Shown here: one piece after another, positions 1 to 64,000 of the stretch | Position numbering within the stretch: the first letter of the stretch is position 1 | Layout of the letters: each line of letters opens with the position of its first letter | From: Armatimonadota bacterium | Lineage (GTDB): Bacteria; Armatimonadota; Hebobacteria; CAIYQO01 | DNA: 64,000 nucleotides | Direction: 5' to 3' | NCBI GenBank assembly: GCA_029553475.1 | Contig: JAKPKV010000114.1 | Span: forward strand, 124,001-188,000 | Made by a program: the position numbers and the translations under genes | The notes under the pieces: generated by a model | The model's input: only the letters and a program-made list of their open reading frames with translations | Databases searched by the model: none | What the model was told of the DNA's origin: nothing

Positions 1-52
1 TGCACTCGCCGCACTTCTCGTCGCCGCAGGGTTCACAGATGACGTAGGCCAT
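1..52 (-). CDS. Ferredoxin-like Fe-S protein (N-terminus only, runs off the window)
   Basis: Read on the minus strand, a strong ribosome site (GAGGAGGT) lies 6-7 bases before an ATG at 52. The first 17 residues, MAYVICEPCGDEKCGEC, contain four closely spaced cysteines. The opening MAYVI.EPC is typical of bacterial 7Fe/8Fe ferredoxins, which carry electrons between soluble redox enzymes. Only 17 codons are inside the window, so the cluster type cannot be fixed; the CGDEKCGEC spacing is not the textbook ferredoxin pattern. The gene is divergent from the GH116-like gene. Confidence 0.55.
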   Translation of the reverse strand, partial: MAYVICEPCGDEKCGEC

Positions 53-200
53 AATCGGCACCTCCTCGCGGGCTCTTCCCGTATGGTAGCAAGCGTTTCC
101 CGGCGCGCGATGTCCAACTCTCGCGCCAATGCGAGAGGAAAGCGGCGGCGCGTGGCGTAAACAGGGAGAGCAGAGCACCCCGATGCCGGAAGGATCACGC

Positions 201-2885
201 ATGTACGACCGCCGCGAAAACGAGCACCAGGAACTCTTTCACCTGCGTATTGACCCCGCGCGGCCCGTGCCCATCCACATCCCCAGCCCGCTGGGACGCC
301 TGGGCTATTTCTTCTTCGCGCGCGTGCCGGCCGACGCGGCCGACCGGCTGGCGGGCGTCGGCCTGCGGCTGGACATCGGCGGCCTGCGCGAGGACCACCT
401 GACCGTCGCGCCGGGCGCAGGCGTGGAAGGCGCCGCGGTGCTGCCGGGCGCGGATGGCCGGGCCTGGCGCTGCCTGGGCAAGGGCCTGGTGAGCCGCGGC
501 GACGGCACGGTGATCCTGACGGATTGGCCGGCGGACGTCACCAGCGCCGACCTGCTCATCACCACCTGGCCGCGTTTCGTGGAGAGCGGCATGGCCGACG
601 CCTGGATCGCCGCGCAGGCGGACCCCCGCTGGGCGCCCTCCGGCGTGCCGCTCGGCGGCATCGGCGGCGGGCGCGTGGACCTCTGCCGCGACGGCCGCTT
701 CCGCAACTTCAGCATGAATAATAACCAGGATGCCCCGGTGGAAGACCCCGACGGCCTGCCGGGCGCCTACCTGGCGGTCACCTGCGATGGCATCACCCGC
801 GACCTCGCCACCCGGCCCATTGTGCCCGGCCACCAGGCGTGCGAACTCCTGGACTTCACCCCGCGCTTCCCGCAGGCCGTCCTCGCCGCCGAGCCGTTCC
901 CCGGCATCGCCGTGCGCGTCCTCGCCAGCGGGCCGATCTGCCCGCATGACGTGCGCCGGTCAAGCATCCCCGGTTTTCTGGTACGCTGGGAGGTGACGAA
1001 TACCGGCGCCGACGCGCAAACGGTGACGGTGCGCATGGGCTGGCCGAATCTCATCGGCGTAGGCGGCGGCGTGGCGGAAGCGGAGAGCGGCATCGGCTAC
1101 GGCGACGGGTTTTATCACCACTGGGATGACCCGACGGGCCACGCGGAGACGGTCGAGGGCAGCACGATGATCTTCACCGGCTCCCCGCGATATCCGGCCT
1201 CCGCCGGCGAGCACATGCTGGCGGTGCGGATCGGCGCCGCGACGGCGGGCGACGGGCACGGCGAAGTCCATCGTGAACTGCGGCTGGAACCCGGCGAGAC
1301 CGGCATAGCTACGATGTCACTGGTCGCCGCCATGCCACACTGGATGGACTCGCTCAAGGTAGATCGCGGCCACGCCTGGCAGGACCATTTCAAGAGCGCG
1401 CGCGGCATGACGGCAGAACTGATTCTCGAAGCGGAGGTGATTCTCGCGGAGGCCGGCGCGCTCTCCGCGCTGCTCGCGGAGAGCACGCTCCCTGAGTGGC
1501 TGCAACGCCGGCTGTGCAACTGCGCCTACCCGCTGGTGACCAACAGCGTCTACTACCGTGACGGCCGCTTCAGCGTGAACGAAGGGCCCACAGAGATGGC
1601 GGGCTGCTACGGCACCATTGATCAGCGGCTGGCCGCGCACCCGGCGACGCAGCTCCTCTTCCCGCACTTGAACGGCACCGAGCTGACGCTCTTCGCCGAG
1701 AATCAGGCGGCCGACGGCGGCATCAATCACGATCTGGGCGGCGGGCACCTGGAGCGCGGCGTGCACCCGCAGGACTGGCCGGACCTGACCTGCTCTTTCA
1801 TCATCCAGACCGCGCGCCATGCCTGGACCACCGGCGACGCCGCCTTCGACGACGCCATGTGGCCGCGCGCGCGCCAAGCGCTGCTGAAACATGCCGCCTG
1901 GGCGGAAGCGGGCGCGGGCGTGGCGCAGGTGGGCGACGGCCTGGGCACCAGCTACGACGGGTATCACTACGAGGGCACCACCGGCTACCTGGCCACCCTG
2001 TGGCTGGCGGCGCTGGCGGTGATGGAGCGCTGGGCCGGCCTGCGCGGGGATGCCGAGCTGCTGGCGCGCATCCCCGGCTGGCGTGACGCCGCCATCGCCC
2101 GCCTTGACGCCGACCTGTGGAACGGCGAGTACTACATCGCCTACGGCCGGCACGGCGGCGCGCGGCGGGAGAGCTGCCACGCCGGACAAGTGGCCGGCGA
2201 GGTGTTCGCGCGGCTGCTCGCCGGCGTGGATGTGCTGCCCGAAGCGCGACTGCGCGCCTGCCTCGACGCCCTCTTCCGGCTGAACGGCAGCGCGGCCTTC
2301 GCCGTGCCGCCGGACGAGGTGTGGCCGGACGGCACGGCCGCCGCCGCCTTCGGCTGGCTGCCGTATCTCGAGGGGTTCATGCTGGCCGCCGCCGCCGCCC
2401 TGGACGATCCCCGCCTGCTCGCCCGGTGGGAGCGCCTGCTGGCGGTGGTGGACGCCGACGGCGCGCGCCCCTGCGACACCCGGCTGATGTACCGGCCGGA
2501 CGGCCAGCCGAGCTGGGGGGCCTACTACATGACCGCGCCCGCCAGTTGGCTCGTGTACGACGCCCTGCTCGATTTCAGCTACACCCCCGGCGATGGCGTG
2601 CTGCGCCTGCGCGCCGGGCACCCGGGCCGCTGGCCGCTGATCCATCCGCTGTTTTGGGGCCTGGCGAACGTGGGGGAAGACGGGACGGTGACGCTGACGG
2701 TGCGGCGCGTCTTTCGGCCCGGCCCGGCGGTGACCGCGCTCGCCGCGCCCGCCGGCGCGGCCGTCTGGTATCGCGGAGCCCGGCTCTCGGTCACGATGGA
2801 TCACGGACGGTACGCGGTCCATGATCTGCCCGACACGGTCAACTTGGTTGCCGGGATGGCGCTGACGTGGAAAATTGACCAGTAA
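201..2885 (+). CDS. GH116-like glycoside hydrolase (glucosylceramidase/beta-glucosidase family)
   Basis: This 894-residue protein has the layout of the GH116 family: an N-terminal beta-sandwich and a C-terminal alpha-barrel. The segment GVPLGGIGGG near residues 148-157, followed by a 'fRNFSMNNN' stretch, is the family's entry motif. The barrel contains a conserved NEGPTEMAGCYGT stretch near 458-475 and SYDGYHYEGTTGY near 584-597, the regions where GH116 enzymes carry the catalytic carboxylates. No signal peptide is visible, so it is probably cytoplasmic. ATG 201 was preferred over upstream in-frame starts (129, 183) because AAGGA sits 7 bases before it. The substrate is likely a beta-glucoside or beta-xyloside, but this is inference. 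The gene ends just before the replication origin. Confidence 0.7.
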   Translation: MYDRRENEHQELFHLRIDPARPVPIHIPSPLGRLGYFFFARVPADAADRLAGVGLRLDIGGLREDHLTVAPGAGVEGAAVLPGADGRAWRCLGKGLVSRGDGTVILTDWPADVTSADLLITTWPRFVESGMADAWIAAQADPRWAPSGVPLGGIGGGRVDLCRDGRFRNFSMNNNQDAPVEDPDGLPGAYLAVTCDGITRDLATRPIVPGHQACELLDFTPRFPQAVLAAEPFPGIAVRVLASGPICPHDVRRSSIPGFLVRWEVTNTGADAQTVTVRMGWPNLIGVGGGVAEAESGIGYGDGFYHHWDDPTGHAETVEGSTMIFTGSPRYPASAGEHMLAVRIGAATAGDGHGEVHRELRLEPGETGIATMSLVAAMPHWMDSLKVDRGHAWQDHFKSARGMTAELILEAEVILAEAGALSALLAESTLPEWLQRRLCNCAYPLVTNSVYYRDGRFSVNEGPTEMAGCYGTIDQRLAAHPATQLLFPHLNGTELTLFAENQAADGGINHDLGGGHLERGVHPQDWPDLTCSFIIQTARHAWTTGDAAFDDAMWPRARQALLKHAAWAEAGAGVAQVGDGLGTSYDGYHYEGTTGYLATLWLAALAVMERWAGLRGDAELLARIPGWRDAAIARLDADLWNGEYYIAYGRHGGARRESCHAGQVAGEVFARLLAGVDVLPEARLRACLDALFRLNGSAAFAVPPDEVWPDGTAAAAFGWLPYLEGFMLAAAAALDDPRLLARWERLLAVVDADGARPCDTRLMYRPDGQPSWGAYYMTAPASWLVYDALLDFSYTPGDGVLRLRAGHPGRWPLIHPLFWGLANVGEDGTVTLTVRRVFRPGPAVTALAAPAGAAVWYRGARLSVTMDHGRYAVHDLPDTVNLVAGMALTWKIDQ

Positions 2886-3415
2886 AGCGATAAAGTTACC
2901 CGCTGAAATGGGCGGGGTCGGCCGGGTTCTCAACACCTGTGGAAAAAAATTGTTGATAACTTCTTTCCCCTTCATACGGGGTGTGGATAAGACAGGCATT
3001 CTTCATCATGAATGGGCGAGAAGGGGGATTTCCCGTTCAAAATGCGGAAAAAATGCCGGCAGGCAAGCGGATGTGCCTATTGCCCTTGCCCGGCAACCAA
3101 GCTATAATACCGGCGGACGGGACGGGAATTTCCACAGGCTCTTCCACACTTGTGGATAACCGCTCGGACTACGAAAACTGCCAACAACCATCCTGGTTCT
3201 GCCGCGCTCAACCATTATGCGCCCCACCGTGGGGAACCGGTATTGCTGATTTGGTGAGCTGGGATGGCGGTTTTGCCCTATTAGTAGCACGGCCCGCTCA
3301 CGGGCTATTCACCGTCGCATTCGTGGCACTCGGCGTTCCTTCGGTCCGCGCCGGGCGGCTTGCCGTCCCTGTCGCCGCCAATTTTTGATGTGTTGCACTT
3401 CTCGGGAGGAACAGC
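2886..3415. other. Probable chromosomal replication origin (oriC) upstream of dnaA
   Basis: This 530-bp gene-free stretch before dnaA contains perfect DnaA boxes TGTGGATAA at 2982-2990 and 3151-3159. Near matches lie at 2939-2947 (TGTGGAAAA), 2951-2959 (TGTTGATAA), 3128-3136 (ATTTCCACA, opposite strand) and 3140-3148 (TCTTCCACA, opposite strand). The boxes form two groups, near 2935-2990 and 3128-3160, with an A/T-rich run at 2941-2960. The last two form a short palindrome, CCACACTTGTGG. Box clusters next to dnaA mark oriC in most bacteria. GC skew across a larger contig would confirm it. Confidence 0.8.
3080..3108 (+). promoter_or_regulatory. Predicted dnaA promoter inside oriC
   Basis: TTGCCC (3080-3085) and a perfect TATAAT (3103-3108) are separated by 17 bases and point toward dnaA about 300 bases away. 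The promoter lies between the two DnaA-box groups, and the boxes at 3128-3159 overlap the predicted early transcript, so DnaA could repress its own gene. Confidence 0.6.
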
Positions 3416-4798
3416 ATGCCGTCAATGCTCACCTTGCAGGAGGTTTGGCCTCGCGCGCTGGAGGTGCTCACGGAATCGCTCAAGCGCCGGTCGCTGGCCA
3501 AATGGATTCCGGAGCTCCAGCCGGTGAGTTATGACGGCGCCACGCTGGTGGTGAGCGTGCCGACCCCCTTCGTCAAGGATTGGATGGAAGGGAAAGCCGC
3601 TCCATTGCTCTCCCGCAAGCTCTCCGATGCCTTCGACGCGCCCATCGCCGTGCAGTTCACCGTGGCCCAGCTCGCGCTGTCCCTCGACGCGCCCGCGCCG
3701 TCCGCGCCGCCGGCGAAACGCGCCCGCGGCAAGGCCGCTGACGACGGCTTCTTCAGCTCGCTGCCGCTCAACCCGCGCTACACCTTCGCGCAGTTCGTGG
3801 TGGGCAAGCACAGCCAGATCGCTCACGCCGCCGCGCTGGCGGTCAGCCGCCAGCCCGGGCACTCCTATAATCCGCTCTTCATCTACGGCGGCGTCGGGCT
3901 CGGGAAAACCCACCTCATGCAGGCCATCGGCCACGCCGCGCTGCGCGAAAATCCCGGGCTGAAGGTCACCTACGTCTCCGGCGATACCTTCACCTATCAC
4001 GTGGTCACCTCCATTCGCGAAGATCGTTTCGGCGCCTTCCGCGACGCCTACCGCGACGTGGATATCTGGCTGGTGGACGACATTCAGTTCATCGCCTCGC
4101 GCGAGCGCACCGAGACGGAGTTTTTCCAGGTCTTCAACACTCTGGTGGAAACCGGGCGGCAAATCGTCATCACCTCCGACCGCGCGCCGAAAGACCTGCA
4201 GATTCTCGACCCGCGCCTCAGCTCCCGCTTCGAATGGGGGCTGATGACCGACATCAAGGCGCCCGACCTGGAAACGCGCATCGCCATCCTGCAGAAGAAA
4301 GCCGCGCTGGAAGGCATCCCCGTGCCCGACGAGGTGATTCGCTACATCGCCACCACCATCTCCGGCAATATCCGCTCGCTGGAAGGCGCGCTCATCAAGG
4401 TACTCGCCGCGCACTCCCTCTCCCAGCAGGAGCTCACCGTCTCCCTCGCCATGGAGCAGCTGCGCGATCACAGCCACGGCCCCACCTCCCGCCTCCTCAC
4501 CATCGCCGACGTGCAGCAGATGGTGCTGCGCCACTACGGCATCTCGCTGGAAGACCTCACCGGCGCCCGCCGTACCCAGCATCTCGTCCTGCCCCGCCAG
4601 GTCGCCATGTACCTGTGCCGCCAGCTCCTCAACGCCTCCTTCCCGGAGATCGCCCGCCACTTCGGCGGCCGCGATCACAGCACCGTCATCTACGCCTGCA
4701 CGAAGATGGAAGAGACCATGAAGATGGACCAGCAGGTGCGCATCGTGGTGGACGAGCTCGCCTCGCGCCTCCAGGAAGCGATGAGCGGCCGCGGGTGA
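3416..4798 (+). CDS. dnaA: Chromosomal replication initiator DnaA
   Basis: DnaA binds DnaA boxes at oriC, oligomerises with ATP and opens the duplex. The 460-residue protein shows all domains: domain I (about 1-85), a short low-complexity linker rich in Ala/Pro (about 90-107), AAA+ domain III with Walker A GGVGLGKTH (158-166) and Walker B LVDDIQF (219-225), and domain IV with the DNA-binding signature GGRDHSTVIYA (417-427). The short linker explains the slightly small size. GGGAGGAACAGC precedes ATG 3416. It sits directly downstream of the DnaA-box cluster. The next genes are uppS and cdsA rather than the common dnaN-recF. Confidence 0.98.
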   Translation: MPSMLTLQEVWPRALEVLTESLKRRSLAKWIPELQPVSYDGATLVVSVPTPFVKDWMEGKAAPLLSRKLSDAFDAPIAVQFTVAQLALSLDAPAPSAPPAKRARGKAADDGFFSSLPLNPRYTFAQFVVGKHSQIAHAAALAVSRQPGHSYNPLFIYGGVGLGKTHLMQAIGHAALRENPGLKVTYVSGDTFTYHVVTSIREDRFGAFRDAYRDVDIWLVDDIQFIASRERTETEFFQVFNTLVETGRQIVITSDRAPKDLQILDPRLSSRFEWGLMTDIKAPDLETRIAILQKKAALEGIPVPDEVIRYIATTISGNIRSLEGALIKVLAAHSLSQQELTVSLAMEQLRDHSHGPTSRLLTIADVQQMVLRHYGISLEDLTGARRTQHLVLPRQVAMYLCRQLLNASFPEIARHFGGRDHSTVIYACTKMEETMKMDQQVRIVVDELASRLQEAMSGRG

Positions 4799-4845
4799 GC
4801 CCGCCCAGGATGCGGGGACGCTCGCCCGCGCCTGCGCGCCGCATG

Positions 4846-4874
4846 ATGCCAACACGCCCATTTTCTGGTATAGT
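4846..4874 (+). promoter_or_regulatory. Predicted promoter for uppS-cdsA
   Basis: ATGCCA (4846-4851), a 17-base gap and TATAGT (4869-4874) lie in the 111-bp dnaA-uppS gap, 36 bases before the uppS start. The -10 matches 5/6 of the consensus and the -35 matches 4/6. Confidence 0.45.
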
Positions 4875-4909
4875 GTGGACGGACGGGACGCTGCCCGCGC
4901 TGGGAGAGC

Positions 4910-5680
4910 ATGGCCGACATCATTCTTGACATCTTTACGCCGGAAGATCGCGCGCTCATCGCTGACCTCGACCTGGAGCGGATGCCGCGGCACGTCGCCA
5001 TCATCATGGATGGCAACGGACGCTGGGCCACCGCGCAGGGCTTGCCGCGCGTCATCGGCCACCGCGCGGGGGTGGAAAGCATCCGCCGCGTCATGAAAGC
5101 CTGCCGCGCGCTGGGCATTGCCTGCCTCACCGTCTACTCCTTCTCCACCGAGAACTGGGGCCGGCCGGATGACGAAGTGCAGGCGTTGCTGGCGCTGCAC
5201 GAGCAGTCGCTGCTGGCGGAGCTGGACGAGATGCAGCGCGAAGGCGTGCGCGTGCGCCACCTGGGGCGCTTTGCCCTGCTCCCCGCGTCGCTGCGGCGCG
5301 CGCTGGGCGACGCCATCGCGCGCACCCGCGATAATACCACCCTCACCTTCACCCTGGCGTTGAACTACAGCGGCCGCGCCGAGCTGACCGATGCCGCGCG
5401 CCGGCTGGCCGCCGCCGCCGCCGCCGGCGAGGTGGACCCAGCCGCCATCACCGAGGAGACCGTCGCCGGCGCGCTCTACGCGCCCGACCTGCCCGATCCC
5501 GATCTCTGCATCCGCACCGCCGACGAGCTGCGCATCAGCAATTTTCTCCTCTGGCAACTCGCGTACGCCGAATTCTGGACCACGCCCGTGCTCTGGCCGG
5601 ATTTTCAGCCCCGGCATCTGCTGCAGGCCGTGCGTGAGTACCAGCGCCGCACGCGCAAATTCGGGAAGGTGGTGCCGTGA
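4910..5680 (+). CDS. uppS: Isoprenyl transferase (undecaprenyl diphosphate synthase)
   Basis: This enzyme condenses isopentenyl diphosphate units onto farnesyl diphosphate in the cis configuration to make the C55 lipid carrier for peptidoglycan and polysaccharides. The 256-residue sequence has the family start motif MDGNGRWA (33-40) with the catalytic Asp34, then the substrate-binding stretch IGHRAG (49-54) and YSFSTENW. The C-terminal signature RISNFLLWQ lies near residues 208-216. The length is normal. Its stop overlaps the cdsA start (TGATG), so the two are translationally coupled, a common pairing in lipid and envelope synthesis. Confidence 0.97.
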   Translation: MADIILDIFTPEDRALIADLDLERMPRHVAIIMDGNGRWATAQGLPRVIGHRAGVESIRRVMKACRALGIACLTVYSFSTENWGRPDDEVQALLALHEQSLLAELDEMQREGVRVRHLGRFALLPASLRRALGDAIARTRDNTTLTFTLALNYSGRAELTDAARRLAAAAAAGEVDPAAITEETVAGALYAPDLPDPDLCIRTADELRISNFLLWQLAYAEFWTTPVLWPDFQPRHLLQAVREYQRRTRKFGKVVP

Positions 5681-6606
5681 TGCTGCGCGACCGCCTGCTG
5701 GCCGCCGTGTTTGGCCTGCCGATGCTCCTCGTGCTCCTCTGGCTCAACTACGTGCTGCGCGGCCACAATAGTCCGGATGACCTGCCGCTACTCTGCGTGG
5801 TGCTGCTCATCGCCGGTGGGGGCGGCTGGGAAGTCAGCCGGGTGACGCGCCAGCGTTTCCCGGACACCTCCCGCTGGAACGGCGTCTACGCCGCGCTCAT
5901 CCTCCCGTTTTTGGTGCACGCCATCCGGCTGGCGATCAATCCCAACGGCGCCGGCATGGTGCCGGCCAGCAGCCTGGGCCTGTTAGTAGACTCGCTGGGC
6001 GCCACCGCCGCCGTGATGTTCCTCTTCCTCGCCGTCTGGAGCGACGCGGAACACCGCGGGTGGACGGGCATCAAAGAAAACCTCATCGTCATCGCCGGCG
6101 GCCTCTACCTGGGCGGCACGCTCTCCGCCGTGCTCCTCCTCGGCGAGACGCATTTTCGCGAAATGGCGGTGCTGTTCGTCTTCTTCGGCGTCTTCGCTCT
6201 CGACACCGCGGCGTATTTCGGCGGCCGCACCTTCAACGGCCCCAAACTCGCGCCGCGCGTCAGCCCCGGCAAAACCTGGGCCGGCGCGGTCTGCGGACTG
6301 CTGGCCGCCGTGGCCATCGCCCTCCTCTTCAAGCTGCTCCCGCCGCTGTTTGGCGCCGGCGATGCGTGGTGGAATCTCGGCGCCCGCTTGAGCTGGCTGC
6401 ACATGCTGCTGCTGGGCGCGGCGGTGGGCGTCTTCGGCCAGATCGGTGATCTGGTGGAGTCCGCCTTCAAACGCTGGGGCCATGTCAAGGATTCCGGCTC
6501 GTTCCTCCCCGGCCACGGCGGCTTTCTCGATCGCTTTGACAGCCTGTTGCTCGCCGCCCCCGTCGTCTACCTGCTGCTGGCCTGGTTCGTCGGCTTCCCG
6601 CGCTGA
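5680..6606 (+). CDS. cdsA: Phosphatidate cytidylyltransferase
   Basis: CdsA makes CDP-diacylglycerol from phosphatidic acid and CTP, the branch point for membrane phospholipids. The 308-residue protein has about seven or eight hydrophobic segments and the CdsA signature in its C-terminal third: SPGKTWAG near residue 194, then ESAFKRWGHVKDSGSFLPGH followed by GGFLDRFDSL near 258-287. ATG 5680 overlaps the uppS stop by one base. GTG 5677 is an alternative start one codon earlier. It acts in the inner membrane. Confidence 0.95.
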   Translation: MLRDRLLAAVFGLPMLLVLLWLNYVLRGHNSPDDLPLLCVVLLIAGGGGWEVSRVTRQRFPDTSRWNGVYAALILPFLVHAIRLAINPNGAGMVPASSLGLLVDSLGATAAVMFLFLAVWSDAEHRGWTGIKENLIVIAGGLYLGGTLSAVLLLGETHFREMAVLFVFFGVFALDTAAYFGGRTFNGPKLAPRVSPGKTWAGAVCGLLAAVAIALLFKLLPPLFGAGDAWWNLGARLSWLHMLLLGAAVGVFGQIGDLVESAFKRWGHVKDSGSFLPGHGGFLDRFDSLLLAAPVVYLLLAWFVGFPR

Positions 6607-6658
6607 GTCGGCGCGCAAAGCGAATGGCCGCTCCGCTGTCCGGCATCGCACGTCCGGG

Positions 6659-6687
6659 TTGATTTTTCGGCAATCCCGTGATATAGT
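6659..6687 (+). promoter_or_regulatory. Predicted promoter for the M23 peptidase gene
   Basis: TTGATT (6659-6664), a 17-base gap and TATAGT (6682-6687) are followed by a leader of about 100 bases. The -10 matches 5/6. Confidence 0.5.
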
Positions 6688-6790
6688 ACCGTCTGGCACT
6701 GCGCGCGGCCCTCGGCTGATGGTGCCGGCGCGAACAATAGCACAGGTGCGGATGCCCCCGAAATCCAGTCTCCAGGAGGATGCGAAACTC

Positions 6791-7954
6791 GTGCACCCAT
6801 CCCACAAGACTGTCGCCCGATATCGCAGTACCATCATCGTTCTGGTGCTCGTGGGTGTGTTGTGGCCATCCCTGGTGATGGCCGCGCCCCCCGCCGCGCA
6901 GAAAACGCAATTGCAGCGGAAGCGCGCGAGCATCCAGACGCAAATCTCATCGGTCCGGCAGAAACTCCACGCCACGCTGGCCCGGGAACGCAACACCCGC
7001 GCCAAGCTCAAAACGGATGAAAAAAACCTGCGCGTCGCCCGCGGCAACCTGCAGGTGACCACCCTGCTGCTCGAACGCAAGAAGATCGAGGTGCAGCGCG
7101 CGACGCTGGCCCTCGTGTCCGCGAAGCAGCAGTTCTCCCTGGCGCAGGATGAAGTGAGCGGCCGGCTTGTTGCGCTGTATGAGCGCGGTGAGCAGGGCTA
7201 CCTCGATCTCCTCCTCTCCGCCGACGATTTTGGCGATATGCTCGAACGCATGGAATTTGCCGAGCTGCTGATGGACCAGGACCGCGCCGCCCTCGTCACC
7301 CTCAAGGAACGCCGCGACAAAGTCGCGAGCTACCAGCAGATGCTGGCGGAAAAGGCGCGGGAAGTCGCGCGCCTGCGGCAGCGCGCCGCGGTCCAGCACA
7401 ATCTGCTGGATATCAAGCGCCGCCAGACCCAGGGCACCCTCTCCGACGTGCGCGGCGAACGCCAGCGCATCGAAGCCGAGCTGCGCGCGCTGGAGCGCGA
7501 ATCGAATGCCATCGCCGCCATGCTGCGCTCCATGCAGTCGAGCTCGGCCGGCAAAGCGCGCTATAATCGCCAGTATAGCGGCGGCTTCGGCGGCCTGCCC
7601 GTCAACGGGCGCGTCGGCTCGGGCTTCGGCATGCGGTATCACCCGATCCTCAAGCGCAATCGCATGCACACCGGCGTGGATATCGGCGCGCCTTCCGGCA
7701 CACCGATCGCCGCGGCGGGCGCGGGCGAGGTCATCTACGCCGGCTGGCGCGGCGGCTACGGCAATACCGTGATGATTGACCACGGGCGCGGCCGGGTGAC
7801 GCTCTACGCGCACATGTCCGCCATCGGCGTGCGCGCCGGCCAGATCGTCTCCCGTGGGCAAACGATCGGCCGCGTCGGCTCCACCGGCCTCTCCACCGGG
7901 CCGCACCTCCACTACGAGCTGCGCATCAACGGCACGCCGGTGAATCCGCTGTAG
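6791..7954 (+). CDS. Secreted coiled-coil M23 (LytM/EnvC-like) peptidase
   Basis: This is an exported murein hydrolase or hydrolase activator acting on peptidoglycan cross-links. From GTG 6791 (387 aa) it begins with a signal peptide (basic start, hydrophobic core, cut after VMA). A long coiled coil follows (about 30-225), then the M23 domain (about 265-387). The zinc residues expected for an active enzyme are present: HTGVDIG (His293, Asp297) and HLHYE (His372, His374), so unlike E. coli EnvC it may be catalytic. The GTG start is chosen for signal-peptide position and for AGGAGG 11 bases upstream. ATG 6719 or 6751 are alternatives that lengthen the N-terminus. The gene is bounded by its own promoter and terminator. 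Confidence 0.88.
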   Translation: MHPSHKTVARYRSTIIVLVLVGVLWPSLVMAAPPAAQKTQLQRKRASIQTQISSVRQKLHATLARERNTRAKLKTDEKNLRVARGNLQVTTLLLERKKIEVQRATLALVSAKQQFSLAQDEVSGRLVALYERGEQGYLDLLLSADDFGDMLERMEFAELLMDQDRAALVTLKERRDKVASYQQMLAEKAREVARLRQRAAVQHNLLDIKRRQTQGTLSDVRGERQRIEAELRALERESNAIAAMLRSMQSSSAGKARYNRQYSGGFGGLPVNGRVGSGFGMRYHPILKRNRMHTGVDIGAPSGTPIAAAGAGEVIYAGWRGGYGNTVMIDHGRGRVTLYAHMSAIGVRAGQIVSRGQTIGRVGSTGLSTGPHLHYELRINGTPVNPL

Positions 7955-7980
7955 CCGTTCACGGGAAGCGCCACGTGTCC

Positions 7981-8015
7981 CAGGCCCCCGGCCGTAGAGC
8001 CAGGGGGCCTGTTTT
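7981..8015 (+). terminator. Intrinsic terminator after the M23 gene
   Basis: A 9-bp perfect stem (CAGGCCCCC at 7981-7989 with GGGGGCCTG at 8003-8011) is followed by TTTT, 26 bases after the stop codon. Confidence 0.8.
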
Positions 8016-8111
8016 CGTCCGCTCATCCGATTGCGCTTTCCCGCGAAATGGCCGATAATGCATCCGGCGCGTCAGCCTCGGCTTGCCCAACGCTGTCTGC
8101 TGGAGACGAAC

Positions 8112-11100
8112 ATGACATCCCGCCTGCCCTTCCTGCTGCTATGCGGCCTGCTTGGCCTGTCGGCGCTGCCCGTCACCGCGGCTTCGCTGGTGAAAACCGT
8201 CACCATCACCGATTACCTCGGCGTCGCGTGGACCGATGAGCTGGTGCATGAGACGCTCACCTTCGCGCCCGGCGCGCTGAAGGGTGTGCCGCGGGCGCGC
8301 GTGACAGTCGGCAAGACGCCGATACTCAGCCAGCTCAGCGACGTGACGCGCCATGCTGACGGCTCCGTTGCCGCCATGAACGTCTGGTTCATGGCGACGG
8401 TGCCGGCGCATGGGTCGGTCACGTATACCATCACGCCCGGAGCGGCCGGCCCGGCGCCCGCGGGCGCCGGGGTGACGGTGACGGCGGAGACGATGGAGCT
8501 GACCTCGGGCGGCGCCGCGCCCGTTGGCATTCGCCTGCTCAACGGCGCGAAATCTTTCGACTGGCCCGTCCCCGCGACGACAGTGCCGGGCCCTCTCCAG
8601 GGCTTGCTGCTGCCGTCGGGGCGCGTCACCGGGGGCGGCAGCTTCGCGGTGCCGTTCAACGTGCGGTCGTATCACGCGGCAGTCACCGCCGCCGGCCCGC
8701 TCTTCGCGGAGGCGACGGTGCGCTACCAGTTCGACACCGGCTACTGGACCTTCACCGCGCGCGTGGTGGCGGGCTCCCCGCTGGTGCAGATCACCGAGGA
8801 GTTGGACACCGGTTGGAACGCGCAGCAGACCGCGCAGGTGGACCGCTTCTATACCGTCACGCTAAACGGCGAGCACTTCAACCCCACCCAGGCGTATTAC
8901 CTGGGCCGGCCGCGGCAGGGGTATACCGACCTGCTGGAGGGGGTGGCGCAGCCGGAAGTGCTGGCGACGATGCACCAGCCGTCCGTCTCCGGGTGCAATG
9001 CCAGCGGCTATATGCTGAAGTCTGACGAGAACCGCACCGAGTACTACCTGATCGGCTGGCCGTGCTGGTCTGCCGGCGTTGGGGTGGGTATCCGCTACGT
9101 GGAGCCGGGCAAGGACGCGGTGGGCTTCATCGCCGCGAACACCCCGTACTGGCGCAACCAGATGGCGCTGCGTTTCCGCGCCACGAAGGACGGCGCCGTG
9201 CAGGCCTGCCTGCCGCTGCAGGTCTACCATCAGGAATGGGAGACGGACGGTTACGGTCGCACCAGTCCGAATGCCACCGGCACAACCACCGACGTGCCCG
9301 ACACCACCGCCCGCCGCTGCTATGGCATCATGCTCACCGCGGCGGAGGATGAGCGGCAGGCGGTGCTCGGCTCACTGCTGCGCGCGTCCGCGAAAGTCGG
9401 CGCCTGGCCGCTGGATGCGGTGCGCCGCTGGACGCTGGACTGGCCCGACCCCATGGCGGGCGCCGGCTGGGCGGCGGAGTCCTCGGAGGCCGCGCAAGCG
9501 TTGATGGCCCAGGTGCGCAACTGGATCGCCAACAAGCGTGCCACCGGCAATTTCGGCACCTTTAGCATGCATGACTACTTCCTTGTCGCGCAGTGGGGCG
9601 TCGGCAGTAAAGGCATCAAGGAGCTGGGCGCCGTGCTGAATGACGTCACCCAGCTCAGCGCCGCCGACCGCCGCACGCTGCGCCGCCAGGCCGCTTACGT
9701 GGCCTACGTGATGCATTCGCCCCATGTCTTCCCCTGGGGCAGCGGCGCGCATCTCGGCAACCCGAATATGTCCATCATGGCGATGAATACCCGCGTCTTC
9801 GCCGGCCAAACGATCGAGGATCACCCCATGTTCACGCAATGGGGCGCGTGGACCACCGCCTTCATGCGCGCGTATATCGCCCGCTTCACCCGCGAATCCG
9901 GCGCCGCCTACGAATGTCCCTCCTACACACTGGGCGTCACCTGGAAGCAGATCGCGGAGGCCAACACCATCCTCATGCAGGCCGGCGTCGGCGACGCCTT
10001 CGCGGGATCGCGCATGCCCACCAGCCTGCGCTTCAGCATGAACTGCTGGCTGCTGCCCCCCGACCTGCGCTTCAACGGCCGGCGCACCATCATGCCGGTG
10101 GGCAACACCTCGTATCAATCCGTCACGCCGGACATGGCGAAGCTGATGGTGGAGTATTACCGGGACCGTGATCCACGCCTCGCCGGAGAATTCCAATGGT
10201 TCGCCAACCAGACGCTGCCGACGGACAAGCAGCTGGCGCTCGTGGACGATATCGTGCCGGAACTCGGCAGCGCGTGGTACACGGACTATGGCGTGGTCAT
10301 GCGCCACGGCTTCGGCACGCCGCATGAAACCTACTTCCACATGATGGCCGGCAACTGCCTGGGGCACTACGAGACCACGGATCACATGTCCTATACGCTC
10401 TACGCGAAAGGCCACCCGATCAATCTGCACTTCGGCAACGGCTACTTCCCGATGTATGGCCGCCCCTGGCTGCGCAACAGCATCTCGGTGGACCATCGCG
10501 TGCACTGGGCCTACGAGCGCCTCTATGCCCAGGTGCAGGCCGCCGCCTTCATGCCCGCCACCGAATACGCGCACGGCGCGCTGGATATGGACGAGCTGCT
10601 GCCCCGCTGCGGCGAGTATCCGCCGGACTACGGCAAGCCGGACCCCGACCCGCTGAAATTTGCGCCGCGCGAAGCGATGCCGACGATGACCTGGCACCGG
10701 CAAATTCTCTTCGTGAAAGACCAGGACCCGAAGGGGCCGAACTACTTCGTGGTGCGCGATGCTTTCGGCGGCAAGCCCGCGAAACCGACGGATGACACCT
10801 TCTGGTTCCTCGCCAACGACATGACGCGCGACGGGGATGTCTTCCACTTCGACGGCCAGCTCCCGGTGGATATGGATGTCTTCGTGAATAGCCCCGCCGG
10901 CGCGCGACCGGAGACGGGCAAATTCGGCCACGTGCAGCAGCCCTACGCACGCATGACCGGCGACGACCTGCGGTATTACCCGAACAAGGTGCGCCGCGAG
11001 GATCAGCTCTTCCTGCGCCTGCAGCAGCCTGCCGGCGGCGGCTATTGCGTGGTGCTCTACCCCCGCCTGAAAGGAATTGATCCCCCGGCAACCTATACCA

Positions 11101-11390
11101 GCCTGGGCGAGCACGCGGTGAAGGTGGTCACCCCGCTCTCCACCGACTACCTCCTCCTCAACGCCTTCCCGGCGTCCGCGAAAGCCGATGACGTGGACAT
11201 CACCGGCACCGCCGTCGCCGTCCGCAAGTATGCCGACGGCAAGATCGTCGTCACCAACAGCGAAGGCGCCGCCGCCGTCACCATCGCCGGCACCACCATC
11301 ACCGGCGCCGGCCCCTTCAGCGTCACCCTCGCCGGCGGCAAGGTGGAGACGAAGACGTATAGTGCGGACGCGACAGTCGAGGTGCGATAA
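8112..11390 (+). CDS. Large secreted protein, heparinase II/III-like (putative polysaccharide lyase)
   Basis: ATG 8112 (GGAG 7 bases upstream) begins a 1092-residue protein with a clear signal peptide (MTSRLPFLLLCGLLGLSA, cleavage near TAA|S). The N-terminal 300 residues look beta-rich. The middle is alpha-helical with aromatic and His/Tyr-rich stretches. A segment near residues 740-790 (HGFGTPHETYFHMM, then HYETTDHMSYTLYAKG) resembles the beta-sandwich of heparinase II/III-type lyases, where a His/Tyr-rich strand precedes 'G.P...D/N.G'. The C-terminus repeats short Gly/Ala/Thr beta strands. Assignment as a lyase for acidic polysaccharide is inference from fold-like patterns, not a firm family match. 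It is monocistronic. Confidence 0.45.
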   Translation: MTSRLPFLLLCGLLGLSALPVTAASLVKTVTITDYLGVAWTDELVHETLTFAPGALKGVPRARVTVGKTPILSQLSDVTRHADGSVAAMNVWFMATVPAHGSVTYTITPGAAGPAPAGAGVTVTAETMELTSGGAAPVGIRLLNGAKSFDWPVPATTVPGPLQGLLLPSGRVTGGGSFAVPFNVRSYHAAVTAAGPLFAEATVRYQFDTGYWTFTARVVAGSPLVQITEELDTGWNAQQTAQVDRFYTVTLNGEHFNPTQAYYLGRPRQGYTDLLEGVAQPEVLATMHQPSVSGCNASGYMLKSDENRTEYYLIGWPCWSAGVGVGIRYVEPGKDAVGFIAANTPYWRNQMALRFRATKDGAVQACLPLQVYHQEWETDGYGRTSPNATGTTTDVPDTTARRCYGIMLTAAEDERQAVLGSLLRASAKVGAWPLDAVRRWTLDWPDPMAGAGWAAESSEAAQALMAQVRNWIANKRATGNFGTFSMHDYFLVAQWGVGSKGIKELGAVLNDVTQLSAADRRTLRRQAAYVAYVMHSPHVFPWGSGAHLGNPNMSIMAMNTRVFAGQTIEDHPMFTQWGAWTTAFMRAYIARFTRESGAAYECPSYTLGVTWKQIAEANTILMQAGVGDAFAGSRMPTSLRFSMNCWLLPPDLRFNGRRTIMPVGNTSYQSVTPDMAKLMVEYYRDRDPRLAGEFQWFANQTLPTDKQLALVDDIVPELGSAWYTDYGVVMRHGFGTPHETYFHMMAGNCLGHYETTDHMSYTLYAKGHPINLHFGNGYFPMYGRPWLRNSISVDHRVHWAYERLYAQVQAAAFMPATEYAHGALDMDELLPRCGEYPPDYGKPDPDPLKFAPREAMPTMTWHRQILFVKDQDPKGPNYFVVRDAFGGKPAKPTDDTFWFLANDMTRDGDVFHFDGQLPVDMDVFVNSPAGARPETGKFGHVQQPYARMTGDDLRYYPNKVRREDQLFLRLQQPAGGGYCVVLYPRLKGIDPPATYTSLGEHAVKVVTPLSTDYLLLNAFPASAKADDVDITGTAVAVRKYADGKIVVTNSEGAAAVTIAGTTITGAGPFSVTLAGGKVETKTYSADATVEVR

Positions 11391-11421
11391 CCCGCCCGGC
11401 GCGCGGTTTTTCAACCCGCCC

Positions 11422-11519
11422 AGACTGGGGCCGCGGAGTTGTACTCCGCACGAGTTTGCACACGCTCTGTTATACCGGACCAGACACTCGTGCGGAGTAC
11501 AACTCCGCGGCACCAGTCT
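11422..11519. repeat. 98-bp near-perfect palindromic element
   Basis: The arms 11422-11455 and 11486-11519 are 34-base inverted copies with one mismatch, separated by 30 bases. Each arm contains a smaller palindrome, GCGGAGTTGTACTCCGC. The nested structure and intergenic position resemble a REP/BIME or MITE-type element. No transposase is nearby. Confidence 0.8.
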
Positions 11520-11521
11520 CC

Positions 11522-11960
11522 TCACGGCACGAAACTGAACCAGGTGCCATCGGCTTCGGGATATTCCCGCAGCACCGCCGGCTTCGCCCACCCGGAGCCG
11601 ATCAGCGCCACCTGCGTCTGCTCTACCCAGGGCGGACGCGCCGTCTTCGAGCGGATACGGCGCAGATTCGGTGCCGCGCAGATACCAATGGCCGTATAGC
11701 AGCACGCCGATGAGCAGGCCCGGTGGGATGAGCTGCGGAAAACCCAATGGGATAGCCCCCGGTGGAGGTGTGGGTGAATGCGAGACATCCTGCCATCCCT
11801 TTCCTGATCTTCCGGAGAATTCCGTTCCCAAGAGGTTCTGGGCTGACGTTGCGGAAGTACGTACCAATGTCCATAGAGATCTGTTCATGCCCACGGGGGG
11901 CGCCGGCGCCATCATGTTCATCGCCCTGTAACAGCCCGCTCATCATCGTGTCACACCCCC
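11522..11960 (-). pseudogene. Possible decayed small membrane-protein gene
   Basis: The 470-bp gap before the membrane protein at 11992 has no intact convincing gene on either strand. On the minus strand, coding-like pieces appear in different frames. A hydrophobic stretch (PQLIPPGLLIGVLLYGHWYL, about 11705-11765) and a C-terminal piece ending WAKPAVLREYPEADGTWFSF (stop at 11522) could form one short gene if one or two frameshifts were repaired. This is tentative: no family is recognised, and chance open frames are common at this GC content. Confidence 0.25.
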
Positions 11961-11991
11961 GAGGTATCATGGCATCAGGAGGCGTATTACC

Positions 11992-13419
11992 ATGTCGGCA
12001 CTGCTTTCTCGCGTGCATAGCTGGGTGGCGGAGGCGCCGTGGCTGGCGCTGGTGATGCTGGTGGGGGTGGCGGCCATCTTCTGGTGGGTGCTGCGCAGCC
12101 AGGGCGTGCCGGAATGGTCGGCGCGGAAGGCGCCGTGGCTGCGGGTGGTAGCGCTGGCGCTGGCGCTGCCCGCGCTGTTTTTCATCCTCCTCTGGGGGAT
12201 GCGGGTGACGCTGGCGCGCACGGAATACGATTTCCGCCGCCAGCACGGCCGGGTGAGCGAGGCGAATCTGGCCAGCGTGGAGAGCATCTGGGGCCGCCCG
12301 CACGTGCAGCGGGACCTGACGGTGTATCACACGTATGAGGTGCCGGTCACCGAGGAGGTGCGCGATCAGTTCGGGCGCATCGTCACCCGCACGCGCATGG
12401 AGACGCGCGAGGCGCCGCAAAACAGCATCACCCGCACCCGCGGCGACGTGACGCTGACGCGCAGCGAGCGGCAGAAAGGCACCGCGCGGTACCCGGGTTT
12501 CACCCTCGATGCCGCCTTCGACTACACCGTGAGGAATTTTGCCGATCGCCGCACGGACGCGCACTTCACCTTCCCGCTCTCCCCCGGGCAGACGATGTTC
12601 GACGGCTTCACCGTGCGCGTGAACGGGGAGGACATGAGCAGCCGGCTGCTCTTCGATCCGTATGCCGTCACCTGGACGCTGCCGATGAATCCGGGGCAGG
12701 TGGATGAGGTCGCGGTGGCCTATCACTCGCGCGGGCTGCAGCGCTTTTACTACCAGGTATCCGACGTGCGCGAGCTGCGCGATTTCCTGCTGGTGCTGCG
12801 CCTGCCCGACATTCCGCCGCGCGACGTGAATTACCCCGAGGGCTGCATCACCCCGACCACGCGCCGGGCGGAAGGGAATGGCTCGCTGCTGGAATGGCGG
12901 CTGGATCGCGCGCTCACCACCCGCGGCATGGGCATCGCGCTGCCGCAGCCCGCGCAGCCGGGGGCACAGGTGGCGCGGGTGCTGGGCACCGCCTGGCGCG
13001 GCGGCATGCTGTTGCTCGTCACCGTCGTCCTCACCGCCATCGCGCTGGGCGCGGGCTTCCACCCGCTGCGCCTCCTCCTCCTCGGCGCCGTCTTCGTGGG
13101 GGAATTCATGCTCATGGCCGCCATCAGCGATTACGTGCCCTCCTACTGGCTGGCGTGGGCGCTGGCCGCCCTTCCCGCCATCGGCGCGGCGTATCTCATC
13201 CTTGGCGGCCGCCGGGCGCCGTTCCCGCTCTACTGGCTGCCGGTCGTCTTCATGGGCCTCTATCCGCTGCTGGCGCTGCCGCGCGAGGTCGCGCCCTCGC
13301 TGCTGCTCGGCATGGACGTGCTCACCGTGCTCTATCTGGCCGTGCTGGGCATCCTCGCGCTGCGCCGAACGCCGGAAGCGCCTCCCCTCCCGCCGGTCGG
13401 GGCGGAGGAGAACCCGTAA
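11992..13419 (+). CDS. Multi-pass membrane protein with a large soluble domain (CreD-like)
   Basis: The 475-residue protein has two hydrophobic helices at the N-terminus (about 15-70) and a soluble region of about 250 residues with beta-strand character. About five or six membrane helices follow (330-455), then a Pro-rich tail. This arrangement, with a charged extracytoplasmic domain and a C-terminal bundle containing EFMLMAAISDYVPSYWLAW, recalls the CreD family of inner-membrane proteins linked to envelope stress and beta-lactam response. The match is by architecture only. AGGAGG lies 9 bases before ATG 11992. The exported HEAT gene follows 40 bp downstream. Confidence 0.4.
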   Translation: MSALLSRVHSWVAEAPWLALVMLVGVAAIFWWVLRSQGVPEWSARKAPWLRVVALALALPALFFILLWGMRVTLARTEYDFRRQHGRVSEANLASVESIWGRPHVQRDLTVYHTYEVPVTEEVRDQFGRIVTRTRMETREAPQNSITRTRGDVTLTRSERQKGTARYPGFTLDAAFDYTVRNFADRRTDAHFTFPLSPGQTMFDGFTVRVNGEDMSSRLLFDPYAVTWTLPMNPGQVDEVAVAYHSRGLQRFYYQVSDVRELRDFLLVLRLPDIPPRDVNYPEGCITPTTRRAEGNGSLLEWRLDRALTTRGMGIALPQPAQPGAQVARVLGTAWRGGMLLLVTVVLTAIALGAGFHPLRLLLLGAVFVGEFMLMAAISDYVPSYWLAWALAALPAIGAAYLILGGRRAPFPLYWLPVVFMGLYPLLALPREVAPSLLLGMDVLTVLYLAVLGILALRRTPEAPPLPPVGAEENP

Positions 13420-13459
13420 ATGCCGGGCGCATGGTACAATAGCGGAGGAGGTGGCCCCC

Positions 13460-15004
13460 ATGCGTGCTTGGCTCTGGCTGGTTTGCGTCCTGCTGCTTGC
13501 CGTCGGGGCGTCGGCGGCGTCCATTGCGGCGTTGTCCCGGCAATTACGGCATCCTGACGCCTCGGTGCGGAAAAAAGCCCTGCTGGAGTTGAAGGCGAAG
13601 GCCGACCCGCAGATCATCGGGCCGGTCAGCCAGGTGCTGGGCGACGCCGATCCCGGCCTGCGCCGCGAAGCCGTGCAGATCCTCGCCGCCTATCCGGACG
13701 CGGCGGCGGCCCGCGCGCTGGAGACGGCGCTGCGCGACGCGGATATCAGCATCCGCCGGGATGCCTTGCTCGTCCTGAAAGCCCGCGCCGACCTCACGAC
13801 GGTGGACGCGGTCGCCGGTCTGCTGGCCGATGCGGACGGCACCCTGCGCCTGGAGGCGCTGCGCCTGCTGGCCGCCTTCGGCACGCCGAAAGCCGGCGCG
13901 GCCATCACCCCGGCGCTGGCCGATACCGACGGCGCCATCCGCCGCGAGGCGCTGCTCGTGGTGAAACCCCTCCGCGACCCGCGCTTCATCCCCCCCGTCG
14001 CCGCCATGCTGCGCGACCGCGATCCCGGCTTGCGCCGGGAGGCGCTGGGGGCGCTGGCGCTGTATGACGGCCCGGCGGCGGTCACCGCGGCGGCGGCGGC
14101 GCTGCGCGACGCGGACGGCACCATTCGCATCATGGCGGTGCGCGTATTGCAGGCGATGCGCGATCCGGCGGCCATCACCCCCCTGATGCCCGTGGAGGCG
14201 GACGGTGATGCGGGTATTGCCGCCGAAGCTGTCCGGGCCGTGAAAACCCTGCAAAACCCGCCCGCCTTGACGGCGCAGGTGCTTGGCCCGTATCCCGTGG
14301 CGCGCGCGCAGGCGCTGCTGGCCATGCGCCGCGCGCCCGACGCGCGGTATCTGCAACCCGCGCTGGCCGCGCTGCGCGATGACGACCTCTGGGTGCGCGT
14401 CGCCGCGGCGGAGGCGCTGGGGGCGCTGGGCGACGCCGACGCCGTGCGGCCGCTGCTCGGCCTGCTGCGCGACGGGGAATGGCCCGCGCGCGCGGCGGCG
14501 GCGCGCGCGCTGGGGCTGATGAAGGCTCCCGCCGCCGTGGAGCCGCTGGCGGTCGCCATGGAGACGGACGCGTCAGCCGCCGTACAGGCGGAGGCCGCGC
14601 GCGCGTTGGGCGCCCTCGCCGACCCGCGCGCCATCCCCGCGCTGGCGGCTGCGCTGCGCGGTCGGCAGCCGGCGGCGCGCATGGCAGCAGCCCGCGCATT
14701 GGAGGCGGCCCATCATCCACTCGCTGACGCGGAGCTGCGCAAGGCGCTGCCGGCGACAGACCCCGCGGTGGCGGCCGGGGCTTACGTGTTTTATATCCGC
14801 CAGGGCGTGCCCGGCACCGAACCGCTGCTCATTGACGCCCTGCGCGTCAACGATGACCCGCTCATGCCGCGCATCTACGCCGGCTGCGGGCACGCACCCC
14901 TGCGGGCGGCCGCGCTGCCGCTCCTCGGCGCTGCCCCGGCCCTCCCCGACCCCTGCCCACGCTGGGGCGAGGCGAGATCAGCCGCTCCGCCGGCGGGGAA
15001 ATGA
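13460..15004 (+). CDS. Exported HEAT-repeat (PBS-lyase-like) protein
   Basis: This 514-residue protein starts with a signal peptide (MRAWLWLVCVLLLAVGASA). It then consists almost wholly of about 30-residue helical repeats of the form 'L.DAD..LRREAL..L....' typical of HEAT/PBS-lyase repeats, e.g. DADPGLRREAV, DRDPGLRREAL and DADGTIRIMAV. Such solenoids bind partner proteins; no catalytic domain is visible. GGAGGAGGTGG precedes ATG 13460, which is far inside the longest open frame; the upstream part of that frame shadows the membrane-protein gene. A TACAAT at 13435-13440 could serve as a -10. The C-terminal 70 residues lose the repeat pattern. Confidence 0.85.
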   Translation: MRAWLWLVCVLLLAVGASAASIAALSRQLRHPDASVRKKALLELKAKADPQIIGPVSQVLGDADPGLRREAVQILAAYPDAAAARALETALRDADISIRRDALLVLKARADLTTVDAVAGLLADADGTLRLEALRLLAAFGTPKAGAAITPALADTDGAIRREALLVVKPLRDPRFIPPVAAMLRDRDPGLRREALGALALYDGPAAVTAAAAALRDADGTIRIMAVRVLQAMRDPAAITPLMPVEADGDAGIAAEAVRAVKTLQNPPALTAQVLGPYPVARAQALLAMRRAPDARYLQPALAALRDDDLWVRVAAAEALGALGDADAVRPLLGLLRDGEWPARAAAARALGLMKAPAAVEPLAVAMETDASAAVQAEAARALGALADPRAIPALAAALRGRQPAARMAAARALEAAHHPLADAELRKALPATDPAVAAGAYVFYIRQGVPGTEPLLIDALRVNDDPLMPRIYAGCGHAPLRAAALPLLGAAPALPDPCPRWGEARSAAPPAGK

Positions 15005-15297
15005 TGCCCGCCGCGGCTGCCCCTCGGCGCTGCCTCCTTCGAAAATCGCATCCGCGTGTTGGTAGTGCGCCACGCAGCAGAGCGGCTTGTCCCCCATAGC
15101 TTTAGCGAAGGGGGGAGTGGCGCTGTGCCGCGCCGCTCACCATGTTCATTCCTCTCGGATGAAGCGAGAGTCAGGCATGAACGCGCGCCCATGTGCTCGT
15201 CGTACGGTGAACCGGCCCTCTTGCCCCATTTCTCGCACACTATCCCCCCGCCGTGCGCGGTATCGTGAGGGGAAGCTGTCGGAAGGAGGGCGGGCGC
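15005..15297. other. Intergenic region without a gene
   Basis: This 293-bp stretch between the HEAT and TPR genes has no convincing coding frame. It holds a small hairpin (CTCTCG...CGAGAG, about 15153-15171) and short G/C-rich runs like those in the other palindromic intergenic regions of this window. The TPR ribosome site is at its end. Confidence 0.5.
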
Positions 15298-16077
15298 ATG
15301 GGGCGGTGGCTGGGGGTGGTGCTGGCGGCGGTGCTGCTGGGCGGGCCGGCGGGGCCGGCATGGGCGCAGGCGGAAAAGCCGGCGGAGAAGACGCCCACCG
15401 CCGAGGAATACCTGGCGGAGAGCAACGCGCTGATGGCGAAGAAGGACTTTGCCAAAGCGCTCTCCAAACTCCTCATGGCCTGGCTGCAGGCGCCGGACAA
15501 CACCCAGGTCATCTGCCGCGTGGGGGACCTGTTCATGGCGACGAATAAGCCCGCCGACGCCACCCGCTTCTATGCCGTCGCCATCCGGCTGGACCCGCGA
15601 CAGGAGGCGCCGGTGATCGGGCTGGCGGAGGCGTATTTCGCCGTGAATCGCGCCGATCAGGCGCTCATCCTGCTCGACGAGCCGGCGCGCAAAGCGGCCT
15701 TCGGCAAGTCGGCGCGCTTTCAGCAACTGCTGGGCCGCGCCTACACGTTCACCGGCAAGGCGGACAAAGCCATCCCCCTGCTGCGGGCGGCGCTGGCCCA
15801 GGCGCCGCAGTTGCACGCGCTGTACGGCGAGTTGGGCAACGCCTGCTACCTGGCGAAGAAATACGCCGACGCCGCCGATGCCTACGGCAAGGCGCTGGAA
15901 AAGGATCCGAAGGACGCGAACGCCGCGCTGTATCGCTCGATGGCCTTCGAAAAGCTGGGCAAATGGCCGGATGCCGTTGCCGCGCTGCACACCTACCTGG
16001 CGCTGATCAACCCGCCGGTGGACGACGCCCAGCGCAAGCGGCTGGCGGAGCTGCAGGCGAAGGGGAAGGGCACCTGA
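15298..16077 (+). CDS. Exported TPR-repeat protein
   Basis: From ATG 15298 (GGAAGGAGGG about 7 bases upstream) the 259-residue protein has a signal peptide (cut near AWA|Q). About five tetratricopeptide-type helix pairs follow, e.g. 'ALYGELGNACYLAKKYADAA' then 'DAYGKALEKDPKDANAALY'. TPR proteins scaffold protein complexes. The partner is not apparent; it is convergent with murC and could be envelope-associated. No enzymatic motif is visible. Confidence 0.85.
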   Translation: MGRWLGVVLAAVLLGGPAGPAWAQAEKPAEKTPTAEEYLAESNALMAKKDFAKALSKLLMAWLQAPDNTQVICRVGDLFMATNKPADATRFYAVAIRLDPRQEAPVIGLAEAYFAVNRADQALILLDEPARKAAFGKSARFQQLLGRAYTFTGKADKAIPLLRAALAQAPQLHALYGELGNACYLAKKYADAADAYGKALEKDPKDANAALYRSMAFEKLGKWPDAVAALHTYLALINPPVDDAQRKRLAELQAKGKGT

Positions 16078-16143
16078 GCGCCGCCCCGGCGGATGCGCGC
16101 CGCCCCCTGGACGGCGGTGTGCCGCGATCCGCGCGGGAGCCTG

Positions 16144-17523
16144 TCAGCCGTCCGCCAGCGCCCGCGCCACGCGGTCCACGTCGCCGGCGCCGAGGGTGAG
16201 GATGACGTCGCCGGGGGCCAGCGGCGGATCGAGGGCGGCGATGCGCGCGACGGCGGCGTCGAGGAAGGGCAGCGCCTCCGCGGGGCCGGGGATGCGCGCG
16301 GCCAGCGCCGCGTGGGTGACGCCGGGGATGGGCGCTTCCCGCGCGGGATAGATGGGGGCGATGAGCGCGAGATCGGCGGCGCCCAGCGCGTCGGCGAAAT
16401 CGTCCAGCAGGTCGCGGGTGCGGCTGAAGAGGTGCGGCTGGAAGATGGCGATCACCCGGCCGGAAAAACGCCCGCGCGCGGCGGCCAGGGTGGCGCGGAT
16501 TTCGGTGGGATGGTGGGCGTAGTCGTCCACCACCGTCGCCGGCCCGCGCGCGCCGACCACCTCGAAGCGCCGGCCCATGCCGGGGAACGCCGCCAGCCCG
16601 CGCGCCACGGCGTCAACGGGCACGCCCCACTCCAGCGCCAGCGCCGCCGCGCCGGCCGCGTTGCTCACGTTGTGCAGGCCCGGCACGCGCAGGGCGATCT
16701 CGCCGATGCGCGCCGCGCCGCGCCACAGCGTGAAGGCCGTCTCCGCGCCCTCGCGCACGTCGCCGTAGCGATAGGCGTTGTCCGCGCCCGCGCCGTACGT
16801 CACCGCGCGCGGGGGGATGGCGGTCATCGCACGCAGGCGGGCATCGTCGCCGTGCAGCACGGCGTAGCCGCGCACCTGGCGCAGGAATTGGCGAAAACTG
16901 TCGAAGAGGTGCTCCGGCGTGCCGTGGAAATCGAGGTGATCCACCTCCAGGTTCATCACGATGGCGGCCTCCGGGCGCAGGTCAAGGAAGGAGTTATACG
17001 CCTCGCAGGCTTCCACCAGCGTGAGGGGGCCGCCGGCGCGGGCGTTGCCGCCCAGCGGCGCCAGCACGCCGCCCAGCACGCAGGTGGGGTCGAGCTCCGC
17101 CGCCAGGAAGATGCAGGCGAGCATGCCGCTGGTGGTGGTTTTGCCGTGGGTGCCCGCCACCGCCACCCCGCGGCCGCGGTTCGTCAGCTCGCCCAGCAGG
17201 TCGGCACGGCGGATGATGGGCAGCCCCCGCGCCCGCGCCCGCCGCCACTCCGGGTTGTCCGGCCTGATGGCGTCAGAGAGCACCACCAGGTCGCCCGCGC
17301 GCACGTGCGCGGCCGCATGGCCCACGTGCACCTCGGCGCCGAGGGCGCGCAGCGTCGCCAGCATCGGCGAGTCGCTGCGGTCCGAGCCGCTCACCCGCAC
17401 GCCGCGCGCCAGCAGAATGCGCGCCAGCGCGCTCATGCCGATGCCGCCGATGGCCACGAAATGATAGCGGCGCTCCGGCTGCCAGAAGATGTCGGTTGTC
17501 GCGGTGGGAAGCTGCATTGGCAT
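16144..17523 (-). CDS. murC: UDP-N-acetylmuramate--L-alanine ligase
   Basis: MurC attaches L-Ala to UDP-MurNAc, the first step of the peptidoglycan stem peptide. The 459-residue protein has the N-terminal Rossmann motif GIGGIGMSALA (25-34) that binds UDP-MurNAc, the ATP loop GTHGKTTT (124-131) of the central Mur ligase domain, and the C-terminal domain with DDYAHHPTEI near 323-332. It lies 75 bp downstream of ftsW on the same strand and is probably co-transcribed. murG, usually between them, is absent here. ATG 17517 is an alternative start two codons later. Confidence 0.97.
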   Translation of the reverse strand: MPMQLPTATTDIFWQPERRYHFVAIGGIGMSALARILLARGVRVSGSDRSDSPMLATLRALGAEVHVGHAAAHVRAGDLVVLSDAIRPDNPEWRRARARGLPIIRRADLLGELTNRGRGVAVAGTHGKTTTSGMLACIFLAAELDPTCVLGGVLAPLGGNARAGGPLTLVEACEAYNSFLDLRPEAAIVMNLEVDHLDFHGTPEHLFDSFRQFLRQVRGYAVLHGDDARLRAMTAIPPRAVTYGAGADNAYRYGDVREGAETAFTLWRGAARIGEIALRVPGLHNVSNAAGAAALALEWGVPVDAVARGLAAFPGMGRRFEVVGARGPATVVDDYAHHPTEIRATLAAARGRFSGRVIAIFQPHLFSRTRDLLDDFADALGAADLALIAPIYPAREAPIPGVTHAALAARIPGPAEALPFLDAAVARIAALDPPLAPGDVILTLGAGDVDRVARALADG

Positions 17524-17598
17524 GATTGTACCCGTTCACCTGTCATCTGCATTCGTCTTTACTGGGTGCGCCGCCCGCCACGCCTGGCGTCTCGCCGG

Positions 17599-18798
17599 TC
17601 ACATCATCGCCGGCTCCGCAATCTCCGGGCGGCGGCGCTCGCGGGCGGGGCGCTGCCGGGAGACGTTCAGCAGCAGGCCGGCCATCATCATGCTGGCGAT
17701 GAGCGAGCTGCCGCCGTAGCTGATGAAGGGCAGGTTGAGGCCGATGCTCGGCAGCAAATTGGTGGCCACCGCGAGGTTCACCAGTGCGGTGGTGGCGAGC
17801 ATCACCGTGCAGCCCACCGCCACCAGCGCGGCGTATTCGTCCGGCGCGCCGTGGGCGACGGTGAAGCCGCGAAAGACGAGCAGCGTGTACAGGCCGAGCA
17901 CGAGGATGGCGCCGAGGAAGCCCAGCTCCTCGCCGATGACGGCGACGATGTAGTCGTTGTGCGGCGCGGGCAGATAGAACCACTTCTGCCGGCTCTCGGT
18001 GATGCCGCGCCCCAGCAGGCCGCCGGAGCCGATGGCGATGAGCGAGTTGCGCGGGTGGAAGCTGGCGGCCAGCGAGGTGTCGAAGGGGTCGAGCCAGGCG
18101 AGGACGCGCTCAAAACGCTGCCCGCCCACCTCTTTGATCTGCTCCATCAACGCGCCGTGGGTGGCGCGGTTGCCGGCGGCGATGCCGCCCCACACCGCCA
18201 CGCCCAGCACGCCGAGGATGAGCAGCGGCACGCCGACGAAGCGAAACTTCATGCCGGCGATGAGCAGGATGAGGGTGGCGGACAGGGTGACGGCGAACGT
18301 CATCCCCATATCCTTCTCGAAGATGATGAGCAGGAACGGCACGACGACGAACCAGAGCGGCCCGCGCACCAGCCCCTGCCACGTCTTCACCATCCACGGC
18401 CGCCGCGCCAGATAGGCGGCCAGCGAGAGCACAATGGCGATCTTGGCAAATTCGGACCCCTGGAGCTGCACCGGACCAATGTCAATGGAGGCGCGGTTGC
18501 CGTGGCGCTCCGGCGCGAAGATGAGCACGATGATGAGCAGCGCAATGCCGCCGATCATGATCCAGAAGGAGGCGCGGCGGAAGATGTGCAGCGGGGTCAG
18601 CCAACAGATGCCCATGGCCACCGCGCCGCCGACGGTGAAGATGATCTGCCGGAAAGCGTAGTAAAAGCTGTTGAAGTCGGTATCGGAACTCACCATCGCG
18701 CGCGGATAGCTGGCGCTGTAGATGAAAATCCACCCCACCGCGATCAACAGCACGACGGTGACGAAGAGCGTAAAATCAAACGGCGACGATTGACGCAT
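17599..18798 (-). CDS. ftsW: FtsW/RodA/SpoVE-family peptidoglycan polymerase
   Basis: This is an integral membrane SEDS glycosyltransferase that polymerises lipid II at the division site. The 399-residue protein has about ten membrane helices and family motifs: a QGSEFAKIAI-type segment (about 113-122), a conserved EKDMG (161-165), GSGGLLGRG (about 261-269), PHNDYIVAVIGEELG (about 284-298) and NLPFISYGGSS near 367-377. Pairing with murC favours FtsW over RodA. It has its own consensus promoter upstream. Confidence 0.93.
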   Translation of the reverse strand: MRQSSPFDFTLFVTVVLLIAVGWIFIYSASYPRAMVSSDTDFNSFYYAFRQIIFTVGGAVAMGICWLTPLHIFRRASFWIMIGGIALLIIVLIFAPERHGNRASIDIGPVQLQGSEFAKIAIVLSLAAYLARRPWMVKTWQGLVRGPLWFVVVPFLLIIFEKDMGMTFAVTLSATLILLIAGMKFRFVGVPLLILGVLGVAVWGGIAAGNRATHGALMEQIKEVGGQRFERVLAWLDPFDTSLAASFHPRNSLIAIGSGGLLGRGITESRQKWFYLPAPHNDYIVAVIGEELGFLGAILVLGLYTLLVFRGFTVAHGAPDEYAALVAVGCTVMLATTALVNLAVATNLLPSIGLNLPFISYGGSSLIASMMMAGLLLNVSRQRPARERRRPEIAEPAMM

Positions 18799-18830
18799 GG
18801 CGGCAACTCAACTGCGACGATGGATGTTCC

Positions 18831-18859
18831 ACTATAACACCGGCATCCCGTCGCGTCAA
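18831..18859 (-). promoter_or_regulatory. Predicted ftsW-murC promoter
   Basis: Read on the minus strand, TTGACG (18859-18854), a 17-base gap and TATAGT (18836-18831) lie 32 bases before the ftsW start; both boxes match 5/6. Confidence 0.75.
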
Positions 18860-18978
18860 CGAAAAAGGGGGGGGTATTTGGGGCTGGTCATGGGGACATT
18901 CCTGGCACGTGACCGTCAATCTATTCCCGTTTCTCCGCGTGGTCGCGCGGCGGGTCGCAAAAGGTCAGCATCTGCATG

Positions 18979-19542
18979 TCACAGATCGCATTTATAAGCT
19001 TCCAGAACACGCAGGAATGATGAGACATCATGGGCTTTTCCCCGCAGCACGGCCTCATAAATCAGCATGGATGGCATCGAGAGCTCATTGGCCTCGCGCC
19101 GCCATTGCTTGATCTGCAGGATGGTCCTCCGTTGCTCCTCGGTAAGGTGCGCCAGGGCTTCATGGACGGCCAGGTCGCGCGTGGCATCGGTCAGGCACCA
19201 GAGGTCAACTTTCCAGAAGCGACCGCGAAACGACCGCTTGAGGCCGAGGTAGATCCCTGCCGGCAAGTCTTCGCGGGGGAACTGGAGGAAATCTTCATAG
19301 GCGACCCCACGCCAGAATCCCTGGTCAATGAGGGTACTTACGATTTCCCCGGCTTGCATCCGTCCGATCTGGGGGTGGACGATGCAAAGATCAATATCGG
19401 GCACCGCCATCAGCCGGTACTGGTAACTGCCGGTCGGCAGCACCTGCCCGTAGGGCGCCAGCAATTCGAGGAGCGCGGACTCGGCCAGTAGCGCGCTGGC
19501 GTCGCGGTGAAGCTCTTCAGATAAAAGCGTCAAATCACCCAT
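18979..19542 (-). CDS. Nucleotidyltransferase-fold protein
   Basis: The 187-residue protein contains the pol-beta-type nucleotidyltransferase core: LPTGSYQYRL (about 36-45, the G-S loop), then PDIDLCIV (about 49-56) supplying metal-binding aspartates, and a third acidic position at KVDLWCL near 132-138. Related proteins add nucleotides to small molecules or RNA. The substrate cannot be named; aminoglycoside modification is one possibility given the island. GAGGAG precedes ATG 19542, and a separate promoter lies at 19566-19594. It is the last gene of the island. Confidence 0.65.
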   Translation of the reverse strand: MGDLTLLSEELHRDASALLAESALLELLAPYGQVLPTGSYQYRLMAVPDIDLCIVHPQIGRMQAGEIVSTLIDQGFWRGVAYEDFLQFPREDLPAGIYLGLKRSFRGRFWKVDLWCLTDATRDLAVHEALAHLTEEQRRTILQIKQWRREANELSMPSMLIYEAVLRGKAHDVSSFLRVLEAYKCDL

Positions 19543-19565
19543 CCATCACTCCTCTTCTTCTGATC

Positions 19566-19594
19566 GGTATAGGGTTATGCGATCTTTTTATCAA
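19566..19594 (-). promoter_or_regulatory. Predicted promoter for the nucleotidyltransferase gene
   Basis: Minus strand: TTGATA (19594-19589), 17 bases, TATACC (19571-19566), 24 bases before the start codon. This shows that the island is not a single transcript. Confidence 0.45.
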
Positions 19595-19633
19595 ACCTTC
19601 CGATCACGAGCCAACGCGTTTACGTCTTGACAT

Positions 19634-19729
19634 CTACGCGAGAACACGTGCGCGACAGCCAGGCCGACCGCGGCAGACGGTGGATTTTCCCACGCCGTTG
19701 GGGCCGTGGATGACGAGCAGCGTGTTCAT
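19634..19729 (-). pseudogene. Truncated P-loop kinase remnant
   Basis: An ATG at 19729 overlaps the previous gene's stop (ATGA) and encodes MNTLLVIHGPNGVGKST, a textbook kinase N-terminus with a complete Walker A loop. The frame ends after 31 codons. Reading on in the neighbouring frame gives another 20 or so plausible codons before a stop near 19580, so a frameshift or deletion has removed most of a kinase of perhaps 170-200 residues. The start coupling shows it was once a translated operon member. Confidence 0.6.
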
Positions 19730-20256
19730 ACCTTCGATCCCTCGATTTCCGCCAGCCACCGCCGCGTCTCGCCCGGCGAGCGATGGATGAGGATGCGGCG
19801 GCCTTCCCGGTACTCCTCCAGCAGGCTCAGCAGCCGGGGGCGCGTGCGGCGGGGGAAATCCACGCAGATCCATTTGAGAAATGCCCCATCCATGCGTTCC
19901 GGACAGCCGGGCGTCAAATCCGGGCGCGTGCGCCCGTGGTAGATGACTCGTCGCTTCACCACACGCCCCAGGCACAGCCACCAGGGATAATCCAGCACGA
20001 TGACCGTCTCCGCCGCCGCCAGGCGGATCGGCAGTGTGCCGCCGTAATTGCCGTCCATGACCCATCGGTCGCGCCGGGTCAGCTCCTCCACCTTCCGCCG
20101 CCACGCGTCCTTCGGCGTCTCTACCCATCCCGGCTGCCAATTCTCGGCATCCAGGTGAATGACCGGCAGGCCGGTGATCTCCCCCAGTCGGCGCGCCAAG
20201 GTGGACTTGCCCGCGCCGCCGGAGCCGATGATCATGATGCGGTGACCGAGGTGCAT
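19726..20256 (-). CDS. P-loop adenylate-kinase-like protein (FlaR-type)
   Basis: From ATG 20256 the 176-residue product starts MHLGHRIMIIGSGGAGKST, giving a Walker A loop at about residues 11-18. The following LPVIHLDAENWQPGW resembles the 'topology modulation protein' (FlaR) group of small NTPases, whose members read '...H.D...W..GW'. The kinase lid region has R-rich VVKRRVIYHGRTRPD. An upstream in-frame start (20409) adds 51 residues without domain character and was rejected. The physiological substrate of these kinases is unknown. It is coupled to the broken kinase downstream. Confidence 0.7.
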   Translation of the reverse strand: MHLGHRIMIIGSGGAGKSTLARRLGEITGLPVIHLDAENWQPGWVETPKDAWRRKVEELTRRDRWVMDGNYGGTLPIRLAAAETVIVLDYPWWLCLGRVVKRRVIYHGRTRPDLTPGCPERMDGAFLKWICVDFPRRTRPRLLSLLEEYREGRRILIHRSPGETRRWLAEIEGSKV

Positions 20257-20641
20257 GGCAGCAATATCCTTCCCCGTTGCGGGGGCGTCACTATCGTATT
20301 CAACAGCGGTATCCGCGCTTGTCGGGCCTGTCCCGCCGCCTGCCCCGAGGCAATCGTGGATGGCATTCCCGAAGCGGTGCACGGTTGACTCCGCCACCAA
20401 GCCCCGCACTCCGATAAAGGCGGCCTTTTCGCTATTGGGCAGCGGATGTGATCACTTTGCTACTTCTGCAACGCTGAATAATGAGCCTCCTTTCCCTCGG
20501 CAAGTCCGCCCTACTGGGTGAGAGAGGGGCCGATGATGTTACCGGCGGATGATCTGGCCGGGGTGCCAGCAGCGCTGGCGGCGTTGCTGGAGCAGTTTGC
20601 GGGCTATCACCGCTTCATTCGTAGACCAGTGGATGAAACTG
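20257..20641. other. Gap with a short plus-strand ORF start, no recognisable gene
   Basis: This 385-bp region separates two kinase genes. On the plus strand a weak ribosome site precedes an ATG pair (20533, 20536) encoding MMLPADDLAGVPAALAALLE and a few more plausible residues. That frame then runs into the 3' end of the kinase on the other strand. It may be the stump of a deleted gene. Nothing else is evident. Confidence 0.3.
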
Positions 20642-21181
20642 TCAAGGCGTATGCTCCTGTCGGCCATCGACTTGAGATGATAAGCGGCTGTCTATACAGG
20701 CTACCAGCAGGTCTATCTCCTCAGCCAGGGTCTTACCTGTTATATCGCAGACCACTTCATCCGCCGCGAGAGGAACCTGAAGATCCCGATTAATGCGCAG
20801 CGCCTCTTCCCAGTGGCGATACCCGTTGGAACGCGATGGGTCGAGAACACGACGCGTTAGTTCCGCATCATCGCGGATGATCAGTTTGATCGGTAACCGC
20901 TCTTCCGGTGTGGTGGAGGACAATAACCAGGGCAGCAGTCGCAACGTGAAATCGGAGAGGAGAACGATTCGGTGCCCATGCTTGAGATAGTTTCGTCCGA
21001 CCAGCAGCAGCGTATCTGCGGCAATGCGCTCATCCTCTTCGTATGAGATCGCGTTGCCATTTTTCACCAGAAATTCTGGCATCCATGACATCTCGAATGC
21101 CGGACAGCCCATTCGCGCGCTCAGTGCCTGCAATAATGTCGTTTTGCCAATCCCTGGTGCGCCGACCAGCAAGACGATCAT
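20642..21181 (-). CDS. P-loop NTPase/kinase
   Basis: The 179-residue protein begins MIVLLVGAPGIGKTTLL with Walker A GAPGIGKT (7-14). A helix-rich region and a hydrophobic strand HRIVLLSDF (about 70-78) in the Walker B position follow, with a lid-like RVLDPSRSNGYRHW segment near 111-124. Size and motif order fit small cytoplasmic kinases. There is no close family match that names a substrate. GAGGATGATACG precedes the ATG. The nucleotidyltransferase at 21197 ends 15 bp upstream. Confidence 0.65.
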   Translation of the reverse strand: MIVLLVGAPGIGKTTLLQALSARMGCPAFEMSWMPEFLVKNGNAISYEEDERIAADTLLLVGRNYLKHGHRIVLLSDFTLRLLPWLLSSTTPEERLPIKLIIRDDAELTRRVLDPSRSNGYRHWEEALRINRDLQVPLAADEVVCDITGKTLAEEIDLLVACIDSRLSSQVDGRQEHTP

Positions 21182-21196
21182 CGTATCATCCTCTGT

Positions 21197-21844
21197 TTAT
21201 GCATACCTCAGCAATCCATGAAAATGCCGTGCCACCGTCTCCTCGACGGTTTCCTCGGAAGTATCAAGACACCACGCGGGGTGACTCCGCCGCATCGCCT
21301 GGAATTCATCATACCATTGATCGACGTATTCAGGGCCCGCCGTCCAACAGGGGCGCTGTTGATCGCGCTGCAGGCAGATATCACGGCTCGGTGTGAGGAT
21401 GCGGTGCATCCCTCTTTGGCGACCAATCGCCATCTCACGACTCGGGGCATCGACGACCAGACCGCGCGCTTCCAGTACAGCGGGAAGATCACGACCGTAG
21501 AGCCGAATAGCCCGATGACGCACGGCAAAGCGCCAGAAGCTGTCCCCCTCCAGACGCGCCAGGGGATACGGGGTCAGGTGAAAGTCGACCACCGCCGGAT
21601 AGCGGGTGGTGATGTCGCGGGCGAGTTCGCGACACCAAGCCGATTCCTCCTCAGTCGGCTCACCGGTGATGAACATGAACCAATCGACATCCGATACGCC
21701 GGGGAGGGCGTCTCCGGTCATGATGCTTCCGGTCAGGTAGATCGCCAGCAAGCGACCACCGAAATAGGCGATCAACGCTTCCCCCGCTTCAATGAGCGCG
21801 GCACGGTATTCGGCTTGGATGTGTTCGGTGTTAATGAACGGCAT
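21197..21844 (-). CDS. Nucleotidyltransferase, aminoglycoside-adenylyltransferase-like
   Basis: The 215-residue protein has a clear pol-beta nucleotidyltransferase motif: IYLTGSIMTGDALPGVSDVD (about 35-54) with the GS and D-x-D, then VVDFHLT (about 84-90) carrying the third Asp. A C-terminal helical region follows (about 100-215). This order matches ANT(3'')/ANT(9)-type enzymes and related unknown transferases that adenylylate small molecules. Resistance activity is inference. AAAGGG precedes ATG 21844. It sits 12 bp after the GrpB gene on the same strand. Confidence 0.65.
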   Translation of the reverse strand: MPFINTEHIQAEYRAALIEAGEALIAYFGGRLLAIYLTGSIMTGDALPGVSDVDWFMFITGEPTEEESAWCRELARDITTRYPAVVDFHLTPYPLARLEGDSFWRFAVRHRAIRLYGRDLPAVLEARGLVVDAPSREMAIGRQRGMHRILTPSRDICLQRDQQRPCWTAGPEYVDQWYDEFQAMRRSHPAWCLDTSEETVEETVARHFHGLLRYA

Positions 21845-21856
21845 TTGTATGCCCTT

Positions 21857-22402
21857 TCATGCATCCGACGGTCCCGCCGCCCATCCCGACTCCTGCGCCC
21901 AGGCATCGGCCTTTCGCATCATTTCCCAGATGAACGGGCCTTTCGCGTCGGTATAGCCCACCCGGTCGTCACCGTATTGTTCGGCAAGCCGGTACTTCAG
22001 CGCCGCATATCGGACGGCGTCCTCGGGGTGCGAACGCATATAGTCGCGGAAGAGCAGAGCAAATTGCTCAGGCCAACTGCCGGCCCGCCGGACGTGAATA
22101 TGAGTCTGACGCTCCCCCGGCACCTCGCGGAAATAGCGTTTCATCAGATCATCGTTGCCGGCTCGATAGCTGAAGCCAAGGCTTTCGATGGGCAGACGAT
22201 AGGCTTCCAACGGCTCGAAGCTTGCCACGGAAATTTGCACATCGAGAATCGGCTTGGCATCCAGGCCGGGGATCGCCGTGGAGCCAATGTGGTCAATGCG
22301 CAGCGCCACTGGTTTAAGAGCAGCACGCAATGCCGTACCGAGTTCCGCGAATATCTGCGGCCAGGATGCGTCGTATGGGGCAATGATGATACGCTCACTC
22401 AT
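21857..22402 (-). CDS. GrpB (UPF0157) family protein
   Basis: This 181-residue protein carries the family core HIGSTAIPGLDAKPILDVQI (39-58), followed by RTHIHV-like (RQTHIHV near 98-104) and FRDYMRSHPEDAVRYAALK. GrpB proteins adopt a nucleotidyltransferase-like fold, and some are fused to CoA kinase; their reaction is not established. AGGAGAG precedes the ATG, which overlaps the M28 peptidase stop by 4 bp. A second GrpB gene lies at 32425. Confidence 0.9.
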   Translation of the reverse strand: MSERIIIAPYDASWPQIFAELGTALRAALKPVALRIDHIGSTAIPGLDAKPILDVQISVASFEPLEAYRLPIESLGFSYRAGNDDLMKRYFREVPGERQTHIHVRRAGSWPEQFALLFRDYMRSHPEDAVRYAALKYRLAEQYGDDRVGYTDAKGPFIWEMMRKADAWAQESGWAAGPSDA

Positions 22403-23583
22403 CTCTCCTGCCTTTCTGCGGGAGAGAGCATATCACCACTCGCCGCATATGCTGCCGCAGAAAGACTCACCGATCCCAGAAAGTACAGCTTTTGTGGATC
22501 AAGGTTCTCCGGGGTATCATCCGGGAGATGCGGGCATTGCTTGCACGGAGCCTCTACAAGAAACACCGGAATACCGCCTGCGATAAACGATCTGGCATCG
22601 GTTCCACCGCCTTCGGTAATGAAGTGCTCCAGGCCATCGAGCGAAAGGCGTTGGCACGCCCAGAAGTAGGTATCTTCGTCAGATGTATATACCTCAAATG
22701 TGCCGCTTTGTCGTTCGAGACTGGAATCCACGTTCACCAGCAGCTTGATGGCGCTTGGTTCCTCTACACAATCGCGGAGATAGGCCCGGCTGCCGCGGGC
22801 ATCGACTTCCTCACCGGTGAACCAGAGCAATCGGACCGTGCGTGCTGGCGGATGATTGGCAAACCACTTCGCCGCTTCCAGCAGCACCGCACACCCTGCG
22901 GCATCATCCGAGGCGCCGACCGTACCAGGGAAAGAATCCAAATGGGCGCTCATCACCACGATCTCATCCGGCTTTGCAGTGCCGGGTATTTCGGCGACCA
23001 GATTGTGAAATTCACCTTCAACGTTTCGTTCTGTCCACCGCAAGGCCGCCGGCTCACCGAGCGCACTTATCACGAATGGAATGTCTTCCGGTGCGATCAC
23101 GGCAACGGGAATGCGCTGCCTCATTTCCTCCTGTTGCGCCCACAGATACGGCTCCATCTCGGGCTCGAACGGGAATACGATCAACTGCGCCAGCGCATCA
23201 GGCACTATCGGCTGCTCCTGATGATACTCCGTGACGACTGCGATCGTCCCCGGACCATCGTCCGCACGGCCTAACTCCGCCTGCACGTCAACCTGCCGTG
23301 CTTCATCGCTGTGGAAATCGATGCCATAGCGGAACGACGGCTCCATTGCAGGTTGCACAGCGATCTTCCTTCCGCGCACGAGCAGATGCGGGTCATCGGT
23401 CGTAACCCACTGATCGCGAAAGGTGTGCAGACGCCAACCAACCCCCAACGCGTCTAATCGCCGTACGAGAATATCCAGGCCACGTCGCTCTCCATCCGAA
23501 CCGCACACACGGATGAAATCAAGGTCACAGATCGTCTGCAGCGCGGATTGGGTATCGAAATCCGCAATAGTGCCTTTCGTCAT
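22399..23583 (-). CDS. M28-family zinc aminopeptidase
   Basis: The 394-residue protein has the M28 di-zinc set: SAHLDSFPGTVGASDDAAG near 209-227 (His, Asp), TGEEVDARGS near 252-261 (Glu pair) and a late His in PHLPDDTPEN. An inserted PA-like domain occupies about 75-180. Such enzymes remove N-terminal residues from peptides or process small amide-linked compounds. No signal peptide is visible, so it is cytoplasmic, unlike many M28 enzymes. ATG 23583 is preferred over 23598 because GAGG lies 5 bases before it. Confidence 0.85.
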   Translation of the reverse strand: MTKGTIADFDTQSALQTICDLDFIRVCGSDGERRGLDILVRRLDALGVGWRLHTFRDQWVTTDDPHLLVRGRKIAVQPAMEPSFRYGIDFHSDEARQVDVQAELGRADDGPGTIAVVTEYHQEQPIVPDALAQLIVFPFEPEMEPYLWAQQEEMRQRIPVAVIAPEDIPFVISALGEPAALRWTERNVEGEFHNLVAEIPGTAKPDEIVVMSAHLDSFPGTVGASDDAAGCAVLLEAAKWFANHPPARTVRLLWFTGEEVDARGSRAYLRDCVEEPSAIKLLVNVDSSLERQSGTFEVYTSDEDTYFWACQRLSLDGLEHFITEGGGTDARSFIAGGIPVFLVEAPCKQCPHLPDDTPENLDPQKLYFLGSVSLSAAAYAASGDMLSPAERQER

Positions 23584-23605
23584 AAGATCCTCGTGCATGC
23601 TATCG

Positions 23606-23959
23606 CTACCTCAAGCTTGTGCCCAGCCACAGCTTCAGAATACCCTCCGCACGGCAGAGGCGCAGCATCTCCTCCATCAGCGCCGTGCCGATGCCCCGGC
23701 GTCGATAGGCTGGCAATACGTCGATCTCATGCAGATACACCGCCTGGTCCCGGTCGATCCGTGCCAACCGATACGCCAGCACAAAGTCGACCACGCCGCC
23801 GTCCGCCGTGGCCACGATCAGGTAGTGGCTGTTATCCACGAGAAAGCGCGCCAGGTATGCTTCGGTCACCGGTGGGGAGGCCGTGCCATCCTTCACGCGG
23901 GTCACGGCTTCCACAGTCAGGTGGCCATCGTCAGGCTGGAGAGGCTGTACGCTGAACAT
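23606..23959 (-). CDS. GNAT acetyltransferase, AAC(3)-I-like, C-terminally short
   Basis: From ATG 23959 the product is 117 residues. The core resembles the AAC(3)-I aminoglycoside acetyltransferase group: a long N-terminal arm, FVLAYRLARIDRDQAVYLHE, and the acetyl-CoA loop VLPAYRRRGIGTALM near 83-97. Full-length relatives continue for about 35 residues with a final strand-helix unit. Here the frame stops at LGTSLR directly after the beta strand, so the enzyme is probably truncated and may be inactive. The longer upstream open frame overlaps the methyltransferase and is rejected. Confidence 0.65.
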   Translation of the reverse strand: MFSVQPLQPDDGHLTVEAVTRVKDGTASPPVTEAYLARFLVDNSHYLIVATADGGVVDFVLAYRLARIDRDQAVYLHEIDVLPAYRRRGIGTALMEEMLRLCRAEGILKLWLGTSLR

Positions 23960-23970
23960 ACCCAACTCCT

Positions 23971-24789
23971 CTACGGCATCTCGGGTGAGTTGTCGATGCA
24001 GGTAATAGCGTCGCCTAACCGCCAGTACGTATGGAATTCGGGATGCACACAGTGCGTGCGGTGCGCCCATGAGCCGGGCACTGGAGGCTCATCGTCATAG
24101 GTCCACTCGGTAAGTCGCAGGAAGTGAAAGCCGGCATCAACCATAGTATTCATCATAGTAGACAAGTTATGGCGGAACACGTGCGGGAAGGGGACGGCAG
24201 TCATGCGGCCATCCGGCTGTTCGACATCCCAGGTGGGATGGAAGTAGTGGGTCACCTCCTCACCGTCAATGCATAGGCCGCGCAGGGGATAGCCCTCACC
24301 ATTCCAATCACCGAGGGCCGCGAAGTCGGGATTCGCGAAGGTGAGGTAGTAGAGCCCACCTGGGCGCAGCACGCGCGCCGCCTCGCGGATGACCGGCTCG
24401 GCCTCTGGACAATAATTGATGGAATACTCCTGCCAGACGATATCGAACGAGGCATTCGTGAACATGGAGAGATCGCGCATGTCACCCTGCACGGTCGTCA
24501 CTTGGTAACCATGATGCGCCGCAGCTTCGCGATCACGTGCCAGTTGCGTGTCAGAGAGATCTAATACGGTGACGACCGCCCCCAGCAGTCCGAATGCCGC
24601 CGAATCCTGGCCTCCGCCGCTGGCCAGGCAGAGCACATGTCGGCCCGATACGTCAGGAATGAAGGGAAAACGGTAGATGTGTCGTGCGGCATCCTCGCGC
24701 GTGAAATCGAGGAACGGCACGGTATGGTGTACCCGCGCCTCGGCGAGCGCATTCCAACGGTCGCGATTGTCGGTGAGAATGGGGTCCAT
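23971..24789 (-). CDS. SAM-dependent methyltransferase
   Basis: This is a class I methyltransferase of 272 residues. Motif I VLCLASGGGQDS lies near 52-63, an acidic motif II VTVLDLSDTQL near 72-82, motif III VQGDMRDLSMF near 101-111, and DIVWQEYSINYC then AARVLRPGGLYYLTF supply the later strands. The unusual 'ASGGGQ' glycine loop is seen in a subgroup of uncharacterised methyltransferases. The ATG at 24789 is chosen because AGGAGGTG directly precedes it. The substrate is unknown. The GNAT gene starts 11 bp downstream. Confidence 0.8.
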   Translation of the reverse strand: MDPILTDNRDRWNALAEARVHHTVPFLDFTREDAARHIYRFPFIPDVSGRHVLCLASGGGQDSAAFGLLGAVVTVLDLSDTQLARDREAAAHHGYQVTTVQGDMRDLSMFTNASFDIVWQEYSINYCPEAEPVIREAARVLRPGGLYYLTFANPDFAALGDWNGEGYPLRGLCIDGEEVTHYFHPTWDVEQPDGRMTAVPFPHVFRHNLSTMMNTMVDAGFHFLRLTEWTYDDEPPVPGSWAHRTHCVHPEFHTYWRLGDAITCIDNSPEMP

Positions 24790-24862
24790 TTCACCTCCTC
24801 TGTCACTGAAGATACCGGCCATGCGTATATCCCGCAGGCGCACCAGTTCGTGCGGCGTTTGC

Positions 24863-25432
24863 TTATGCCTGGGCCGCGAACTCGTCGTACGTCAGGCCGT
24901 AGAGGATCTCATCCCAGTAGCGGCCGTCCGTGTAGACGGTTTGGCGGCGGCGACCTTCCTCACGGCAGCCCACTTTCTTCAACATGGTGGCAGAGGGGAT
25001 GTTCCCCTCCAGCACGCTGCCGTTGTATTTATGCAGCCGGCGCTCGAAGAAGGCATAGCGCAGCACCAGGCGCATGGCCGCAGTGCCGTAGCCCTTGCCG
25101 CGGTGGTCGCGGTCGATCTGCATGCCGATGCTGAAGGTGCCGTTTCGTTCATCAACGCTGTTCAGGTTTACCACGCCGACATTCTCACCCTGCAGGTTCT
25201 CGATGATGAAGAAGATGATGTGCCCAGCGCCCTCGGTAAATTCTTTGTACCGCTCAGTGAACGCGCGTGCCTCCACCTCGGTGGGCGGTAGCTCGACCAG
25301 GTAATTTTCCAGCCGGTATGCCGGGGTGTCGAAGCGGTTGTCGTAGTATGATTCCCAATCGTCTGCTGTAACGGCCCGCAGGCGCACCAGCGTGTTTTGC
25401 CAGAAATAGGTGTCATCGTTGATGGGCTTCAT
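24863..25432 (-). CDS. RimJ/RimL-type GNAT acetyltransferase
   Basis: The 189-residue protein transfers acetyl from acetyl-CoA to an amine. Features are LVRLRAVTADDWESYY at the N-terminus (15-30), a central sheet GENVGVVNLNSVDE, the acetyl-CoA loop IDRDHRGKGYGTAAMRLVLR (about 105-124) and the C-terminal NIPSATMLKKVGCREEGRRR. The last part matches the RimL group ('N..S..ml.k.GF..eG..r'). The acceptor is unknown; a protein N-terminus or an antibiotic amine are the usual options. AGGAGGTCGAACCG precedes ATG 25432. Confidence 0.88.
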   Translation of the reverse strand: MKPINDDTYFWQNTLVRLRAVTADDWESYYDNRFDTPAYRLENYLVELPPTEVEARAFTERYKEFTEGAGHIIFFIIENLQGENVGVVNLNSVDERNGTFSIGMQIDRDHRGKGYGTAAMRLVLRYAFFERRLHKYNGSVLEGNIPSATMLKKVGCREEGRRRQTVYTDGRYWDEILYGLTYDEFAAQA

Positions 25433-25555
25433 CGGTTCGACCTCCTATACTGTATCGGTTGTTGGTCGCGTGGTGCTCAATTTGACCTTTCTTACGCAGC
25501 AGACACCCCTGTGGAATGAACCTGGCGAAATGTGCGTCAGCAGAGAGCAATGATG

Positions 25556-26917
25556 TCAGGCTATCAGCGGCAGGATATTCTCCTCGATAGCGCAAATCTG
25601 CAATAACACCTCACCATACGGCCGTAACAGATCTTTGTCGCTGAACATCTCCTTTGCGGAGAAATCCTGTGGGATCAGCTGCCCCAGTGTTACAGACAAT
25701 GCGGCGATTTGCGCATAACACTCGGCCAGATCATCCCGTCCGTGATCGCGGAAGAACGCCACCGCATACTGCCGGTCAAGGTATTGCTTATAGTTACACA
25801 TGACATTGAGATACGGCTCAACATTGTCCTCCCAAGTATAGTGCAACAACGCATGGGCGAAAGCCTTGTGGGCGGCAAGCCCGTTATATTGACCCGGGAC
25901 CAGATTCTCTTCCCGGATGAGGCGGGCGATCAGCGTGCGTGTTTCCGCAAAGAGAGTTGCTTTGTCGGGCTTCGCACACTGCCCTTCAATAATGAGGATG
26001 CGTCCCTGGTTGTTGGCGAAGAAGCCGTTGTGCCAGTCGGACTTCCTGAAATACCCCGTGTCATCCGGCACTTCCTGGTGGTCGTCTTCCACATACATGA
26101 ACGGATTGTAACCAAGCAATACACGCCCGTCGTGGTCATACCCGGAGATCACACATGCGTCGGCGCAGTTCATCACCCCTTCAAGCGTAATGACGGGGAA
26201 CCCTCGGTCGATGCTGTCCATAATCAGCCGGCTATCGGCTTCATACTCACCCCGCAGGTGCTGCGATACCCGGTACCCCAGCATGGTGAAGGTATGCTCA
26301 ATAATCGGCGGTGTATTGATCACATGGTAGTTGCCATGATGCCATTGGGTGACCGACGGCATGGAGAAAGAGGTACGGAAGGCGCTGCCCGACACCGCGC
26401 AGACATAATCGTAGTCCACAGTCTCGCCCAGGGCAGTGAGTGCTGAGACGACGCTGTTGACGAACTCGTTTTGCCGCTGTGTATCCGACCAATCCACCTT
26501 CAACAAGCCGGGTATCAGGTTGCGCCTCATGGTAAATCCTCCCGAAATTCGCACAGCGATCTTCATGGGAGCAAATCGTTGAAGACCTGATATTGACACA
26601 GCAACCTTTGAGGGGGCACATCCGAACAGGCGCTTGAATGCTTTCGAGAAGGCTTCCACCGTTTCGTAGCCACATTCAAACGCCATGTCTGTCACCGAGC
26701 AGTCGCCATGCTCAAGTTTCTCCGCCGCCCACGACAACCGCCGAAAGCGAATGTATTCACCGACGGAGTATCCGGTCATCGCGCTGAAGAGACTGGAAAA
26801 CGAAGATGGCGCGTAGTGAATCGCCTCCCCCACAGACTCAGCGGAGATGTTCTCGAACAGATTCTCCTCGATATACCCAATCGCTTCCTGTACTTTGTCA
26901 ACCCAGGTCAAAATCAT
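25556..26917 (-). CDS. AraC-family regulator with a C39/BtrH-like C-terminal domain
   Basis: From ATG 26917 (GGGAGGCG immediately upstream) the 453-residue protein begins with an AraC DNA-binding domain (about 1-110): the AESVGEAIHYAPSSFSSLFS helix-turn-helix and the second motif VTDMAFECGYETVEAFSKAF. The remaining 300 residues hold a domain with 'SIDRGFPVITLEG', 'CVISGYDHDGRVLLGYNPF' and a His/Trp-rich stretch, the layout of C39-like/BtrH N-terminal domains of the papain-like fold. It may sense a small molecule or peptide and regulate neighbours. 123 bp follow before the next gene. Confidence 0.75.
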   Translation of the reverse strand: MILTWVDKVQEAIGYIEENLFENISAESVGEAIHYAPSSFSSLFSAMTGYSVGEYIRFRRLSWAAEKLEHGDCSVTDMAFECGYETVEAFSKAFKRLFGCAPSKVAVSISGLQRFAPMKIAVRISGGFTMRRNLIPGLLKVDWSDTQRQNEFVNSVVSALTALGETVDYDYVCAVSGSAFRTSFSMPSVTQWHHGNYHVINTPPIIEHTFTMLGYRVSQHLRGEYEADSRLIMDSIDRGFPVITLEGVMNCADACVISGYDHDGRVLLGYNPFMYVEDDHQEVPDDTGYFRKSDWHNGFFANNQGRILIIEGQCAKPDKATLFAETRTLIARLIREENLVPGQYNGLAAHKAFAHALLHYTWEDNVEPYLNVMCNYKQYLDRQYAVAFFRDHGRDDLAECYAQIAALSVTLGQLIPQDFSAKEMFSDKDLLRPYGEVLLQICAIEENILPLIA

Positions 26918-27062
26918 CGCCTCCCATGCGTGCCAGCTTAGCAGATACGGGAAAGAAATACCTGTCAGAACCAATGAATTTTTGTCCACGTAGCCTCATG
27001 GCGTATGTGCATTTTGAAGAGTTGCCAATCGCGCAGATGCTCCTGCACAACGGGCTGGTCCT

Positions 27063-27566
27063 TCAGTAGGTATCATCCACCGTGGGATGCTTCAACACCT
27101 TCTCCATGACGCACACCGTAAACGGCAGACACGGAAATCGCTTGGTGCCGGTAATGACGAACCCTTGCCGCGCATACCACTGCTTCAACACCGTATTCTC
27201 GTCAACAATGCCGATGCACGCCTTCTCCCCACCTAGCCGGAGAATTTCCTCGCAGGCAAAAGTCATCAGTTTCGCACCGAATCGCCGGTGGCGATATGCC
27301 GGCAACACGGCCAGCTTCTCAATCGAAAAGGCGCCGGGAGATTCCCGCTTGATGCCGACGACACCCCCCAGCACATCGCCGGCGAAATACCCGGATAGCT
27401 GCAGACCGGCGTCAACCTGTGCCTGCAGATGCGCCTCGCTGAGGAAGGCCGGGTGGGAAGGGCAGTTCTCCGGCGTCAGGCCAAACTCGTCCGCGACGGT
27501 GCGGAAAGATTGGCGGATGACGTCCGCGGCAGCAGAGAGTGTATCGTGAGCTAATGGATGAATCAT
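27063..27566 (-). CDS. GNAT acetyltransferase
   Basis: From ATG 27566 (AAGGAG 6 bases upstream) the 167-residue protein has FSIEKLAVLPAYRHRRFGAK near 80-99 containing the acetyl-CoA loop, a following helix LMTFACEEILRLGG, and GIVDENTVLKQWYARQGFVI near 116-135 as the C-terminal strand-helix-strand. A phenylalanine replaces the usual glycine in the RRxxG loop (RHRRFG), which is mild variation. The ending KRFPCLPFTVCVMEK is common among uncharacterised single-domain GNATs. The start lies inside the end of the gene at 27586 by frame but does not overlap it. Confidence 0.82.
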   Translation of the reverse strand: MIHPLAHDTLSAAADVIRQSFRTVADEFGLTPENCPSHPAFLSEAHLQAQVDAGLQLSGYFAGDVLGGVVGIKRESPGAFSIEKLAVLPAYRHRRFGAKLMTFACEEILRLGGEKACIGIVDENTVLKQWYARQGFVITGTKRFPCLPFTVCVMEKVLKHPTVDDTY

Positions 27567-27585
27567 CTGCACTCCTTGTATGCAG

Positions 27586-28431
27586 TCACTCCCAGTGCTC
27601 ATACGGCACCGGCTCCCCCACGACCCCGCTGAAATACTCCAACGCCGCTACACAAAACGATTTCGGTGTCCAGGCGGTAACTTCCCCCTCGGGATCCAGG
27701 TCCGCCGGTGTCACGGCGGCGACCAAGTAGGGATCGAGCGGTAGGTGGTCGTGCATCTTCGCGCCATGTAGGCCGTCGCGGACGATCACGCCGTCGCGGA
27801 TCAGCCGGTGCCCGTCGAAGAAGAGGCGCGCACCCGGCGTGTAGGGGGTGTCCGGTTCGGTGTGCAGTCGGTTGGCATTTCTGGATGCCACTACAAACTC
27901 GGGGGCCATGGCGCCGGCGTTCGCCAGGATGATATAGTCCGCATAATCTGCCGGCTCACCGAGCCAGTCGCCGCCCAGGTTGGGCATAGCCACGCCTTCC
28001 CGGCGCAAGCGGGCCTGTGCGCGGAGTTCGCCGCAGGCCTGGATGGCTGCCCATCCCTGTGCGGTCGTGGAGTGCACCAGCCATTTCGGATCATCAAGGC
28101 GCACGGTTGGCCAATCAGGCGTTTCCGTCAGCGCCTGCTCGACAAACGCTCGGCCCATGTCCGCCGGCACGCTAATGATGCACTGCCGCCCATGCAGGGA
28201 TTCATACTGGATAAAGTCGGCCAGGTCCGCCGCCAGATTCCGCGGCCCTCCACGCCCCACCACGTATGCAAAGAGCCCATTCGGCCATTTCCCATTCACC
28301 CCGCGGGCATCCGCCTCCTCGCGGATGCGAAAACAACTCCATTGCGGGCCGTAGCCGCCGTCGGCGGTGAAAGGGTTCGGATCTTCATGCGTCCAGCCGG
28401 GTGGAGCAAGTAGGTAATTGAATGCATCCAT
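27586..28431 (-). CDS. Uncharacterised protein, possible ADP-ribosyltransferase-like fold
   Basis: The 281-residue protein (ATG 28431; a TTG start at 28491 is the longer option) is not assigned to a named family. Visible features are a Trp/Gly-rich N-terminus, 'KWLVHSTTAQGWAAIQACGE' near 112-131, 'YIILANAGAMAPEFVVASR' near 162-180, 'TPGARLFFDG' and a C-terminal 'LPLDPYLVAAVTPADLDPEG'. The 'VHsTt...W..I...GeL' plus later 'R..LFFdg' pattern recalls proteins with the KptA/ART-type NAD-binding fold, so RNA or protein ADP-ribose chemistry is possible. That is an inference only. Confidence 0.5.
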   Translation of the reverse strand: MDAFNYLLAPPGWTHEDPNPFTADGGYGPQWSCFRIREEADARGVNGKWPNGLFAYVVGRGGPRNLAADLADFIQYESLHGRQCIISVPADMGRAFVEQALTETPDWPTVRLDDPKWLVHSTTAQGWAAIQACGELRAQARLRREGVAMPNLGGDWLGEPADYADYIILANAGAMAPEFVVASRNANRLHTEPDTPYTPGARLFFDGHRLIRDGVIVRDGLHGAKMHDHLPLDPYLVAAVTPADLDPEGEVTAWTPKSFCVAALEYFSGVVGEPVPYEHWE

Positions 28432-28484
28432 ATCGTGATCCTGTGTAGGCGGTACTATATAAATTGAGAAGGGGGTGTGAACCG

Positions 28485-28513
28485 TTGACAACGTCTGTCC
28501 TGGTGATTATACT
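28485..28513 (+). promoter_or_regulatory. Consensus promoter for the DUF1835 gene
   Basis: Perfect TTGACA (28485-28490), 17 bases and TATACT (28508-28513). Transcription would begin near 28520, leaving a leader of about 120 bases before the gene at 28643. Confidence 0.8.
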
Positions 28514-28528
28514 CCACGGAGGTGCGTA

Positions 28529-28585
28529 ATGGGCACCTCCAGTCTGCGGAAAGGGCCAAGCCCGCCATGCGCGTTTCCTGAATGA
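28529..28585 (+). CDS. Possible 18-codon leader peptide
   Basis: In the leader of the gene at 28643, a strong ribosome site GGAGGT lies 5 bases before ATG 28529, which opens an 18-codon frame (MGTSSLRKGPSPPCAFPE) ending TGA at 28583-28585. The ribosome site can pair with GCACCTCC just downstream of the start codon, forming a hairpin at the very 5' end of the predicted RNA. Leader ORFs of this size upstream of resistance genes can control translation or transcription by ribosome stalling. Confidence 0.4.
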   Translation: MGTSSLRKGPSPPCAFPE

Positions 28586-28642
28586 AGACACCTTCTTTCA
28601 GCCTGAGATTGCAGACGCCAGGCATGTGTGAAAGGAGGTCGT

Positions 28643-29893
28643 ATGACCAGCTTACCTGCACGGCCGAGCTTGGAGAACCTCAAAAAGCAGGCCAAGTCGC
28701 TCCTCCGCGCTCACCAGGGGGGCGATCCAACCGTCTGTCGTGTGCTGCGGCATCTCCATCGTTTCGCGGCGGCATCACCTGACGAAATCCTCTCAGCCGA
28801 GCTGTCCCTCACGGAAGTACAATTCGCCCTGGCCCAGGAGTATGGGTTCACCAGTTGGCGCGCGCTGAAACAGTCTGTCGAGCAGGCAGACCCCCGGCGA
28901 TATTTGCACGTCTTTTGCCTGGAAATCCCCGCCCTGGCATTACGTGAAAGTGGCGTGCCCGGCACGGTGATCACCTGGTTGGACCCGCTGATCGAAGGGC
29001 CAACGCCCGCCGGCGTCACGGAGCAGCAGTGGCTGGAATTGCGCGCACAGCACCTCACCGAGATCTTCCCTGTACCCGCGCAGGCGATGCAGGCGTTGCA
29101 GAACATGGACCGGCGATTGGCCGAGTTCCCCGCGTATCAGGAAGTGGTGCTCTGGTTCGATGCCTGCCTGTACGATCAGATCACGCTCTGCCGCCAATTG
29201 GATTGGTTTGCGCACCAGACACGTGGCGCGACCTCGCTCAGCCTCATCTGCATCGGGGCTTATCCCGGTATGCCCGTCTTCCACGGCCTTGGCGAACTCT
29301 CCAACGCACAGTTAGCCGGATTGCTGCCGCAACGACAGGCGGTGACTCCCGCCCAAACGGCGCTGGGCGTTGCGGCGTGGCAGGCGTATCGCTCGGCAGA
29401 CCCGACCGCGATTGAACGGCTGCTCGCTCAGGATACCTCCGCGCTCCCCTATCTGGCTCCGGCGCTCGTGAAGCACCTGGAACGATTTCCCTCGGTGCGG
29501 AACGGGGTGAACCGCATGGAGCAGGAGATCCTCGAGCTGGTCGCCAATGGGTATCATCGGTATGAGCAGATATTTCATCGGCTCTCTGACCTCGAACAAC
29601 CAGCGTACTTTGGGCTGGAATACCTTTTCCACCAGCTTGAAACCCTCACCGCAGGTCCGTATCCACTACTGACCATGCATGGACTTGAACCGTGCGAGAC
29701 TCGGCCGCGCCACGCATGGCCAATTGATCAATCAACATATCTGCTCACCTCGACCGGCGAGGCGGTGATGCACGGCCAAGCCGATTGGATCACCCTCAAT
29801 GGCCTCGACCGCTGGCTCGGTGGCGTCCACCTGCACGGCGCCCAGAGCGAGTGGCGCTGGGATGGGCAGCAGCAGCTGGTACGAATGATCTAA
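28643..29893 (+). CDS. DUF1835-type protein with an N-terminal helical cap
   Basis: From ATG 28643 (AGGAGGTCGT upstream) the 416-residue protein starts with 'LPARPSLENLKKQAKSLLRA', a helical motif often found ahead of ankyrin or other stress-related domains, and 'YGFTSWRALKQ'. The central part 'LHVFCLEIPALALRESG', 'EVVLWFDACLYDQITLCRQL' and 'PGMPVFHGLGELSNAQLAGL' matches the DUF1835 layout, with the C-terminal helical segment usually called DUF3658. Function is unknown. It is the only plus-strand gene in the island and has its own promoter and leader ORF. Confidence 0.75.
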   Translation: MTSLPARPSLENLKKQAKSLLRAHQGGDPTVCRVLRHLHRFAAASPDEILSAELSLTEVQFALAQEYGFTSWRALKQSVEQADPRRYLHVFCLEIPALALRESGVPGTVITWLDPLIEGPTPAGVTEQQWLELRAQHLTEIFPVPAQAMQALQNMDRRLAEFPAYQEVVLWFDACLYDQITLCRQLDWFAHQTRGATSLSLICIGAYPGMPVFHGLGELSNAQLAGLLPQRQAVTPAQTALGVAAWQAYRSADPTAIERLLAQDTSALPYLAPALVKHLERFPSVRNGVNRMEQEILELVANGYHRYEQIFHRLSDLEQPAYFGLEYLFHQLETLTAGPYPLLTMHGLEPCETRPRHAWPIDQSTYLLTSTGEAVMHGQADWITLNGLDRWLGGVHLHGAQSEWRWDGQQQLVRMI

Positions 29894-29922
29894 CGATCTC
29901 ATCGGGTGATTGGGTCATGTTC

Positions 29923-31908
29923 TCACCGTTGCCAGCTGCGCGGCCTGCGGATGCGCCGGGCCGCCGCACGGGCGTGCAGACGCACGGTGCCGTTCGGGTC
30001 ATGCTGGGCCAGGGTATCCAGCAGCTGCAGCAGGTCCCCGTCGGCGATGTTCCGCACCACCTGCGAGCCTTCGCCATTGAAAAGAAAGAAGCTGGCGGCG
30101 TTCCGCACCGCTACCTGCGGGCTTTGCAGCGCCTCTTTGAAGACGGGCAAGCTGGCGGCGCCCAGCTTCGCGAGCACCATGGCGGCATTGGCATGCCCGG
30201 CCAGCAGGTGCCGCCGCATCGGCTCCAGCAGCGCGGGATCGGCGAACCGCACCAGCGCTTTCGTCAGCGCGTAGGAATGCGGGTCGCGGTCGAACGCCGC
30301 CAGCAGCGCCGGCACATCCCCGGCCCCCGCCACGCGGGCCAGGGCGTTGCCGGATATGTGCAGCAGTGCGGCGCGCATGGCGGCCCATTGGGCCTCGGGT
30401 TCTCCGCCGACATCGCCGCGGGATGCCGCTTCCATCCGGGTGATGGTCTCCTGAAGAAGCGGCAGGTTCTCCCGCGTCACCAGGCACTCAATCACCCGAT
30501 CTCGATGGAGGATGCCCGGCAGGAATTGGGGCCCCTGCTCCATAGCCTGCAGCACCGCCGGCAGCGCCCGCGGGTCGCCGATGTCACGCAGCGCGAAGAG
30601 CGCCGGCAGGTCGTGGCGGATATCCGGCGATGCAGCGATGAACTCCAGCAATGCGGGTACCGCCCGGCGGCTCTTCAGCGCGCCTAACGCCACAATGGCG
30701 GATTGCCGTACCCCGGCCACCGGGTCGTGCAGCAGGCGGATCAGCGCGGGCACCGCACGCTTATCCCCCAATTCCCCCAGCGCCTTCGCGGCACGACTGC
30801 GCACCTTCGCTGATGGGTCTGGCAAGGCGGCCACCAGACGCTGCCGCAACTCCACCCGCGCGCGTGCATCGCTCGCAGCCCGCGATAATTCCTCACGGAA
30901 CCGGCGCGGCTCGATATCGGATTGCGGCGGGTACGGAAACCGTTCCAGTTGCCTGATCGCCGACTTCGCCGCCGCCGCCACTTCCCCGGAGCGCGCCGGA
31001 TCAGTGACCACCTGCTGCAGCGCCGGGAGGGCCGCCGGGTCCTGCTGCGAGACCAGCCCACCGACCGCCGCGATTTGCACGGCGACATCACGGTGCTGCA
31101 GCAAGGCAATCAATGCGTCGCGCATCTCCGGCGTATGCCAGCGCTTGGAAGCCCGGATGGCGCCGCGCAGGTTGGCGACGATCTCCCAATCCGTCAGCGC
31201 CACTTGCTCCGCGGGCGTGCCTGGCGGCATCCACTTCACAGGAAACGGCTCCCCGCGCAGATAGCCCAGCACGGTGGTGTACCGATCCGCGGCCAAACCC
31301 TGATGCAGCTCCCGCACCGCCCGTTCCCGCTCCTGCGGCTCCCCGCCGCCCAATTGCTCCAGCTTGTCCAGCACCCGGCGGGTGAAGGGGCTGCGCTCCT
31401 GTCCGTCCATCATGCCCATCTCCTTTCGGAGGATGGCCTTGGCGCGACCGAGGCGGGCTTTCACCGCCGACACGGTGCTGCCCAGCGCCGCCGCGATCTC
31501 GGCGTAGCTGCATCCCGCTTCATAGAAAAGCAGCACGCAGCGCCGCGTCTCTTCCGGCAGTCCGGCCAGCGGCAGGTCGTCGAGGTCGAGGACAGCACCG
31601 TGGGTGTCGAGCTGGTCGTCGGCGATCTCGCACCGCGCCGGGCTACGCAGGAAGTCGCGGCACAGATTCGCCGCGATCGTGCGCAGCCACGGCACAAAGC
31701 GCGCCGGGTCGTCGAGCTGGTCGAGCTTCAGATAGGCGCGCACGAACGCTTCCTGCGCCAGGTCCTCCGCATCGTGCCAGTTGCCCACCCGCTGATGGCA
31801 CTGGCGCTGAATCGTCTCGCGGAGCCGCTCAACCAACTCCCCGAATGCGTCCAGATTATGCCGTGCCCGCTGCACCAGCGCGGTCTCGCTAAGGTCATCC
31901 GTGTTCAT
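29923..31908 (-). CDS. ECF sigma factor fused to HEAT repeats
   Basis: The 661-residue protein starts with a sigma-70 region 2 (about 10-75, with HDAEDLAQEAFVRAYLKL) and region 4 (about 115-172, with CSYAEIAAALGSTVSAVKAR), a complete ECF-type sigma factor. A DGQERSPFTRRVLDKLEQ linker follows, then about 450 residues of HEAT-type repeats, e.g. DPSAKVRSRAAKALGELGD and DPVAGVRQSAIVALGALKS. ECF factors direct RNA polymerase to stress promoters; a solenoid tail may act as a built-in anti-sigma or sensor. ATG 31908 was chosen because the extra 20 upstream residues precede the conserved start. The ribosome site is weak. Confidence 0.85.
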   Translation of the reverse strand: MNTDDLSETALVQRARHNLDAFGELVERLRETIQRQCHQRVGNWHDAEDLAQEAFVRAYLKLDQLDDPARFVPWLRTIAANLCRDFLRSPARCEIADDQLDTHGAVLDLDDLPLAGLPEETRRCVLLFYEAGCSYAEIAAALGSTVSAVKARLGRAKAILRKEMGMMDGQERSPFTRRVLDKLEQLGGGEPQERERAVRELHQGLAADRYTTVLGYLRGEPFPVKWMPPGTPAEQVALTDWEIVANLRGAIRASKRWHTPEMRDALIALLQHRDVAVQIAAVGGLVSQQDPAALPALQQVVTDPARSGEVAAAAKSAIRQLERFPYPPQSDIEPRRFREELSRAASDARARVELRQRLVAALPDPSAKVRSRAAKALGELGDKRAVPALIRLLHDPVAGVRQSAIVALGALKSRRAVPALLEFIAASPDIRHDLPALFALRDIGDPRALPAVLQAMEQGPQFLPGILHRDRVIECLVTRENLPLLQETITRMEAASRGDVGGEPEAQWAAMRAALLHISGNALARVAGAGDVPALLAAFDRDPHSYALTKALVRFADPALLEPMRRHLLAGHANAAMVLAKLGAASLPVFKEALQSPQVAVRNAASFFLFNGEGSQVVRNIADGDLLQLLDTLAQHDPNGTVRLHARAAARRIRRPRSWQR

Positions 31909-31964
31909 ATCCGTAATAGAGACGGGTGCAGATGGCGAAAAAGACCGCGGTGGCAAAAAAAGTC

Positions 31965-32447
31965 TCACGCTTTCCTCGGCGTTCGCCGGTACAGCTGCAC
32001 ATACCAGCTCTCAAACCCGCAGCTTTCGTAAAAACGCATGATGCGGCGGAGGTCTTTCGTGGCAGAGTAGACGAGCTGATATTGCAGACCCTGCGCTTCT
32101 GCGCGCGCCAACACGGCATCAAGGAGCCGACGGCCGATGCCCTGCGCACGCCATGCGGAGCAGACGTAGAGATCATTGATTGCGAGATAGCGCTCGCCGG
32201 CGGGAATCACCGCCATCCCCTCGCTGACATGCACGGACGCGGCCACCATGCCGACAAGCTGCCCCTCAAGCTCCGCGACCAGGAAGTATTCATTGAGTTG
32301 GTCACGCAAGCCTGCCATGTCAGTGGCCGTTTGGCCATGCGTGATCTGCTCCTGCTCCCAGGTCTGCTGCATCAACGAGATACCGGGGAAATCATCGGGG
32401 GTTGCCTGACGGATCGTCGGCCTGTCAGCAGTCTCCACCCTGGTCAT
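31965..32447 (-). CDS. GNAT acetyltransferase
   Basis: The 160-residue single-domain protein has PTIRQATPDDFPGISLM at the start, 'YFLVAELEGQLVGMVAASV' as the central sheet and 'LAINDLYVCSAWRAQGIGRR' (about 88-107) as the acetyl-CoA loop, ending 'LQYQLVYSATKDLRRIMRFY' then 'ESCGFES'. The C-terminal strand and helix are present, so it looks intact. The target is unknown. AAAGGGA precedes ATG 32447. The start overlaps the end of the upstream GrpB gene by 23 bp, showing coupling. Confidence 0.87.
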   Translation of the reverse strand: MTRVETADRPTIRQATPDDFPGISLMQQTWEQEQITHGQTATDMAGLRDQLNEYFLVAELEGQLVGMVAASVHVSEGMAVIPAGERYLAINDLYVCSAWRAQGIGRRLLDAVLARAEAQGLQYQLVYSATKDLRRIMRFYESCGFESWYVQLYRRTPRKA

Positions 32448-32976
32448 GGTGTGTCCCTTTCAACGTGCGTTGAATAAACTCGTGCTTGCCCGCCGTATAC
32501 GATTTGCGGTCATCAGGAAATTGCCGGACCAGGTCACGTTTGAGCGCGGCATATCGCTCGCGGAGGACGGCATCACCGCGAAGCGCGTCACGGAAGGCTA
32601 GGTCATCGCGCCATTGCTTATCCGTGCTCTCCATCAGGTGCAGATGGATTGCGCGCACGTCGGGCTGAATATCTCGCACCAGCAGATAGCCCCCGTTGGT
32701 GCCACCATCACCGCGGTCAATATAGTCATGGTGGGTGAGAGCTGTGATAATGGCAGGGAGATCGTCGCGCGAGTGCAGTGCTACGTCGATATCGAGGATC
32801 GGCTTGGCGGGGAGACCGGGCACTGACGTGCTCCCGATGTGCTGTATGTCCACCACGAGATCGCCGACGAGCCGCTGCAATTCCGCCGACGCGGCCAGGA
32901 ACAGGGCCGCCCACCGCGGGTGGTGCTCGACCAGGCGCACGGTGTGACGTTGCAGACCGATGATCAGCTCACCCAT
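32425..32976 (-). CDS. GrpB (UPF0157) family protein, second copy
   Basis: The 183-residue product carries the same core as the copy at 21857: HIGSTSVPGLPAKPILDIDV near 46-65, RAIHLHLM near 107-114, then FRDALRGDAVLRERYAALKR. The two copies are clearly diverged, so they are not a recent duplication. The reaction is not established for the family. ATG 32976 (alternative 33012) overlaps the ASCH gene stop by 8 bp. It is part of the tightly overlapping run with the GNAT at 31965. Confidence 0.9.
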   Translation of the reverse strand: MGELIIGLQRHTVRLVEHHPRWAALFLAASAELQRLVGDLVVDIQHIGSTSVPGLPAKPILDIDVALHSRDDLPAIITALTHHDYIDRGDGGTNGGYLLVRDIQPDVRAIHLHLMESTDKQWRDDLAFRDALRGDAVLRERYAALKRDLVRQFPDDRKSYTAGKHEFIQRTLKGTHHDQGGDC

Positions 32977-33445
32977 GATTGCCCCCACTATCGTGCCGCG
33001 CAAGAAAATCACGCAAATGCGGGTGATGCTCCAGCATCAGGTAATTCTGCGGCGCCGTGAAGCCGAATTCTTCCACCAAGACCTCCAGCGGAATTGGCGC
33101 GATGTCATGGCAGGCAAGAATAGGGATGGCATACCCCTGTACCTTTCCTTGCAGATAGTCCAACATCCCTGGCCGCGATCCGGCGCATTGCCGCTCGGCA
33201 AGCTCGGCAATCTGCGCCGGGGTGCCGATAATCGGTGTGCCGAAATCTACGAACCCGCAGATCGCTTTCCGTGGCGTGCTGAGATAAATATACGCCCGCA
33301 CAGCATCTGGCCGAAACACGCGACGGTATTCATAACGTTTGCTGCCGTCCAATATCATCGGCCAGTATCGTGGCTGCAAACTGAGGATCAGCAAGGGTTT
33401 TCGGGTGTCGCCATCCCAATCTACACCCGGTAATTCTATGGTCAT
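32969..33445 (-). CDS. ASCH-domain (PUA-like fold) protein
   Basis: The 158-residue protein shows an ASCH-like pattern: LLILSLQPRYWPMILDGSKR near 18-37 followed by YEYRRVF, then AVRAYIYLSTPRKAICGFVD near 48-67. ASCH domains bind nucleic acid bases or modified nucleosides; some cleave N4-acetylcytidine. The active-site Lys expected for the amidohydrolase type could be the K of 'GSKRYEYRR'. GAGGTGGCGCC precedes ATG 33445. It heads the overlapping ASCH-GrpB-GNAT run. Confidence 0.72.
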   Translation of the reverse strand: MTIELPGVDWDGDTRKPLLILSLQPRYWPMILDGSKRYEYRRVFRPDAVRAYIYLSTPRKAICGFVDFGTPIIGTPAQIAELAERQCAGSRPGMLDYLQGKVQGYAIPILACHDIAPIPLEVLVEEFGFTAPQNYLMLEHHPHLRDFLARHDSGGNHG

Positions 33446-33527
33446 GGCGCCACCTCACCGCACGAAATATCGCCCTGTTGATCCTTGCTCCGCGACACAA
33501 TCTCTGTCGAATACGTGATGGATAATC

Positions 33528-34298
33528 CTACCGGATCGCCACAAATACCAGTCCCTCGTCCCCGCTCTCCGGTTCGAGGGTATCCCGACGCTGTTGTACT
33601 GAGATCTCGCGATACCCCGTTGCCTGTAAGTAGGCGATCACTTCACCCGCCGTCATCACACGCAGCACTTCCTCATGCGAAAAGGTCGAAACTTGCCCCT
33701 TCTCGGTGACTTGCAGAGCGAGTTGGGCGTAATAGATGGAGCGAAACGCATCATACCGACTTGTCGTCCGGTTGATGATGTGCAGACCGTCACCATGCAC
33801 CTCGTCAGTACTGGTCGTACCGAAGGAGGCCGCGTTAGCCAGGATGTTCCAGATTTCCAAGACCAACACACCACCCGGTCGCAACGCTCTTCGCAGTGCC
33901 GTTAACACGCTAAGCATGGCTTCCGTTTCCAGAAAGTAGCAGAGGACGGAATTCATGCACAGTATCACATCATACCGCTCAATCTCGTCCAGCGCCAGCA
34001 AGTCACCTTCGATCAGGTTTGCGGTTAATCCTCGTTGCCGCAAACGGTCGGCGCAGTGGGCCAGCATGTCGGGACTGATATCTACGCCGGTCATCCGGTA
34101 GCCTGCACCTGCCAGCATAACGAGATACCGCCCGGCGCCGCAACCGGCATCGAGCACGTCCTGGATACCTTTGCCGGCAAACACCGCCTGAAGAAAAGTC
34201 AGATCTTCCTCGGTGGCGAAGGCTTCCCGGCAGCCGTGCACCAGGTAATCGTAGTATTTGGCAAAGAGGGGATGATAACGTGACACCGTATACCTCAT
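33528..34298 (-). CDS. SAM-dependent methyltransferase
   Basis: Class I methyltransferase of 256 residues. Motif I VLDAGCGAGRYLVMLAGAGY lies near 48-67, the acidic end of strand 2 MTGVDISPDML near 69-79, LIEGDLLALDEIERYDVILC near 95-114 and LRRALRPGGVLVLEIWN near 135-151. A C-terminal beta region may close over a small substrate. Family members include quinone, antibiotic and unknown O/N-methyltransferases, so the substrate is not stated. The start is the first ATG; the neighbouring GNAT ends 15 bp upstream. Confidence 0.87.
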   Translation of the reverse strand: MRYTVSRYHPLFAKYYDYLVHGCREAFATEEDLTFLQAVFAGKGIQDVLDAGCGAGRYLVMLAGAGYRMTGVDISPDMLAHCADRLRQRGLTANLIEGDLLALDEIERYDVILCMNSVLCYFLETEAMLSVLTALRRALRPGGVLVLEIWNILANAASFGTTSTDEVHGDGLHIINRTTSRYDAFRSIYYAQLALQVTEKGQVSTFSHEEVLRVMTAGEVIAYLQATGYREISVQQRRDTLEPESGDEGLVFVAIR

Positions 34299-34313
34299 TC
34301 CGATTCATCTTCA

Positions 34314-35075
34314 TCACACGCGCACCGCAAAGACGCGGCAGAAGCTTCGATAACCGACGGATCGCGCCGTGTTGATCGATGCCGTATTCACCTCATCGGT
34401 GCCGTAGACTGCCGTGCGCCCCCGGGCAATCAGCGCATGCGTCGTGGCGGCGACGACGGCTCTGCCGTATCCCCGTCTGCGAAAGGCTTCCAGCGTACCG
34501 ACCATCACGTTGCCGATGTTAGCGGCCATGTCGCCAACAGGGTGCGTGCCGGCAAAGGCCACCGGCTGTTCATCGAGGAAATACGCAAAGGCCGTGCCAT
34601 CCGCCAGCAGGTATGCCGCGTCAGACGGGATATCAACGCCTTGCAGCGCCTCGATCACCTGACTGGCATTTTCCCGCGTAATTCGGCAGACATGGCTGTC
34701 AGCTATCGGGTGAAAGCCGGCGGCATCGCAATACAACTTCACTCCGGCATAGCAGGAAAGCGGCAAACGGTCACCGTAAGTCTGCCGGAGAATCTCCTGC
34801 AGCATCTCCCGCACGTCACCGTCAAGCAAGCAGGAGGATGACGCGAGCGGTTGGCACATCTTCTCTAGGCATCCGACAAGCTGTGGGGGCACCGTGAGCA
34901 GCGCCCGATCATGGAAGACATGGGCCGAGAGCACGCTTCGACGCGGTGCAGGCTCACGCGCGGCCAATCCGGCAACCGTGATCCTGCCGGCCGGCAGCGT
35001 GCCAAGAGGATAACCCGCGCTACGGGAATAAAACAGCAACACCGATTCCGGCACAGCGCCTTCGAGTCGCATCAT
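34314..35075 (-). CDS. Two-part GNAT acetyltransferase
   Basis: The 253-residue protein has an N-terminal region of about 130 residues, probably a degenerate GNAT-like half, and a C-terminal acetyltransferase core with GNVMVGTLEAFRRRGYGRAV near 188-207 and 'TDEVNTASINTARSVGYRSF' near 226-245. The ending 'N.aSi.tARSVGf' is shared with the genes at 36194 and 42623, which suggests a subfamily (FR47-like) present in three copies here. ATG 35075 follows a G-rich site; TTG 35078 is the longer option. The target is unknown. Confidence 0.78.
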   Translation of the reverse strand: MMRLEGAVPESVLLFYSRSAGYPLGTLPAGRITVAGLAAREPAPRRSVLSAHVFHDRALLTVPPQLVGCLEKMCQPLASSSCLLDGDVREMLQEILRQTYGDRLPLSCYAGVKLYCDAAGFHPIADSHVCRITRENASQVIEALQGVDIPSDAAYLLADGTAFAYFLDEQPVAFAGTHPVGDMAANIGNVMVGTLEAFRRRGYGRAVVAATTHALIARGRTAVYGTDEVNTASINTARSVGYRSFCRVFAVRV

Positions 35076-35186
35076 CAATCATTCCCCCCTATCGTTCCGA
35101 AGGGCGAGCCAATGATATCCACCGTCCAACGCCTCCTTTTCCTGCAGCGCTAGGTAACGATGTGTAATCCCCTTCGTTGTCTCCAC

Positions 35187-36194
35187 TCATTGATCGCCGA
35201 ATACTTCTGTCGAAATGGCTTTATATCGCACACTGTATCCCTGGGTATGCAGTACATCACTGTCTCGTTCCGGCAACCTGGCATCCGCCGGGCGTAGCGC
35301 GGCATACGGTGGCGCATCGACGGCGTGCAGACGGGCGATTGCCGCACTAGGTGTCGCGGGCAGTATCCCTAGCGGCATCCATGCGCCGCACATCGGCTCA
35401 AGGAACAGTTGGCGCTCCGGCATGAGGTAGCATACCAGGTGCTCCGGGCACGCTGCCGGAGGCCAGGCAGGCGGTTCGAAGGGATGCCGGAAGGCAGCCA
35501 TATCGGAGCATCGCTGCCATGCCTGCAGCCAAGCGCCTTCCGTATATGCATCCAGTGGTCGATTTTTCAGCGGACCCTCCCATACTGCGGCATCCAGTTG
35601 TGAGAGCAGGCGCTGTACCCCCTGCAGGTCTGGTCGGAGTGACTCGTATCGCCAGAGCCGGGCACTCACGCGATGGGCGGGGATATCCAACCAGGCGGTG
35701 ATGCCGAACTCTTCCCTTCCGCGCGCCAGCAGCTCCGGAATCTCCGGGAGATTGCGCCGATCCAGAAACACATTCCAATGCACGCCCAGGCCTGCTGCCA
35801 CCGCGTGCCGGTTTGCCGTCATGAGCGCCTGAAAGGCTCCCTTTCGCCCGACAAACCAGTCGTGATGCGCTTCGAGGCCATGCAGCGTGAAAGACAGCGT
35901 GGCGTAGCCGAAGGCACGCAGGCGCCGCAGCGCCACCACCGCATCGTCACGCCCCGCGAGACCGGCCCCGGTCGTGGCCAGCACGCCGCCAGCGTCCCCG
36001 GCGATCTCCGGTGCCAGAATGTCAGGAAACTCGGGATGCGCCGTTGCCTCAAAATAGGGATAGACGGTGCCCCACGCCCGCACGATCTCCCGCAACTCTT
36101 GCAGCGCGTAGAGGCTGCCATGCGGCGGTTGACCATCCGCGCTACAGTGGCGGCAGGCATTCACGCAACCGGCAGCATTGACAAAGAGATGCAT
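35187..36194 (-). CDS. Radical SAM protein
   Basis: The 335-residue protein opens with MHLFVNAAGCVNACRHCSAD, giving the CxxxCxxC iron-sulfur motif at Cys10, Cys14 and Cys17. A TIM-barrel-like core to about 190 includes the GVLATTGAGLAG and YATLSFTLHGLEAHHD strands. The C-terminus has several cysteines (PAACPEHLVCYLM, PMCGAW), as in SPASM-like proteins. Such enzymes modify peptides or tRNA through a 5'-deoxyadenosyl radical. No small precursor peptide was recognised nearby. Its ATG overlaps the stop of the upstream GNAT by one base. Confidence 0.82.
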   Translation of the reverse strand: MHLFVNAAGCVNACRHCSADGQPPHGSLYALQELREIVRAWGTVYPYFEATAHPEFPDILAPEIAGDAGGVLATTGAGLAGRDDAVVALRRLRAFGYATLSFTLHGLEAHHDWFVGRKGAFQALMTANRHAVAAGLGVHWNVFLDRRNLPEIPELLARGREEFGITAWLDIPAHRVSARLWRYESLRPDLQGVQRLLSQLDAAVWEGPLKNRPLDAYTEGAWLQAWQRCSDMAAFRHPFEPPAWPPAACPEHLVCYLMPERQLFLEPMCGAWMPLGILPATPSAAIARLHAVDAPPYAALRPADARLPERDSDVLHTQGYSVRYKAISTEVFGDQ

Positions 36195-37042
36195 CAGGCC
36201 TTCTCCGCATCAACAAACCGGTACGACGCAAATTCACACACCCGCCGATAGCCGATCTTCTGATAGATACGATTCGACGTCGGATTATCGAGGTCGGTGA
36301 AGAGGTAGCAGAAGCGGCGACCGCTGTCCAACAGATGCTGACTGAGGGCGGCGACGTTTGCGGAGGCATATCCCCTGCCGCGATACTCGGTCGGGGTGTA
36401 GACGTTGTTGATGCGCATCCCGTGCGGCGTCGGGCCGCAAAAGGCCGCCAGCGAGACCGGAGCCGGGTCTTTCCAGAGCCAGAACAGCCGCTTCTCCAAC
36501 CCGCGCTGGACGATCTCCTCTGCCGCGCGGATATCCGCGTGTGTCAACGTGTTGAACTCGCGCATCCAGGTCACCAGCAAGGCTTCATCGGCCGGGGTGG
36601 CTTCCGCGGTATGCCCGCCCGGATGCGCCGGCGACGCCACGCGGTCCAACTGGTAGACGCCCATGCTCTTCTCCATCTGTGCCCGTATCGCACGGTCATC
36701 GGTCCAGCACGTCGCGAATGCCTCCACCGTTTCGATCGGCCCCAGCACGCCGGGCAGCGCATGGCCGCCAGCCTGCAGCGCTTCAACGAGGCCGGCCATA
36801 GCGTCCGCCTCCATGCGCGTGAGTTGCAGATGATACGGCGGCGTCTGCAACGCGGCGGCCACCACCTGCCCGGCGTGCTCGATGGCATATAACACGGGCG
36901 GGTCATCGCCCCACTTGCCAGTGCCATCCGCCAGGCGCAGGGCGACGCTGATCATCAGGTTATTTTCGGCTTCGTGCTGAAGAAGGAAGGGGAGCGCCTT
37001 GTCACAAAAGATGCGAGCATCCGTATATCGCACTAACTCCAT
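36194..37042 (-). CDS. GNAT acetyltransferase with N-terminal regulatory half (FR47-like)
   Basis: The 282-residue protein has an N-terminal half (about 1-145) with ENNLMISVALRLADGTG and a long helical arm, then a C-terminal acetyltransferase with RINNVYTPTEYRGRGYASAN near 213-232 and YLFTDLDNPTSNRIYQKIGY near 247-266. This is a common layout in Gram-positive-like genomes. The reaction target is not known. ATG 37042 has AAGGAG 8 bases upstream; the longer start at 37075 was rejected. It overlaps the kinase gene by 10 bp. Confidence 0.85.
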   Translation of the reverse strand: MELVRYTDARIFCDKALPFLLQHEAENNLMISVALRLADGTGKWGDDPPVLYAIEHAGQVVAAALQTPPYHLQLTRMEADAMAGLVEALQAGGHALPGVLGPIETVEAFATCWTDDRAIRAQMEKSMGVYQLDRVASPAHPGGHTAEATPADEALLVTWMREFNTLTHADIRAAEEIVQRGLEKRLFWLWKDPAPVSLAAFCGPTPHGMRINNVYTPTEYRGRGYASANVAALSQHLLDSGRRFCYLFTDLDNPTSNRIYQKIGYRRVCEFASYRFVDAEKA

Positions 37043-37668
37043 TCCAGACTCCTTTTCAGGACATTGAGGCAGCATGCAAATATGCCATCAATCGCCATTG
37101 ATGGCGCCACATGAATAACAGACAGATCATGTTCGAAGCATTCTTTGCGTATCCGACCGTTATGCCCTTGGCTTCGCGCCACGAAATGGCGGATCATCGC
37201 TTCTTCGTCCGACGCCCCACGGTAGAAGTTGACCGCAGTACGCACGCGAGCTTCAAACACCTCGTCATCAGCGACCAGCCAGAGGGAGGCGACATGCGGC
37301 AATGCCAACTGCGCCACCCGTGACGGGTACAGTGCCCAGCCTTCGAGCACCACCGGATCGCCCCAGGCGGCATGGGCGGTGATGACCTGGGCGATGGCCG
37401 GCCAGAGGGCGGCGTGGCGGCGTTCGGCATCGGCGATGAGAGCGTCAACGGAGCGCGTGACGTAATACTCCCGGTAATCGCCCCCGGCCATCTCATGCAG
37501 CGCCGGGTGGCTCTGCGCCGTCGTCACCGCACCGATGGCCTGCCCGAGGTCATCGGTCGAGAGGCAACCGTACTCCAACCGCGCCGCCAGTTTGCGCGCG
37601 AGCGTGGACTTGCCGATCATCGGCGCACCGCCGATGAGGATGACTTTGGGATGGAGTGATGATGTCAT
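37033..37668 (-). CDS. P-loop kinase (2-phosphoglycerate-kinase/zeta-toxin-like)
   Basis: The 211-residue protein begins with a beta strand and Walker A loop IGGAPMIGKSTLARKLA (12-28). 'CLSTDDLGQAIG' follows near 34-45, the second-substrate region of small kinases, then a hydrophobic strand with DPVVLEGWALYPSRVAQL near 103-120. A lid is indicated by RTAVNFYRGASDEEAMIRHF. The substrate is unknown. The product may phosphorylate a sugar or nucleotide-like compound; a toxin role is not supported because no antitoxin is adjacent. The start at 37668 is ATG. Confidence 0.7.
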   Translation of the reverse strand: MTSSLHPKVILIGGAPMIGKSTLARKLAARLEYGCLSTDDLGQAIGAVTTAQSHPALHEMAGGDYREYYVTRSVDALIADAERRHAALWPAIAQVITAHAAWGDPVVLEGWALYPSRVAQLALPHVASLWLVADDEVFEARVRTAVNFYRGASDEEAMIRHFVARSQGHNGRIRKECFEHDLSVIHVAPSMAIDGIFACCLNVLKRSLEWS

Positions 37669-37674
37669 CTGCTT

Positions 37675-38139
37675 TCACCCGAGTTCTTTCACCAGTTCCC
37701 AGGCCCCGCTCTCCCAGAGTTCCGTATAGCGCTTCCTGATGACAAAGCCCTGCGATTGGTAGAAGCGCACCGTGGCCGCATAGGCGGGATTCACCTCCGG
37801 CGGCACCGTCATGACAACAACGCGATCAAAGCCCAGCGCGCGCACCGTGGCGCACAGATGCTGCACGAGGCGTGATCCACACCCCTGGCCCTGATACTCG
37901 GGATGGGTGCCCATCAGCGTGACGTGGATGGCGCCGTCCAAGCAGGTGAACATGAGCATCGCGACCATGCGGCCATCCACGCGCACGCACAGGGCATCCT
38001 GGAAGCGCAGGTCACGCGCCGTATCGTCCGGCACATTCGCGGTGAACCACCGCCCGGTCAGTGCGCGGACAATGGCCAGGATTTCTTCGGTGACCCCTGC
38101 CGGGGGACGATGATAATGCGCAATGCAGTGTTCAGCCAT
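37675..38139 (-). CDS. GNAT acetyltransferase
   Basis: The 154-residue protein has the single-domain GNAT order: a helical arm with AIVRALTGRWFTANV, then AMLMFTCLDGAIHVTLMGTH as the central sheet, 'PEYQGQGCGSRLVQHLCATV' as the acetyl-CoA loop (about 86-105) and NPAYAATVRFYQSQGFVIRK as the closing unit. It looks intact. ATG 38139 overlaps the previous GNAT's stop (38132) by 8 bp; ATG 38163 is the longer option. Two GNAT genes are thus directly adjacent but not closely similar. Confidence 0.85.
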   Translation of the reverse strand: MAEHCIAHYHRPPAGVTEEILAIVRALTGRWFTANVPDDTARDLRFQDALCVRVDGRMVAMLMFTCLDGAIHVTLMGTHPEYQGQGCGSRLVQHLCATVRALGFDRVVVMTVPPEVNPAYAATVRFYQSQGFVIRKRYTELWESGAWELVKELG

Positions 38140-38698
38140 GCTGCCCCACAATCTCCCGCTCATACAACTGCGTCATTCCGCCGAGGCAGTGCGCGACTAC
38201 GCCGCATGGCGCAAAACCTTCCCGTTCGTAATAGCCACAGATTCCCGGATTGCCGGCGGCGGTATTCAGGCGCAGGTAGCGCCGTCCCCGTGCAGCGACC
38301 TGCTTCTCGACCCACGCCAGAAGTGCCTTGCCGACCCCCATGCCGCCGATTTTCCGCGACACCGCAAAGCCGTGCAGATATCCTGCCTGCCCATCGAGGC
38401 CCGCATCACCCCACAGGGTCGTCTCCTGCCAGCGGATGGTGAAGGTGGCGACGGGCACAGCATCCTTGAAGACCAGATACACCTCATCCGTTGTAAATCG
38501 TGCGGCGACAAAGGCCCGCCCCTCCGCGGTGAACATCCGCCGCCACTGCCGAATGCCGCGCGTCTGCAACCAGTCCGAGGCTTCCTGCATCAGCGCCATG
38601 ATGCGGTCGAGTTCCTCGCTGCCGACCAGAACGATGTCCAGCAAGCCGGCAGGGGTCTGGATTTGATCCTGAACAGCGTTCTGCAGCGATTCCATCAT
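38132..38698 (-). CDS. GNAT acetyltransferase
   Basis: The 188-residue protein shows DIVLVGSEELDRIMALMQEA at the start, DAVPVATFTIRWQETTLWGD as the core sheet, YLHGFAVSRKIGGMGVGKAL near 107-126 as the acetyl-CoA loop (Gly-rich rather than Arg-rich), and LNTAAGNPGICGYYEREGFA near 149-168. These match the single-domain GNAT family in order and spacing. ATG 38698 overlaps the purN stop by 4 bp (ATGA), so the two are coupled. The substrate is unknown. Confidence 0.87.
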   Translation of the reverse strand: MMESLQNAVQDQIQTPAGLLDIVLVGSEELDRIMALMQEASDWLQTRGIRQWRRMFTAEGRAFVAARFTTDEVYLVFKDAVPVATFTIRWQETTLWGDAGLDGQAGYLHGFAVSRKIGGMGVGKALLAWVEKQVAARGRRYLRLNTAAGNPGICGYYEREGFAPCGVVAHCLGGMTQLYEREIVGQHG

Positions 38699-39318
38699 CG
38701 CTCCTTCACCATAGCCCCTGGCAGCACAATCGTGCCGTCACTAATTTTCTGCAACGTCTCCACATAAAACGCATGCTCGCGCTGCAGCACACGTTCGGCA
38801 AGGGTGTCAACGGTATCTCCCTCGCACACCGGCACTTCGCATTGGGCGATGATTGGTCCGGTGTCATAGTCCGCGGTGACGAGGTGGATGGTCACGCCAG
38901 TGGTGCGTTCTCCGGCGGCCAGCACGGCCTCATGCACACGGCGGCCATACATCTCTTGCCCGCCATATTTCGGCAATAGCGCCGGGTGGATGTTCAGGAT
39001 ACGCCCGGCGAAATGCCGCAGCGTCTTCGGCCCAAGTTTCTTCATGTGTCCGGCGAGGACGACGATTTCGACGTCATGCGTCACTAATGCCTGTAAAATC
39101 GCCTCATCCAACGCTTCCGGCTCTGGATGCGTCTTTCCGCTCAAATGGTAGGCGGGAATATCTTCGCTGCGTGCTCGCGACAGTGCAAGAGAGCCGCCGT
39201 TGTTGCTGATTACCACGGATGGGATGGCATGGAGCTCCCCTGATTTCGTCGCAGCGATAATCGCCTGCAGGTTGCTGCCGCCATGCGAGGCGATGATGCC
39301 TAAACGGAATGATGCCAC
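38695..39318 (-). CDS. purN: Phosphoribosylglycinamide formyltransferase (PurN type)
   Basis: This family transfers a formyl group from 10-formyl-THF to GAR in purine synthesis. The 207-residue protein has LGIIASHGGSNLQAI near 6-20 (phosphate loop), the catalytic segment RILNIHPALLPKYGG near 106-120 with Asn and His, and the folate-site GVTIHLVTADYDTGPIIAQC near 141-160 containing the catalytic Asp. No purine operon surrounds it; it sits among acetyltransferases. That leaves open a second, specialised formyltransferase, for example acting on an amine or sugar nucleotide. Confidence 0.88.
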   Translation of the reverse strand: MASFRLGIIASHGGSNLQAIIAATKSGELHAIPSVVISNNGGSLALSRARSEDIPAYHLSGKTHPEPEALDEAILQALVTHDVEIVVLAGHMKKLGPKTLRHFAGRILNIHPALLPKYGGQEMYGRRVHEAVLAAGERTTGVTIHLVTADYDTGPIIAQCEVPVCEGDTVDTLAERVLQREHAFYVETLQKISDGTIVLPGAMVKER

Positions 39319-39356
39319 AGTAGATCCCTTTCTATGCTCTTCGTAGTAGAGGCTGG

Positions 39357-39827
39357 CTAATCTAGCACAGTCGGGCTCGCCGGAATAACCCCTGCATTAA
39401 TCTCTCGCACAATACGCCCAATACCTGGGGGACTAAACGCATCATCGGATTCCAATATGTCATCAGCACTCCACCAGCGATACTCTTTTAACGTCTCAAT
39501 TTCATTTGGGGTCAGATTATCAAGAGATACCGCGAAATCAGTCACTCGAACGAGAAAAAGTCTTTCATAGCTAATAAATGGCGCGTCACCATCGATTAGC
39601 ACTTCCCTAGTCCATAGCCATGGTCCTACATCATCTAGTTTAAGCCCGGCCTCTTCAGACAGCTCTCGCTTCAACGCATCCTCGTAGTTCTCACCGTCTC
39701 CCAATCCTCCACCCGGAGTTACCCAAAACACCTTCTCACAACCAGCAAATCGGAACGTAAATTTGTATAACAGTACAAGGCCATCACGATTAATAATTAC
39801 TGCCCTTGCAGAATGTCTCATCTTCAT
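39357..39827 (-). CDS. NUDIX hydrolase
   Basis: The 156-residue protein contains a complete Nudix box, GGLGDGENYEDALKRELSEE then AGL, fitting GX5EX7REUXEEXGU at about residues 40-62. It would hydrolyse a nucleoside diphosphate linked to another group (X), often as housecleaning. MKMRHSARAVIINRDG is a typical MutT-like start. The gene is noticeably richer in A and T than its neighbours, so it may be a recent arrival. Its start follows the frameshifted pyrophosphatase-like gene by 3 bp, so the two probably formed a pair. Confidence 0.92.
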   Translation of the reverse strand: MKMRHSARAVIINRDGLVLLYKFTFRFAGCEKVFWVTPGGGLGDGENYEDALKRELSEEAGLKLDDVGPWLWTREVLIDGDAPFISYERLFLVRVTDFAVSLDNLTPNEIETLKEYRWWSADDILESDDAFSPPGIGRIVREINAGVIPASPTVLD

Positions 39828-39830
39828 GCA

Positions 39831-40183
39831 TCATCCTTTTTCACGAATAAAAAGAATTGCCGACATTGGCCCGCCATTATGGAATGCCAGAATGATCTGC
39901 ATCTCTTCCGCCGTACACCCAAGCAACACCTTCGCTTCCATATCGCGCTTGAGCAGGTCAACGGTAAACACCACGCCGGTCACGCTGCGTTCAGGCAGGC
40001 TCCCCACCCAGCAGTCAATCTCATGCCGTCACTGGAGCTGGTATCCTGCAGGTAGCCGTAATCCAACGGATAGATCATGGCAGGAAAGCGCGGGTGCGCG
40101 GCGCCTTTCGGACGGGCGATGATGACTTCACTACTTGCCATCAATTTATCCAACGATTGCCAATATGCCGGTGAAGTCATCAT
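39831..40183 (-). pseudogene. Inorganic-pyrophosphatase-like gene with a one-base frameshift
   Basis: From ATG 40183 (GAGGAGAGG upstream) the first frame reads MMTSPAYWQSLDKLMASSEV, then 'FPAMIYPLDYGYLQDTSSSD', the substrate region of small soluble pyrophosphatase-like proteins (YPxDYGyl). After the codons for SSDG near 40022-40030 the frame is lost. The +2 frame continues exactly in register: EIDCWVGSLPERSVTGVVFT, VDLLKRDMEAKVLLGCTAEE and a normal ending MSAILFIREKG with stop at 39831. A single missing base explains both parts. It could be a true mutation or an assembly error. Confidence 0.82.
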
Positions 40184-40227
40184 CGTATCCTCTCCTCTCT
40201 CATCGCAGGCGAATGCGGTGTGACCGC

Positions 40228-40884
40228 TCAGAGTTCCATTTCTCGTGTCACATCTACACAACCGACCCCACCGCGTAACCGTTCCCCAGTGTTGGGATCT
40301 TTCATCGCCATGAGATGCAACATAAAACTGTCTTTGCCATACCGCTCGGTGACTGTGCTGCGGATAAATGTATCACTGGCCGCGAGAAATTCCACTTTGC
40401 CGCAGATCAAACGGCACCGGCTATTGGGGTGTAATTCCTTCTCCCACTCGTACCGGCATTCCAGTTTCAGAAAGCTCTCTTGAATTCGCGGTACATCAAT
40501 GGTCCGTGCTACCTCAGGAGTGAACCCGGAGCTGATGATTTCGTCGGTATCATCGTTATTGGCAGTGATCGAATGCTTGCATTGGTCAACATAATCTGCC
40601 GAGAGAAAGTTGATACAGAATTCCCCCGTACGCATGATATTCCGATAGGTATGCGTATGCGTCATCACCTCGGACATGACGACGTAATAGTGTTCTCCCT
40701 CGCCCGAGAAACAGGACCACCCCTGCAGGCACGCATTGGGCAGGCCATTCTCCTTGCGCGTGGTGACCATAAATATGACATGGGGAATGGCTGTGACAGA
40801 GGCCATCCAGGAAAAAAGGCTGAATTGCCCGGGCCAATCCTCGGAAAAATGGGCAGGCTTGCTATTGCTATGTTCGAAGCTCAA
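40228..40884 (-). CDS. Flavin reductase-family protein (FMN-binding)
   Basis: The 218-residue protein resembles the DIM6/NTAB flavin reductase fold: 'WMASVTAIPHVIFMVTTRKE' near 26-45 with the flavin-binding turn, NACLQGWSCFSGEGEHYYVV near 50-69, 'GEFCINFLSADYVDQC' and 'ESFLKLECRY'. It would bind FMN and pass electrons from NAD(P)H. The start is a TTG at 40884 with AAGGAGG 6 bases before it. The longer open frame upstream overlaps the HAD gene in another frame and was rejected. The HAD stop at 40868 lies 17 bp inside it. Confidence 0.8.
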   Translation of the reverse strand: MSFEHSNSKPAHFSEDWPGQFSLFSWMASVTAIPHVIFMVTTRKENGLPNACLQGWSCFSGEGEHYYVVMSEVMTHTHTYRNIMRTGEFCINFLSADYVDQCKHSITANNDDTDEIISSGFTPEVARTIDVPRIQESFLKLECRYEWEKELHPNSRCRLICGKVEFLAASDTFIRSTVTERYGKDSFMLHLMAMKDPNTGERLRGGVGCVDVTREMEL

Positions 40885-41494
40885 GGTAACCCTCCTTATC
40901 AAAGCTGAGCGTCCATTCCGCAAACGCCGCATCCGTCGTATATTGGTGCGCCATCCCCCCGCGTGCCCGAAAGGCGTCCAGACATTTTGGCATGTCATCA
41001 ATGAGCAGGCTGTCCTCGAAGGTACAGTCATCCAACTGTCCAAAGGCAATCTCGCACAGCGCGTTTTTATCCTCCGTGCCGTAGTCCGCCGAGTTCACCA
41101 CCACGTCGAAGACCCGGTCAAAGCCGTGTGCGGGGACGACGACGCGGGTGAAGACGTCCATGTTGACCGTCACCAGTGCGGTATGCCGTCCCTGCGTTCG
41201 CTGCGCCTGCGCGAAGCGCCAGACCGCCGGGTTTAACTGCAGGTTAGCGCACCCTGCATCCAATGCGGAGAGAATACGCTCCGGCATCAATCCAGTCAAT
41301 CCGGAGAGATAAGCGACGATATCGGTTGACGAGAGCCTACCGCAGCACCAGGGACTCGCCCAACGCGTCTTATGCTCCCCGGTAAAGATCGCCGCTGTCA
41401 CCACTGTGCAAAACTCCGCGCCCAACGGCCAGAAGTACGGTGTGGGGCTGAGCGTGCCGGCGAAGTCGAAGATGATGCAGCGTAACGGATTCAT
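40868..41494 (-). CDS. HAD-superfamily hydrolase with an altered first motif
   Basis: The 208-residue protein has MNPLRCIIFDFAGTLSP at the start. HAD phosphatases normally have DxDGT; here the second Asp is Ala (DFAGT), as in phosphonoacetaldehyde hydrolase-type members. HTALVTVNMDVF near 105-116 is motif II, and EDSLLIDDMPKCLDAFRA near 159-176 is motif IV with the metal-binding acids. A helical cap lies between. Phosphatase activity is therefore uncertain; C-P or other bond cleavage is possible. GGAAAG precedes ATG 41494. Confidence 0.78.
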   Translation of the reverse strand: MNPLRCIIFDFAGTLSPTPYFWPLGAEFCTVVTAAIFTGEHKTRWASPWCCGRLSSTDIVAYLSGLTGLMPERILSALDAGCANLQLNPAVWRFAQAQRTQGRHTALVTVNMDVFTRVVVPAHGFDRVFDVVVNSADYGTEDKNALCEIAFGQLDDCTFEDSLLIDDMPKCLDAFRARGGMAHQYTTDAAFAEWTLSFDKEGYLELRT

Positions 41495-42012
41495 CGCAAT
41501 GCTTTCCGCATCAAGGCAAACTCGTCATGGTACACCAGTGAGATCAACGTATATCCGCTGTTCCGCCAGAACGATACCGGTCCGGAAGGGTTATCGGCGC
41601 TATTCATCCGGGCAATCGTCTCAACAGCGGTGAACCCGTCGTTGCTGGCTTGCTCTTCAACCCTTGCGCGCAATCGTTGACCGAGACCCTGTCCCTGCAT
41701 GGAAGAAGCAATATGTAAGCAGGCGATCAGCAGGGAGTCCGGCGAAACCTCTCCACACTGATACTCGCGGAGCATCGGAAAGAAGGGCGAGGCGGCAAAA
41801 TGGCAGAACCCCACCGGTGTTTCGTTGACATAGGCCACAAATCCCCAGGCAGTGACTCCACCGCGCTTACGTATCCATTTCTGCTTCAGCGATGTTGCTC
41901 GCTCGATGTCAGGACGCGTTTTAAATATTCGCGGGTGCTCCCAGTACAGGCAGGCTTGGCACATGCTGGGGAGCCGCGATGCAGCGGTATACGGTTCAAT
42001 GCGATATGCCAT
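41491..42012 (-). CDS. GNAT acetyltransferase
   Basis: From ATG 42012 the 173-residue protein has 'AWGFVAYVNETPVGFCHFAA' as the core sheet, SLLIACLHIASSMQGQGLGQ near 101-120 containing the acetyl-CoA loop, and a C-terminal NSADNPSGPVSFWRNSGYTL near 144-163. The N-terminus carries 'CQACLYWEHPRIF', a Cys-rich start seen in a distinctive GNAT subgroup. AAGGAG lies 12 bases before the ATG. The target is unknown. The stop overlaps the HAD start by 4 bp, so it is coupled to it. Confidence 0.82.
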   Translation of the reverse strand: MAYRIEPYTAASRLPSMCQACLYWEHPRIFKTRPDIERATSLKQKWIRKRGGVTAWGFVAYVNETPVGFCHFAASPFFPMLREYQCGEVSPDSLLIACLHIASSMQGQGLGQRLRARVEEQASNDGFTAVETIARMNSADNPSGPVSFWRNSGYTLISLVYHDEFALMRKALR

Positions 42013-42082
42013 CGAGTGGTGTCTCCTTTTCAGCGCTGGCGAATGTCGAAGATGATGGCGCGGATCGCCCGATCGGTCTGCC

Positions 42083-42617
42083 TCATGCCCCCTCCAGGTC
42101 AATCCAGTATCGCGCGTGCGGCGGCCCCGTCTCGGGATGCGTGCCGTCGGTATCCCGCACGCCGCCGTTTTTCACAATCACGCGCGCGGAGGCGTGGTTG
42201 TCCAGATTGCAGGTGAGCAGCACGCGGCGCAATCCCAGCGCGCGCGCTTTCTGCAGCGCCAGCCCCAGCATGCGGGTGGCCACCCCGCGCCCCCGCGCCG
42301 ATGGACGCACCGCATACCCGATATGCCCGCCGTAATGCTCGAGATTCGGGGTGAGGCGGTGGCGCAGCTTGAGCACACCGACCACCTGCCCGCCGCACAC
42401 CGCCCAGTAGACATGCTGCGGCACGGCCCAAGTCCGGCAACCCTTCGCCCCTTGACTCGCGGTGTAACTGCGCCACGAACCCGGCAAAATCATCGCCGGG
42501 CAGGCGGTAAAACGTCTCTGGTTCACTGCGCTCGATGAACTCGGCGAGATAGGCGTGATATTCTTGTTCGAGAACGGTGGTCGGACCCACCAGTTGCAGC
42601 GCGTTTTCGGTATCCAT
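42083..42617 (-). pseudogene. GNAT acetyltransferase broken by a frameshift
   Basis: Two overlapping frames encode the two halves of one GNAT. The first, from ATG 42617, gives MDTENALQLVGPTTVLEQEY then FYRLPGDDFAGFVAQLHRES to about LPD near 42437. The second continues in another frame: WAVPQHVYWAVCGGQVVGVL, 'LEHYGGHIGYAVRPSARGRG' with the acetyl-CoA loop, and the ending PPHARYWIDLEGA at 42083. Neither alone is complete, and joining them at about 42430 (two bases missing or one extra) restores a typical protein of about 177 residues. It could be decay or a sequencing error. Confidence 0.85.
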
Positions 42618-42622
42618 GTATG

Positions 42623-43402
42623 TCATATCCTCTCTGGCTTTGTCAGCATGAGCAAACTCGCCCCATACGCCACAAACCCCACGCTCCGCGCCGTGGCGAT
42701 GGAGGCGCTGTTGTCAATATCACAGGTGTAGCGCACCTCGCCCCCCGTGCGCGTACAATGCGCCACCAGCGCGGTGACGGCCGTCCGGGCATAACCGCGT
42801 CGGCGATACGGCTCCGCGGTACAGACGGCGATATCGGCCACCCGATCCGGCATCGTGGCCGTGCGATGGGCATACGCGATGGCGACCACCATTTCATCGG
42901 CCATCACGCCATAGGCCACGCCTTCTTCGATGCATTGCGGCGGCCACCAGAGCCCCTCGGCGTGCGGCAGCGTCACCTCGGTAAGCCGCCGGCAATCGCC
43001 GGCGGCAGCCCGCCGCAGCAAGTCGGCGTTGCCGGCAAAACAACGATCGGCGAACACCCCATGCGTTCCCGGCAATCCCGCCTCACGCAGTACGCGGTCA
43101 ATCACCCGTCGCAGCGCCGCTGCCAGGGCAGGATCATACACCAGGCATGGGTCCGTGATGCCGGTCACCAGCGCCGCCACCTCCCGCCCGGCCCCCGGCG
43201 GCACGCTCACCACCGACCGCCCATCCGCCAGCCACACCCACCACAGTGCGCGGACATACGAAAAATGTTCCTCCGCAACCAGGCGCAGCGGCGTCTCCAC
43301 CACCGCCGTCTGTCCCGGTGGAATTGCCGAGAAGTCGCAATCAAAGCGAAGGGAGAGCTGCCGGTCGCTGAGCGGGAATGGGGTATTAGCGCCGTTCATC
43401 AT
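42623..43402 (-). CDS. Two-part GNAT acetyltransferase (FR47-like)
   Basis: From ATG 43402 (or the next codon, 43399) the protein is about 259 residues. The N-terminal half (1-130) is a diverged GNAT-like region. The C-terminal half has VADIAVCTAEPYRRRGYART near 185-204 and YTCDIDNSASIATARSVGFV near 225-244. The last segment matches the copies at 34314 and 36194, indicating a related subfamily in the island. The 14-bp overlap with the APH-like gene upstream supports this start over the longer open frame from 43621. Confidence 0.82.
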   Translation of the reverse strand: MMNGANTPFPLSDRQLSLRFDCDFSAIPPGQTAVVETPLRLVAEEHFSYVRALWWVWLADGRSVVSVPPGAGREVAALVTGITDPCLVYDPALAAALRRVIDRVLREAGLPGTHGVFADRCFAGNADLLRRAAAGDCRRLTEVTLPHAEGLWWPPQCIEEGVAYGVMADEMVVAIAYAHRTATMPDRVADIAVCTAEPYRRRGYARTAVTALVAHCTRTGGEVRYTCDIDNSASIATARSVGFVAYGASLLMLTKPERI

Positions 43403-44333
43403 CCATGATCTCCCGCAGCATCGCGTGCCCGGTTTGCAGCATCTGTGCATCGCCGAGCGCTGTACCGTATTGAAGAGTGCATAACCCGACATGCACCTTG
43501 AATACACGATATTGTTCTGGGTTTTCGAGCGCGATATTTCTCCCATATCCGCTACAAAAGGCCTCTTCCACGCCGGGCGTTTGCCGAAAATGCTTCGACC
43601 AGAGTGAGAAGAACGGGTCAATACGCAGGCTCCACTGCATGCACTCGAAATCGATGACGCCGGTGAACTGCCCAGCCTCGTCTACCAACCAGTTTATCGG
43701 CTGATAGTCGCGGTGGATGGGTATCGGGCATTCACCGGCATAGACATCCAGGCGGTCGAGCATCCAGTGGGCTAACGCGCGCTCTCGCTCGTCGAGGTCG
43801 CTGCTTGGTTGTAACAGCTTCCCGCACCAGAAATCGAATTCCGCCTTCATAAAGGCAACCGGATCATCCCAGGACTTGCCATACGGCTGGCCGTCCGCTC
43901 GGGGGACGCCAAACCAGGAGCCAACCGTAGAATCGTGCATCCGTCGCGCGAGCTCCCCTGCCTCCCGATACACCGCCAGCACCTGCGCCAACGGCAACTC
44001 TCTATCGCGTAGCGGTTGACCCTCCAGCGCGGTGATGAGAACCCCCTGATACCCTTCGCCCTCGATAACCGCGACAAGCTCCGGGACAGACGGGCGAATC
44101 GCGTTCACCCAGTTGTGGTACGCATACACTTCCGGATGCCATTTGCGCAGCTCCGCGTGCAGCTTCAGGAAATAATCCCCCGACGCGGCACGAAGCTTCC
44201 ATACACCACTGCGCACGGAGCCTTCACGATAGCTCATGAGTATCTCAAAGCTGCCGATACTGTGCCGGATTCTCTCTTGTAGCTCTGGTACAATAACCCT
44301 GTATGATGGCTGTATCCTGTGCGTATTAGTCAT
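43386..44333 (-). CDS. Aminoglycoside-phosphotransferase (APH/choline kinase-like) family protein
   Basis: The 315-residue kinase has SGDYFLKLHAELRKWHPEVY near 51-70 with the ATP-site Lys. The catalytic loop is CPIPIHRDYQPINWL near 203-217 (HxDxxxxN-like: HRDYQPIN), and VIDFECMQWSLRIDP near 225-239 provides the metal-binding DFE in place of DFG/IDxxD. Related enzymes phosphorylate aminoglycosides, macrolides, choline or homoserine. Which substrate applies cannot be read from sequence. ATG 44333 overlaps the stop of the short GNAT upstream by 4 bp. Confidence 0.85.
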   Translation of the reverse strand: MTNTHRIQPSYRVIVPELQERIRHSIGSFEILMSYREGSVRSGVWKLRAASGDYFLKLHAELRKWHPEVYAYHNWVNAIRPSVPELVAVIEGEGYQGVLITALEGQPLRDRELPLAQVLAVYREAGELARRMHDSTVGSWFGVPRADGQPYGKSWDDPVAFMKAEFDFWCGKLLQPSSDLDERERALAHWMLDRLDVYAGECPIPIHRDYQPINWLVDEAGQFTGVIDFECMQWSLRIDPFFSLWSKHFRQTPGVEEAFCSGYGRNIALENPEQYRVFKVHVGLCTLQYGTALGDAQMLQTGHAMLREIMDDERR

Positions 44334-44653
44334 CGCTCTCCCCCAAGCTCATACCGAAAACTCACCCCATGCTGCACCATGCCACAGCGCAGGTAAAATT
44401 CATGCGCCGCCGTGCGCGTGGCATTGGAAGTCAGCGACAGCTTGTAGCAGCCCGCGGCCTGCGCCAGTTCGCGGGCGTGTTCGAGCATTGCCCTCCCGAT
44501 CCCCTGTCTGCGTAAGGCATCGTCAACGACGATGTTCTCCAGGATCGCCGCCGGACGCCCGTTGCGCGTCATGTTCGGCAGCAGGTAGAGGACGAAAGTG
44601 CCGACCACCGCGCCGTTCCGTTCCGCCACGAACATCCGGCACCCCTTGGGCAT
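44330..44653 (-). CDS. GNAT acetyltransferase, N-terminally short
   Basis: The 107-residue frame begins MPKGCRMFVAERNGAVVGTF and continues with ILENIVVDDALRRQGIGRAM (acetyl-CoA loop) and ATRTAAHEFYLRCGMVQHGV at the end. Typical relatives of this type carry about 35-40 more residues forming the first strand and helix arm. A stop codon lies in frame just upstream of the ATG, so the 5' part appears lost. It may be a remnant, although its stop is still coupled to the next gene. Without the N-terminal arm the acceptor site would be incomplete. Confidence 0.6.
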   Translation of the reverse strand: MPKGCRMFVAERNGAVVGTFVLYLLPNMTRNGRPAAILENIVVDDALRRQGIGRAMLEHARELAQAAGCYKLSLTSNATRTAAHEFYLRCGMVQHGVSFRYELGGER

Positions 44654-44713
44654 ATACCGGATTCACCATTCCATTCCGCTCCTGCCGTCAAACTCACAAT
44701 GCAAGCCGGTCCT

Positions 44714-45487
44714 TTATCGCGCGATCAGCATCGGCTGAAAAAAACGCTCACGGTCGACGATCACTTCCTGGAATCCCGCTTGTATGAACAGCCGCTCCAA
44801 TGCCTCGACGGTGACACAATAATAGCGCCCGCCGTGGATGACACGCGTGGTCGCTTCCGGCTGGCCGGTATCATGCACGATATAAGTCGTGAAGTCGTAA
44901 TAATCGCCATCGAATTGCCAGAGGTCGAAGAGCACGTCGCGCCCCTCTGGGGTCGCGTGTACCTGGCGCGGGAACATGCGCTGGCCGCTGCGCTCCATGG
45001 CCGCATAGTCACGCACCGAGATGATGCAGGCGCCGCCGGGAGCGATACAGCGACGAAATTGTTGAAAAGCCAGGAGAATATCCGCTTCGTTCAGTAGGTG
45101 TGGCACGGCATTGCCGAAGGCCAGCACGATATCGAATTGGCGCTGGAAGATCGTCCACACCTGCCGCATATCAGCAAGGTGAAACGAAATTGCCAGGTTG
45201 CGCCGCTGGGTTTCTTCCTCGGCCTGCGCCAACTCGGCTGACGAAATATCGGAGGCTGTCACTTGATAACCCAATTCGGCCAACCCGATGCTTTGCATGC
45301 CAGTTCCACAGGCGGCATCCAGCACCGTGCAGGCCGATGCGCCGACATGCTCGCGAATCACGGTATCCAGCAGCGTCGCGTGTCGCCGCAGACTGGTCTG
45401 CCAATCCTGAAGAATCAGGTGATAGTATGGCGCCAGGTCGTCGTAATAATGGGTGATGGTGTCATTGTCACTTATATCCTGTCGCAT
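44714..45487 (-). CDS. SAM-dependent methyltransferase
   Basis: Class I methyltransferase of 257 residues with an N-terminal YYDDLAPYYHLILQDW helix. Motif I is CTVLDAACGTGMQSIGLAEL near 53-72, motif II is YQVTASDISSAEL, LADMRQVWTIFQRQFDIVLA lies near 104-123 and RCIAPGGACIISVRDY near 145-160. The C-terminal beta-rich part (YYDFTTYIVHD...RYYCVTVEAL) is common in glycine/sarcosine-type and many unknown small-molecule methyltransferases. ATG 45487 lies inside the stop of the double GNAT gene upstream (16-bp overlap). Confidence 0.86.
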   Translation of the reverse strand: MRQDISDNDTITHYYDDLAPYYHLILQDWQTSLRRHATLLDTVIREHVGASACTVLDAACGTGMQSIGLAELGYQVTASDISSAELAQAEEETQRRNLAISFHLADMRQVWTIFQRQFDIVLAFGNAVPHLLNEADILLAFQQFRRCIAPGGACIISVRDYAAMERSGQRMFPRQVHATPEGRDVLFDLWQFDGDYYDFTTYIVHDTGQPEATTRVIHGGRYYCVTVEALERLFIQAGFQEVIVDRERFFQPMLIAR

Positions 45488-46584
45488 GATTTTGCCTCCC
45501 ATTCCTCCCGCAGTAACCCAAAGTCATGCATATCGACGAACTCTCCCCCGATTTTGTTCGCTTGCCGCTTTGTGCCTTCATAAATAAAGCCCAGGCGTTC
45601 GGCCAACGCCCGGCTGCGGGTGTTGCGCACGTCGCAGCGGATCCCAAGCCGATTCAGGCCGACGGTAGTGAACAAATACGTCAGCATCGCCCGTCCAGCA
45701 TGCGTCATCAGCCCCTTTCCCGCAAACTCCTTTGCCAGCCAGTAGCCGATTTCCACCGTCTGGCTGTGCGTATTGATGCCGCCGGCGGCAATGATGCCGA
45801 CCAGGCGACCCCGGCAGGCAATTGCCCAGTGGTGCCCGGTGCCCTCGGCCAGTTCGCGCAGTGTGTGGCGCACGAAGGCTTGTATGTCCTCGACACCCCG
45901 CGTATGCTCGGTGAAGGTCATCCAGCGAAGGTGCTCGCGGTTCTGTTCGACTAGTGCGAAGATCTCTTCGGCGTAATGTGGCAGCAACAGGCGCAACTCG
46001 GCATCCTCGGTCAGCGGATATGCGAAGGCGATCTCCCCACGCGGCTCCCACTCCTGCGCCAGCAGGGCGTAGGTTTCCAGGTCATGATACCGCTCGTTGA
46101 GGCGATACGCTTCACGCTGTGTGCCTTCATGGTGGAAGCCCAGGCGCTCCGCCACCCGCCGGCTGCGTGTGTTCTCTGTCACCGCGTAGATTTCCACCCG
46201 GTGCGCCTGCAAGGTGGTGAAAGCATGCGAGATGATCGCCCGGCAGGCTTGCGTCACCAGCCCTTTCCCCTGAAATTCCTCACCGAGCCAGTAAAACAGC
46301 GATGCAGTGTGGTCGCGCCGATGCACCGCATTCAATCCCGCCACACCGGTCAGCACTCCGCCATGCCAGATGCCGGCGAGAAAATTGCCATGCTCGGCGG
46401 TCTCGAGCAGGTACCGCTGCAGGAACTGCCGCCGATCCTCCACCCCCTGGCACGCCGGCACCCAGGTGAGCCACTGGCTGAAATACTCACGATTCTGGTC
46501 CACCAATGCGAAGAGTTCTCCGGCATACCGGGGCTCCAGCAGGCGCAGCTCCGTCTCTCTATCCAAGCGGTGTGCGAAACGCAT
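45472..46584 (-). CDS. Tandem double GNAT (RimL-type) acetyltransferase
   Basis: The 370-residue protein contains two complete RimL-type acetyltransferase domains in a row. The first (about 1-185) has FYWLGEEFQGKGLVTQACRA and ENTRSRRVAERLGFHHEGTQ. The second (about 190-365) has IGYWLAKEFAGKGLMTHAGR and RNTRSRALAERLGFIYEGTK. The strong match between halves shows internal duplication and fusion. Each half alone resembles YdaF-like enzymes, which dimerise, so the fusion may be a single-chain dimer. ATG 46584 is preferred over far upstream starts that overlap the methyltransferase gene. Confidence 0.88.
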   Translation of the reverse strand: MRFAHRLDRETELRLLEPRYAGELFALVDQNREYFSQWLTWVPACQGVEDRRQFLQRYLLETAEHGNFLAGIWHGGVLTGVAGLNAVHRRDHTASLFYWLGEEFQGKGLVTQACRAIISHAFTTLQAHRVEIYAVTENTRSRRVAERLGFHHEGTQREAYRLNERYHDLETYALLAQEWEPRGEIAFAYPLTEDAELRLLLPHYAEEIFALVEQNREHLRWMTFTEHTRGVEDIQAFVRHTLRELAEGTGHHWAIACRGRLVGIIAAGGINTHSQTVEIGYWLAKEFAGKGLMTHAGRAMLTYLFTTVGLNRLGIRCDVRNTRSRALAERLGFIYEGTKRQANKIGGEFVDMHDFGLLREEWEAKSCDRI

Positions 46585-46586
46585 GG

Positions 46587-47291
46587 TTATCGTTCCCTTC
46601 CCACCACGCTCATCCGCCGGCAGCGCCGGGTGTAGAACCCGCCGTCGCGGTCGCCATAGATCGCTTTCACCTTCAGGCCGGCGTCCGCGAAGAGCCGCCG
46701 GAACTGCGCCAGGGTGTAGAGGCGCATGGAGGATGCGAAGCCCGGCTGGCCGGCATCGCTGGTCCACTCGGTGATAATGCGCTGGGTGGCAGTATCCCAG
46801 CGCGTGCGGCTGACCCATTCGCCGACCTGATTCGTCGCGATGAAGTGCCGCAGAATATACTCCCGGTTCGGCTGCTCGATGAGCAGGCGTCCGCCCGGTG
46901 CCAGCGCCGCCGCCATCCGGTGCAGCACATCGGCGTTCTCCTCATCGCTGAAGTAGCCGAAACTGCCGCCCCAGTTGTAGATCGCCTCGAACGCCGCAAC
47001 GTCGTCCAGCGCGCGCATGTCCAGCACGCGGAATGTGCCGTCCACTCCCTCGCTGGCAAAGCGCCGTCCCGCCCGCGCGATGAAGTTCGGGTTGCGATCA
47101 ATGCCGGTCACCCGGCAGCCCGCCTCCGCCAGGTGCACCGCCACCCGCCCGGCGCCGCAGGGGATATCGAGCACGCGCATGCCCGGCTGCAGCGCCAGCG
47201 CCTGTCGGATGAAGCGCGCCTCATCCTCTCCGGTCGCATCGGACTGGAGCCAGTGGCTTTCACTATACAGGTCAATCCATTCCGTCATCAT
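46587..47291 (-). CDS. SAM-dependent methyltransferase
   Basis: Class I methyltransferase of 234 residues: GMRVLDIPCGAGRVAVHLAE near 36-55 (motif I), 'CRVTGIDRNPNFIARA' near 58-73 (motif II), 'GTFRVLDMRALDDVAAFEAI' with the acidic motif III, and AAALAPGGRLLIEQPNREYI near 126-145. A C-terminal beta region (RIITEWTSDAGQPGFASSMR) precedes 'LKVKAIYGDRDGGFY'. The ending and size are common in methyltransferases of unknown small-molecule specificity. AAGGAGACG precedes the ATG, and the start overlaps the previous GNAT by 20 bp. Confidence 0.88.
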   Translation of the reverse strand: MMTEWIDLYSESHWLQSDATGEDEARFIRQALALQPGMRVLDIPCGAGRVAVHLAEAGCRVTGIDRNPNFIARAGRRFASEGVDGTFRVLDMRALDDVAAFEAIYNWGGSFGYFSDEENADVLHRMAAALAPGGRLLIEQPNREYILRHFIATNQVGEWVSRTRWDTATQRIITEWTSDAGQPGFASSMRLYTLAQFRRLFADAGLKVKAIYGDRDGGFYTRRCRRMSVVGRER

Positions 47292-47778
47292 CGTCTCCTT
47301 GTTGCGTGATGAATTCCTGCATCGGTCCCTGCCACCGCGCGTTCACCTGCCTGGTCGTCTCGGTGTATTGGCCGCCGGTATACGCCGCGATCACCGTCCG
47401 CCAGAAGGCCTGTGCGGGCAGGTTGCATGCTTCCTGCGCCACCTGCCACCGTCCCGGAAACCTGGCGAAGATGCGGTGGGCGGCGTCACGCCCGATCCCC
47501 TGGCGGCGGTACTTCCGCAGGATGAAGAACTCGGCCATCTCGTAGACGGCCTCATCGGTCTGCCGCACCAGCGCAAAGCCGGCAAGGTGCCCAGCGACGC
47601 GAATGAACAATGGATGCCGTCTCTCCTCTGTCCAGTAGTGATCGAGATACCGGTAGCCGAACAAGCCGTGTTCGTCAACGTTAGCCTCGTTATATTCGCT
47701 GTAGTCGTGCTGGCACAGTTCCATCAAGTTGCGCAGCACGGCCTTCTGCGCATAGGGGATTGGCGCTAGGTCAATCAT
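47272..47778 (-). CDS. GNAT acetyltransferase
   Basis: From ATG 47778 (GGAGGCCAAGCG upstream) the 168-residue protein has AVLRNLMELCQHDYSEYNEA near the start, 'LFIRVAGHLAGFALVRQTDE' as the core, MAEFFILRKYRRQGIGRDAA near 82-101 as the acetyl-CoA loop and 'ACNLPAQAFWRTVIAAYTGG' near 122-141 as the closing helix. This N-terminal motif (LcqhDYSE) marks a recurrent GNAT subgroup. It overlaps the CHAT-like gene stop by 8 bp and is probably translated with it. The target is unknown. Confidence 0.86.
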   Translation of the reverse strand: MIDLAPIPYAQKAVLRNLMELCQHDYSEYNEANVDEHGLFGYRYLDHYWTEERRHPLFIRVAGHLAGFALVRQTDEAVYEMAEFFILRKYRRQGIGRDAAHRIFARFPGRWQVAQEACNLPAQAFWRTVIAAYTGGQYTETTRQVNARWQGPMQEFITQQGDDDDGMD

Positions 47779-48370
47779 CGCTTGGCCTCCAGAGTTGAAA
47801 CCGTCCGCACTCCGCATCAAACGTGCGTGCCTTCGCCACGGCTTCCATCAACGGCATCTTCATCCAGAACCCATAGAAGAGATGGATGGCGAAAAGCAGC
47901 GCTGAGGCGCCTTCCACCTCACCAACGGGCGCAATGTAGGCCCGGCACTCTCCGGCCAGGAAATTCGCGGCAATAGCTTCGCTCCCCGTGCCGCACCCCA
48001 GGTTGAGAACGAGGCGGTTGGGCAGGGTGATTGCGGTCTGCGCCAGCGGGATGCCCGGCTCACCCGGCACCAGCATCGCCCCCTCACCATCGCCGTGGCA
48101 CGACAAAATCACATACGGGAACGTCACGATGTTCCCCCGCAATATCTCCAATACTTCCTGGCGCGAACCCACCCATTGCACTTCGACACGATAGTTGAAA
48201 CGCTCTAGCACGCTTCGTAAGGCCATCGCTTCCAACGCATCGGCGATGGCAATGAGAGAGATGGCTTCTTTACGCACGTGCGGCACTTCCCAAGGAATAT
48301 CCATTGTCTTCCTTTGCGCCTGAAACGCCCGTCCATTTTGTTCCCACCACTGTTTCACGATTTCCCGCAC
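47771..48370 (-). CDS. Minimal CHAT-like (caspase-fold) protein
   Basis: The 199-residue product starts at GTG 48370 (GGAGGAGAAAACC upstream; TTG 48400 is the longer option). It has a His in PYVILSCHGDGEG (His92) and a Cys in RLVLNLGCGTGSE (Cys126). LAGECRAYIAPVGEVEGASA and 'MKMPLMEAVAKA' follow. The order strand-SCHG...strand-xxCxTG...'ARAyIap...EA...AR' is the CHAT/caspase-like peptidase core with its catalytic His-Cys dyad. Here it stands alone without TPR or NACHT partners. Protease activity is inference; small stand-alone members could instead be sensors or inactive. Confidence 0.62.
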   Translation of the reverse strand: MREIVKQWWEQNGRAFQAQRKTMDIPWEVPHVRKEAISLIAIADALEAMALRSVLERFNYRVEVQWVGSRQEVLEILRGNIVTFPYVILSCHGDGEGAMLVPGEPGIPLAQTAITLPNRLVLNLGCGTGSEAIAANFLAGECRAYIAPVGEVEGASALLFAIHLFYGFWMKMPLMEAVAKARTFDAECGRFQLWRPSDD

Positions 48371-48401
48371 GGTTTTCTCCTCCGTATCTTGTTCCGCCAA
48401 G

Positions 48402-49304
48402 TCACGCTGACAAAGAGGAAGCGTCTATCGCCTGTTGCAGCCGCACTGCAAATTCACCACTCACCACGTGCCTTACGCATCCCTTGGCCCATCCCGGCCA
48501 TTGCGGCAATTGCGCCGCCACGTGCAGGGAGTAGAGCAGCGAAAGCGGCGCATCCAATACCGCGACACGCTCGTCTACCGGGCCATACGTCTCGCTGAAT
48601 GCGGCGCGCGCACGTTCACCGAGCGATCCGAGCACATTGCGGAGATCGCAGTAGGCGGGCCCGATGCCCAGCAAGTGATAGTCAAAGACAAGGGCGCGCA
48701 GCGGCTCCCCGCGCGAGAGCGCCAGGTTCGTCCAATGAAAATCGTTGTAGTTCAGCGTTTCTGGATACGCACGGAACGCTTGTACCAACCGATCGAGATG
48801 TTCTGCGGCAGACCGCCAGACCGGAAGATGCGATAAGCCCAACCGCTCACCGGTGTCCATCACGGATTCGGGCGTGAGGGAAGCGACCTCGCGCGTGAGA
48901 AACGCCGGGATCCCTGCTCGCACAATCCGTTCCCCGGCGGTATGCAGCGCGGTATACCAGGCGGCCACCGCAATGCCGGTCTTCTCACGTTCGATATCCT
49001 CCGCCGTTGCCAATCGCCATGCTGTGCTTGCGGCCAGGTCTGCCATCAGCAAGGCCCGTTCCGACATCCCATACACCGGGAGCGTCGGCACGCCATACCG
49101 CTGAAGCAGGCGAGAGGCAGCGAGTTCGCGAGCAGTGGTGTCGTTGAACAACTTCAACACCGATGACGATCCGACATGAGTGATGCGGTACAGCGCATGT
49201 TGGTCTTTCTTCACGATCAATGCGACAGCTGTCACATCGGTTGAGATCATCCCCAGCTCAGTAAGGGCGGCAATGACCGTAGGTGTATCATACGTGCTTT
49301 CCAT
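48402..49304 (-). CDS. Aminoglycoside-phosphotransferase-like kinase
   Basis: The 300-residue protein has SSSVLKLFNDTTARELAASR near 46-65 with the ATP-site Lys. The catalytic loop ETLNYNDFHWTNLALSRGEP (about 180-199) contains the NDxHxxN-like NYNDFHWTN, and ALVFDYHLLGIGPAYCDLRN near 202-221 supplies the metal-binding Asp. A Leu/Ala-rich helical cap lies between. The catalytic Asp is present but the surrounding motif is diverged from classical HGD, so it belongs to an APH-like subgroup of unknown substrate. GAGGAG precedes ATG 49304. The CHAT-like gene follows. Confidence 0.8.
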   Translation of the reverse strand: MESTYDTPTVIAALTELGMISTDVTAVALIVKKDQHALYRITHVGSSSVLKLFNDTTARELAASRLLQRYGVPTLPVYGMSERALLMADLAASTAWRLATAEDIEREKTGIAVAAWYTALHTAGERIVRAGIPAFLTREVASLTPESVMDTGERLGLSHLPVWRSAAEHLDRLVQAFRAYPETLNYNDFHWTNLALSRGEPLRALVFDYHLLGIGPAYCDLRNVLGSLGERARAAFSETYGPVDERVAVLDAPLSLLYSLHVAAQLPQWPGWAKGCVRHVVSGEFAVRLQQAIDASSLSA

Positions 49305-49346
49305 TGTCACACTCCTCTGCCGAATGTATAACATCCGCCACTGCCA

Positions 49347-50114
49347 TCATCGCCTCCGCAATACCACCATATTATCGTTGGAGAGCCTCCGCAACGGCTC
49401 CGGGCTCTCCCGCTCGAAGTATCCCACCAAGTCAAATGCCCCTGCCAATTCGACCAGGCTGATGAATTCCTGCGGAAAGAAGAAGGGCACGACGCACACT
49501 TCTGACAGCCGCACCGACTGCCCATGGTCATCCACCGCAAACTCCAGCGTGTGCCGGGCGGTTTGCGCCAGCGGATCGAGCACGTCCAGTTGATAATGGG
49601 TGGTGACGGTAATGCCGTCCCGCGTCATCACCCAATCCTGCCGGTTCCCCACGACGGCGCTCACCCAATCCATCAGCAGGTTCTCGATGAGATACAGCCC
49701 GCCGGGGCGCAGCGCCCGGGCCACGCACGCCAGGTGGTCGAGCATCCCCTGGCGGCTCCCGACGTAGGGGATGGTGCCCAGCAGGATATAGCAGACGTCA
49801 ACCGGCGCGGGCAGGGCGAAATCCCGCATGTCGGCGCAGATCGTCTCCACCCGCACCTGCTCCTCCGCCGCCCGCGCGTGCAGATAGGCGAGCATCGGCG
49901 GGCTGGCGTCCAGCCCGACCCCCAGATATCCCCGGCGGGCGAACTCGCGCAACTGCGGCGACGGCCCACAGCAGACATCCAGCACGCGCCGCACCGGGAT
50001 GGCGCTGTACGCCCGGATGTAGGCCTCCAGCAGGGCGATCTGCCGCGGAATATTGACGAAGCCCATGGCAATCTCGTAATACGCGGCATGCTGGTAGACT
50101 TCAGATGGTGTCAT
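49347..50114 (-). CDS. SAM-dependent methyltransferase
   Basis: Class I methyltransferase of 255 residues: VRRVLDVCCGPSPQLREFAR near 41-60 (motif I with a CCGPS loop), YLGVGLDASPPMLAYLHARA near 63-82 (motif II), ETICADMRDFALPAPVDVCY near 90-109 and 'LACVARALRPGGLYLIENLL' near 128-147. A C-terminal beta region includes QLDVLDPLAQTARHTLEFAV. GGGAGGCAGCGC precedes the ATG. It overlaps the stop of the first gene of the array by 4 bp, so the two are translationally coupled. Confidence 0.86.
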   Translation of the reverse strand: MTPSEVYQHAAYYEIAMGFVNIPRQIALLEAYIRAYSAIPVRRVLDVCCGPSPQLREFARRGYLGVGLDASPPMLAYLHARAAEEQVRVETICADMRDFALPAPVDVCYILLGTIPYVGSRQGMLDHLACVARALRPGGLYLIENLLMDWVSAVVGNRQDWVMTRDGITVTTHYQLDVLDPLAQTARHTLEFAVDDHGQSVRLSEVCVVPFFFPQEFISLVELAGAFDLVGYFERESPEPLRRLSNDNMVVLRRR

Positions 50115-50845
50115 GCGCTGCCTCCCTGTGCCGGCCGCGCCTTCCGGCACCAGTAGCGCGCCAGCATGCCGTCAGGATACTCCGCCCGCTCGATGACGAA
50201 GCCCGCGCGGGTGAGCACGCCTTCCATGATCCAGTCACAGGTACTGAACTCTTCGCGGAAGGCCGTCGCCACCTCCTGGCCGAACTCCTCGCCGGCGTTC
50301 CGGGCGAACCGGGCCACTGTCTCCGCCATGAAGCGCGCGTAGTCGGGCGGCGGGAAGCTGTAGACGGTATCCATCAGGTAGCACAGGCCATCGTCCCGCA
50401 GCATCCCGGCGAGGCGCCGCAGGCCGACGAGTTTCCAGAAATCCGGCAGATGATGGAGTGCCGCCATGCTCACCAGCACATCGGCGGGCGGACCATCATG
50501 CGTATACGTCAGGAAACCGCCCTGGCGGAATGTCGCCCCGGTCACCCCGGCCGCGTCCGCTTTCCGCCGCGCGACGGCCAGCATCGCCGGCGAGACATCC
50601 ACGCCATAGGCGATCACCCCACGCCGGGCAGCCTGAATCGCCAGGTTGCCAGAACCACAGCCGACGTCGAGCAAGCTGTGCCCCGCGCGCACGCCCAGGG
50701 CATCCAGCAACCGGTCGGCCTCCGCCGCCAGGTCACCGCGGAAGCGTTGGTGCCGTGCGTCATACTCCTCGGCGACCTGCGGATCAGCGTAATCAACGCC
50801 GACGTGACGGCATTCATCATACTGCCAGGCTGGTATGCGATTCAT
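50111..50845 (-). CDS. SAM-dependent methyltransferase, first gene of the minus-strand array
   Basis: The 244-residue protein has 'VRAGHSLLDVGCGSGNLAIQ' near 52-71 (motif I), 'GVIAYGVDVSPAMLAVARRK' near 76-95 (motif II), 'FRQGGFLTYTHDGPPADVLV' near 103-122 and LAGMLRDDGLCYLMDTVYSF near 142-161. It has the general layout of UbiE-like small-molecule methyltransferases. ATG 50845 has GGAGGCAGCAGG upstream, directly after the U-tract of the intrinsic terminator at 50860-50898. Its expression should therefore depend on read-through of that terminator. Confidence 0.86.
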   Translation of the reverse strand: MNRIPAWQYDECRHVGVDYADPQVAEEYDARHQRFRGDLAAEADRLLDALGVRAGHSLLDVGCGSGNLAIQAARRGVIAYGVDVSPAMLAVARRKADAAGVTGATFRQGGFLTYTHDGPPADVLVSMAALHHLPDFWKLVGLRRLAGMLRDDGLCYLMDTVYSFPPPDYARFMAETVARFARNAGEEFGQEVATAFREEFSTCDWIMEGVLTRAGFVIERAEYPDGMLARYWCRKARPAQGGSA

Positions 50846-50859
50846 CCTGCTGCCTCCAG

Positions 50860-50898
50860 AAAAAACACCACCCCCTCCCGGCATCCGGGAAGGGGTGG
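50860..50898 (-). terminator. Intrinsic terminator (possible attenuator) in front of the array's first gene
   Basis: In minus-strand RNA a 14-base stem (50898-50885 with 50881-50868, one G-U pair) closes a 3-base loop. A UGUUUUUU tract follows at about 50867-50860. The first gene starts 15 bases later, and the predicted promoter is about 100 bases upstream. Confidence 0.85.
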
Positions 50899-50930
50899 AT
50901 TGAAAAGCGCGGCGGGCCCGGATGCGACGG

Positions 50931-50987
50931 TTATGTCTCCCAGGTACCAATGACGATATGGGTATTGGACCGCTGACAGGTATACAT
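50931..50987 (-). CDS. Possible 18-codon leader peptide
   Basis: Between the predicted promoter (51000-51028) and the terminator, an ATG at 50987 opens an 18-codon frame (MYTCQRSNTHIVIGTWET) ending TAA at 50931. The predicted transcript start is only about 6 bases upstream and no ribosome site is evident, so translation would be nearly leaderless. The position fits a leader ORF for attenuation, but a chance ORF is equally possible. Confidence 0.3.
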   Translation of the reverse strand: MYTCQRSNTHIVIGTWET

Positions 50988-50999
50988 GATGATACACTG

Positions 51000-51028
51000 A
51001 CAATACGCGGTTTCGCGGGCCTTGTCAA
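51000..51028 (-). promoter_or_regulatory. Consensus promoter of the minus-strand array
   Basis: Minus strand: perfect TTGACA (51028-51023), 17 bases, TATTGT (51005-51000). It points into the leader ORF, terminator and methyltransferase gene. Confidence 0.7.
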
Positions 51029-51040
51029 CCGCGCGGGGGG

Positions 51041-51907
51041 TCACTCCGCCGCCGGCATCCGCGAGTTTTGTCGGGCGACGGTGAGGGAGACGCGGCGGTA
51101 GAGGAGGGGGCCGATGCCGCGCAGGCGGCGGATGAGGACGGTGCTGGCGATCAGCGCGGCGGCGGTCCAGCCGAGCATGCCGCCGGCGGCGCTCCAGAGC
51201 TGCGCGCCGTCCATCGCCGCCGAGAGCGCTTCCACGTCGAGGAGGAGCAGCGGGCAGGTGCTGTAGAGGAACGACGAGCTGGCGAACCAGAACTGCGGCG
51301 AAAAAAGCGCCAGCAGCACGATGGCCACCGGCAGGCCGACGCAGGCCAGCAGCATGAAGCCGTAGGCCCAGACGATGGCGACGACGGTGCGCGCGAAGAG
51401 ACAGGAGGCGAGGAAGCCCAGCGCGGCATACAGCAGCCCGGTGGCGAGGATGACCGCGTAGCCGGCCAGCACCTCTGTCGGCGAGACATCGCCATACTGA
51501 AAGACCACGGCGACGATGGGCAGGCCGGCGAGGACCATCACCAGCATCTGCCCGATGGCGCCGAAAAATTTGCCGAAGACGAACGCGAAGGTGCTGAGCG
51601 GGGTGAGGAAGAGATGTTCCAGCGTTTTCGCCTCGCGCTCGCCGCTCACCGCGCCGGCCGCCAGTCCCGGGCTGATGAGCAGCACCCCCGCCATCTGCCC
51701 GATGAAGAAGATGTTCCACAGCGCGCGGCCGAAGTCCGGCCATTCCCGTGGGTCATCGCCCACGCCGCGCAGCGCCGCCGCCCCCAGCATCAGCGCCACC
51801 AGCACCAGGCCATAGGCGAACAGCACCAGGTAGCCGCGGCCCCCGCGCAACCGGCGGCGCAGCTCTTCCCAGAATACCGGACCATATACGGGCAAATACC
51901 AGGCCAT
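51041..51907 (-). CDS. ABC-2 type transporter permease, orphan
   Basis: The 288-residue protein has six predicted membrane helices (about 30-50, 75-100, 118-148, 156-188, 196-216 and 238-265). It begins 'MAWYLPVYGPVFWEELRRRL' and has SGEREAKTLEHLFLTPLSTF near 101-120, the cytoplasmic loop typical of ABC-2 permeases ('sGEre.kTle.Ll..Pls'). No ATPase gene is next to it, so it depends on a partner elsewhere, or the gene is a leftover. GAGGAGGGCGGG precedes ATG 51907. The much longer open frame upstream is not supported. Confidence 0.82.
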   Translation of the reverse strand: MAWYLPVYGPVFWEELRRRLRGGRGYLVLFAYGLVLVALMLGAAALRGVGDDPREWPDFGRALWNIFFIGQMAGVLLISPGLAAGAVSGEREAKTLEHLFLTPLSTFAFVFGKFFGAIGQMLVMVLAGLPIVAVVFQYGDVSPTEVLAGYAVILATGLLYAALGFLASCLFARTVVAIVWAYGFMLLACVGLPVAIVLLALFSPQFWFASSSFLYSTCPLLLLDVEALSAAMDGAQLWSAAGGMLGWTAAALIASTVLIRRLRGIGPLLYRRVSLTVARQNSRMPAAE

Positions 51908-51977
51908 CCCGCCCTCCTCTGGCGATGGGGGTAGGAAAAGACTTCGCCGGCGCGGGGAGAGATTCCTGCGGGGATCG

Positions 51978-52382
51978 TCATGGCGCGATGACTTCAAGAG
52001 TCGGGAAATATGTCGTGTACCGTGATGCATCACGGGTAAGCAAGGATAATCCTGTTGTGGCCGCATGTGCGCCGATAAAAAAATCCGGCAGTGTTGAGAG
52101 TCGAGTGCCGCCGAGTTGCCTGTAGCGTACAAAGGCTTTTCCGGCGAGGAATGCAGCGTCTAAAGACAACGGTAAACGGATAAACTCCGAAGCCGGCACG
52201 GCGTGTTCTACGTCCTCGATTGCGGTGAAGCTGATCGAGACTTCAGCATAGATGAGGGGATTGATATACAATGGACCATCATTGGCACACTGCGCCAGCA
52301 TGCGGGATGACCACGCTCCCCACACAGGGTCATCAGTGATGATATCGAGGAGGATGTTGCTGTCCACCAATGTGCCGCTCAC
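51978..52382 (-). CDS. PIN-domain toxin (VapC type)
   Basis: The 134-residue protein has VDSNILLDIITDDPVWGAWS at residues 6-25 with the first metal-binding Asp7, a central Glu in YAEVSISFTAIED near 44-56 and the C-terminal acidic pair around STLPDFFIGAHAATTGLSLL near 95-114, followed by LLTRDASRY. This is the order of metal ligands in PIN RNases, which cleave RNA when not held by an antitoxin. Its ATG overlaps the stop of the antitoxin gene by 4 bp, the classic toxin-antitoxin arrangement. Confidence 0.9.
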   Translation of the reverse strand: MSGTLVDSNILLDIITDDPVWGAWSSRMLAQCANDGPLYINPLIYAEVSISFTAIEDVEHAVPASEFIRLPLSLDAAFLAGKAFVRYRQLGGTRLSTLPDFFIGAHAATTGLSLLTRDASRYTTYFPTLEVIAP

Positions 52383-52609
52383 GCTTCACCGCGTGTTAAC
52401 GCCAAAATCTCATCAGTCGTCATCCGAACGGTTGCCTTTCCGCACATGCGCTCAACAATGCGTCTGCCGCGCAGATTCGCGCGCCGCAGCGGCACGATTT
52501 TCACCGCATTTCCATCAAGAACAAACTCGACTTCACTGCCTGGCTGAATATCGAGTTGCTCGCGGATCTCCATCGGAATGGTTACCTGGCCTTTTGTCGT
52601 AACCTTCAT
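52379..52609 (-). CDS. AbrB/MazE-type antitoxin (VapB)
   Basis: The 76-residue protein starts MKVTTKGQVTIPMEIREQLD and continues QPGSEVEFVLDGNAVKIVPL, the swapped-hairpin AbrB/MazE DNA-binding fold. The C-terminal part (about 48-76) would wrap the PIN toxin. GGGAGGCG precedes ATG 52609, which was preferred over the upstream ATG 52621 lying inside the ribosome site. It probably represses its own promoter (52799-52827) and is coupled to the toxin gene. Confidence 0.9.
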   Translation of the reverse strand: MKVTTKGQVTIPMEIREQLDIQPGSEVEFVLDGNAVKIVPLRRANLRGRRIVERMCGKATVRMTTDEILALTRGEA

Positions 52610-52625
52610 ATCGCCTCCCATTCTC

Positions 52626-52790
52626 AGAAACTGTCTTGAACGTGCTCGTCACCCTCTCGCGGGTCTGGCTCGCGCCTGGCGTCGTGGGATGTCCTGGCAT
52701 CCCGATGCTATCGGGACTCGCGGGAATCCGCCTCGCCAGCCACGACCCATCCTCAGCGATCTGGCGCCGATCACGTTCAAGACAGTTTCT
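52626..52790. repeat. 165-bp element bounded by 19-bp perfect inverted repeats
   Basis: AGAAACTGTCTTGAACGTG (52626-52644) is exactly inverted at 52772-52790. Between them lies an internal hairpin (TCCCGAT...ATCGGGA, about 52709-52726). No transposase fragment is present. The element fills the leader between the predicted vapBC promoter and the vapB ribosome site, so it is transcribed as a folded 5' leader. A miniature transposable element is a plausible origin. Confidence 0.8.
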
Positions 52791-52798
52791 TACCAGTA

Positions 52799-52827
52799 AG
52801 AATATTACCACGCTTCAACTCTGTCAA
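52799..52827 (-). promoter_or_regulatory. Predicted vapBC promoter
   Basis: Minus strand: perfect TTGACA (52827-52822), 17 bases, TATTCT (52804-52799). Transcription would begin at about 52792, at the edge of the inverted-repeat element. Confidence 0.6.
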
Positions 52828-53230
52828 TCCCATCGCTCCGATTGCCGCACACACCGGGTGCACGCAAAAACTGTGAGGCAGCACTGCTGCTTCCCGCTGC
52901 GGCGCTCCCCTCTCCCCCCGGCCCCGTCCCCTGAGCGGGGAGGGGGTCGGGGGGCATATGCGCCATCATAGCGTCAGCGCTCTTCTCGTGCTCCTGCTCA
53001 TACTCGTAACTCGAAAACATCAGTGGCGATGTGTGTTGACGATGACGTTCGCCGAGTACGAGCACGAATACGAGCACGAGCGCGAGGAAAGCGTCAGGTA
53101 TATCGTGACGCGTATGGGGCCGGGGGGAGAGGGGAGCGCCGGTCGAAAGGAAGCGCACAAGCTGTGCGGGCACCCCCACACCCCCTCTCAAGCAGGAATC
53201 CTCCCGCGCAACCCGAATTAACGCGGTGTG
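52828..53230. repeat. Gene-free region holding a 242-bp palindromic element
   Basis: Bases 52900-52925 and 53116-53141 are perfect 26-bp inverted repeats. Inside them, 52980-53014 and 53052-53088 form a second, imperfect inverted repeat made of repeated CGAGCACGA/TACGAG units. The whole element could fold into one long hairpin. No protein gene is evident; open frames through the repeats give low-complexity Glu-His-Tyr strings. The csaB start follows. Confidence 0.8.
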
Positions 53231-54337
53231 ATGTCAACCGTGCTGCTCTCCGGCTATTACGGCTATAACAACCTCGGCGACGAGGCGGTGCTCGGGGGGC
53301 TGCTCGCCGGGCTGCGCGCGGCGGCGCCGGCGGTGCGGCCGGTGGTGCTGTCGGGCGACGTGGCGGCCACCGAGCGGCTGCACGCGGTGGACGCCATCCC
53401 GCGCATGGGGCTGGGGGCGGTGCGGGCGGCGCTGCGCGAGGCGGACCTCTTCGTCAGCGGCGGCGGCAGTCTGCTGCAGGATGTCACCAGCCTGCGCTCG
53501 CCGTTGTATTATCTGGGGCTGCTCTGGCTGGCGCAGCGCGCCGGGGTGCCGACGATGGCGCTGGCGCAGGGCATGGGGCCGCTGCGCCACCCGCTCAACC
53601 GCCTGCTGGCGCGGCGCATCCTCAACCGCGCGCGCGCCATCACCGTGCGCGACGACGCGTCCGCGGCTTTTCTGGCGGGGCTGGGCGTGGACCGACCGCC
53701 CATCGAGGTGACCGCCGACCCGAGTTTTCTGCTGGAGCCGGACGAGTCCGACCGCCTGGCGCGGTGGTGGGAGAGCCGCCTCCCGGCGGGACGGCCGGTG
53801 ATCGGGGTGGCGCTGCGGCACTGGGACGCGGCGAATCCCGTCGCGCGCTTCCACGCCATCTCCGACGCGCTGGCGGCGCTGGCGGCGGCGACGGGCGCGC
53901 TGCTCCTCTTCATCCCCATGCAGTGCAACGCGGATATGCGGGTAGCGCTGGAAATCTCCGCCTGGACGCCCGCGGAAAACGTGGTGTGCGATCTGGAGCT
54001 GACCCCGCGCGAGATGCTGGCGCTCGTGGCCCGCTGCGCGATGATCGTCGCCATGCGCCTGCACAGCCTCATCTTCGCCGCCCAGCAGGGGATACCCGCC
54101 TTCGGCCTCGCCTATGACCCCAAGGTGCGCGATTTCGCCCTCGCCGCCGGCCTGCCCGCCCCCGCCCGCTGGGAAGAGCTGGAAGCCGCCGCGCTGACCG
54201 CCGCCCTTCAACAGGCCTGGGACGGGCGCGACGCGCGGCGCGCCGCCCTCGTCGCCGGCGCCGCCGCCCTGCGCGCGAAAGCCCAGCGCAATATTACCCG
54301 GGTGCTGGACGTGCTGGGCGAGCGGATTGGCGATTGA
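53231..54337 (+). CDS. csaB: Polysaccharide pyruvyltransferase (CsaB type)
   Basis: CsaB-type enzymes add pyruvate ketals to cell-wall polysaccharides, often to anchor S-layer proteins with SLH domains. The 368-residue protein begins MSTVLLSGYYGYNNLGDEAV, the family's GxxGxxNxGDea motif, has DLFVSGGGSLLQDVTSLRSP near 70-89 and 'AMIVAMRLHSLIFAAQQGIP' near 275-294 (the R-H-x-x motif near the C-terminus). The GT-B-like two-domain size is normal. ATG 53231 follows a weak ribosome site; GTG 53228 is possible. No SLH protein or partner glycosyltransferase is adjacent. Confidence 0.9.
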   Translation: MSTVLLSGYYGYNNLGDEAVLGGLLAGLRAAAPAVRPVVLSGDVAATERLHAVDAIPRMGLGAVRAALREADLFVSGGGSLLQDVTSLRSPLYYLGLLWLAQRAGVPTMALAQGMGPLRHPLNRLLARRILNRARAITVRDDASAAFLAGLGVDRPPIEVTADPSFLLEPDESDRLARWWESRLPAGRPVIGVALRHWDAANPVARFHAISDALAALAAATGALLLFIPMQCNADMRVALEISAWTPAENVVCDLELTPREMLALVARCAMIVAMRLHSLIFAAQQGIPAFGLAYDPKVRDFALAAGLPAPARWEELEAAALTAALQQAWDGRDARRAALVAGAAALRAKAQRNITRVLDVLGERIGD

Positions 54338-54346
54338 GCCGCCCGC

Positions 54347-56041
54347 CTACTGCCACTGTACCCCATCAATCAGCACGCTCTGGTGACCGGTGAGCTTGAT
54401 GACCAGCGTTGACATCGCCTTCAGGTCCTTCATGCCGTCGAGCGGGATCGTATACTGCGTCCAGGTGGCGGGGAAGATGCCGTCTTCCGGCACCAGGGTG
54501 ATGGGAGGGTACTTCCAGTAGTCGCGGTCCGCCGAGAGAAACGCGGTCACGGCGCCCGGGCGGCCATCGCCCTTCAGGTAGAGGGTGAGTGTTTTCGGCG
54601 CCGTCCAAAAGAGCGGCTCGATATTCATCAGGTGAACGGTGCCGTCGGCAAACGCGGTGATCTGCGCCGCGGCGTTGCCGGTGGCGCCCCCGGCGACAAA
54701 TCGCGCGTTGCCGACCGGGATATACAGATCGTCGTTGTCCTCGAAATCCAGCAGCATCTTGGGATAGACGGCAGTGGGGCGCGTGATGCCAAACGCCGCC
54801 GGTTCGAGATACATCGGGGTATTGGCGACCACCCCCGCGTCCGCCGTCTCGATTTGCGCCAGGATATACAGGGGGACGTCGGCAGCGTACATCGGGATGG
54901 AGAAGGCATACCGGCCCGGCCCGACCTTCCTGGCGGCGCGGCGATGCCAGACGCGCCCGGCCCAGTTGCCCGGTGTGCCATAGCTGTAAATCACGTCGGC
55001 GTATTGCGGCTGACCGGGGTAGTCGGTGGTGAAGGTATAGATCAGCTCGCCGTTGACGGCGGTCACGGTTCCATCGGTGACCTTCGCCAGCGGCTTCCCG
55101 CCAAACACCCACATCCCCTGCCACAACCAGATATGGCGGAACTCATTGCGGCCGGTCTCCAGGTGGCCGCGGTTGGGCGACACCGCCAGCCGCTTCGGGC
55201 ACCGCAGGTTCGCGTACAGCTCCATGAGCGCGTCGAACATGGAAAAGTAGTCACCCAGCGCCGAGCAGATGAACATCGGCGATGAGCCGTATTGGGCGTA
55301 GGCGGCCGGCCCATACATCTCATACTGCTTGCGCGTCAGGTAACCCGGCGTACCGCCGGACAGGCCATCAGGATTGGTATAGTAGCCGGCGCTGTGATAG
55401 GTGATGTAGCAGGCCGGCCGGTTCTCGATGGCGTGCAGCAGGTTGACCGCATACCCGGCGGTGGAGAAGCCGGACATCGTGATCTTGGACATGTCGGCTT
55501 CCGGGCGTGTTTCCAGATAATCTAAGGCGCGCGTCAGCGCCACCACGTAGTGATAGAACCAGCTCTGTTCCGGGTCATCGGTGAAAAACTGGTTGAAGGG
55601 CGGCCCGCCGACCGTCATCTTCTTCTGGGGATCCATGTTGCCGCACGGCGGGCAGACCGAAACGCCGACGAAGGTATTCTTCGCTTCCGCGATGGGCGTT
55701 GACGTGCCGACGTTGAGGGCGCCGATCGCCACCGGGCGCTTCCGCAAGCCCTTCTTATAGGTCATGACCATGTAGACGCGCACGCCGGGACGGCCGGTGT
55801 AGGTGATCTCTTCGATCACCACCCCGTCCTCTTCGCGCTTGCTGATGACCTCGGCATCGAGTGGCACGTCGTGGATGGCCTTCAGATCGAAGATGCCGAT
55901 CTTGCCATTCACCGGCTGCAGCGGCGGCGGACCCGCATAGCTGGCCGCCGGGGCCGCGTTCGCGCCCAGCGCGACGCCGAAGAACAGACACAACGACAGG
56001 ATGAGCGGCGTAGCAATCATCGCCCGGAATCGGTTTGGCAT
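54347..56041 (-). CDS. Secreted alpha/beta-hydrolase (esterase-like) with a C-terminal beta domain
   Basis: The 564-residue protein has a signal peptide (TPLILSLCLFFGVALGANAA). An alpha/beta-hydrolase core follows (about 45-330) with the nucleophile in ITMSGFSTAGYAVNLLHAIE (SGFSTAG near 195), 'VGVSVCPPCGNMD', a downstream 'SALGDYFSMFDALMELY' Asp region and a His in 'PNRGHLETGRNEF'. This resembles acetyl-xylan-esterase/cephalosporin-deacetylase-like proteins. The C-terminal 230 residues look like a carbohydrate-binding beta-sandwich ending 'SVLIDGVQWQ'. It would act outside the membrane. GGAGGCGCGC precedes ATG 56041. Confidence 0.7.
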   Translation of the reverse strand: MPNRFRAMIATPLILSLCLFFGVALGANAAPAASYAGPPPLQPVNGKIGIFDLKAIHDVPLDAEVISKREEDGVVIEEITYTGRPGVRVYMVMTYKKGLRKRPVAIGALNVGTSTPIAEAKNTFVGVSVCPPCGNMDPQKKMTVGGPPFNQFFTDDPEQSWFYHYVVALTRALDYLETRPEADMSKITMSGFSTAGYAVNLLHAIENRPACYITYHSAGYYTNPDGLSGGTPGYLTRKQYEMYGPAAYAQYGSSPMFICSALGDYFSMFDALMELYANLRCPKRLAVSPNRGHLETGRNEFRHIWLWQGMWVFGGKPLAKVTDGTVTAVNGELIYTFTTDYPGQPQYADVIYSYGTPGNWAGRVWHRRAARKVGPGRYAFSIPMYAADVPLYILAQIETADAGVVANTPMYLEPAAFGITRPTAVYPKMLLDFEDNDDLYIPVGNARFVAGGATGNAAAQITAFADGTVHLMNIEPLFWTAPKTLTLYLKGDGRPGAVTAFLSADRDYWKYPPITLVPEDGIFPATWTQYTIPLDGMKDLKAMSTLVIKLTGHQSVLIDGVQWQ

Positions 56042-56200
56042 GCGCGCCTCCGCGGATTAAACAGCATGGGGGTGCTGTGGCGAAAGTATAGCATACCGGA
56101 AGGATTATTGGTACACTGGAAGGCGGGGCGCCGGTGAACGCCGGCATGATGGGCGGGCGCCGCGCGCGCGTGACCCTGGTGAGGTGCGGAGTATGCGGAG

Positions 56201-57448
56201 ATGTCTGTAACCGAGGTGACCTACGATCTCATCGTTGCCGGCGGCGGCATGGCCGGCATCGGGGCGGCGCTGGCCGCCGCGCGCCGCGGGGCGACGACGT
56301 TGCTGATCGAGCGGCTGTCCCAGCTCGGTGGGCTGGCGACCGCCGGCGCGGTGGGCAATTTCAGCTACACCGGCGAGCCGGTCGGCCTGGGCCGCGTCTT
56401 CGAGGACGTCTGGGCGGGCTTGGCGGAGATGGAGGCCATCGGCGAGGAGTATGGCTGGAGAGTGGGCGACAACCCCACCTACGGCTGGGTGAATACCCAG
56501 TTCGACCACCAGGTGCTGCCGCTGGTGCTGCAGGAGCTGCTGGCGCGCGATGGCGTGACGGTGCTTTTTGCTACCGACGTGATCGGCGCGGAGATGGATG
56601 GCCGCGCGCTGACCGGCGTGCGCATCCAGAATCGCTCGTTCGCGCAGCGCGCCCGCGGGCGCCGATTCGTGGACGCCACCGGCGACGGCATCCTCGCCTG
56701 GCACGCCGGCGCCGAACTGCTGCCGGTGGAGGACGCCGGGCATCCCGACCCCATCCAGCCCAGCCTGATGGTGATGCTGCGCCGGGTGGAGGGCGCGCGC
56801 CCGCAGGCGGTGCCGCGCCGCTACTACCGCGACGCCGAGCCGCGCTACTCCATCTGGACGGAGCCGCGCGGGCGGGTGGCGCTGAAAATCTGGCTGCGCG
56901 AAGAGCCGGTGCATACCACCACCGGCGAGGCGTTCAGCGACGCGGAGGCGCTCTTCCGCGCGCGCATCCCGGAGGTGGTGCGGCACTTCCAGGAGCACCA
57001 TGACCCCCATTACGAGTTCGATTTCGCCGCCCCGATGCTCGGCCTGCGCGAGAGCCGGCGCGCCCGCGGCGAGGCGGTGCTCACCGCGGCGGATATCCGC
57101 GCCGGCCGTCACTTCCCCGACAGCGTGGCGCACGGCGTCTTTTCCATAGATACCCATCGCCTGCACGAGGTGGTGCCGCCCTACCAGATACCCTACGGCG
57201 CGCTGCTCGCCCGCGGGGTGGAGAACCTGCTCGTCGCCGGGCGCGGCTTCTCCGCCGACCGGCTGGCGCTGGCCTCCGCCCGCGTCATCCCCACCGGCTG
57301 CCTGATGGGCCAGGCGGCGGGCATCGCCGCCGCGCTGTCCACGCGTGACGGCGTGGCCCTGCGCGCCGTGGACCCGGCGGCGATCCGCGCGGCACTCCTC
57401 GCCGATGCCCTCCACGCCGACGCGCTGCGCGCGCGATTGCTGCCCTGA
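56201..57448 (+). CDS. FAD-dependent oxidoreductase
   Basis: The 415-residue protein begins with an FAD-binding Rossmann motif TYDLIVAGGGMAGIGAALAA (7-26), then LLIERLSQLGGLATAGAVGN near 35-54. The C-terminal segment LLVAGRGFSADRLALASARV, continuing to IPTGCLMGQAAGIAAAL (about 345-382), is the second FAD signature. This matches the 'FAD-dependent oxidoreductase' family common in carbohydrate-degrading bacteria, whose substrate is usually unknown. A ribosome site (GCGGAG) is within 10 bases. It is divergent from the esterase gene. Confidence 0.85.
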   Translation: MSVTEVTYDLIVAGGGMAGIGAALAAARRGATTLLIERLSQLGGLATAGAVGNFSYTGEPVGLGRVFEDVWAGLAEMEAIGEEYGWRVGDNPTYGWVNTQFDHQVLPLVLQELLARDGVTVLFATDVIGAEMDGRALTGVRIQNRSFAQRARGRRFVDATGDGILAWHAGAELLPVEDAGHPDPIQPSLMVMLRRVEGARPQAVPRRYYRDAEPRYSIWTEPRGRVALKIWLREEPVHTTTGEAFSDAEALFRARIPEVVRHFQEHHDPHYEFDFAAPMLGLRESRRARGEAVLTAADIRAGRHFPDSVAHGVFSIDTHRLHEVVPPYQIPYGALLARGVENLLVAGRGFSADRLALASARVIPTGCLMGQAAGIAAALSTRDGVALRAVDPAAIRAALLADALHADALRARLLP

Positions 57449-57577
57449 AGGCCGCGCCACCCCCCGCCCCGGCCCGCCCTTGCCCCTTCCTCCGCATTTC
57501 TGCTACGCTATCCCCATCATGCCACCCACCGCGGTCCCCAGTGACGGCACGCGTTTTCGCATCGGCGGGGCGACGCC

Positions 57578-58480
57578 ATGATGCTCGACATCCTCCAGCA
57601 GGTCATCCTGCCCATCTTCCTGCTCATCGGCCTCGGCGCGCTGATCGAGCGGATCTTCGCGCTCGACCAGCCCACGCTCTCCAAGCTGAACTTTTACGTC
57701 TTCGTGCCGGCGTTGAGCTTCGTCATCCTCCTCAATGCCGAGCTCTCCGCGGCGCAGATGGGCACGGTGGGCCTCTTCAGCCTGGCGCACGCGCTGGCGC
57801 TGTTCGCGGTCGCCGGCGGGGTGGGACTGCTGCCCGCGCTGCGCGCGCAGCGGACGCCGGTGGCGCTGGGCGCCATGCTCTATAACATCGGCAATTACGG
57901 CATCCCCCTCACCGCTCTCGCCTTCGGGCGCGAGCAGGTGGGCATCGTGGCCATCGTCATCGTGGCGCAGAATCTCCTCACCTTCACGCTGGGCATCTGG
58001 CTGATGGAGCGCCGGGTGCGCGGCACGGCGAAGGGCGCGCTGCTCGGGATGGTGAAACTGCCCGTGCTCTATGCCGTGGCGCTGGCGCTGCTGCTGCGCG
58101 CGCTGTCCGTCGCGCCGCCGGCGCCGTTGCGCGTGCCGCTGGACTACCTCGCCGACGGCCTCATCCCCCTCGCGCTGCTCACGCTGGGCGCGCAGCTCGC
58201 GCGGGCGAAACCCGGCACGGACTCCGCGGCGCTGGTCGCCATCACCGGCCTGCGCCTGCTCATCTCCCCGCTGCTGGCCTTCCTGCTCGTCGGCCTGTTC
58301 GATATCACCGGCATCACCGCCAGGGTGCTCATTGTCGCCGCCGGCTTCCCCGTCGCCGTCAACCTCACCATCCTCGCCGCCGAGTATCGCCGGGACGAAG
58401 CCCTCGCCGCCCGGGCCATCTTCCTCACCACCCTGCTCAGCGCCGCCACCGTCGCCGTGCTCATCCTGTTGGTGCGCTAG
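57578..58480 (+). CDS. AEC-family transporter (auxin efflux carrier-like)
   Basis: The 300-residue protein has ten predicted membrane helices arranged as two sets of five. It has LSKLNFYVFVPALSFVILLN near 35-54, NIGNYGIPLTALAFGREQVG near 103-122 with the conserved N-x-G-x-x-x-x-P motif, and VAAGFPVAVNLTILAAEYRR near 254-273. AEC proteins export or import small organic anions. The substrate cannot be told. It lies 129 bp after the oxidoreductase on the same strand and may share its transcript. Two adjacent ATG codons begin it. Confidence 0.88.
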   Translation: MMLDILQQVILPIFLLIGLGALIERIFALDQPTLSKLNFYVFVPALSFVILLNAELSAAQMGTVGLFSLAHALALFAVAGGVGLLPALRAQRTPVALGAMLYNIGNYGIPLTALAFGREQVGIVAIVIVAQNLLTFTLGIWLMERRVRGTAKGALLGMVKLPVLYAVALALLLRALSVAPPAPLRVPLDYLADGLIPLALLTLGAQLARAKPGTDSAALVAITGLRLLISPLLAFLLVGLFDITGITARVLIVAAGFPVAVNLTILAAEYRRDEALAARAIFLTTLLSAATVAVLILLVR

Positions 58481-58913
58481 CAGTCCCGTGGCGCATTCTG
58501 CGCGAAAACTGCCCGCCTCCCCGCTCTCCCCTCGCCCCTCCACACACGTAGGGGGAGGGGGGCTGGGGGAGCCTGCCCCGATTCATGCTCTTTGACCAAT
58601 TGTTTCCGCTTTGGTGGGCTGTACATTGGTAGGATTCCGTCCCCCGGATTGAAATCCGGGGCTGGAGCCACGAAGTCCACCTCCGTGGACTGGCCGGATC
58701 TAGCCGACCAACCGGAGATCGAGCAACGTGGGAGTCATTTGGCAAAGAGCATCAATCGGGGAGGTCGCGCGTGGCGGGCGAAAGTCCTTTTTTGAACGGC
58801 AGTGCCTCCCCGCTCTCCCCTCCACTTTTCTCCAGCTGCGCATGAGGACCGCTTGCGCATTTTTCGCGGGCGTGGTACATTGTTATACAGATATATAACA
58901 GCAGTAGAGTGTC
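58481..58913. repeat. Gene-free region with several short palindromes
   Basis: The 433 bp between the AEC gene and the GntR operon hold no gene. Hairpins include CCCCGGATT/AATCCGGGG (58642-58661), AGTCCAC/GTGGACT (58674-58691) and a C-rich/G-rich pair around 58524-58566 that resembles the CCCCTCTCCC...GGGAGAGGGG hairpins at 52907-53135 and 62948-62972. The promoter and operator of the GntR operon are at its end. Confidence 0.7.
58853..58900 (+). promoter_or_regulatory. Promoter and operator of the GntR-ABC operon
   Basis: TTGCGC (58853-58858), 17 bases and TACATT (58876-58881) form a promoter. An inverted repeat TGTTATA (58881-58887)...TATAACA (58894-58900) overlaps the predicted transcription start, a typical place for a YtrA-type GntR repressor, which is the first gene downstream. 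Confidence 0.7.
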
Positions 58914-59312
58914 ATGCGCTTTCAGGTAGATCCGACATCATCCATACCGCTGTACGCCCAGCTCGTGGAGCAGGTGAAGCATGCCATCGCCGCCGGCACG
59001 CTGGCGCCGGGGGATACGCTGCCCTCGCTGCGCGAGCTGGCGGTGCGGCTGCGCATCAGCCCGCTGACGGTGAAGAAGGCGTATGGGGAGCTGGAGGCGC
59101 TGGGCATCGTGGCCACCGAGCACGGGCGCGGCACCACGGTGCGCGCCGGATCGGACGCCTTCAGCGCGCGGTATCGCCGCGAGGCGCTGGCGCAGGCGGT
59201 GGACCGGCTGCTGGTGGAGGCGCATCACCTGGGGGCGACGACGGACGAGCTGATCGCCCTGCTGTATGAACGAAAAACCGTACTGGAAGAGGAGGCCGCG
59301 GACCATGTCTGA
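58914..59312 (+). CDS. GntR-family regulator, YtrA subfamily
   Basis: The 132-residue repressor has the winged helix-turn-helix at residues 10-76: 'IPLYAQLVEQVKHAIAAGTL', 'PSLRELAVRLRISPLTVKKA' and 'YGELEALGIVATEHGRGTTV'. A short helical tail of about 50 residues follows. This small size without a large effector domain marks the YtrA subfamily, which controls adjacent ABC-transporter genes, often in response to cell-wall antibiotics. Its operator overlaps the promoter upstream, so it likely represses its own operon. The ATPase gene starts 8 bp before its stop. Confidence 0.92.
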   Translation: MRFQVDPTSSIPLYAQLVEQVKHAIAAGTLAPGDTLPSLRELAVRLRISPLTVKKAYGELEALGIVATEHGRGTTVRAGSDAFSARYRREALAQAVDRLLVEAHHLGATTDELIALLYERKTVLEEEAADHV

Positions 59313-60231
59313 GCCCACGGATATCCGGGATGTCCCGCACACGGAGCCGGCCTACGCCATCGAAACGCGCGCGCTGACCCGCCGCTTCGGGAAGAAGACG
59401 GTGGTGGACCACCTGACCCTGCGGGTGCCACGGGGCAGCATCTTCGCCTTCCTCGGGCGCAACGGCGCGGGAAAGACCACCACGATCCGCCTGCTGCTCG
59501 ATCTGCTGGACCGCACCAGCGGCGCGGCCTCGCTGCTGGGGCTGGACTGCGTGACGGGCGCGCGGGAAATTCGCCGCCGCACCGGCTACGTGGCGCAGGA
59601 CGAGGGGCTGTACGACTGGATGACGGTGGAGCGCATGATCTGGTTCTGCCGCGGCTTCTACCCGACATGGGACGACGCGCTGGCCGCCGACCTGCGGCGC
59701 CAGCTCGACCTGCCGGGCAGTCAGCGCATCCGCGCCCTCAGCCGGGGCAAGCAGGCGCAGCTCGCGCTGCTGCTGGCGATGGCTTTCCACCCGGAGCTGC
59801 TCATCCTCGACGAGCCCACCGCCGGGCTGGACGTGGTGGTGCGGCGCGAATTCCTCGAGGGGGTCATCGAGCTGGCGCAGGAGGAGGGGCGCACCATCTT
59901 CTTCTCCTCGCACCTGGTGCACGAGGTGGAGCGCGTGGCCGATTGGGTGGGCATCATGGAGGAGGGTCGGCTGCTCTCTTGCGCCCCGCTGGAGGAGGTG
60001 AAGGCGGGCGTGCGGCGCATCGTCTGCACCTTCCCGGCGTCGCCCCCGCCGCCGGCGCTGCCCGGCCTGCTGCATACGGAGGTGGAGGGGAAAACGCTGC
60101 TCTGCACGGTGCGCGACTTCGGCGAGGCGACGCTGGCCGCCGCCCGCGCGCTCCATCCGGCGACCTTGGCGGTGGAAGACCTCTCGCTGGAGGATATCTT
60201 CGTCGCGCTGGTGGGGAAAGGAGCGGTGTAG
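59305..60231 (+). CDS. ABC transporter ATP-binding protein
   Basis: The 308-residue ATPase has Walker A FLGRNGAGKTTTIRLLLDLL (about 49-68), a modified signature IRALSRGKQAQLALLLAMAF near 143-162 (LSRGK instead of LSGGQ, as in YtrB-type proteins), Walker B LLILDEPTAGLDVVVRREFL near 167-186 and the switch His in FFSSHLVHEVERVADWVGIM near 203-222. It would energise the two membrane proteins that follow. ATG 59305 overlaps the regulator stop by 8 bp and is preferred over 59266. Confidence 0.93.
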   Translation: MSEPTDIRDVPHTEPAYAIETRALTRRFGKKTVVDHLTLRVPRGSIFAFLGRNGAGKTTTIRLLLDLLDRTSGAASLLGLDCVTGAREIRRRTGYVAQDEGLYDWMTVERMIWFCRGFYPTWDDALAADLRRQLDLPGSQRIRALSRGKQAQLALLLAMAFHPELLILDEPTAGLDVVVRREFLEGVIELAQEEGRTIFFSSHLVHEVERVADWVGIMEEGRLLSCAPLEEVKAGVRRIVCTFPASPPPPALPGLLHTEVEGKTLLCTVRDFGEATLAAARALHPATLAVEDLSLEDIFVALVGKGAV

Positions 60232-60232
60232 C

Positions 60233-61615
60233 ATGCTGCGCGCCCTCGGACGCCTGCTCTGGAAGGAGTGGTGGGTGGGGTGGCCGTTCGCGCTGCTCGG
60301 CGCCGCGCTGCCGCCGCTCACCGCCCTCCTCATCCGCCGGGAGGTGGAGCTACTCGAGATCCCGCCCGGCCATGTCACCCTGTTCATCATCATGCTCGGG
60401 CTGGTGGCGTGGGCCGCGCTGCAGGGTGCCGGCACCCGTGAGCGCCGCTCGTATGCCAGCGTCCATTTCCCCATCCACCCCGCCCGGCCCGCGCTGGTCA
60501 CCTTCGGCATGCACCTGCTCTTCGCGCTGTGCATCGTCGGCGGCTACCTGCTGGCGCTCTATCTGCTGCAGGGACACGGCGTGCTGGGGGGTGATCTGGA
60601 CATGCGCACGTTTCGTGGCGCGATACGCGCGCTGCTGTGGAACGATCTTGTCCGACACTTCCTCCTCACCACGCTCCTCGCCATCGGCTCGACGTATGTC
60701 CTCTGCTTCGTCGTCGGGCAGGCGCTTTCCGCGCCCGCGGGTATTGTGGCCGGGATATGCTGGGTGGTCTTCGGCGCCGGTGAGGCGCTGGGACCGCTGA
60801 GCTTCGGCTGGCTGCGGCACGGCTACGATGTGTATCTGAGCTCCGCGGTCCCCTTCCAGATCGCCATGACTGGTGCGGCGCTCCTCGCCTTCGGCCTGCT
60901 GCTCACCCGGCTGGCCTTTCCCACCCGCCGTCTGCTGGCGTGCCTGCTATTGGGGGCGGTCGCGGGAGGCTTTCCGGCGTATAACTGGTACGAAGACTCG
61001 CGCATCGCTGGACGGCGGGACGCGATGGATATCTTCACGGCGATGGAATCCACCGATGGCGCGGTGTGGCTAGAGAAGGCGCCGGGTGCGCATGAAACAC
61101 CTGATCTGGTGGTGCTGCGCCTGACGGATTACCGGCGGGATACACAGACGATCCGCCCCTTCCCGCGGCCGCTGGCGCCGGCGGCGCTGCTCGATGCCGG
61201 CGTGGCCCTCCTCCTCGCGCAGCCGCGCGGGGCGGCGGCGGTGACGCTGCTGCGCTGGGACGCCGCCGCGGACACCGTTGAGGAAATCTGCGCCATCTCG
61301 GCGGCGAAGGGGCTGCTGGCGAGCCCGCGCGTGCGGTATTACGATCCGAGCATCAACCCGCTGATGCACGTCAGCCCGGACGGCGCGCACGCGCTGCTGC
61401 TGCTGCCCACCTGGGCGGGCGAGGGTGAGGACCTGTGGCATGTTGATCTCGCGGGGAAGCGCGCCAGACTGGTGCGGCCCGCGCAATGGGTCATCGCGGA
61501 AACGGTGAGTTGGACGGAAGATGCCGCCATCTTGTCTGATAACGGCGAGCCGCTGCGGGTGGATCTGCGCGCGGGGACGGTCGCGCCGCTGCCGGTGACC
61601 GGGAGGGAGCGGTGA
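60233..61615 (+). CDS. ABC transporter permease-like protein with a C-terminal propeller-like domain
   Basis: The 460-residue protein has about six membrane helices in the first 260 residues (starts LRALGRLLWKEWWVGWPFAL). A soluble region of about 190 residues follows with 'PRVRYYDPSINPLMHVSPDG', 'AHALLLLPTWAGEGEDLWHV' and 'SWTEDAAILSDNGEPLRVDL'. The 'SPDG...LLLL' pattern is that of WD40/PD40 (TolB-like) propeller blades, here too few for a full propeller. It probably faces outward. It starts 2 bp after the ATPase stop and overlaps the next gene by 4 bp. It is paralogous to that gene. Confidence 0.78.
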   Translation: MLRALGRLLWKEWWVGWPFALLGAALPPLTALLIRREVELLEIPPGHVTLFIIMLGLVAWAALQGAGTRERRSYASVHFPIHPARPALVTFGMHLLFALCIVGGYLLALYLLQGHGVLGGDLDMRTFRGAIRALLWNDLVRHFLLTTLLAIGSTYVLCFVVGQALSAPAGIVAGICWVVFGAGEALGPLSFGWLRHGYDVYLSSAVPFQIAMTGAALLAFGLLLTRLAFPTRRLLACLLLGAVAGGFPAYNWYEDSRIAGRRDAMDIFTAMESTDGAVWLEKAPGAHETPDLVVLRLTDYRRDTQTIRPFPRPLAPAALLDAGVALLLAQPRGAAAVTLLRWDAAADTVEEICAISAAKGLLASPRVRYYDPSINPLMHVSPDGAHALLLLPTWAGEGEDLWHVDLAGKRARLVRPAQWVIAETVSWTEDAAILSDNGEPLRVDLRAGTVAPLPVTGRER

Positions 61616-62847
61616 TGCAGTATTTACTCTGGAAGGAATGGCAGGAACGCCGGCTGTGGCTGCTGCTCTGGCTGCTGGCGATGGCCGGCACGGCGCTGGT
61701 GGGGAAGGGGCCGTCGCCGTTCGGCTTCGACGTGCCCGCCGGCTGGACGATGATTCCGGCGCTGTTCGCGCTGCTCAGCGGGCTGGCCGGCTATGGCAGC
61801 GAACTGGTCGGCGGGCGCGCCGCCTTCCTCTTCTCGCGCCCGGTGGGCTGGGGACGTGTATTGCTGGCGAAGGTGCTGCCGGGGGCCGCGACGGCGCTGC
61901 TCGGCGCGATCGTGGGCGCCGTCGCCTGCCGATTCACGCTGCCCGCGCACTATCTCCCCTTCGTCACGCCGCTCTCCCTCACCCTGGGCGCCCTCGGCAT
62001 CGGGGTGGTGATGCTCACCGTCTACCTCATCGGCCTGGCCTGCTCCACCACCCTGCGCGGGCTGGCGGGGGCGGCGCTGGCGCTGCTGCTCTGGCTCGCG
62101 CTGATGATGGCCGGCGCCTTCTCGCTGGAATCCCAGTCCGATGTCAGCCCCGCCTGGTCATTCATCGGCAGCCTGGCGGGGCCGCCGCTGGCCGGGCTGG
62201 TGCTGGCGCGTTTTGGCCTCACCCTCGCCCCCGGCGTGCGCCTGGCGCGCTTCGTGCTGCTGCTGTTCGTGCCGCTCGCCCTCGGCGCGCTGCTTGACCT
62301 CACCCCGGCGAACACGCTGCTCAACCGTACCTGGCCCGATGTGCTGGTCAGCCCGTCCGGGCGGTATGCCATTGCCAGAGAGCAAACCAAAAACCGTGAA
62401 CAGGCGTGGTGGGTGACGCTGGATGAGGGGGCGCGCCTGCCGCTGCCGGACGTCAGCGGCAACTTCCTCTGCTGGCTGCCGAATGACCGGTACGTGACGG
62501 CCTTCATGGATGACACACAGCAGTGGAGGATCTCCCTCTACTGGTACGAGGGTGGGCGCATCGTGAGGCGGGCAGTCGAGTCGCCCGTTGCGGCGCGTTA
62601 CCCCGAACGGGATGATTTCCAGCCCTCCCCGGACGGCCGCCATCTCCTGTATGGCGCCGACACCGCCTTGCTCCTCCTCGACCTCACCACCGGCGCCACG
62701 CGCACCCTCGCCGGCCTGGATGCCGCCGCCCGTGAGCGATTCAGCCGTCACCGGTCCCCCTACGAACGTTTTTGGTGGCAGGACGCCGCGACGGTGGGCT
62801 ATATTGACCCGGTGACGGAAAAGCGGGCGGTGGTGACGGTGCGGTAA
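61612..62847 (+). CDS. ABC transporter permease-like protein with a C-terminal propeller-like domain
   Basis: The 411-residue protein has about seven membrane helices (to about 225), starting MQYLLWKEWQERRLWLLLWL, and 'SELVGGRAAFLFSRPVGWGR', a loop like that of ABC-2 permeases ('a.lfsrPv...'). The soluble tail has DVLVSPSGRYAIAREQTKNR and DDFQPSPDGRHLLYGADTAL followed by LLLDLTTGATRTLAG, again short propeller-like blades. Both permeases share this build, so they probably form a heterodimer with the ATPase. It is the last gene of the operon. Confidence 0.8.
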   Translation: MMQYLLWKEWQERRLWLLLWLLAMAGTALVGKGPSPFGFDVPAGWTMIPALFALLSGLAGYGSELVGGRAAFLFSRPVGWGRVLLAKVLPGAATALLGAIVGAVACRFTLPAHYLPFVTPLSLTLGALGIGVVMLTVYLIGLACSTTLRGLAGAALALLLWLALMMAGAFSLESQSDVSPAWSFIGSLAGPPLAGLVLARFGLTLAPGVRLARFVLLLFVPLALGALLDLTPANTLLNRTWPDVLVSPSGRYAIAREQTKNREQAWWVTLDEGARLPLPDVSGNFLCWLPNDRYVTAFMDDTQQWRISLYWYEGGRIVRRAVESPVAARYPERDDFQPSPDGRHLLYGADTALLLLDLTTGATRTLAGLDAAARERFSRHRSPYERFWWQDAATVGYIDPVTEKRAVVTVR

Positions 62848-63411
62848 CCCCACCCTCATGCGGCCAACCGGTTTGGTTGCGTGTACGCTGCCGCTGGGCG
62901 ACTACCCCCCGAAGCGGCCGGTGGGGGACGCGGCCCTCACCCCCCGGCCCCCTCTCCCAGCGGGAGAGGGGGGAGGCGTGTGGGGAGCGCGGCGGGGCGG
63001 GCGATGCAGATCAGGTGACCAATCCATCCCGTTCGTAGTGAGGCACGCAGCGGAGCGGAGTGCCGTCACACTGGGGACTGTCCCCCTGAACGCCGTGACC
63101 CGTTGACCCACAGGGGCTTCAGCGGGACTGTCCCCAGTGTGCGTGTCTGCAACCGTCAGCAACTCCGTACGCTCAAGCGATGGGGGATGTGACGGGGGAC
63201 AAGCCGCTTCGCTGCGTGCCGGGGCATATGGGGACAGTCCCGCTGAGGCCCCTGTGGATCAACGGGTTACGGCGTTCAGGGGGACAGTCCCCATTTCACG
63301 ACGAACGGGGTTTGGTGGGGCCGGGGTGTAAGGCGGGTTACACGGGGGCGCGGAAGGCATTCCATCGCGCTGCGGCGAATGAGGTGATGATGCTACCGTG
63401 GAGGGACGCGT
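62848..63411. repeat. Gene-free region with a 67-bp inverted repeat
   Basis: Bases 63071-63137 and 63228-63294 are 67-bp inverted copies with only a few mismatches, separated by 90 bases. Each arm is bounded by GGGGACTGTCCCC-type palindromes. A perfect 11-bp hairpin (62948-62958 with 62962-62972) could terminate the ABC operon, though no U-tract follows it. The GGGGACTGTCCCC ends resemble REP-type palindromes linked to RAYT transposases in other genomes. No transposase is present. Confidence 0.8.
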
Positions 63412-64000
63412 ATGACGCCTCGCGAGCGCGTGCTGGCGGCGCTGCGGCATGAGCAGCCGGACGTGACGCCGTATCAGATCAGCTTCACGCAGAAAGCCCG
63501 GGCGGCGATGGTCGCCTACACCGGCGATCCTGACTTTGATGCCGGCTGGGACAATGCCATCGCCTGGTACAGCGGCCTGGCCACGGCCGACGGCTGGCGC
63601 GAGGTGGCGCCGGCGGTCTGGGAGGATGCCTACGGGGTGCGCTGGGATCGCACCGTGGACCGGGACATCGGCGTGGTGTGCAACACGCGGGTGACGCCGG
63701 AGACGCTGGACGACTACCGCTTCCCCGAACTCCTCGACCCCGTCTACCTGGCGGACGCGCGGGCGGGGACGGACCGCTTCATCCTGGCGGACCTCGGCTT
63801 CAGCCTCTTCGAGCGCGCCTGGACGCTGGCCGGCATGGAGCACGTGTTGATGGCGATGGCCGCCGACCCCGGCTTCATCACCGCGCTGCTCGACCGCATC
63901 CTCGACTTCAACCTGCGGGTGATTGATCTCGCCTGCGCCCACGACATTGACGCCATGATGTTCGGCGATGACTGGGGGCAGCAGACTGGCCTCATCATGG
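63412..64000 (+). CDS. Uroporphyrinogen-decarboxylase-family protein (partial, runs off the window)
   Basis: From ATG 63412 (GTGGAGGGA upstream) 196 codons are inside the window with no stop. The start MTPRERVLAALRHEQPDVTP is the standard opening of the MtaA/URO-D family ('t.reRvlaAl.h..pDr.P'). TRVTPETLDDYRFPELLDP near 84-102 and CAHDIDAMMFGDDWGQQTGL near 176-195 match the barrel strands; the last contains the metal or substrate-site Asp pair. These proteins demethylate or decarboxylate; in this context a corrinoid-linked methyltransferase or unknown role is as likely as haem synthesis. Confidence 0.85.
   Translation, partial: MTPRERVLAALRHEQPDVTPYQISFTQKARAAMVAYTGDPDFDAGWDNAIAWYSGLATADGWREVAPAVWEDAYGVRWDRTVDRDIGVVCNTRVTPETLDDYRFPELLDPVYLADARAGTDRFILADLGFSLFERAWTLAGMEHVLMAMAADPGFITALLDRILDFNLRVIDLACAHDIDAMMFGDDWGQQTGLIM

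Follow-up and report, generated by a model that had tools for sequence, protein, structure and literature searches.

A putative ribosome-sensing attenuator ahead of an expandable array of modifying enzymes in an Armatimonadota genome

Why are some 40 genes for small-molecule-modifying enzymes gathered between ftsW and an ABC-2 permease gene in an Armatimonadota MAG of 5.27 Mb, and what might control them? An earlier note on the window (the whole stretch of DNA analyzed, 64,000 nucleotides) had read them as a chemical-defense or modification island. We propose, with a probability of roughly two in three, that a ribosome-sensing transcription attenuator controls the larger, leader-proximal part of this expandable array.

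Gene content of the array

Gene calls and Pfam place 41 genes between ftsW and the permease; 28643-29893 is the only one on the plus strand, and junctions are mostly overlaps or gaps of <20 bp, in keeping with the packed, nearly one-stranded set of about 40 enzymes described earlier. The window's genome (G000) was compared with a relative of the same genus (G001) and a second relative (G002); these assemblies are MAGs.

17599-18798, minus: ftsW, conserved flank
18979-28431, minus: proximal (ftsW-side) gene block with a promoter of its own; kinases, nucleotidyltransferases, GrpB, M28, GNATs, a methyltransferase and an AraC regulator
27586-28431, minus: orphan with no Pfam family, in all three arrays (86% amino acid identity in G002, 62-63% in G001)
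28454-28513, no single strand: back-to-back promoters between 28643 (plus) and 28431 (minus), 11/12 and 10/12 matches
28643-29893, plus: DUF1835-like gene paired with the adjacent orphan; 82% amino acid identity in G002, divergent arrangement kept
29923-50845, minus: distal (leader-side) block downstream of the attenuator; its roughly 28 genes run from methyltransferase 50111-50845 to the ECF-sigma/HEAT gene 29923-31968
51041-52132, minus: ABC-2 permease, the conserved gene that flanks the leader

The 14 GNAT genes carry 15 domains (Pfam); 15 of the 40 GNAT matches in the genome lie inside 32 kb (0.6% of 5.27 Mb), where about 0.24 would be expected. Pfam likewise supports the reported six class I methyltransferases, two APH and two GrpB proteins, and single copies of NUDIX, formyltransferase (above the PurN cut-off), HAD, flavin reductase and M28. 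Other parts of the earlier gene list held less well: the nucleotidyltransferase at 21197-21844 has Pfam support and that at 18979-19542 is nucleotidyltransferase-like by eye only, the radical SAM match is weak (22.2 bits, under the Pfam cut-off), and ASCH (32969-33445) and CHAT (47771-48400) have no Pfam match. That list also lacked P-loop kinases at 19726, 20642 and 37033, an AraC-type regulator at 25556 and an ECF-sigma/HEAT protein at 29923.

A second PurN over the cut-off (G000:C177) marks the array copy as an extra, and PurN as a trapped core gene was rejected. In a PDB sequence search, the double GNAT resembled RimL-like and MccE acetyltransferases, and neither of the two tested nucleotidyltransferase-like proteins nor one APH found a match. 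Chemical defense is plausible, and the GNAT, APH and methyltransferase families would suit it; in an NCBIfam scan of 20 proteins (19 from the window, 1 from G002), PurN alone exceeded its cut-off and no resistance model was passed.

Lower GC than in the flanks was confirmed: about 0.60 in the array compared to 0.68 outside it on either side, and 0.55-0.64 over most of the array compared to 0.67-0.74 in the flanks, with GC3 mostly 0.60-0.84 in the array and 0.85-0.95 in the flanks. Genes of the distal block overlap or are separated by short gaps, with no further strong minus-strand promoter or terminator inside, and we infer that they form a single transcript. The proximal third (18979-28431), with a separate promoter, probably lies outside attenuator control. 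Named relatives of the orphan at 27586 were found in the two order-mates only.

Gene turnover among relatives

That the island is a collection of variable content is borne out by G001, whose ftsW-to-ABC-permease interval holds 6 genes compared to 41 in the window; four of the six are common to both, in kept order and dispersed along the window's array. Five array genes are collinear in G002, where the homologous array adjoins leuS and an integrase and array genes are absent from the ftsW contig, so the ftsW neighborhood, which the earlier note mentioned as cell-wall genes, is not essential.

46587-47291, minus: methyltransferase, first gene behind the G001 leader (80.6% nucleotide identity to L017:10822-11515)
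42083-42626, minus: GNAT common to the G000, G001 and G002 arrays; window copy frameshifted relative to G001
41491-42012, minus: inserted GNAT that separates GNAT 42083 from HAD 40868, a remnant of the HAD start lying on its 5' side; these two neighbors are adjacent in G002
40868-41494, minus: HAD hydrolase common with the G002 array (84% nucleotide identity)
36194-37075, minus: FR47-type GNAT common with the G002 array (74% nucleotide identity)
19726-20397, minus: P-loop protein common with G001 (83% nucleotide identity), followed by the remnant of a kinase intact in G001

At least one gain, that of GNAT 41491-42012, splits an internal junction, and the collinear common genes, this insertion scar and the kinase remnant are dispersed. 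Because the genes common to the window and the relatives are collinear and spread along the whole array, the island is an old array with turnover along its full length, not one grown by repeated insertion at one end as previously suggested. At a second locus, a leader is followed by about nine genes and RNase HIII in the window's genome (G000:C120) and by one gene and RNase HIII in G001 (C160).

The leader and its family

The 5' end of the array carries an attenuator leader, missed in the earlier note, which we regard as the best clue to function.

51000-51028, minus: array promoter TTGACA-N17-TATTGT (10/12 match), kept in G001 (L017) despite a different downstream gene
50931-50987, minus: leader ORF MYTCQRSNTHIVIGTWET*, 18 codons, retained in G001 and G002
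50917-50925, minus: antiterminator arm 2, GCATCCGGG, complementary to arm 3
50881-50889, minus: arm 3, CCCGGATGC, used by both antiterminator and terminator
50858-50898, minus: intrinsic terminator (hairpin with a 14-bp stem, then a T-run); no site in the array looks more terminator-like

The ORF reads MYTCQQSEIHIVVVTWET in G001 and MHTSTMSEMHIAVCITWET in G002, and alignment gaps within it are nearly all multiples of 3. G001 retains promoter, leader ORF, arm 2 and terminator ahead of a different first gene. The window and G001 leaders differ at five codons, each time with a change of amino acid, and hence no specific arrest peptide is evident.

A covariance model scan recovered 17 full-length leaders (family f1) in the three genomes, with a gap in E value from 4e-13 to 6e-4. 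Each has an ATG ORF of 16-21 codons, and 16 have a clear promoter. The terminator is paired in 93-96% of alignment cells, with covariation exceeding all 500 shuffles, and is overlapped by a mutually exclusive antiterminator (arm 2:arm 3), paired in 98% of cells (13 leaders). Across the 17 leaders, a leader's own arm pairing beat permuted pairing in 4,999 of 5,000 trials; evidence for arm 1 is weak. No leader reached an Rfam gathering score, and with permissive settings the window leader drew chance matches only. Outside the class, a phylum-wide scan with the first model returned only weak matches besides likely ordinary ilvB-type attenuators.

Seven of the 17 leaders lie upstream of thrS, ileS or 2-isopropylmalate/citramalate synthase-like genes and contain cognate codon runs, ending in VTTTRRP* (thrS), TIIIGITWGP* (ileS) or IIDITWEP* (2-isopropylmalate/citramalate synthase-like). 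These runs mark the device as a ribosome-mediated attenuator. The other 10 precede GNATs, methyltransferases or their arrays and have no consistent amino acid run. At the control position, array-I leaders read HIVIG, HIVVV, HIAVCI and HIVVIS; they carry at least two or three Ile/Val codons at the place of the Ile runs in ileS leaders, so branched-chain amino acid starvation is a possible cue. Array-II and single-GNAT leaders read NILLLC, TFRLY, NTPWFY, AWTIRH and AWIARH. Motifs of the form I-[AF]-V-[IV] are found in erm leaders. Array-I leaders, to which the I/V-rich motif is confined, resemble them, but the residues differ among relatives, and an Erm-type arrest peptide was taken as no more than a lead. 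By inspection, the RLR arrest motif is absent from the 17 leaders and from those of families f2-f4.

Those three families, which belong to the class as well, have GNAT/methyltransferase clusters behind a leader that is unrelated but follows the same logic: an ORF with LPAG or a similar ending, arms 1-4 and a terminator. Six further examples came up at E ≤ 1.1e-4 with a model built from two such leaders, and the first gene is a GNAT in all six. This linkage of leader and first GNAT is probably a single ancestral one and not a set of independent events.

Alternative explanations

An alternative hypothesis is that the leader is an Ile/Val amino acid attenuator, with the array serving nutrient limitation or metabolite repair and not antibiotic defense. 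Other members of the leader family control ileS and 2-isopropylmalate/citramalate synthase-like genes, array-I leaders retain Ile/Val codons at the control position, and NUDIX, PurN, HAD and GrpB could have roles in metabolite repair. However, array-II, single-GNAT and LPAG-type leaders have no common amino acid run, whereas thrS and ileS leaders do, and the array enzymes resemble the antibiotic-induced WhiB7 regulon (PMC10727445). We consider this hypothesis unlikely.

Somewhat less likely again is that horizontally acquired single genes accumulated passively in a tolerated interval, the leader being a bystander of one operon. Low GC, gene remnants, changing content and the lack of a common junction signal would all suit such a site. 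Yet the leader is better conserved than its cargo at two loci, all 10 leaders outside the amino acid set lie upstream of modifying enzymes, the cargo is heavily skewed toward a few enzyme types, and G002 retains the leader with its array at a different locus.

Single genes gained and lost downstream of a leading promoter, and a tyrosine recombinase upstream of the G002 leader, would point to a recombinase-driven or integron-like cassette array. This reading is very improbable, and a version with attC-type sites is largely refuted already. As the earlier note had observed, the array has no mobility genes and no recognizable attC sites (0 attC-like R''/R' pairs found, 1.7 expected). The junction search that it suggested turned up no shared repeat and no junction-enriched 9-mer, and the overlapping genes leave such sites no space. 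Genome-wide, no integron integrase exceeded the TIGR02249 cut-off, and no recombinase lies by the G000 or G001 arrays; integron cassettes were rejected. Least probable of all is a secondary-metabolite biosynthetic cluster, which radical SAM, methyltransferases, GNATs and a nearby ABC permease might suggest, but no synthase, scaffold or precursor gene was found, many GNATs are paralogous, and the congener lost most of the content with order kept.

Proposed mechanism

Under the preferred reading, a ribosome-sensing attenuator, RNA polymerase would initiate at promoter 51028 and transcribe the 18-codon leader ORF. A ribosome finishing the ORF would cover arm 2, just past the stop codon, leaving arm 3 to pair with arm 4 and ending transcription before the first enzyme gene. 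Were the ribosome to stall within the leader, arm 2 could pair with arm 3, blocking the terminator and letting transcription run on into the operon. General translation stress, caused by antibiotics or by loss of charged tRNA, is the likeliest cue, and the enzymes would most probably act on the small molecules responsible, by inactivation or repair. The array predates the split of the two genera and changes throughout by insertion, decay and loss of single genes, we propose because any new frame arriving behind the leader would gain regulated expression at once. Comparable switches stand ahead of acetyltransferase genes in several families of the class, so the array probably serves as an inducible store for chemical defense.

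A broader proposal, which we hold at about even odds, is that this Armatimonadota class stores modifying enzymes in expandable operons behind ribosome-stall attenuators of at least two unrelated leader families, one also on amino acid genes, as a cis-encoded counterpart of the WhiB7 regulon built by single-gene capture. If so, stall-sensing logic would govern long, changing GNAT/methyltransferase/kinase arrays in a little-studied phylum, genes would gather where any frame landing behind a leader is regulated at once, and leader RNAs could flag, by sequence alone, which of the many GNAT and methyltransferase genes without a known substrate respond to translation stress.

Comparison with known systems

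Known stall-sensing leaders precede single resistance genes or a regulator gene. Among the closest is whiB7/wblC of Actinobacteria, where a leader ORF with an intrinsic terminator and antiterminator reads antibiotic-stalled ribosomes and the regulon includes GNATs, APH and methyltransferases (PMC10727445). Unlike the array attenuator, which directly precedes enzyme genes, whiB7 encodes a regulator acting in trans on scattered genes; the leaders are unrelated, and antibiotic sensing by the array leader is putative. Like the array leader, hflXr/rli80 in Listeria and vmlR in Bacillus combine a short leader ORF with alternative terminator and antiterminator (PMC6310831, PMC9226507), but they precede single resistance genes, and the hflXr leader has the RLR motif that array leaders lack. 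In E. coli, the toiL leader ORF of topAI-yjhQP responds to several classes of antibiotics, with ribosomes stalling at different codons (PMC12121999), although it works through the ribosome-binding site and Rho and not an intrinsic terminator. Attenuators of the thr/ilv/trp type are matched within the array's own leader RNA family by the members with cognate codon runs, whereas the array leaders, without a consistent cognate run, lie upstream of modifying enzymes. Finally, integron cassette arrays likewise have one promoter ahead of a changing set of single genes, mostly on one strand and with many accessory enzymes among them; the array differs in having neither attC nor integrase and in changing along its entire length.

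A leader of attenuator type ahead of the enzyme array

The host is an Armatimonadota MAG (G000) whose order is represented by three genomes, and it was compared with UR.bin144 (G001, same genus) and DeMMO6_22 (G002, same family), all genomes compared being MAGs. A compact control region separates the ABC-2 permease from the first enzyme gene of the window's array (array I). It is kept in G001 despite a different first gene, and it ranks as the array's best promoter-to-terminator set.

Features of the window leader
51028-51000, minus strand: array promoter TTGACA-N17-TATTGT, conserved in G001
50987-50931, minus strand: leader ORF of 18 codons, MYTCQRSNTHIVIGTWET and stop, conserved in G001
50925-50917, minus strand: arm 2, GCATCCGGG, conserved in G001
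50898-50858, minus strand: terminator, a 14-bp hairpin and T-run, conserved in G001

The predicted attenuator precedes the distal block (50845 to 29923); a separate promoter, adjoining the divergent DUF1835-like gene, serves the proximal block (28431 to 18979). Upstream of the permease is a MazE/AbrB-type antitoxin gene (52379-52621) with a likely toxin gene alongside (~51978-52382), a pair with no homologous DNA at the same place in G001. A 324-bp element containing a short inverted repeat occurs at two places on the contig with 90% identity (window 52854-53177; G000:C186:218904-219207, locus L020).

Related leaders were sought by DNA search and then with covariance models, giving 17 full-length matches across all three genomes and a wide score gap to the next. 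Seven precede genes whose products were named by eye from sequence, namely thrS (three), ileS (two) and a 2-isopropylmalate/citramalate synthase-like gene (two), and the codon runs in their leader ORFs (TTT, III or II.I) fit the downstream product. These product-matching runs identify the leader as a ribosome-mediated transcription attenuator. The remaining ten head array I, a second leader-headed locus (array II) and a single orthologous GNAT, each in three genomes, and a methyltransferase in G002. Terminator base pairs covary in the family, and arms 2 and 3 of one leader match each other better than they match the arms of other leaders (1 of 5000 permutations); an arm 1 is no more than suggested in this family. 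In the array-II leaders and two single-GNAT leaders (L043, L081, L082, L042, L044) the ORF starts only 6 nt past the -10 box, and these ORFs may therefore be translated from leaderless RNA. The host attenuators with Ile/Thr runs lie at G000:C159:100853-100971 (ileS), G000:C107:5689-5807 (synthase-like) and G000:C52:15461-15587 (thrS), with homologues in G001/G002. In other Armatimonadota, L085 (G053:C4) and L088 (G132:C2), with leaders ending in ...LLALLGLLLIIGPT and stop, are probable ilvB attenuators before an acetolactate-synthase-like gene.

Array II repeats the array I pattern: its leader is followed by about nine genes, NUDIX and RNase HIII in the host (G000:C120), and by one gene and RNase HIII in G001 (C160). 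An AbiEi/AbiEii pair closes array II in G002 (L082:11285-12900, C370). GNAT clusters in class-mates of family f2 (G085, G010) are headed by a promoter plus a longer leader ORF (MKKSRQS...LPAGPP or MIRISRQS...LPAGPP, each followed by a stop). These leaders are unrelated in sequence to those of the host's family (f1) and show pairing of arms 1:2 and 2:3 and a terminator made of arms 3:4. A model from these two f2 leaders found further matches: six in families f3 and f4 (E<=1.1e-4), all with a GNAT as first gene and several with methyltransferases next, and a seventh (G104, E=1.9e-4) that heads a methyltransferase/HAD cluster. The f2-f4 association of leader and GNAT may be one ancestral linkage, and the six f3/f4 cases would therefore not be independent events; its persistence across families argues for function. 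An Rfam search matched no leader of either family.

Content, age and turnover of the array

By gene calling and Pfam, the interval from ftsW (17599-18798) to the permease (51041-52132) contains 41 genes. All are on the minus strand with the sole exception of 28643-29893, and the majority of junctions overlap or are spaced by a few bases. They include 14 GNAT genes (15 domains), six class I methyltransferases, two APH-like kinases, two GrpB proteins, NUDIX, HAD, flavin reductase, M28, P-loop kinases, an AraC-type regulator, an ECF-sigma/HEAT protein and an extra PurN copy (another scores above cut-off at G000:C177); 15 of the genome's 40 GNAT matches fall within the array. GC and GC3 are well under flank values. 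The earlier note's description was accurate; ASCH and CHAT had no Pfam support in the array and only one of two nucleotidyltransferases did. The ECF-sigma/HEAT fusion gene (29923-31968) has a GC3 closer to that of core genes than its neighbours have, and it is convergent with the DUF1835-like gene.

The interval from ftsW to the permease holds six genes (~4 kb) in G001; that genome is 78% complete, yet a single contig carries the interval together with both flanks, which match the window at 88-91% nucleotide identity. Four of the six genes are shared and keep their order (methyltransferase 46587, GNAT 42083, orphan 27586, P-loop 19726); no intact copy of the other two, a HAD and a kinase, occurs in the window. 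The G002 array adjoins leuS and a tyrosine recombinase, its genes being absent from that genome's ftsW contig, and five of them are collinear with the window (GNAT 42083, HAD 40868, GNAT 36194, the opposite-strand DUF1835-like gene and orphan 27586). The recombinase gene (L097:8274-9281, G002:C370) is directly upstream of the G002 leader; other arrays have none alongside. Since both relatives share collinear genes with the window, whose array is the largest of the three, the array predates the split between the two genera.

A polarised gain can be read in the window, where GNAT 41491-42012 separates GNAT 42083 from the HAD gene that directly follows it in G002; a HAD-start remnant (ATGAGGCAGACC...CATCATCTTCGAC) lies 5' of the extra GNAT and an intact HAD start 3' of it. 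This internal gain and the collinear common genes leave the suggestion of growth at one end unsupported, while the reported absence of attC-like sites held up, the junctions searched giving neither an attC pattern nor a common sequence. There is also one loss: the kinase intact in G001 survives in the window only as a remnant after 19726. Compared with G001, the window's GNAT 42083 carries a frameshift that could reflect decay or misassembly; a second copy of this gene (G000:C186:240335-240855, L021; 74% nucleotide identity) lies 66 kb downstream of the array leader and itself matches in two frames.

Proposed mechanism and cue

The leader layout fits classic attenuation logic. A ribosome at the leader stop codon would cover arm 2, so that arms 3:4 pair and transcription ends; one stalled further upstream would let arm 2 base-pair with arm 3, allowing the operon to be read. 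The peptide differs between relatives (five codon differences between the window and G001, all amino-acid changing), and no amino-acid run is shared consistently across the enzyme-array leaders. Both observations point to the array leader as a general reader of translation stress rather than a sensor of a single amino acid, although Ile or Val may still be the cue for the array-I leaders, which retain Ile and Val codons. We found no paper on such arrays or leaders in Armatimonadota in the open-access literature. General reading of translation stress by a leader has been shown for toiL (PMC12121999) and proposed for whiB7 (PMC10727445). Among the genes of the M. abscessus WhiB7 regulon are GNATs, an APH and methyltransferases (PMC10727445), the same enzyme types as in the window array. 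The same type of switch lies ahead of a resistance gene in hflXr (PMC6310831).

Follow-up and report, generated by a model that had tools for sequence, protein, structure and literature searches.

In actinomycetes, the uORF ahead of whiB7/wblC couples translation to transcription: complete translation of the uORF favours a Rho-independent terminator, and disrupted translation favours an antiterminator (PMC11550727). This uORF is linked to antibiotic resistance but answers amino-acid starvation too (PMC11550727). Antibiotic-inducible leader attenuators are also described for Listeria rli53/lmo0919 (PMC11550727) and Bacillus yxjB (PMC6851288), and in Corynebacterium, the uORF of ilvBNC (i.e., the ilvB-II motif) is a conserved short ORF that senses the supply of branched-chain amino acids and suppresses translation of the main ORF (PMC11550727). 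In Armatimonadota, we found no literature on such attenuators. Here, we have analysed a 64,000-nucleotide stretch of DNA (hereafter, the window) from a bacterium of this phylum, in which a sequence-only reading had described, directly before an array of small genes, a promoter, an 18-codon ORF, a 14-bp terminator with a U-tract and a nearby ATG, and had proposed that the array is induced by attenuation or antitermination.

Results

Layout of the element

Sequence inspection together with ORF and motif scans recovered every one of the described parts, and a ribosome site in addition. The order along the window's minus strand, which carries all of the features below, is promoter, 18-codon ORF, terminator, ribosome site and start codon of the first gene. 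The promoter, TTGACA-17-TATTGT (51000..51028; 10/12 in a consensus scan), is composed of the -35 box TTGACA at 51028-51023, a 17-nt spacer and the -10 box TATTGT at 51005-51000, and TTGACA-17-TAT[TC]GT stands in an unchanged position at three homologous array leaders. The transcript is predicted to start at ~50993. The leader ORF, which runs from ATG at 50987 to TAA at 50931, would encode the 18-codon peptide MYTCQRSNTHIVIGTWET, and its start, stop, frame and C-terminus are conserved in G001 and G002, genomes of the same genus and the same family, respectively. Within this ORF lies the Ile/Val run ATC GTC ATT, the likely control codons.

The absence of a Shine-Dalgarno sequence before the leader, which had been considered a weak point of the proposal, was also evident to us. 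The ATG is, however, only ~6 nt from the predicted +1, which would explain the missing ribosome site, and in five other members of the family described below, the ATG coincides with the predicted +1. From the conservation of the leader, we infer that it is translated, with near-leaderless initiation. A search for a genome-wide start-codon peak 6 nt after the -10 box was suggestive only, the sample being too small to decide.

Three short regions follow one another from the end of the leader. Region 1, CCUGG in the last leader codons (50940..50944), could pair, albeit weakly, with the CCGGG of region 2 to form an optional protector stem. Region 2 (GCATCCGGG, 50917..50925) begins 5 nt past the leader stop codon and is the putative 5' arm of an antiterminator; it is the exact 9-nt complement of region 3 (CCCGGATGC, 50881..50889), the 3' arm, which overlaps both the 5' arm and the loop of the terminator. 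The sequence-only reading, while naming an alternative antiterminator stem as something to look for, had overlooked this pairing. A complement as long as that of regions 2 and 3 arose in 50 of 20,000 shuffles. The intrinsic terminator (50860..50898, with the hairpin at 50898-50868) has a 14-bp stem with 11 G-C pairs, the loop ATG and a U-tract (TGTTTTTT) and is the strongest among the terminators in the scanned array region. The ribosome-binding site of the first gene, GGAGG, is located at 50853..50857, and the ATG of this gene, at 50845, follows the U-tract after ~14 nt.

The enzyme array and its counterparts

Behind the element, ~25 small co-directional genes extend from 50845 to ~32,000 (~20 kb), densely packed and in many cases overlapping by a few bases, and a scan of this strand gave no convincing promoter or terminator within the array. 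The first gene (50111..50845, minus strand) encodes a class I SAM methyltransferase (Methyltransf_25/11 in Pfam). With the rest of the array (31965..50150, minus strand; ORFs and Pfam), the content comprises GNATs, SAM methyltransferases, two APH-fold kinases, NUDIX, formyltransferase, flavin reductase, HAD, radical SAM and GrpB proteins, and orphans. There was no obvious array gene that makes or charges Ile or Val. When the first ten array proteins were tested, furthermore, none of the ten reached an NCBIfam resistance cut-off, and only general folds were matched. Also on the minus strand, the window encodes at 29923-31968 an ECF-type sigma factor (Sigma70_r2, r4_2) fused to a long HEAT-repeat domain.

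Upstream of the element, a gene for an ABC-2 permease (ORFs, Pfam) lies on the same strand and ends at 51041. G001 has the same ABC-2 permease, promoter and leader at the syntenic locus; directly behind them comes the orthologue of the window gene at 46587-47291, and then come relatives of those at 42099-42626 and 27586-28491. In G002, the genes behind the leader are a nucleotidyltransferase and, once more, relatives of the window genes at 42099-42626 and 36194-37075. Among the three genomes, the control head is constant and the cargo is variable. Orthologues of the first gene were found in G002, G014 and G041 with 66-75% identity, and the DNA upstream of them was without the leader in G002 and G014 and without a covariance-model match in G041; the leader therefore does not travel with the first gene. 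The 75%-identical orthologue in G002 (contig C38, L006/L141), which has no leader, contains an in-frame TAA close to the N-terminus and is either a pseudogene or an assembly error.

A family of related elements

A similarity search with the window leader DNA as the query revealed three further sites with identical anatomy in the same genome (G000), and a pattern search added a fourth, which is located before ileS. In ~100 genomes of the phylum, a covariance model detected 16 strong members, all in G000, G001 and G002, with a wide score gap to all else; a seventeenth, degenerate member (L137) precedes a GNAT gene in G002. The leader is preceded by a promoter in nearly all of these kin elements. 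The weak matches of the model (C90, C2, C193, G001:C489 and G002:C77) were without leader and promoter, and L036 (C148) turned out to be a plain hairpin and no member of the family. When 84,980 genomes were scanned with the pattern, true members were found only in the Armatimonadetes MAGs UR.bin144 and DeMMO6_22, the contigs of which are those of G001 and G002, and the remaining matches were without the anatomy of the element.

We also performed a blind structural scan for a promoter, an ORF of 7-30 codons, a stop codon adjoining an antiterminator arm, and a terminator on both strands of 1.64 Mb of G000. Of 715 terminator-like sites, the scan returned only two, namely the window element and the one before ileS, and a control with the reversed sequence gave 0 among 675 sites. 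An Rfam search of the window element, both at the gathering threshold and at E 10, gave nothing credible.

Leader peptides and downstream genes

The gene names ileS, cimA and thrS used here are our reading of the translations. The leaders of ileS are MTRAQRQPIIIGITWGP in G000 and MPCALSQTIIIGITWGP in G001, of the type ...PIIIGITWGP before the stop with IIIGI as the control run, and between the two, the Ile residues are retained through synonymous changes. The leaders of cimA, which we take to encode citramalate synthase of the isoleucine pathway, are METRMRDAQRLAMIIDITWEP and METPMGSAQSLAIIDITWEP, of the type ...MIIDITWEP with the run IID.I. In all three genomes, the leaders of thrS end in ...SVTTTRRP or ...HVTTTRRP and contain the run TTT. 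A match between leader codons and the amino acid of the target gene is the signature of amino-acid attenuation, and indeed, the control codons fit the amino acid of the gene in the ileS, cimA and thrS members. The products of ileS and thrS had homologues in nearly all searched genomes of the phylum, as expected for housekeeping synthetases. The thrS leader of G000 (L108) is positioned directly behind a tRNA-like sequence, and its own promoter is seemingly absent.

The leader peptide, which the sequence-only reading had considered possible, is kept before arrays in three genomes: namely, MYTCQRSNTHIVIGTWET in the window, MYTCQQSEIHIVVVTWET in G001, and MHTSTMSEMHIAVCITWET and MNCCLMSEMHIVVISTEP in G002. 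All four array leaders have Ile at residue 11, and their Ile/Val run is in the same place as the control codons of the kin elements; the runs are short and imperfect (I-V-I-G, I-V-V-V, I-A-V-C and I-V-V-I). The leaders of GNAT genes have the C-terminus RH.WTP and those of methyltransferase and 2H-phosphodiesterase-like genes AW.[TP], and no obvious single control amino acid was seen in the GNAT and methyltransferase leaders. Nearly all leaders end with Pro or Thr before the stop (CCA/ACA-TAR; 50933-50938 in the window). If termination at a terminal Pro/Thr were slow, it could conceivably keep the ribosome over region 2.

Synthetase leaders are also found elsewhere in the class. In other genomes, thrS is preceded by Thr-run leaders of unrelated sequence (MASLITTTTTGA, ...ITTITTTYA, MIQSLAGTTTT and MIAVGFNTITTGTT), and the Thr-run leader is accompanied by a terminator at L133, L134, L135, L139 and L262-L271. 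Several of these thrS leaders are located directly behind a tRNA-Val-like gene. Furthermore, one type of ileS, found in G010, G003 and G004 (L229, L231 and L233), is equipped with a promoter, a leader with four or five Ile codons (MNRRAILIASIIIIIDPAVSRERCWTSGG) and a terminator; these IIII/IIIII leaders are unrelated to the window family in sequence and apparently represent independent Ile attenuators. Leader-peptide attenuation of synthetase genes thus seems to be customary in this class, with the window family as one lineage-specific version.

Covariation and folding of the alternative structures

In the family alignment, 93.7% of cells are paired for the antiterminator as opposed to 19-48% with slid partners, and 96.9% are paired for the terminator stem (16 members). 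Three pairs of the antiterminator are altered on both sides, and the covariation score was matched by 0 of 500 shuffles. These two-sided changes include positions in the terminator loop, where ATG is replaced with TTG, TCA or TAC and region 2 changes to match; changes at such positions would be unconstrained by the terminator alone. The protector stem between regions 1 and 2 pairs in 88.8% of cells, and its probability in the modelled nascent RNA was 0. Covariation was sought in this stem and none was found, so that the outcome with no ribosome is uncertain.

We then folded only the RNA left exposed by a ribosome placed on the leader. With the ribosome on the Ile/Val/Thr codons, the modelled probability of the antiterminator was ~0.8-1.0, and with the ribosome at the stop codon, it was 0-0.2 in 14 of the 16 members. 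The other two (C120 of G000 and C160 of G001) keep 0.6 at the stop codon, and their gap between the stop codon and region 2 is the longest (6 nt) in a family where this spacing is 0-6 nt. In the model, the antiterminator remains available wherever the ribosome stalls short of the last codons. The distance from the control codons down to region 2 is 26-32 nt for the Ile/Val codons in the window leader, compared with 18-30 nt for the Ile codons in the ileS leaders and 20-29 nt for those in the cimA leaders.

Discussion

Given the conserved leader, the covarying antiterminator, the match of control codons and the modelled ribosome positions, the element in the window is very probably a ribosome-mediated transcription attenuator that heads the enzyme array. 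The proposal of a conditional terminator under the control of a leader peptide is hence strengthened by an antiterminator that, judging from sequence and folding, exists, covaries and is kept in relatives. The parts, the family and the mutually exclusive structures are supported by sequence, covariation and modelling, and the same lines of evidence strongly support that a ribosome at the stop codon would lead to termination and an earlier stall to antitermination. We infer that the switch operates in this way in the cell. RNA polymerase would start at ~50993, and translation of the almost leaderless ORF of 18 codons would set in immediately. A ribosome that reaches the stop codon would cover region 2 (GCAUCCGGG) and block the antiterminator, and the 14-bp terminator would stop transcription before the array. 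A stall on the Ile-Val-Ile codons, or at another point ahead of the last codons, would leave region 2 available for pairing with region 3 (in the arm and loop of the terminator), and transcription would continue into the array.

The relationship to the elements before ileS, cimA and thrS, together with an Ile/Val run at the position of their control codons, makes Ile/Val-limited translation the favoured trigger, and the array is probably switched on when translation of Ile/Val codons, or translation generally, stalls. Whether a shortage of charged Ile/Val tRNA is the natural signal, as these kin elements suggest, appears to us an evenly balanced matter. Slightly more tentatively, an attenuator of the synthetase type might have been duplicated and recruited as the fixed head of a variable drug- or metabolite-modifying array, so that translation stalls, caused by Ile/Val shortage or by compounds inhibiting synthetases or ribosomes, would induce a changing cargo of GNATs, methyltransferases and APHs.

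Alternatively, ribosome-targeting antibiotics might be the signal to which the same switch is tuned; a ribosome with bound drug would arrest in the leader, free region 2 and induce the array. We regard this as rather unlikely, though compatible with the modelled switch. All of the four array leaders have Ile at residue 11, and the I-V-V-I/I-A-V-C stretch may resemble the Ile-rich arrest motifs of the ErmC/ErmA leaders, but this putative likeness extends over only three or four residues. The APH, GNAT and methyltransferase folds of the array include resistance enzymes, whereas no tested array protein reaches a curated resistance-family cut-off. A stall anywhere before the last codons would free the antiterminator in our model, and the whiB7/wblC uORF attenuators answer antibiotics and amino-acid starvation alike (PMC11550727); nonetheless, those members of the window family with a known target use amino-acid control codons.

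It is very improbable that the hairpin is a constitutive partial terminator, which merely reduces array expression, with the short ORF being incidental. Terminator-like hairpins are indeed common (715 in 1.64 Mb of G000), but the frame, start and stop of the leader are conserved, the antiterminator covaries, the spacing from the stop codon to region 2 is tight, and the element is reused before synthetase genes with cognate codons. Even less probably, the hairpin would terminate the transcript of the ABC-2 permease gene, which lies upstream on the same strand, with the array promoter downstream of the hairpin; a near-consensus promoter is present between the permease and the hairpin, as a promoter precedes the leader in nearly all kin elements, and the ~14 nt from the U-tract to the ATG leave no room for another. 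Least probable of all is a metabolite- or tRNA-binding riboswitch such as a T-box, which often controls ileS and thrS in other phyla, as the leader is short and occupied by the ORF and Rfam gave no match at the gathering threshold and none credible up to E 10.

The attenuation described above points to leader-peptide control of synthetase genes in a phylum that has received little study, and to one attenuator family common to amino-acid genes and resistance-like enzyme arrays. It also raises the question of whether a translation stall is needed to express such arrays, and at which codon it would occur.

In comparison with known systems, the window element is an attenuator of a known type but of a new sequence family, which is absent from Rfam. 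Like the attenuators of the trp/his/thr/ilv type, the family combines a leader peptide and its putative control codons with an antiterminator and a terminator that exclude each other, and read-through is predicted upon stalling; unlike them, it has no covarying protector stem, starts nearly leaderless, belongs to an Armatimonadota lineage and serves both synthetase genes and accessory enzyme arrays with one sequence family. Leaders of rli53/lmo0919, yxjB and erm combine a short leader with a conditional terminator or hairpin before a resistance gene, a layout similar to that of the window element; the known targets of the window family, on the other hand, are amino-acid genes. The ilvBNC uORF of Corynebacterium and the window leader are both conserved short ORFs, while their lineages and targets differ. 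The whiB7/wblC uORF shares the terminator/antiterminator logic of the window switch; whiB7 codes for a transcription factor, whereas the window leader directly precedes the enzymes themselves.
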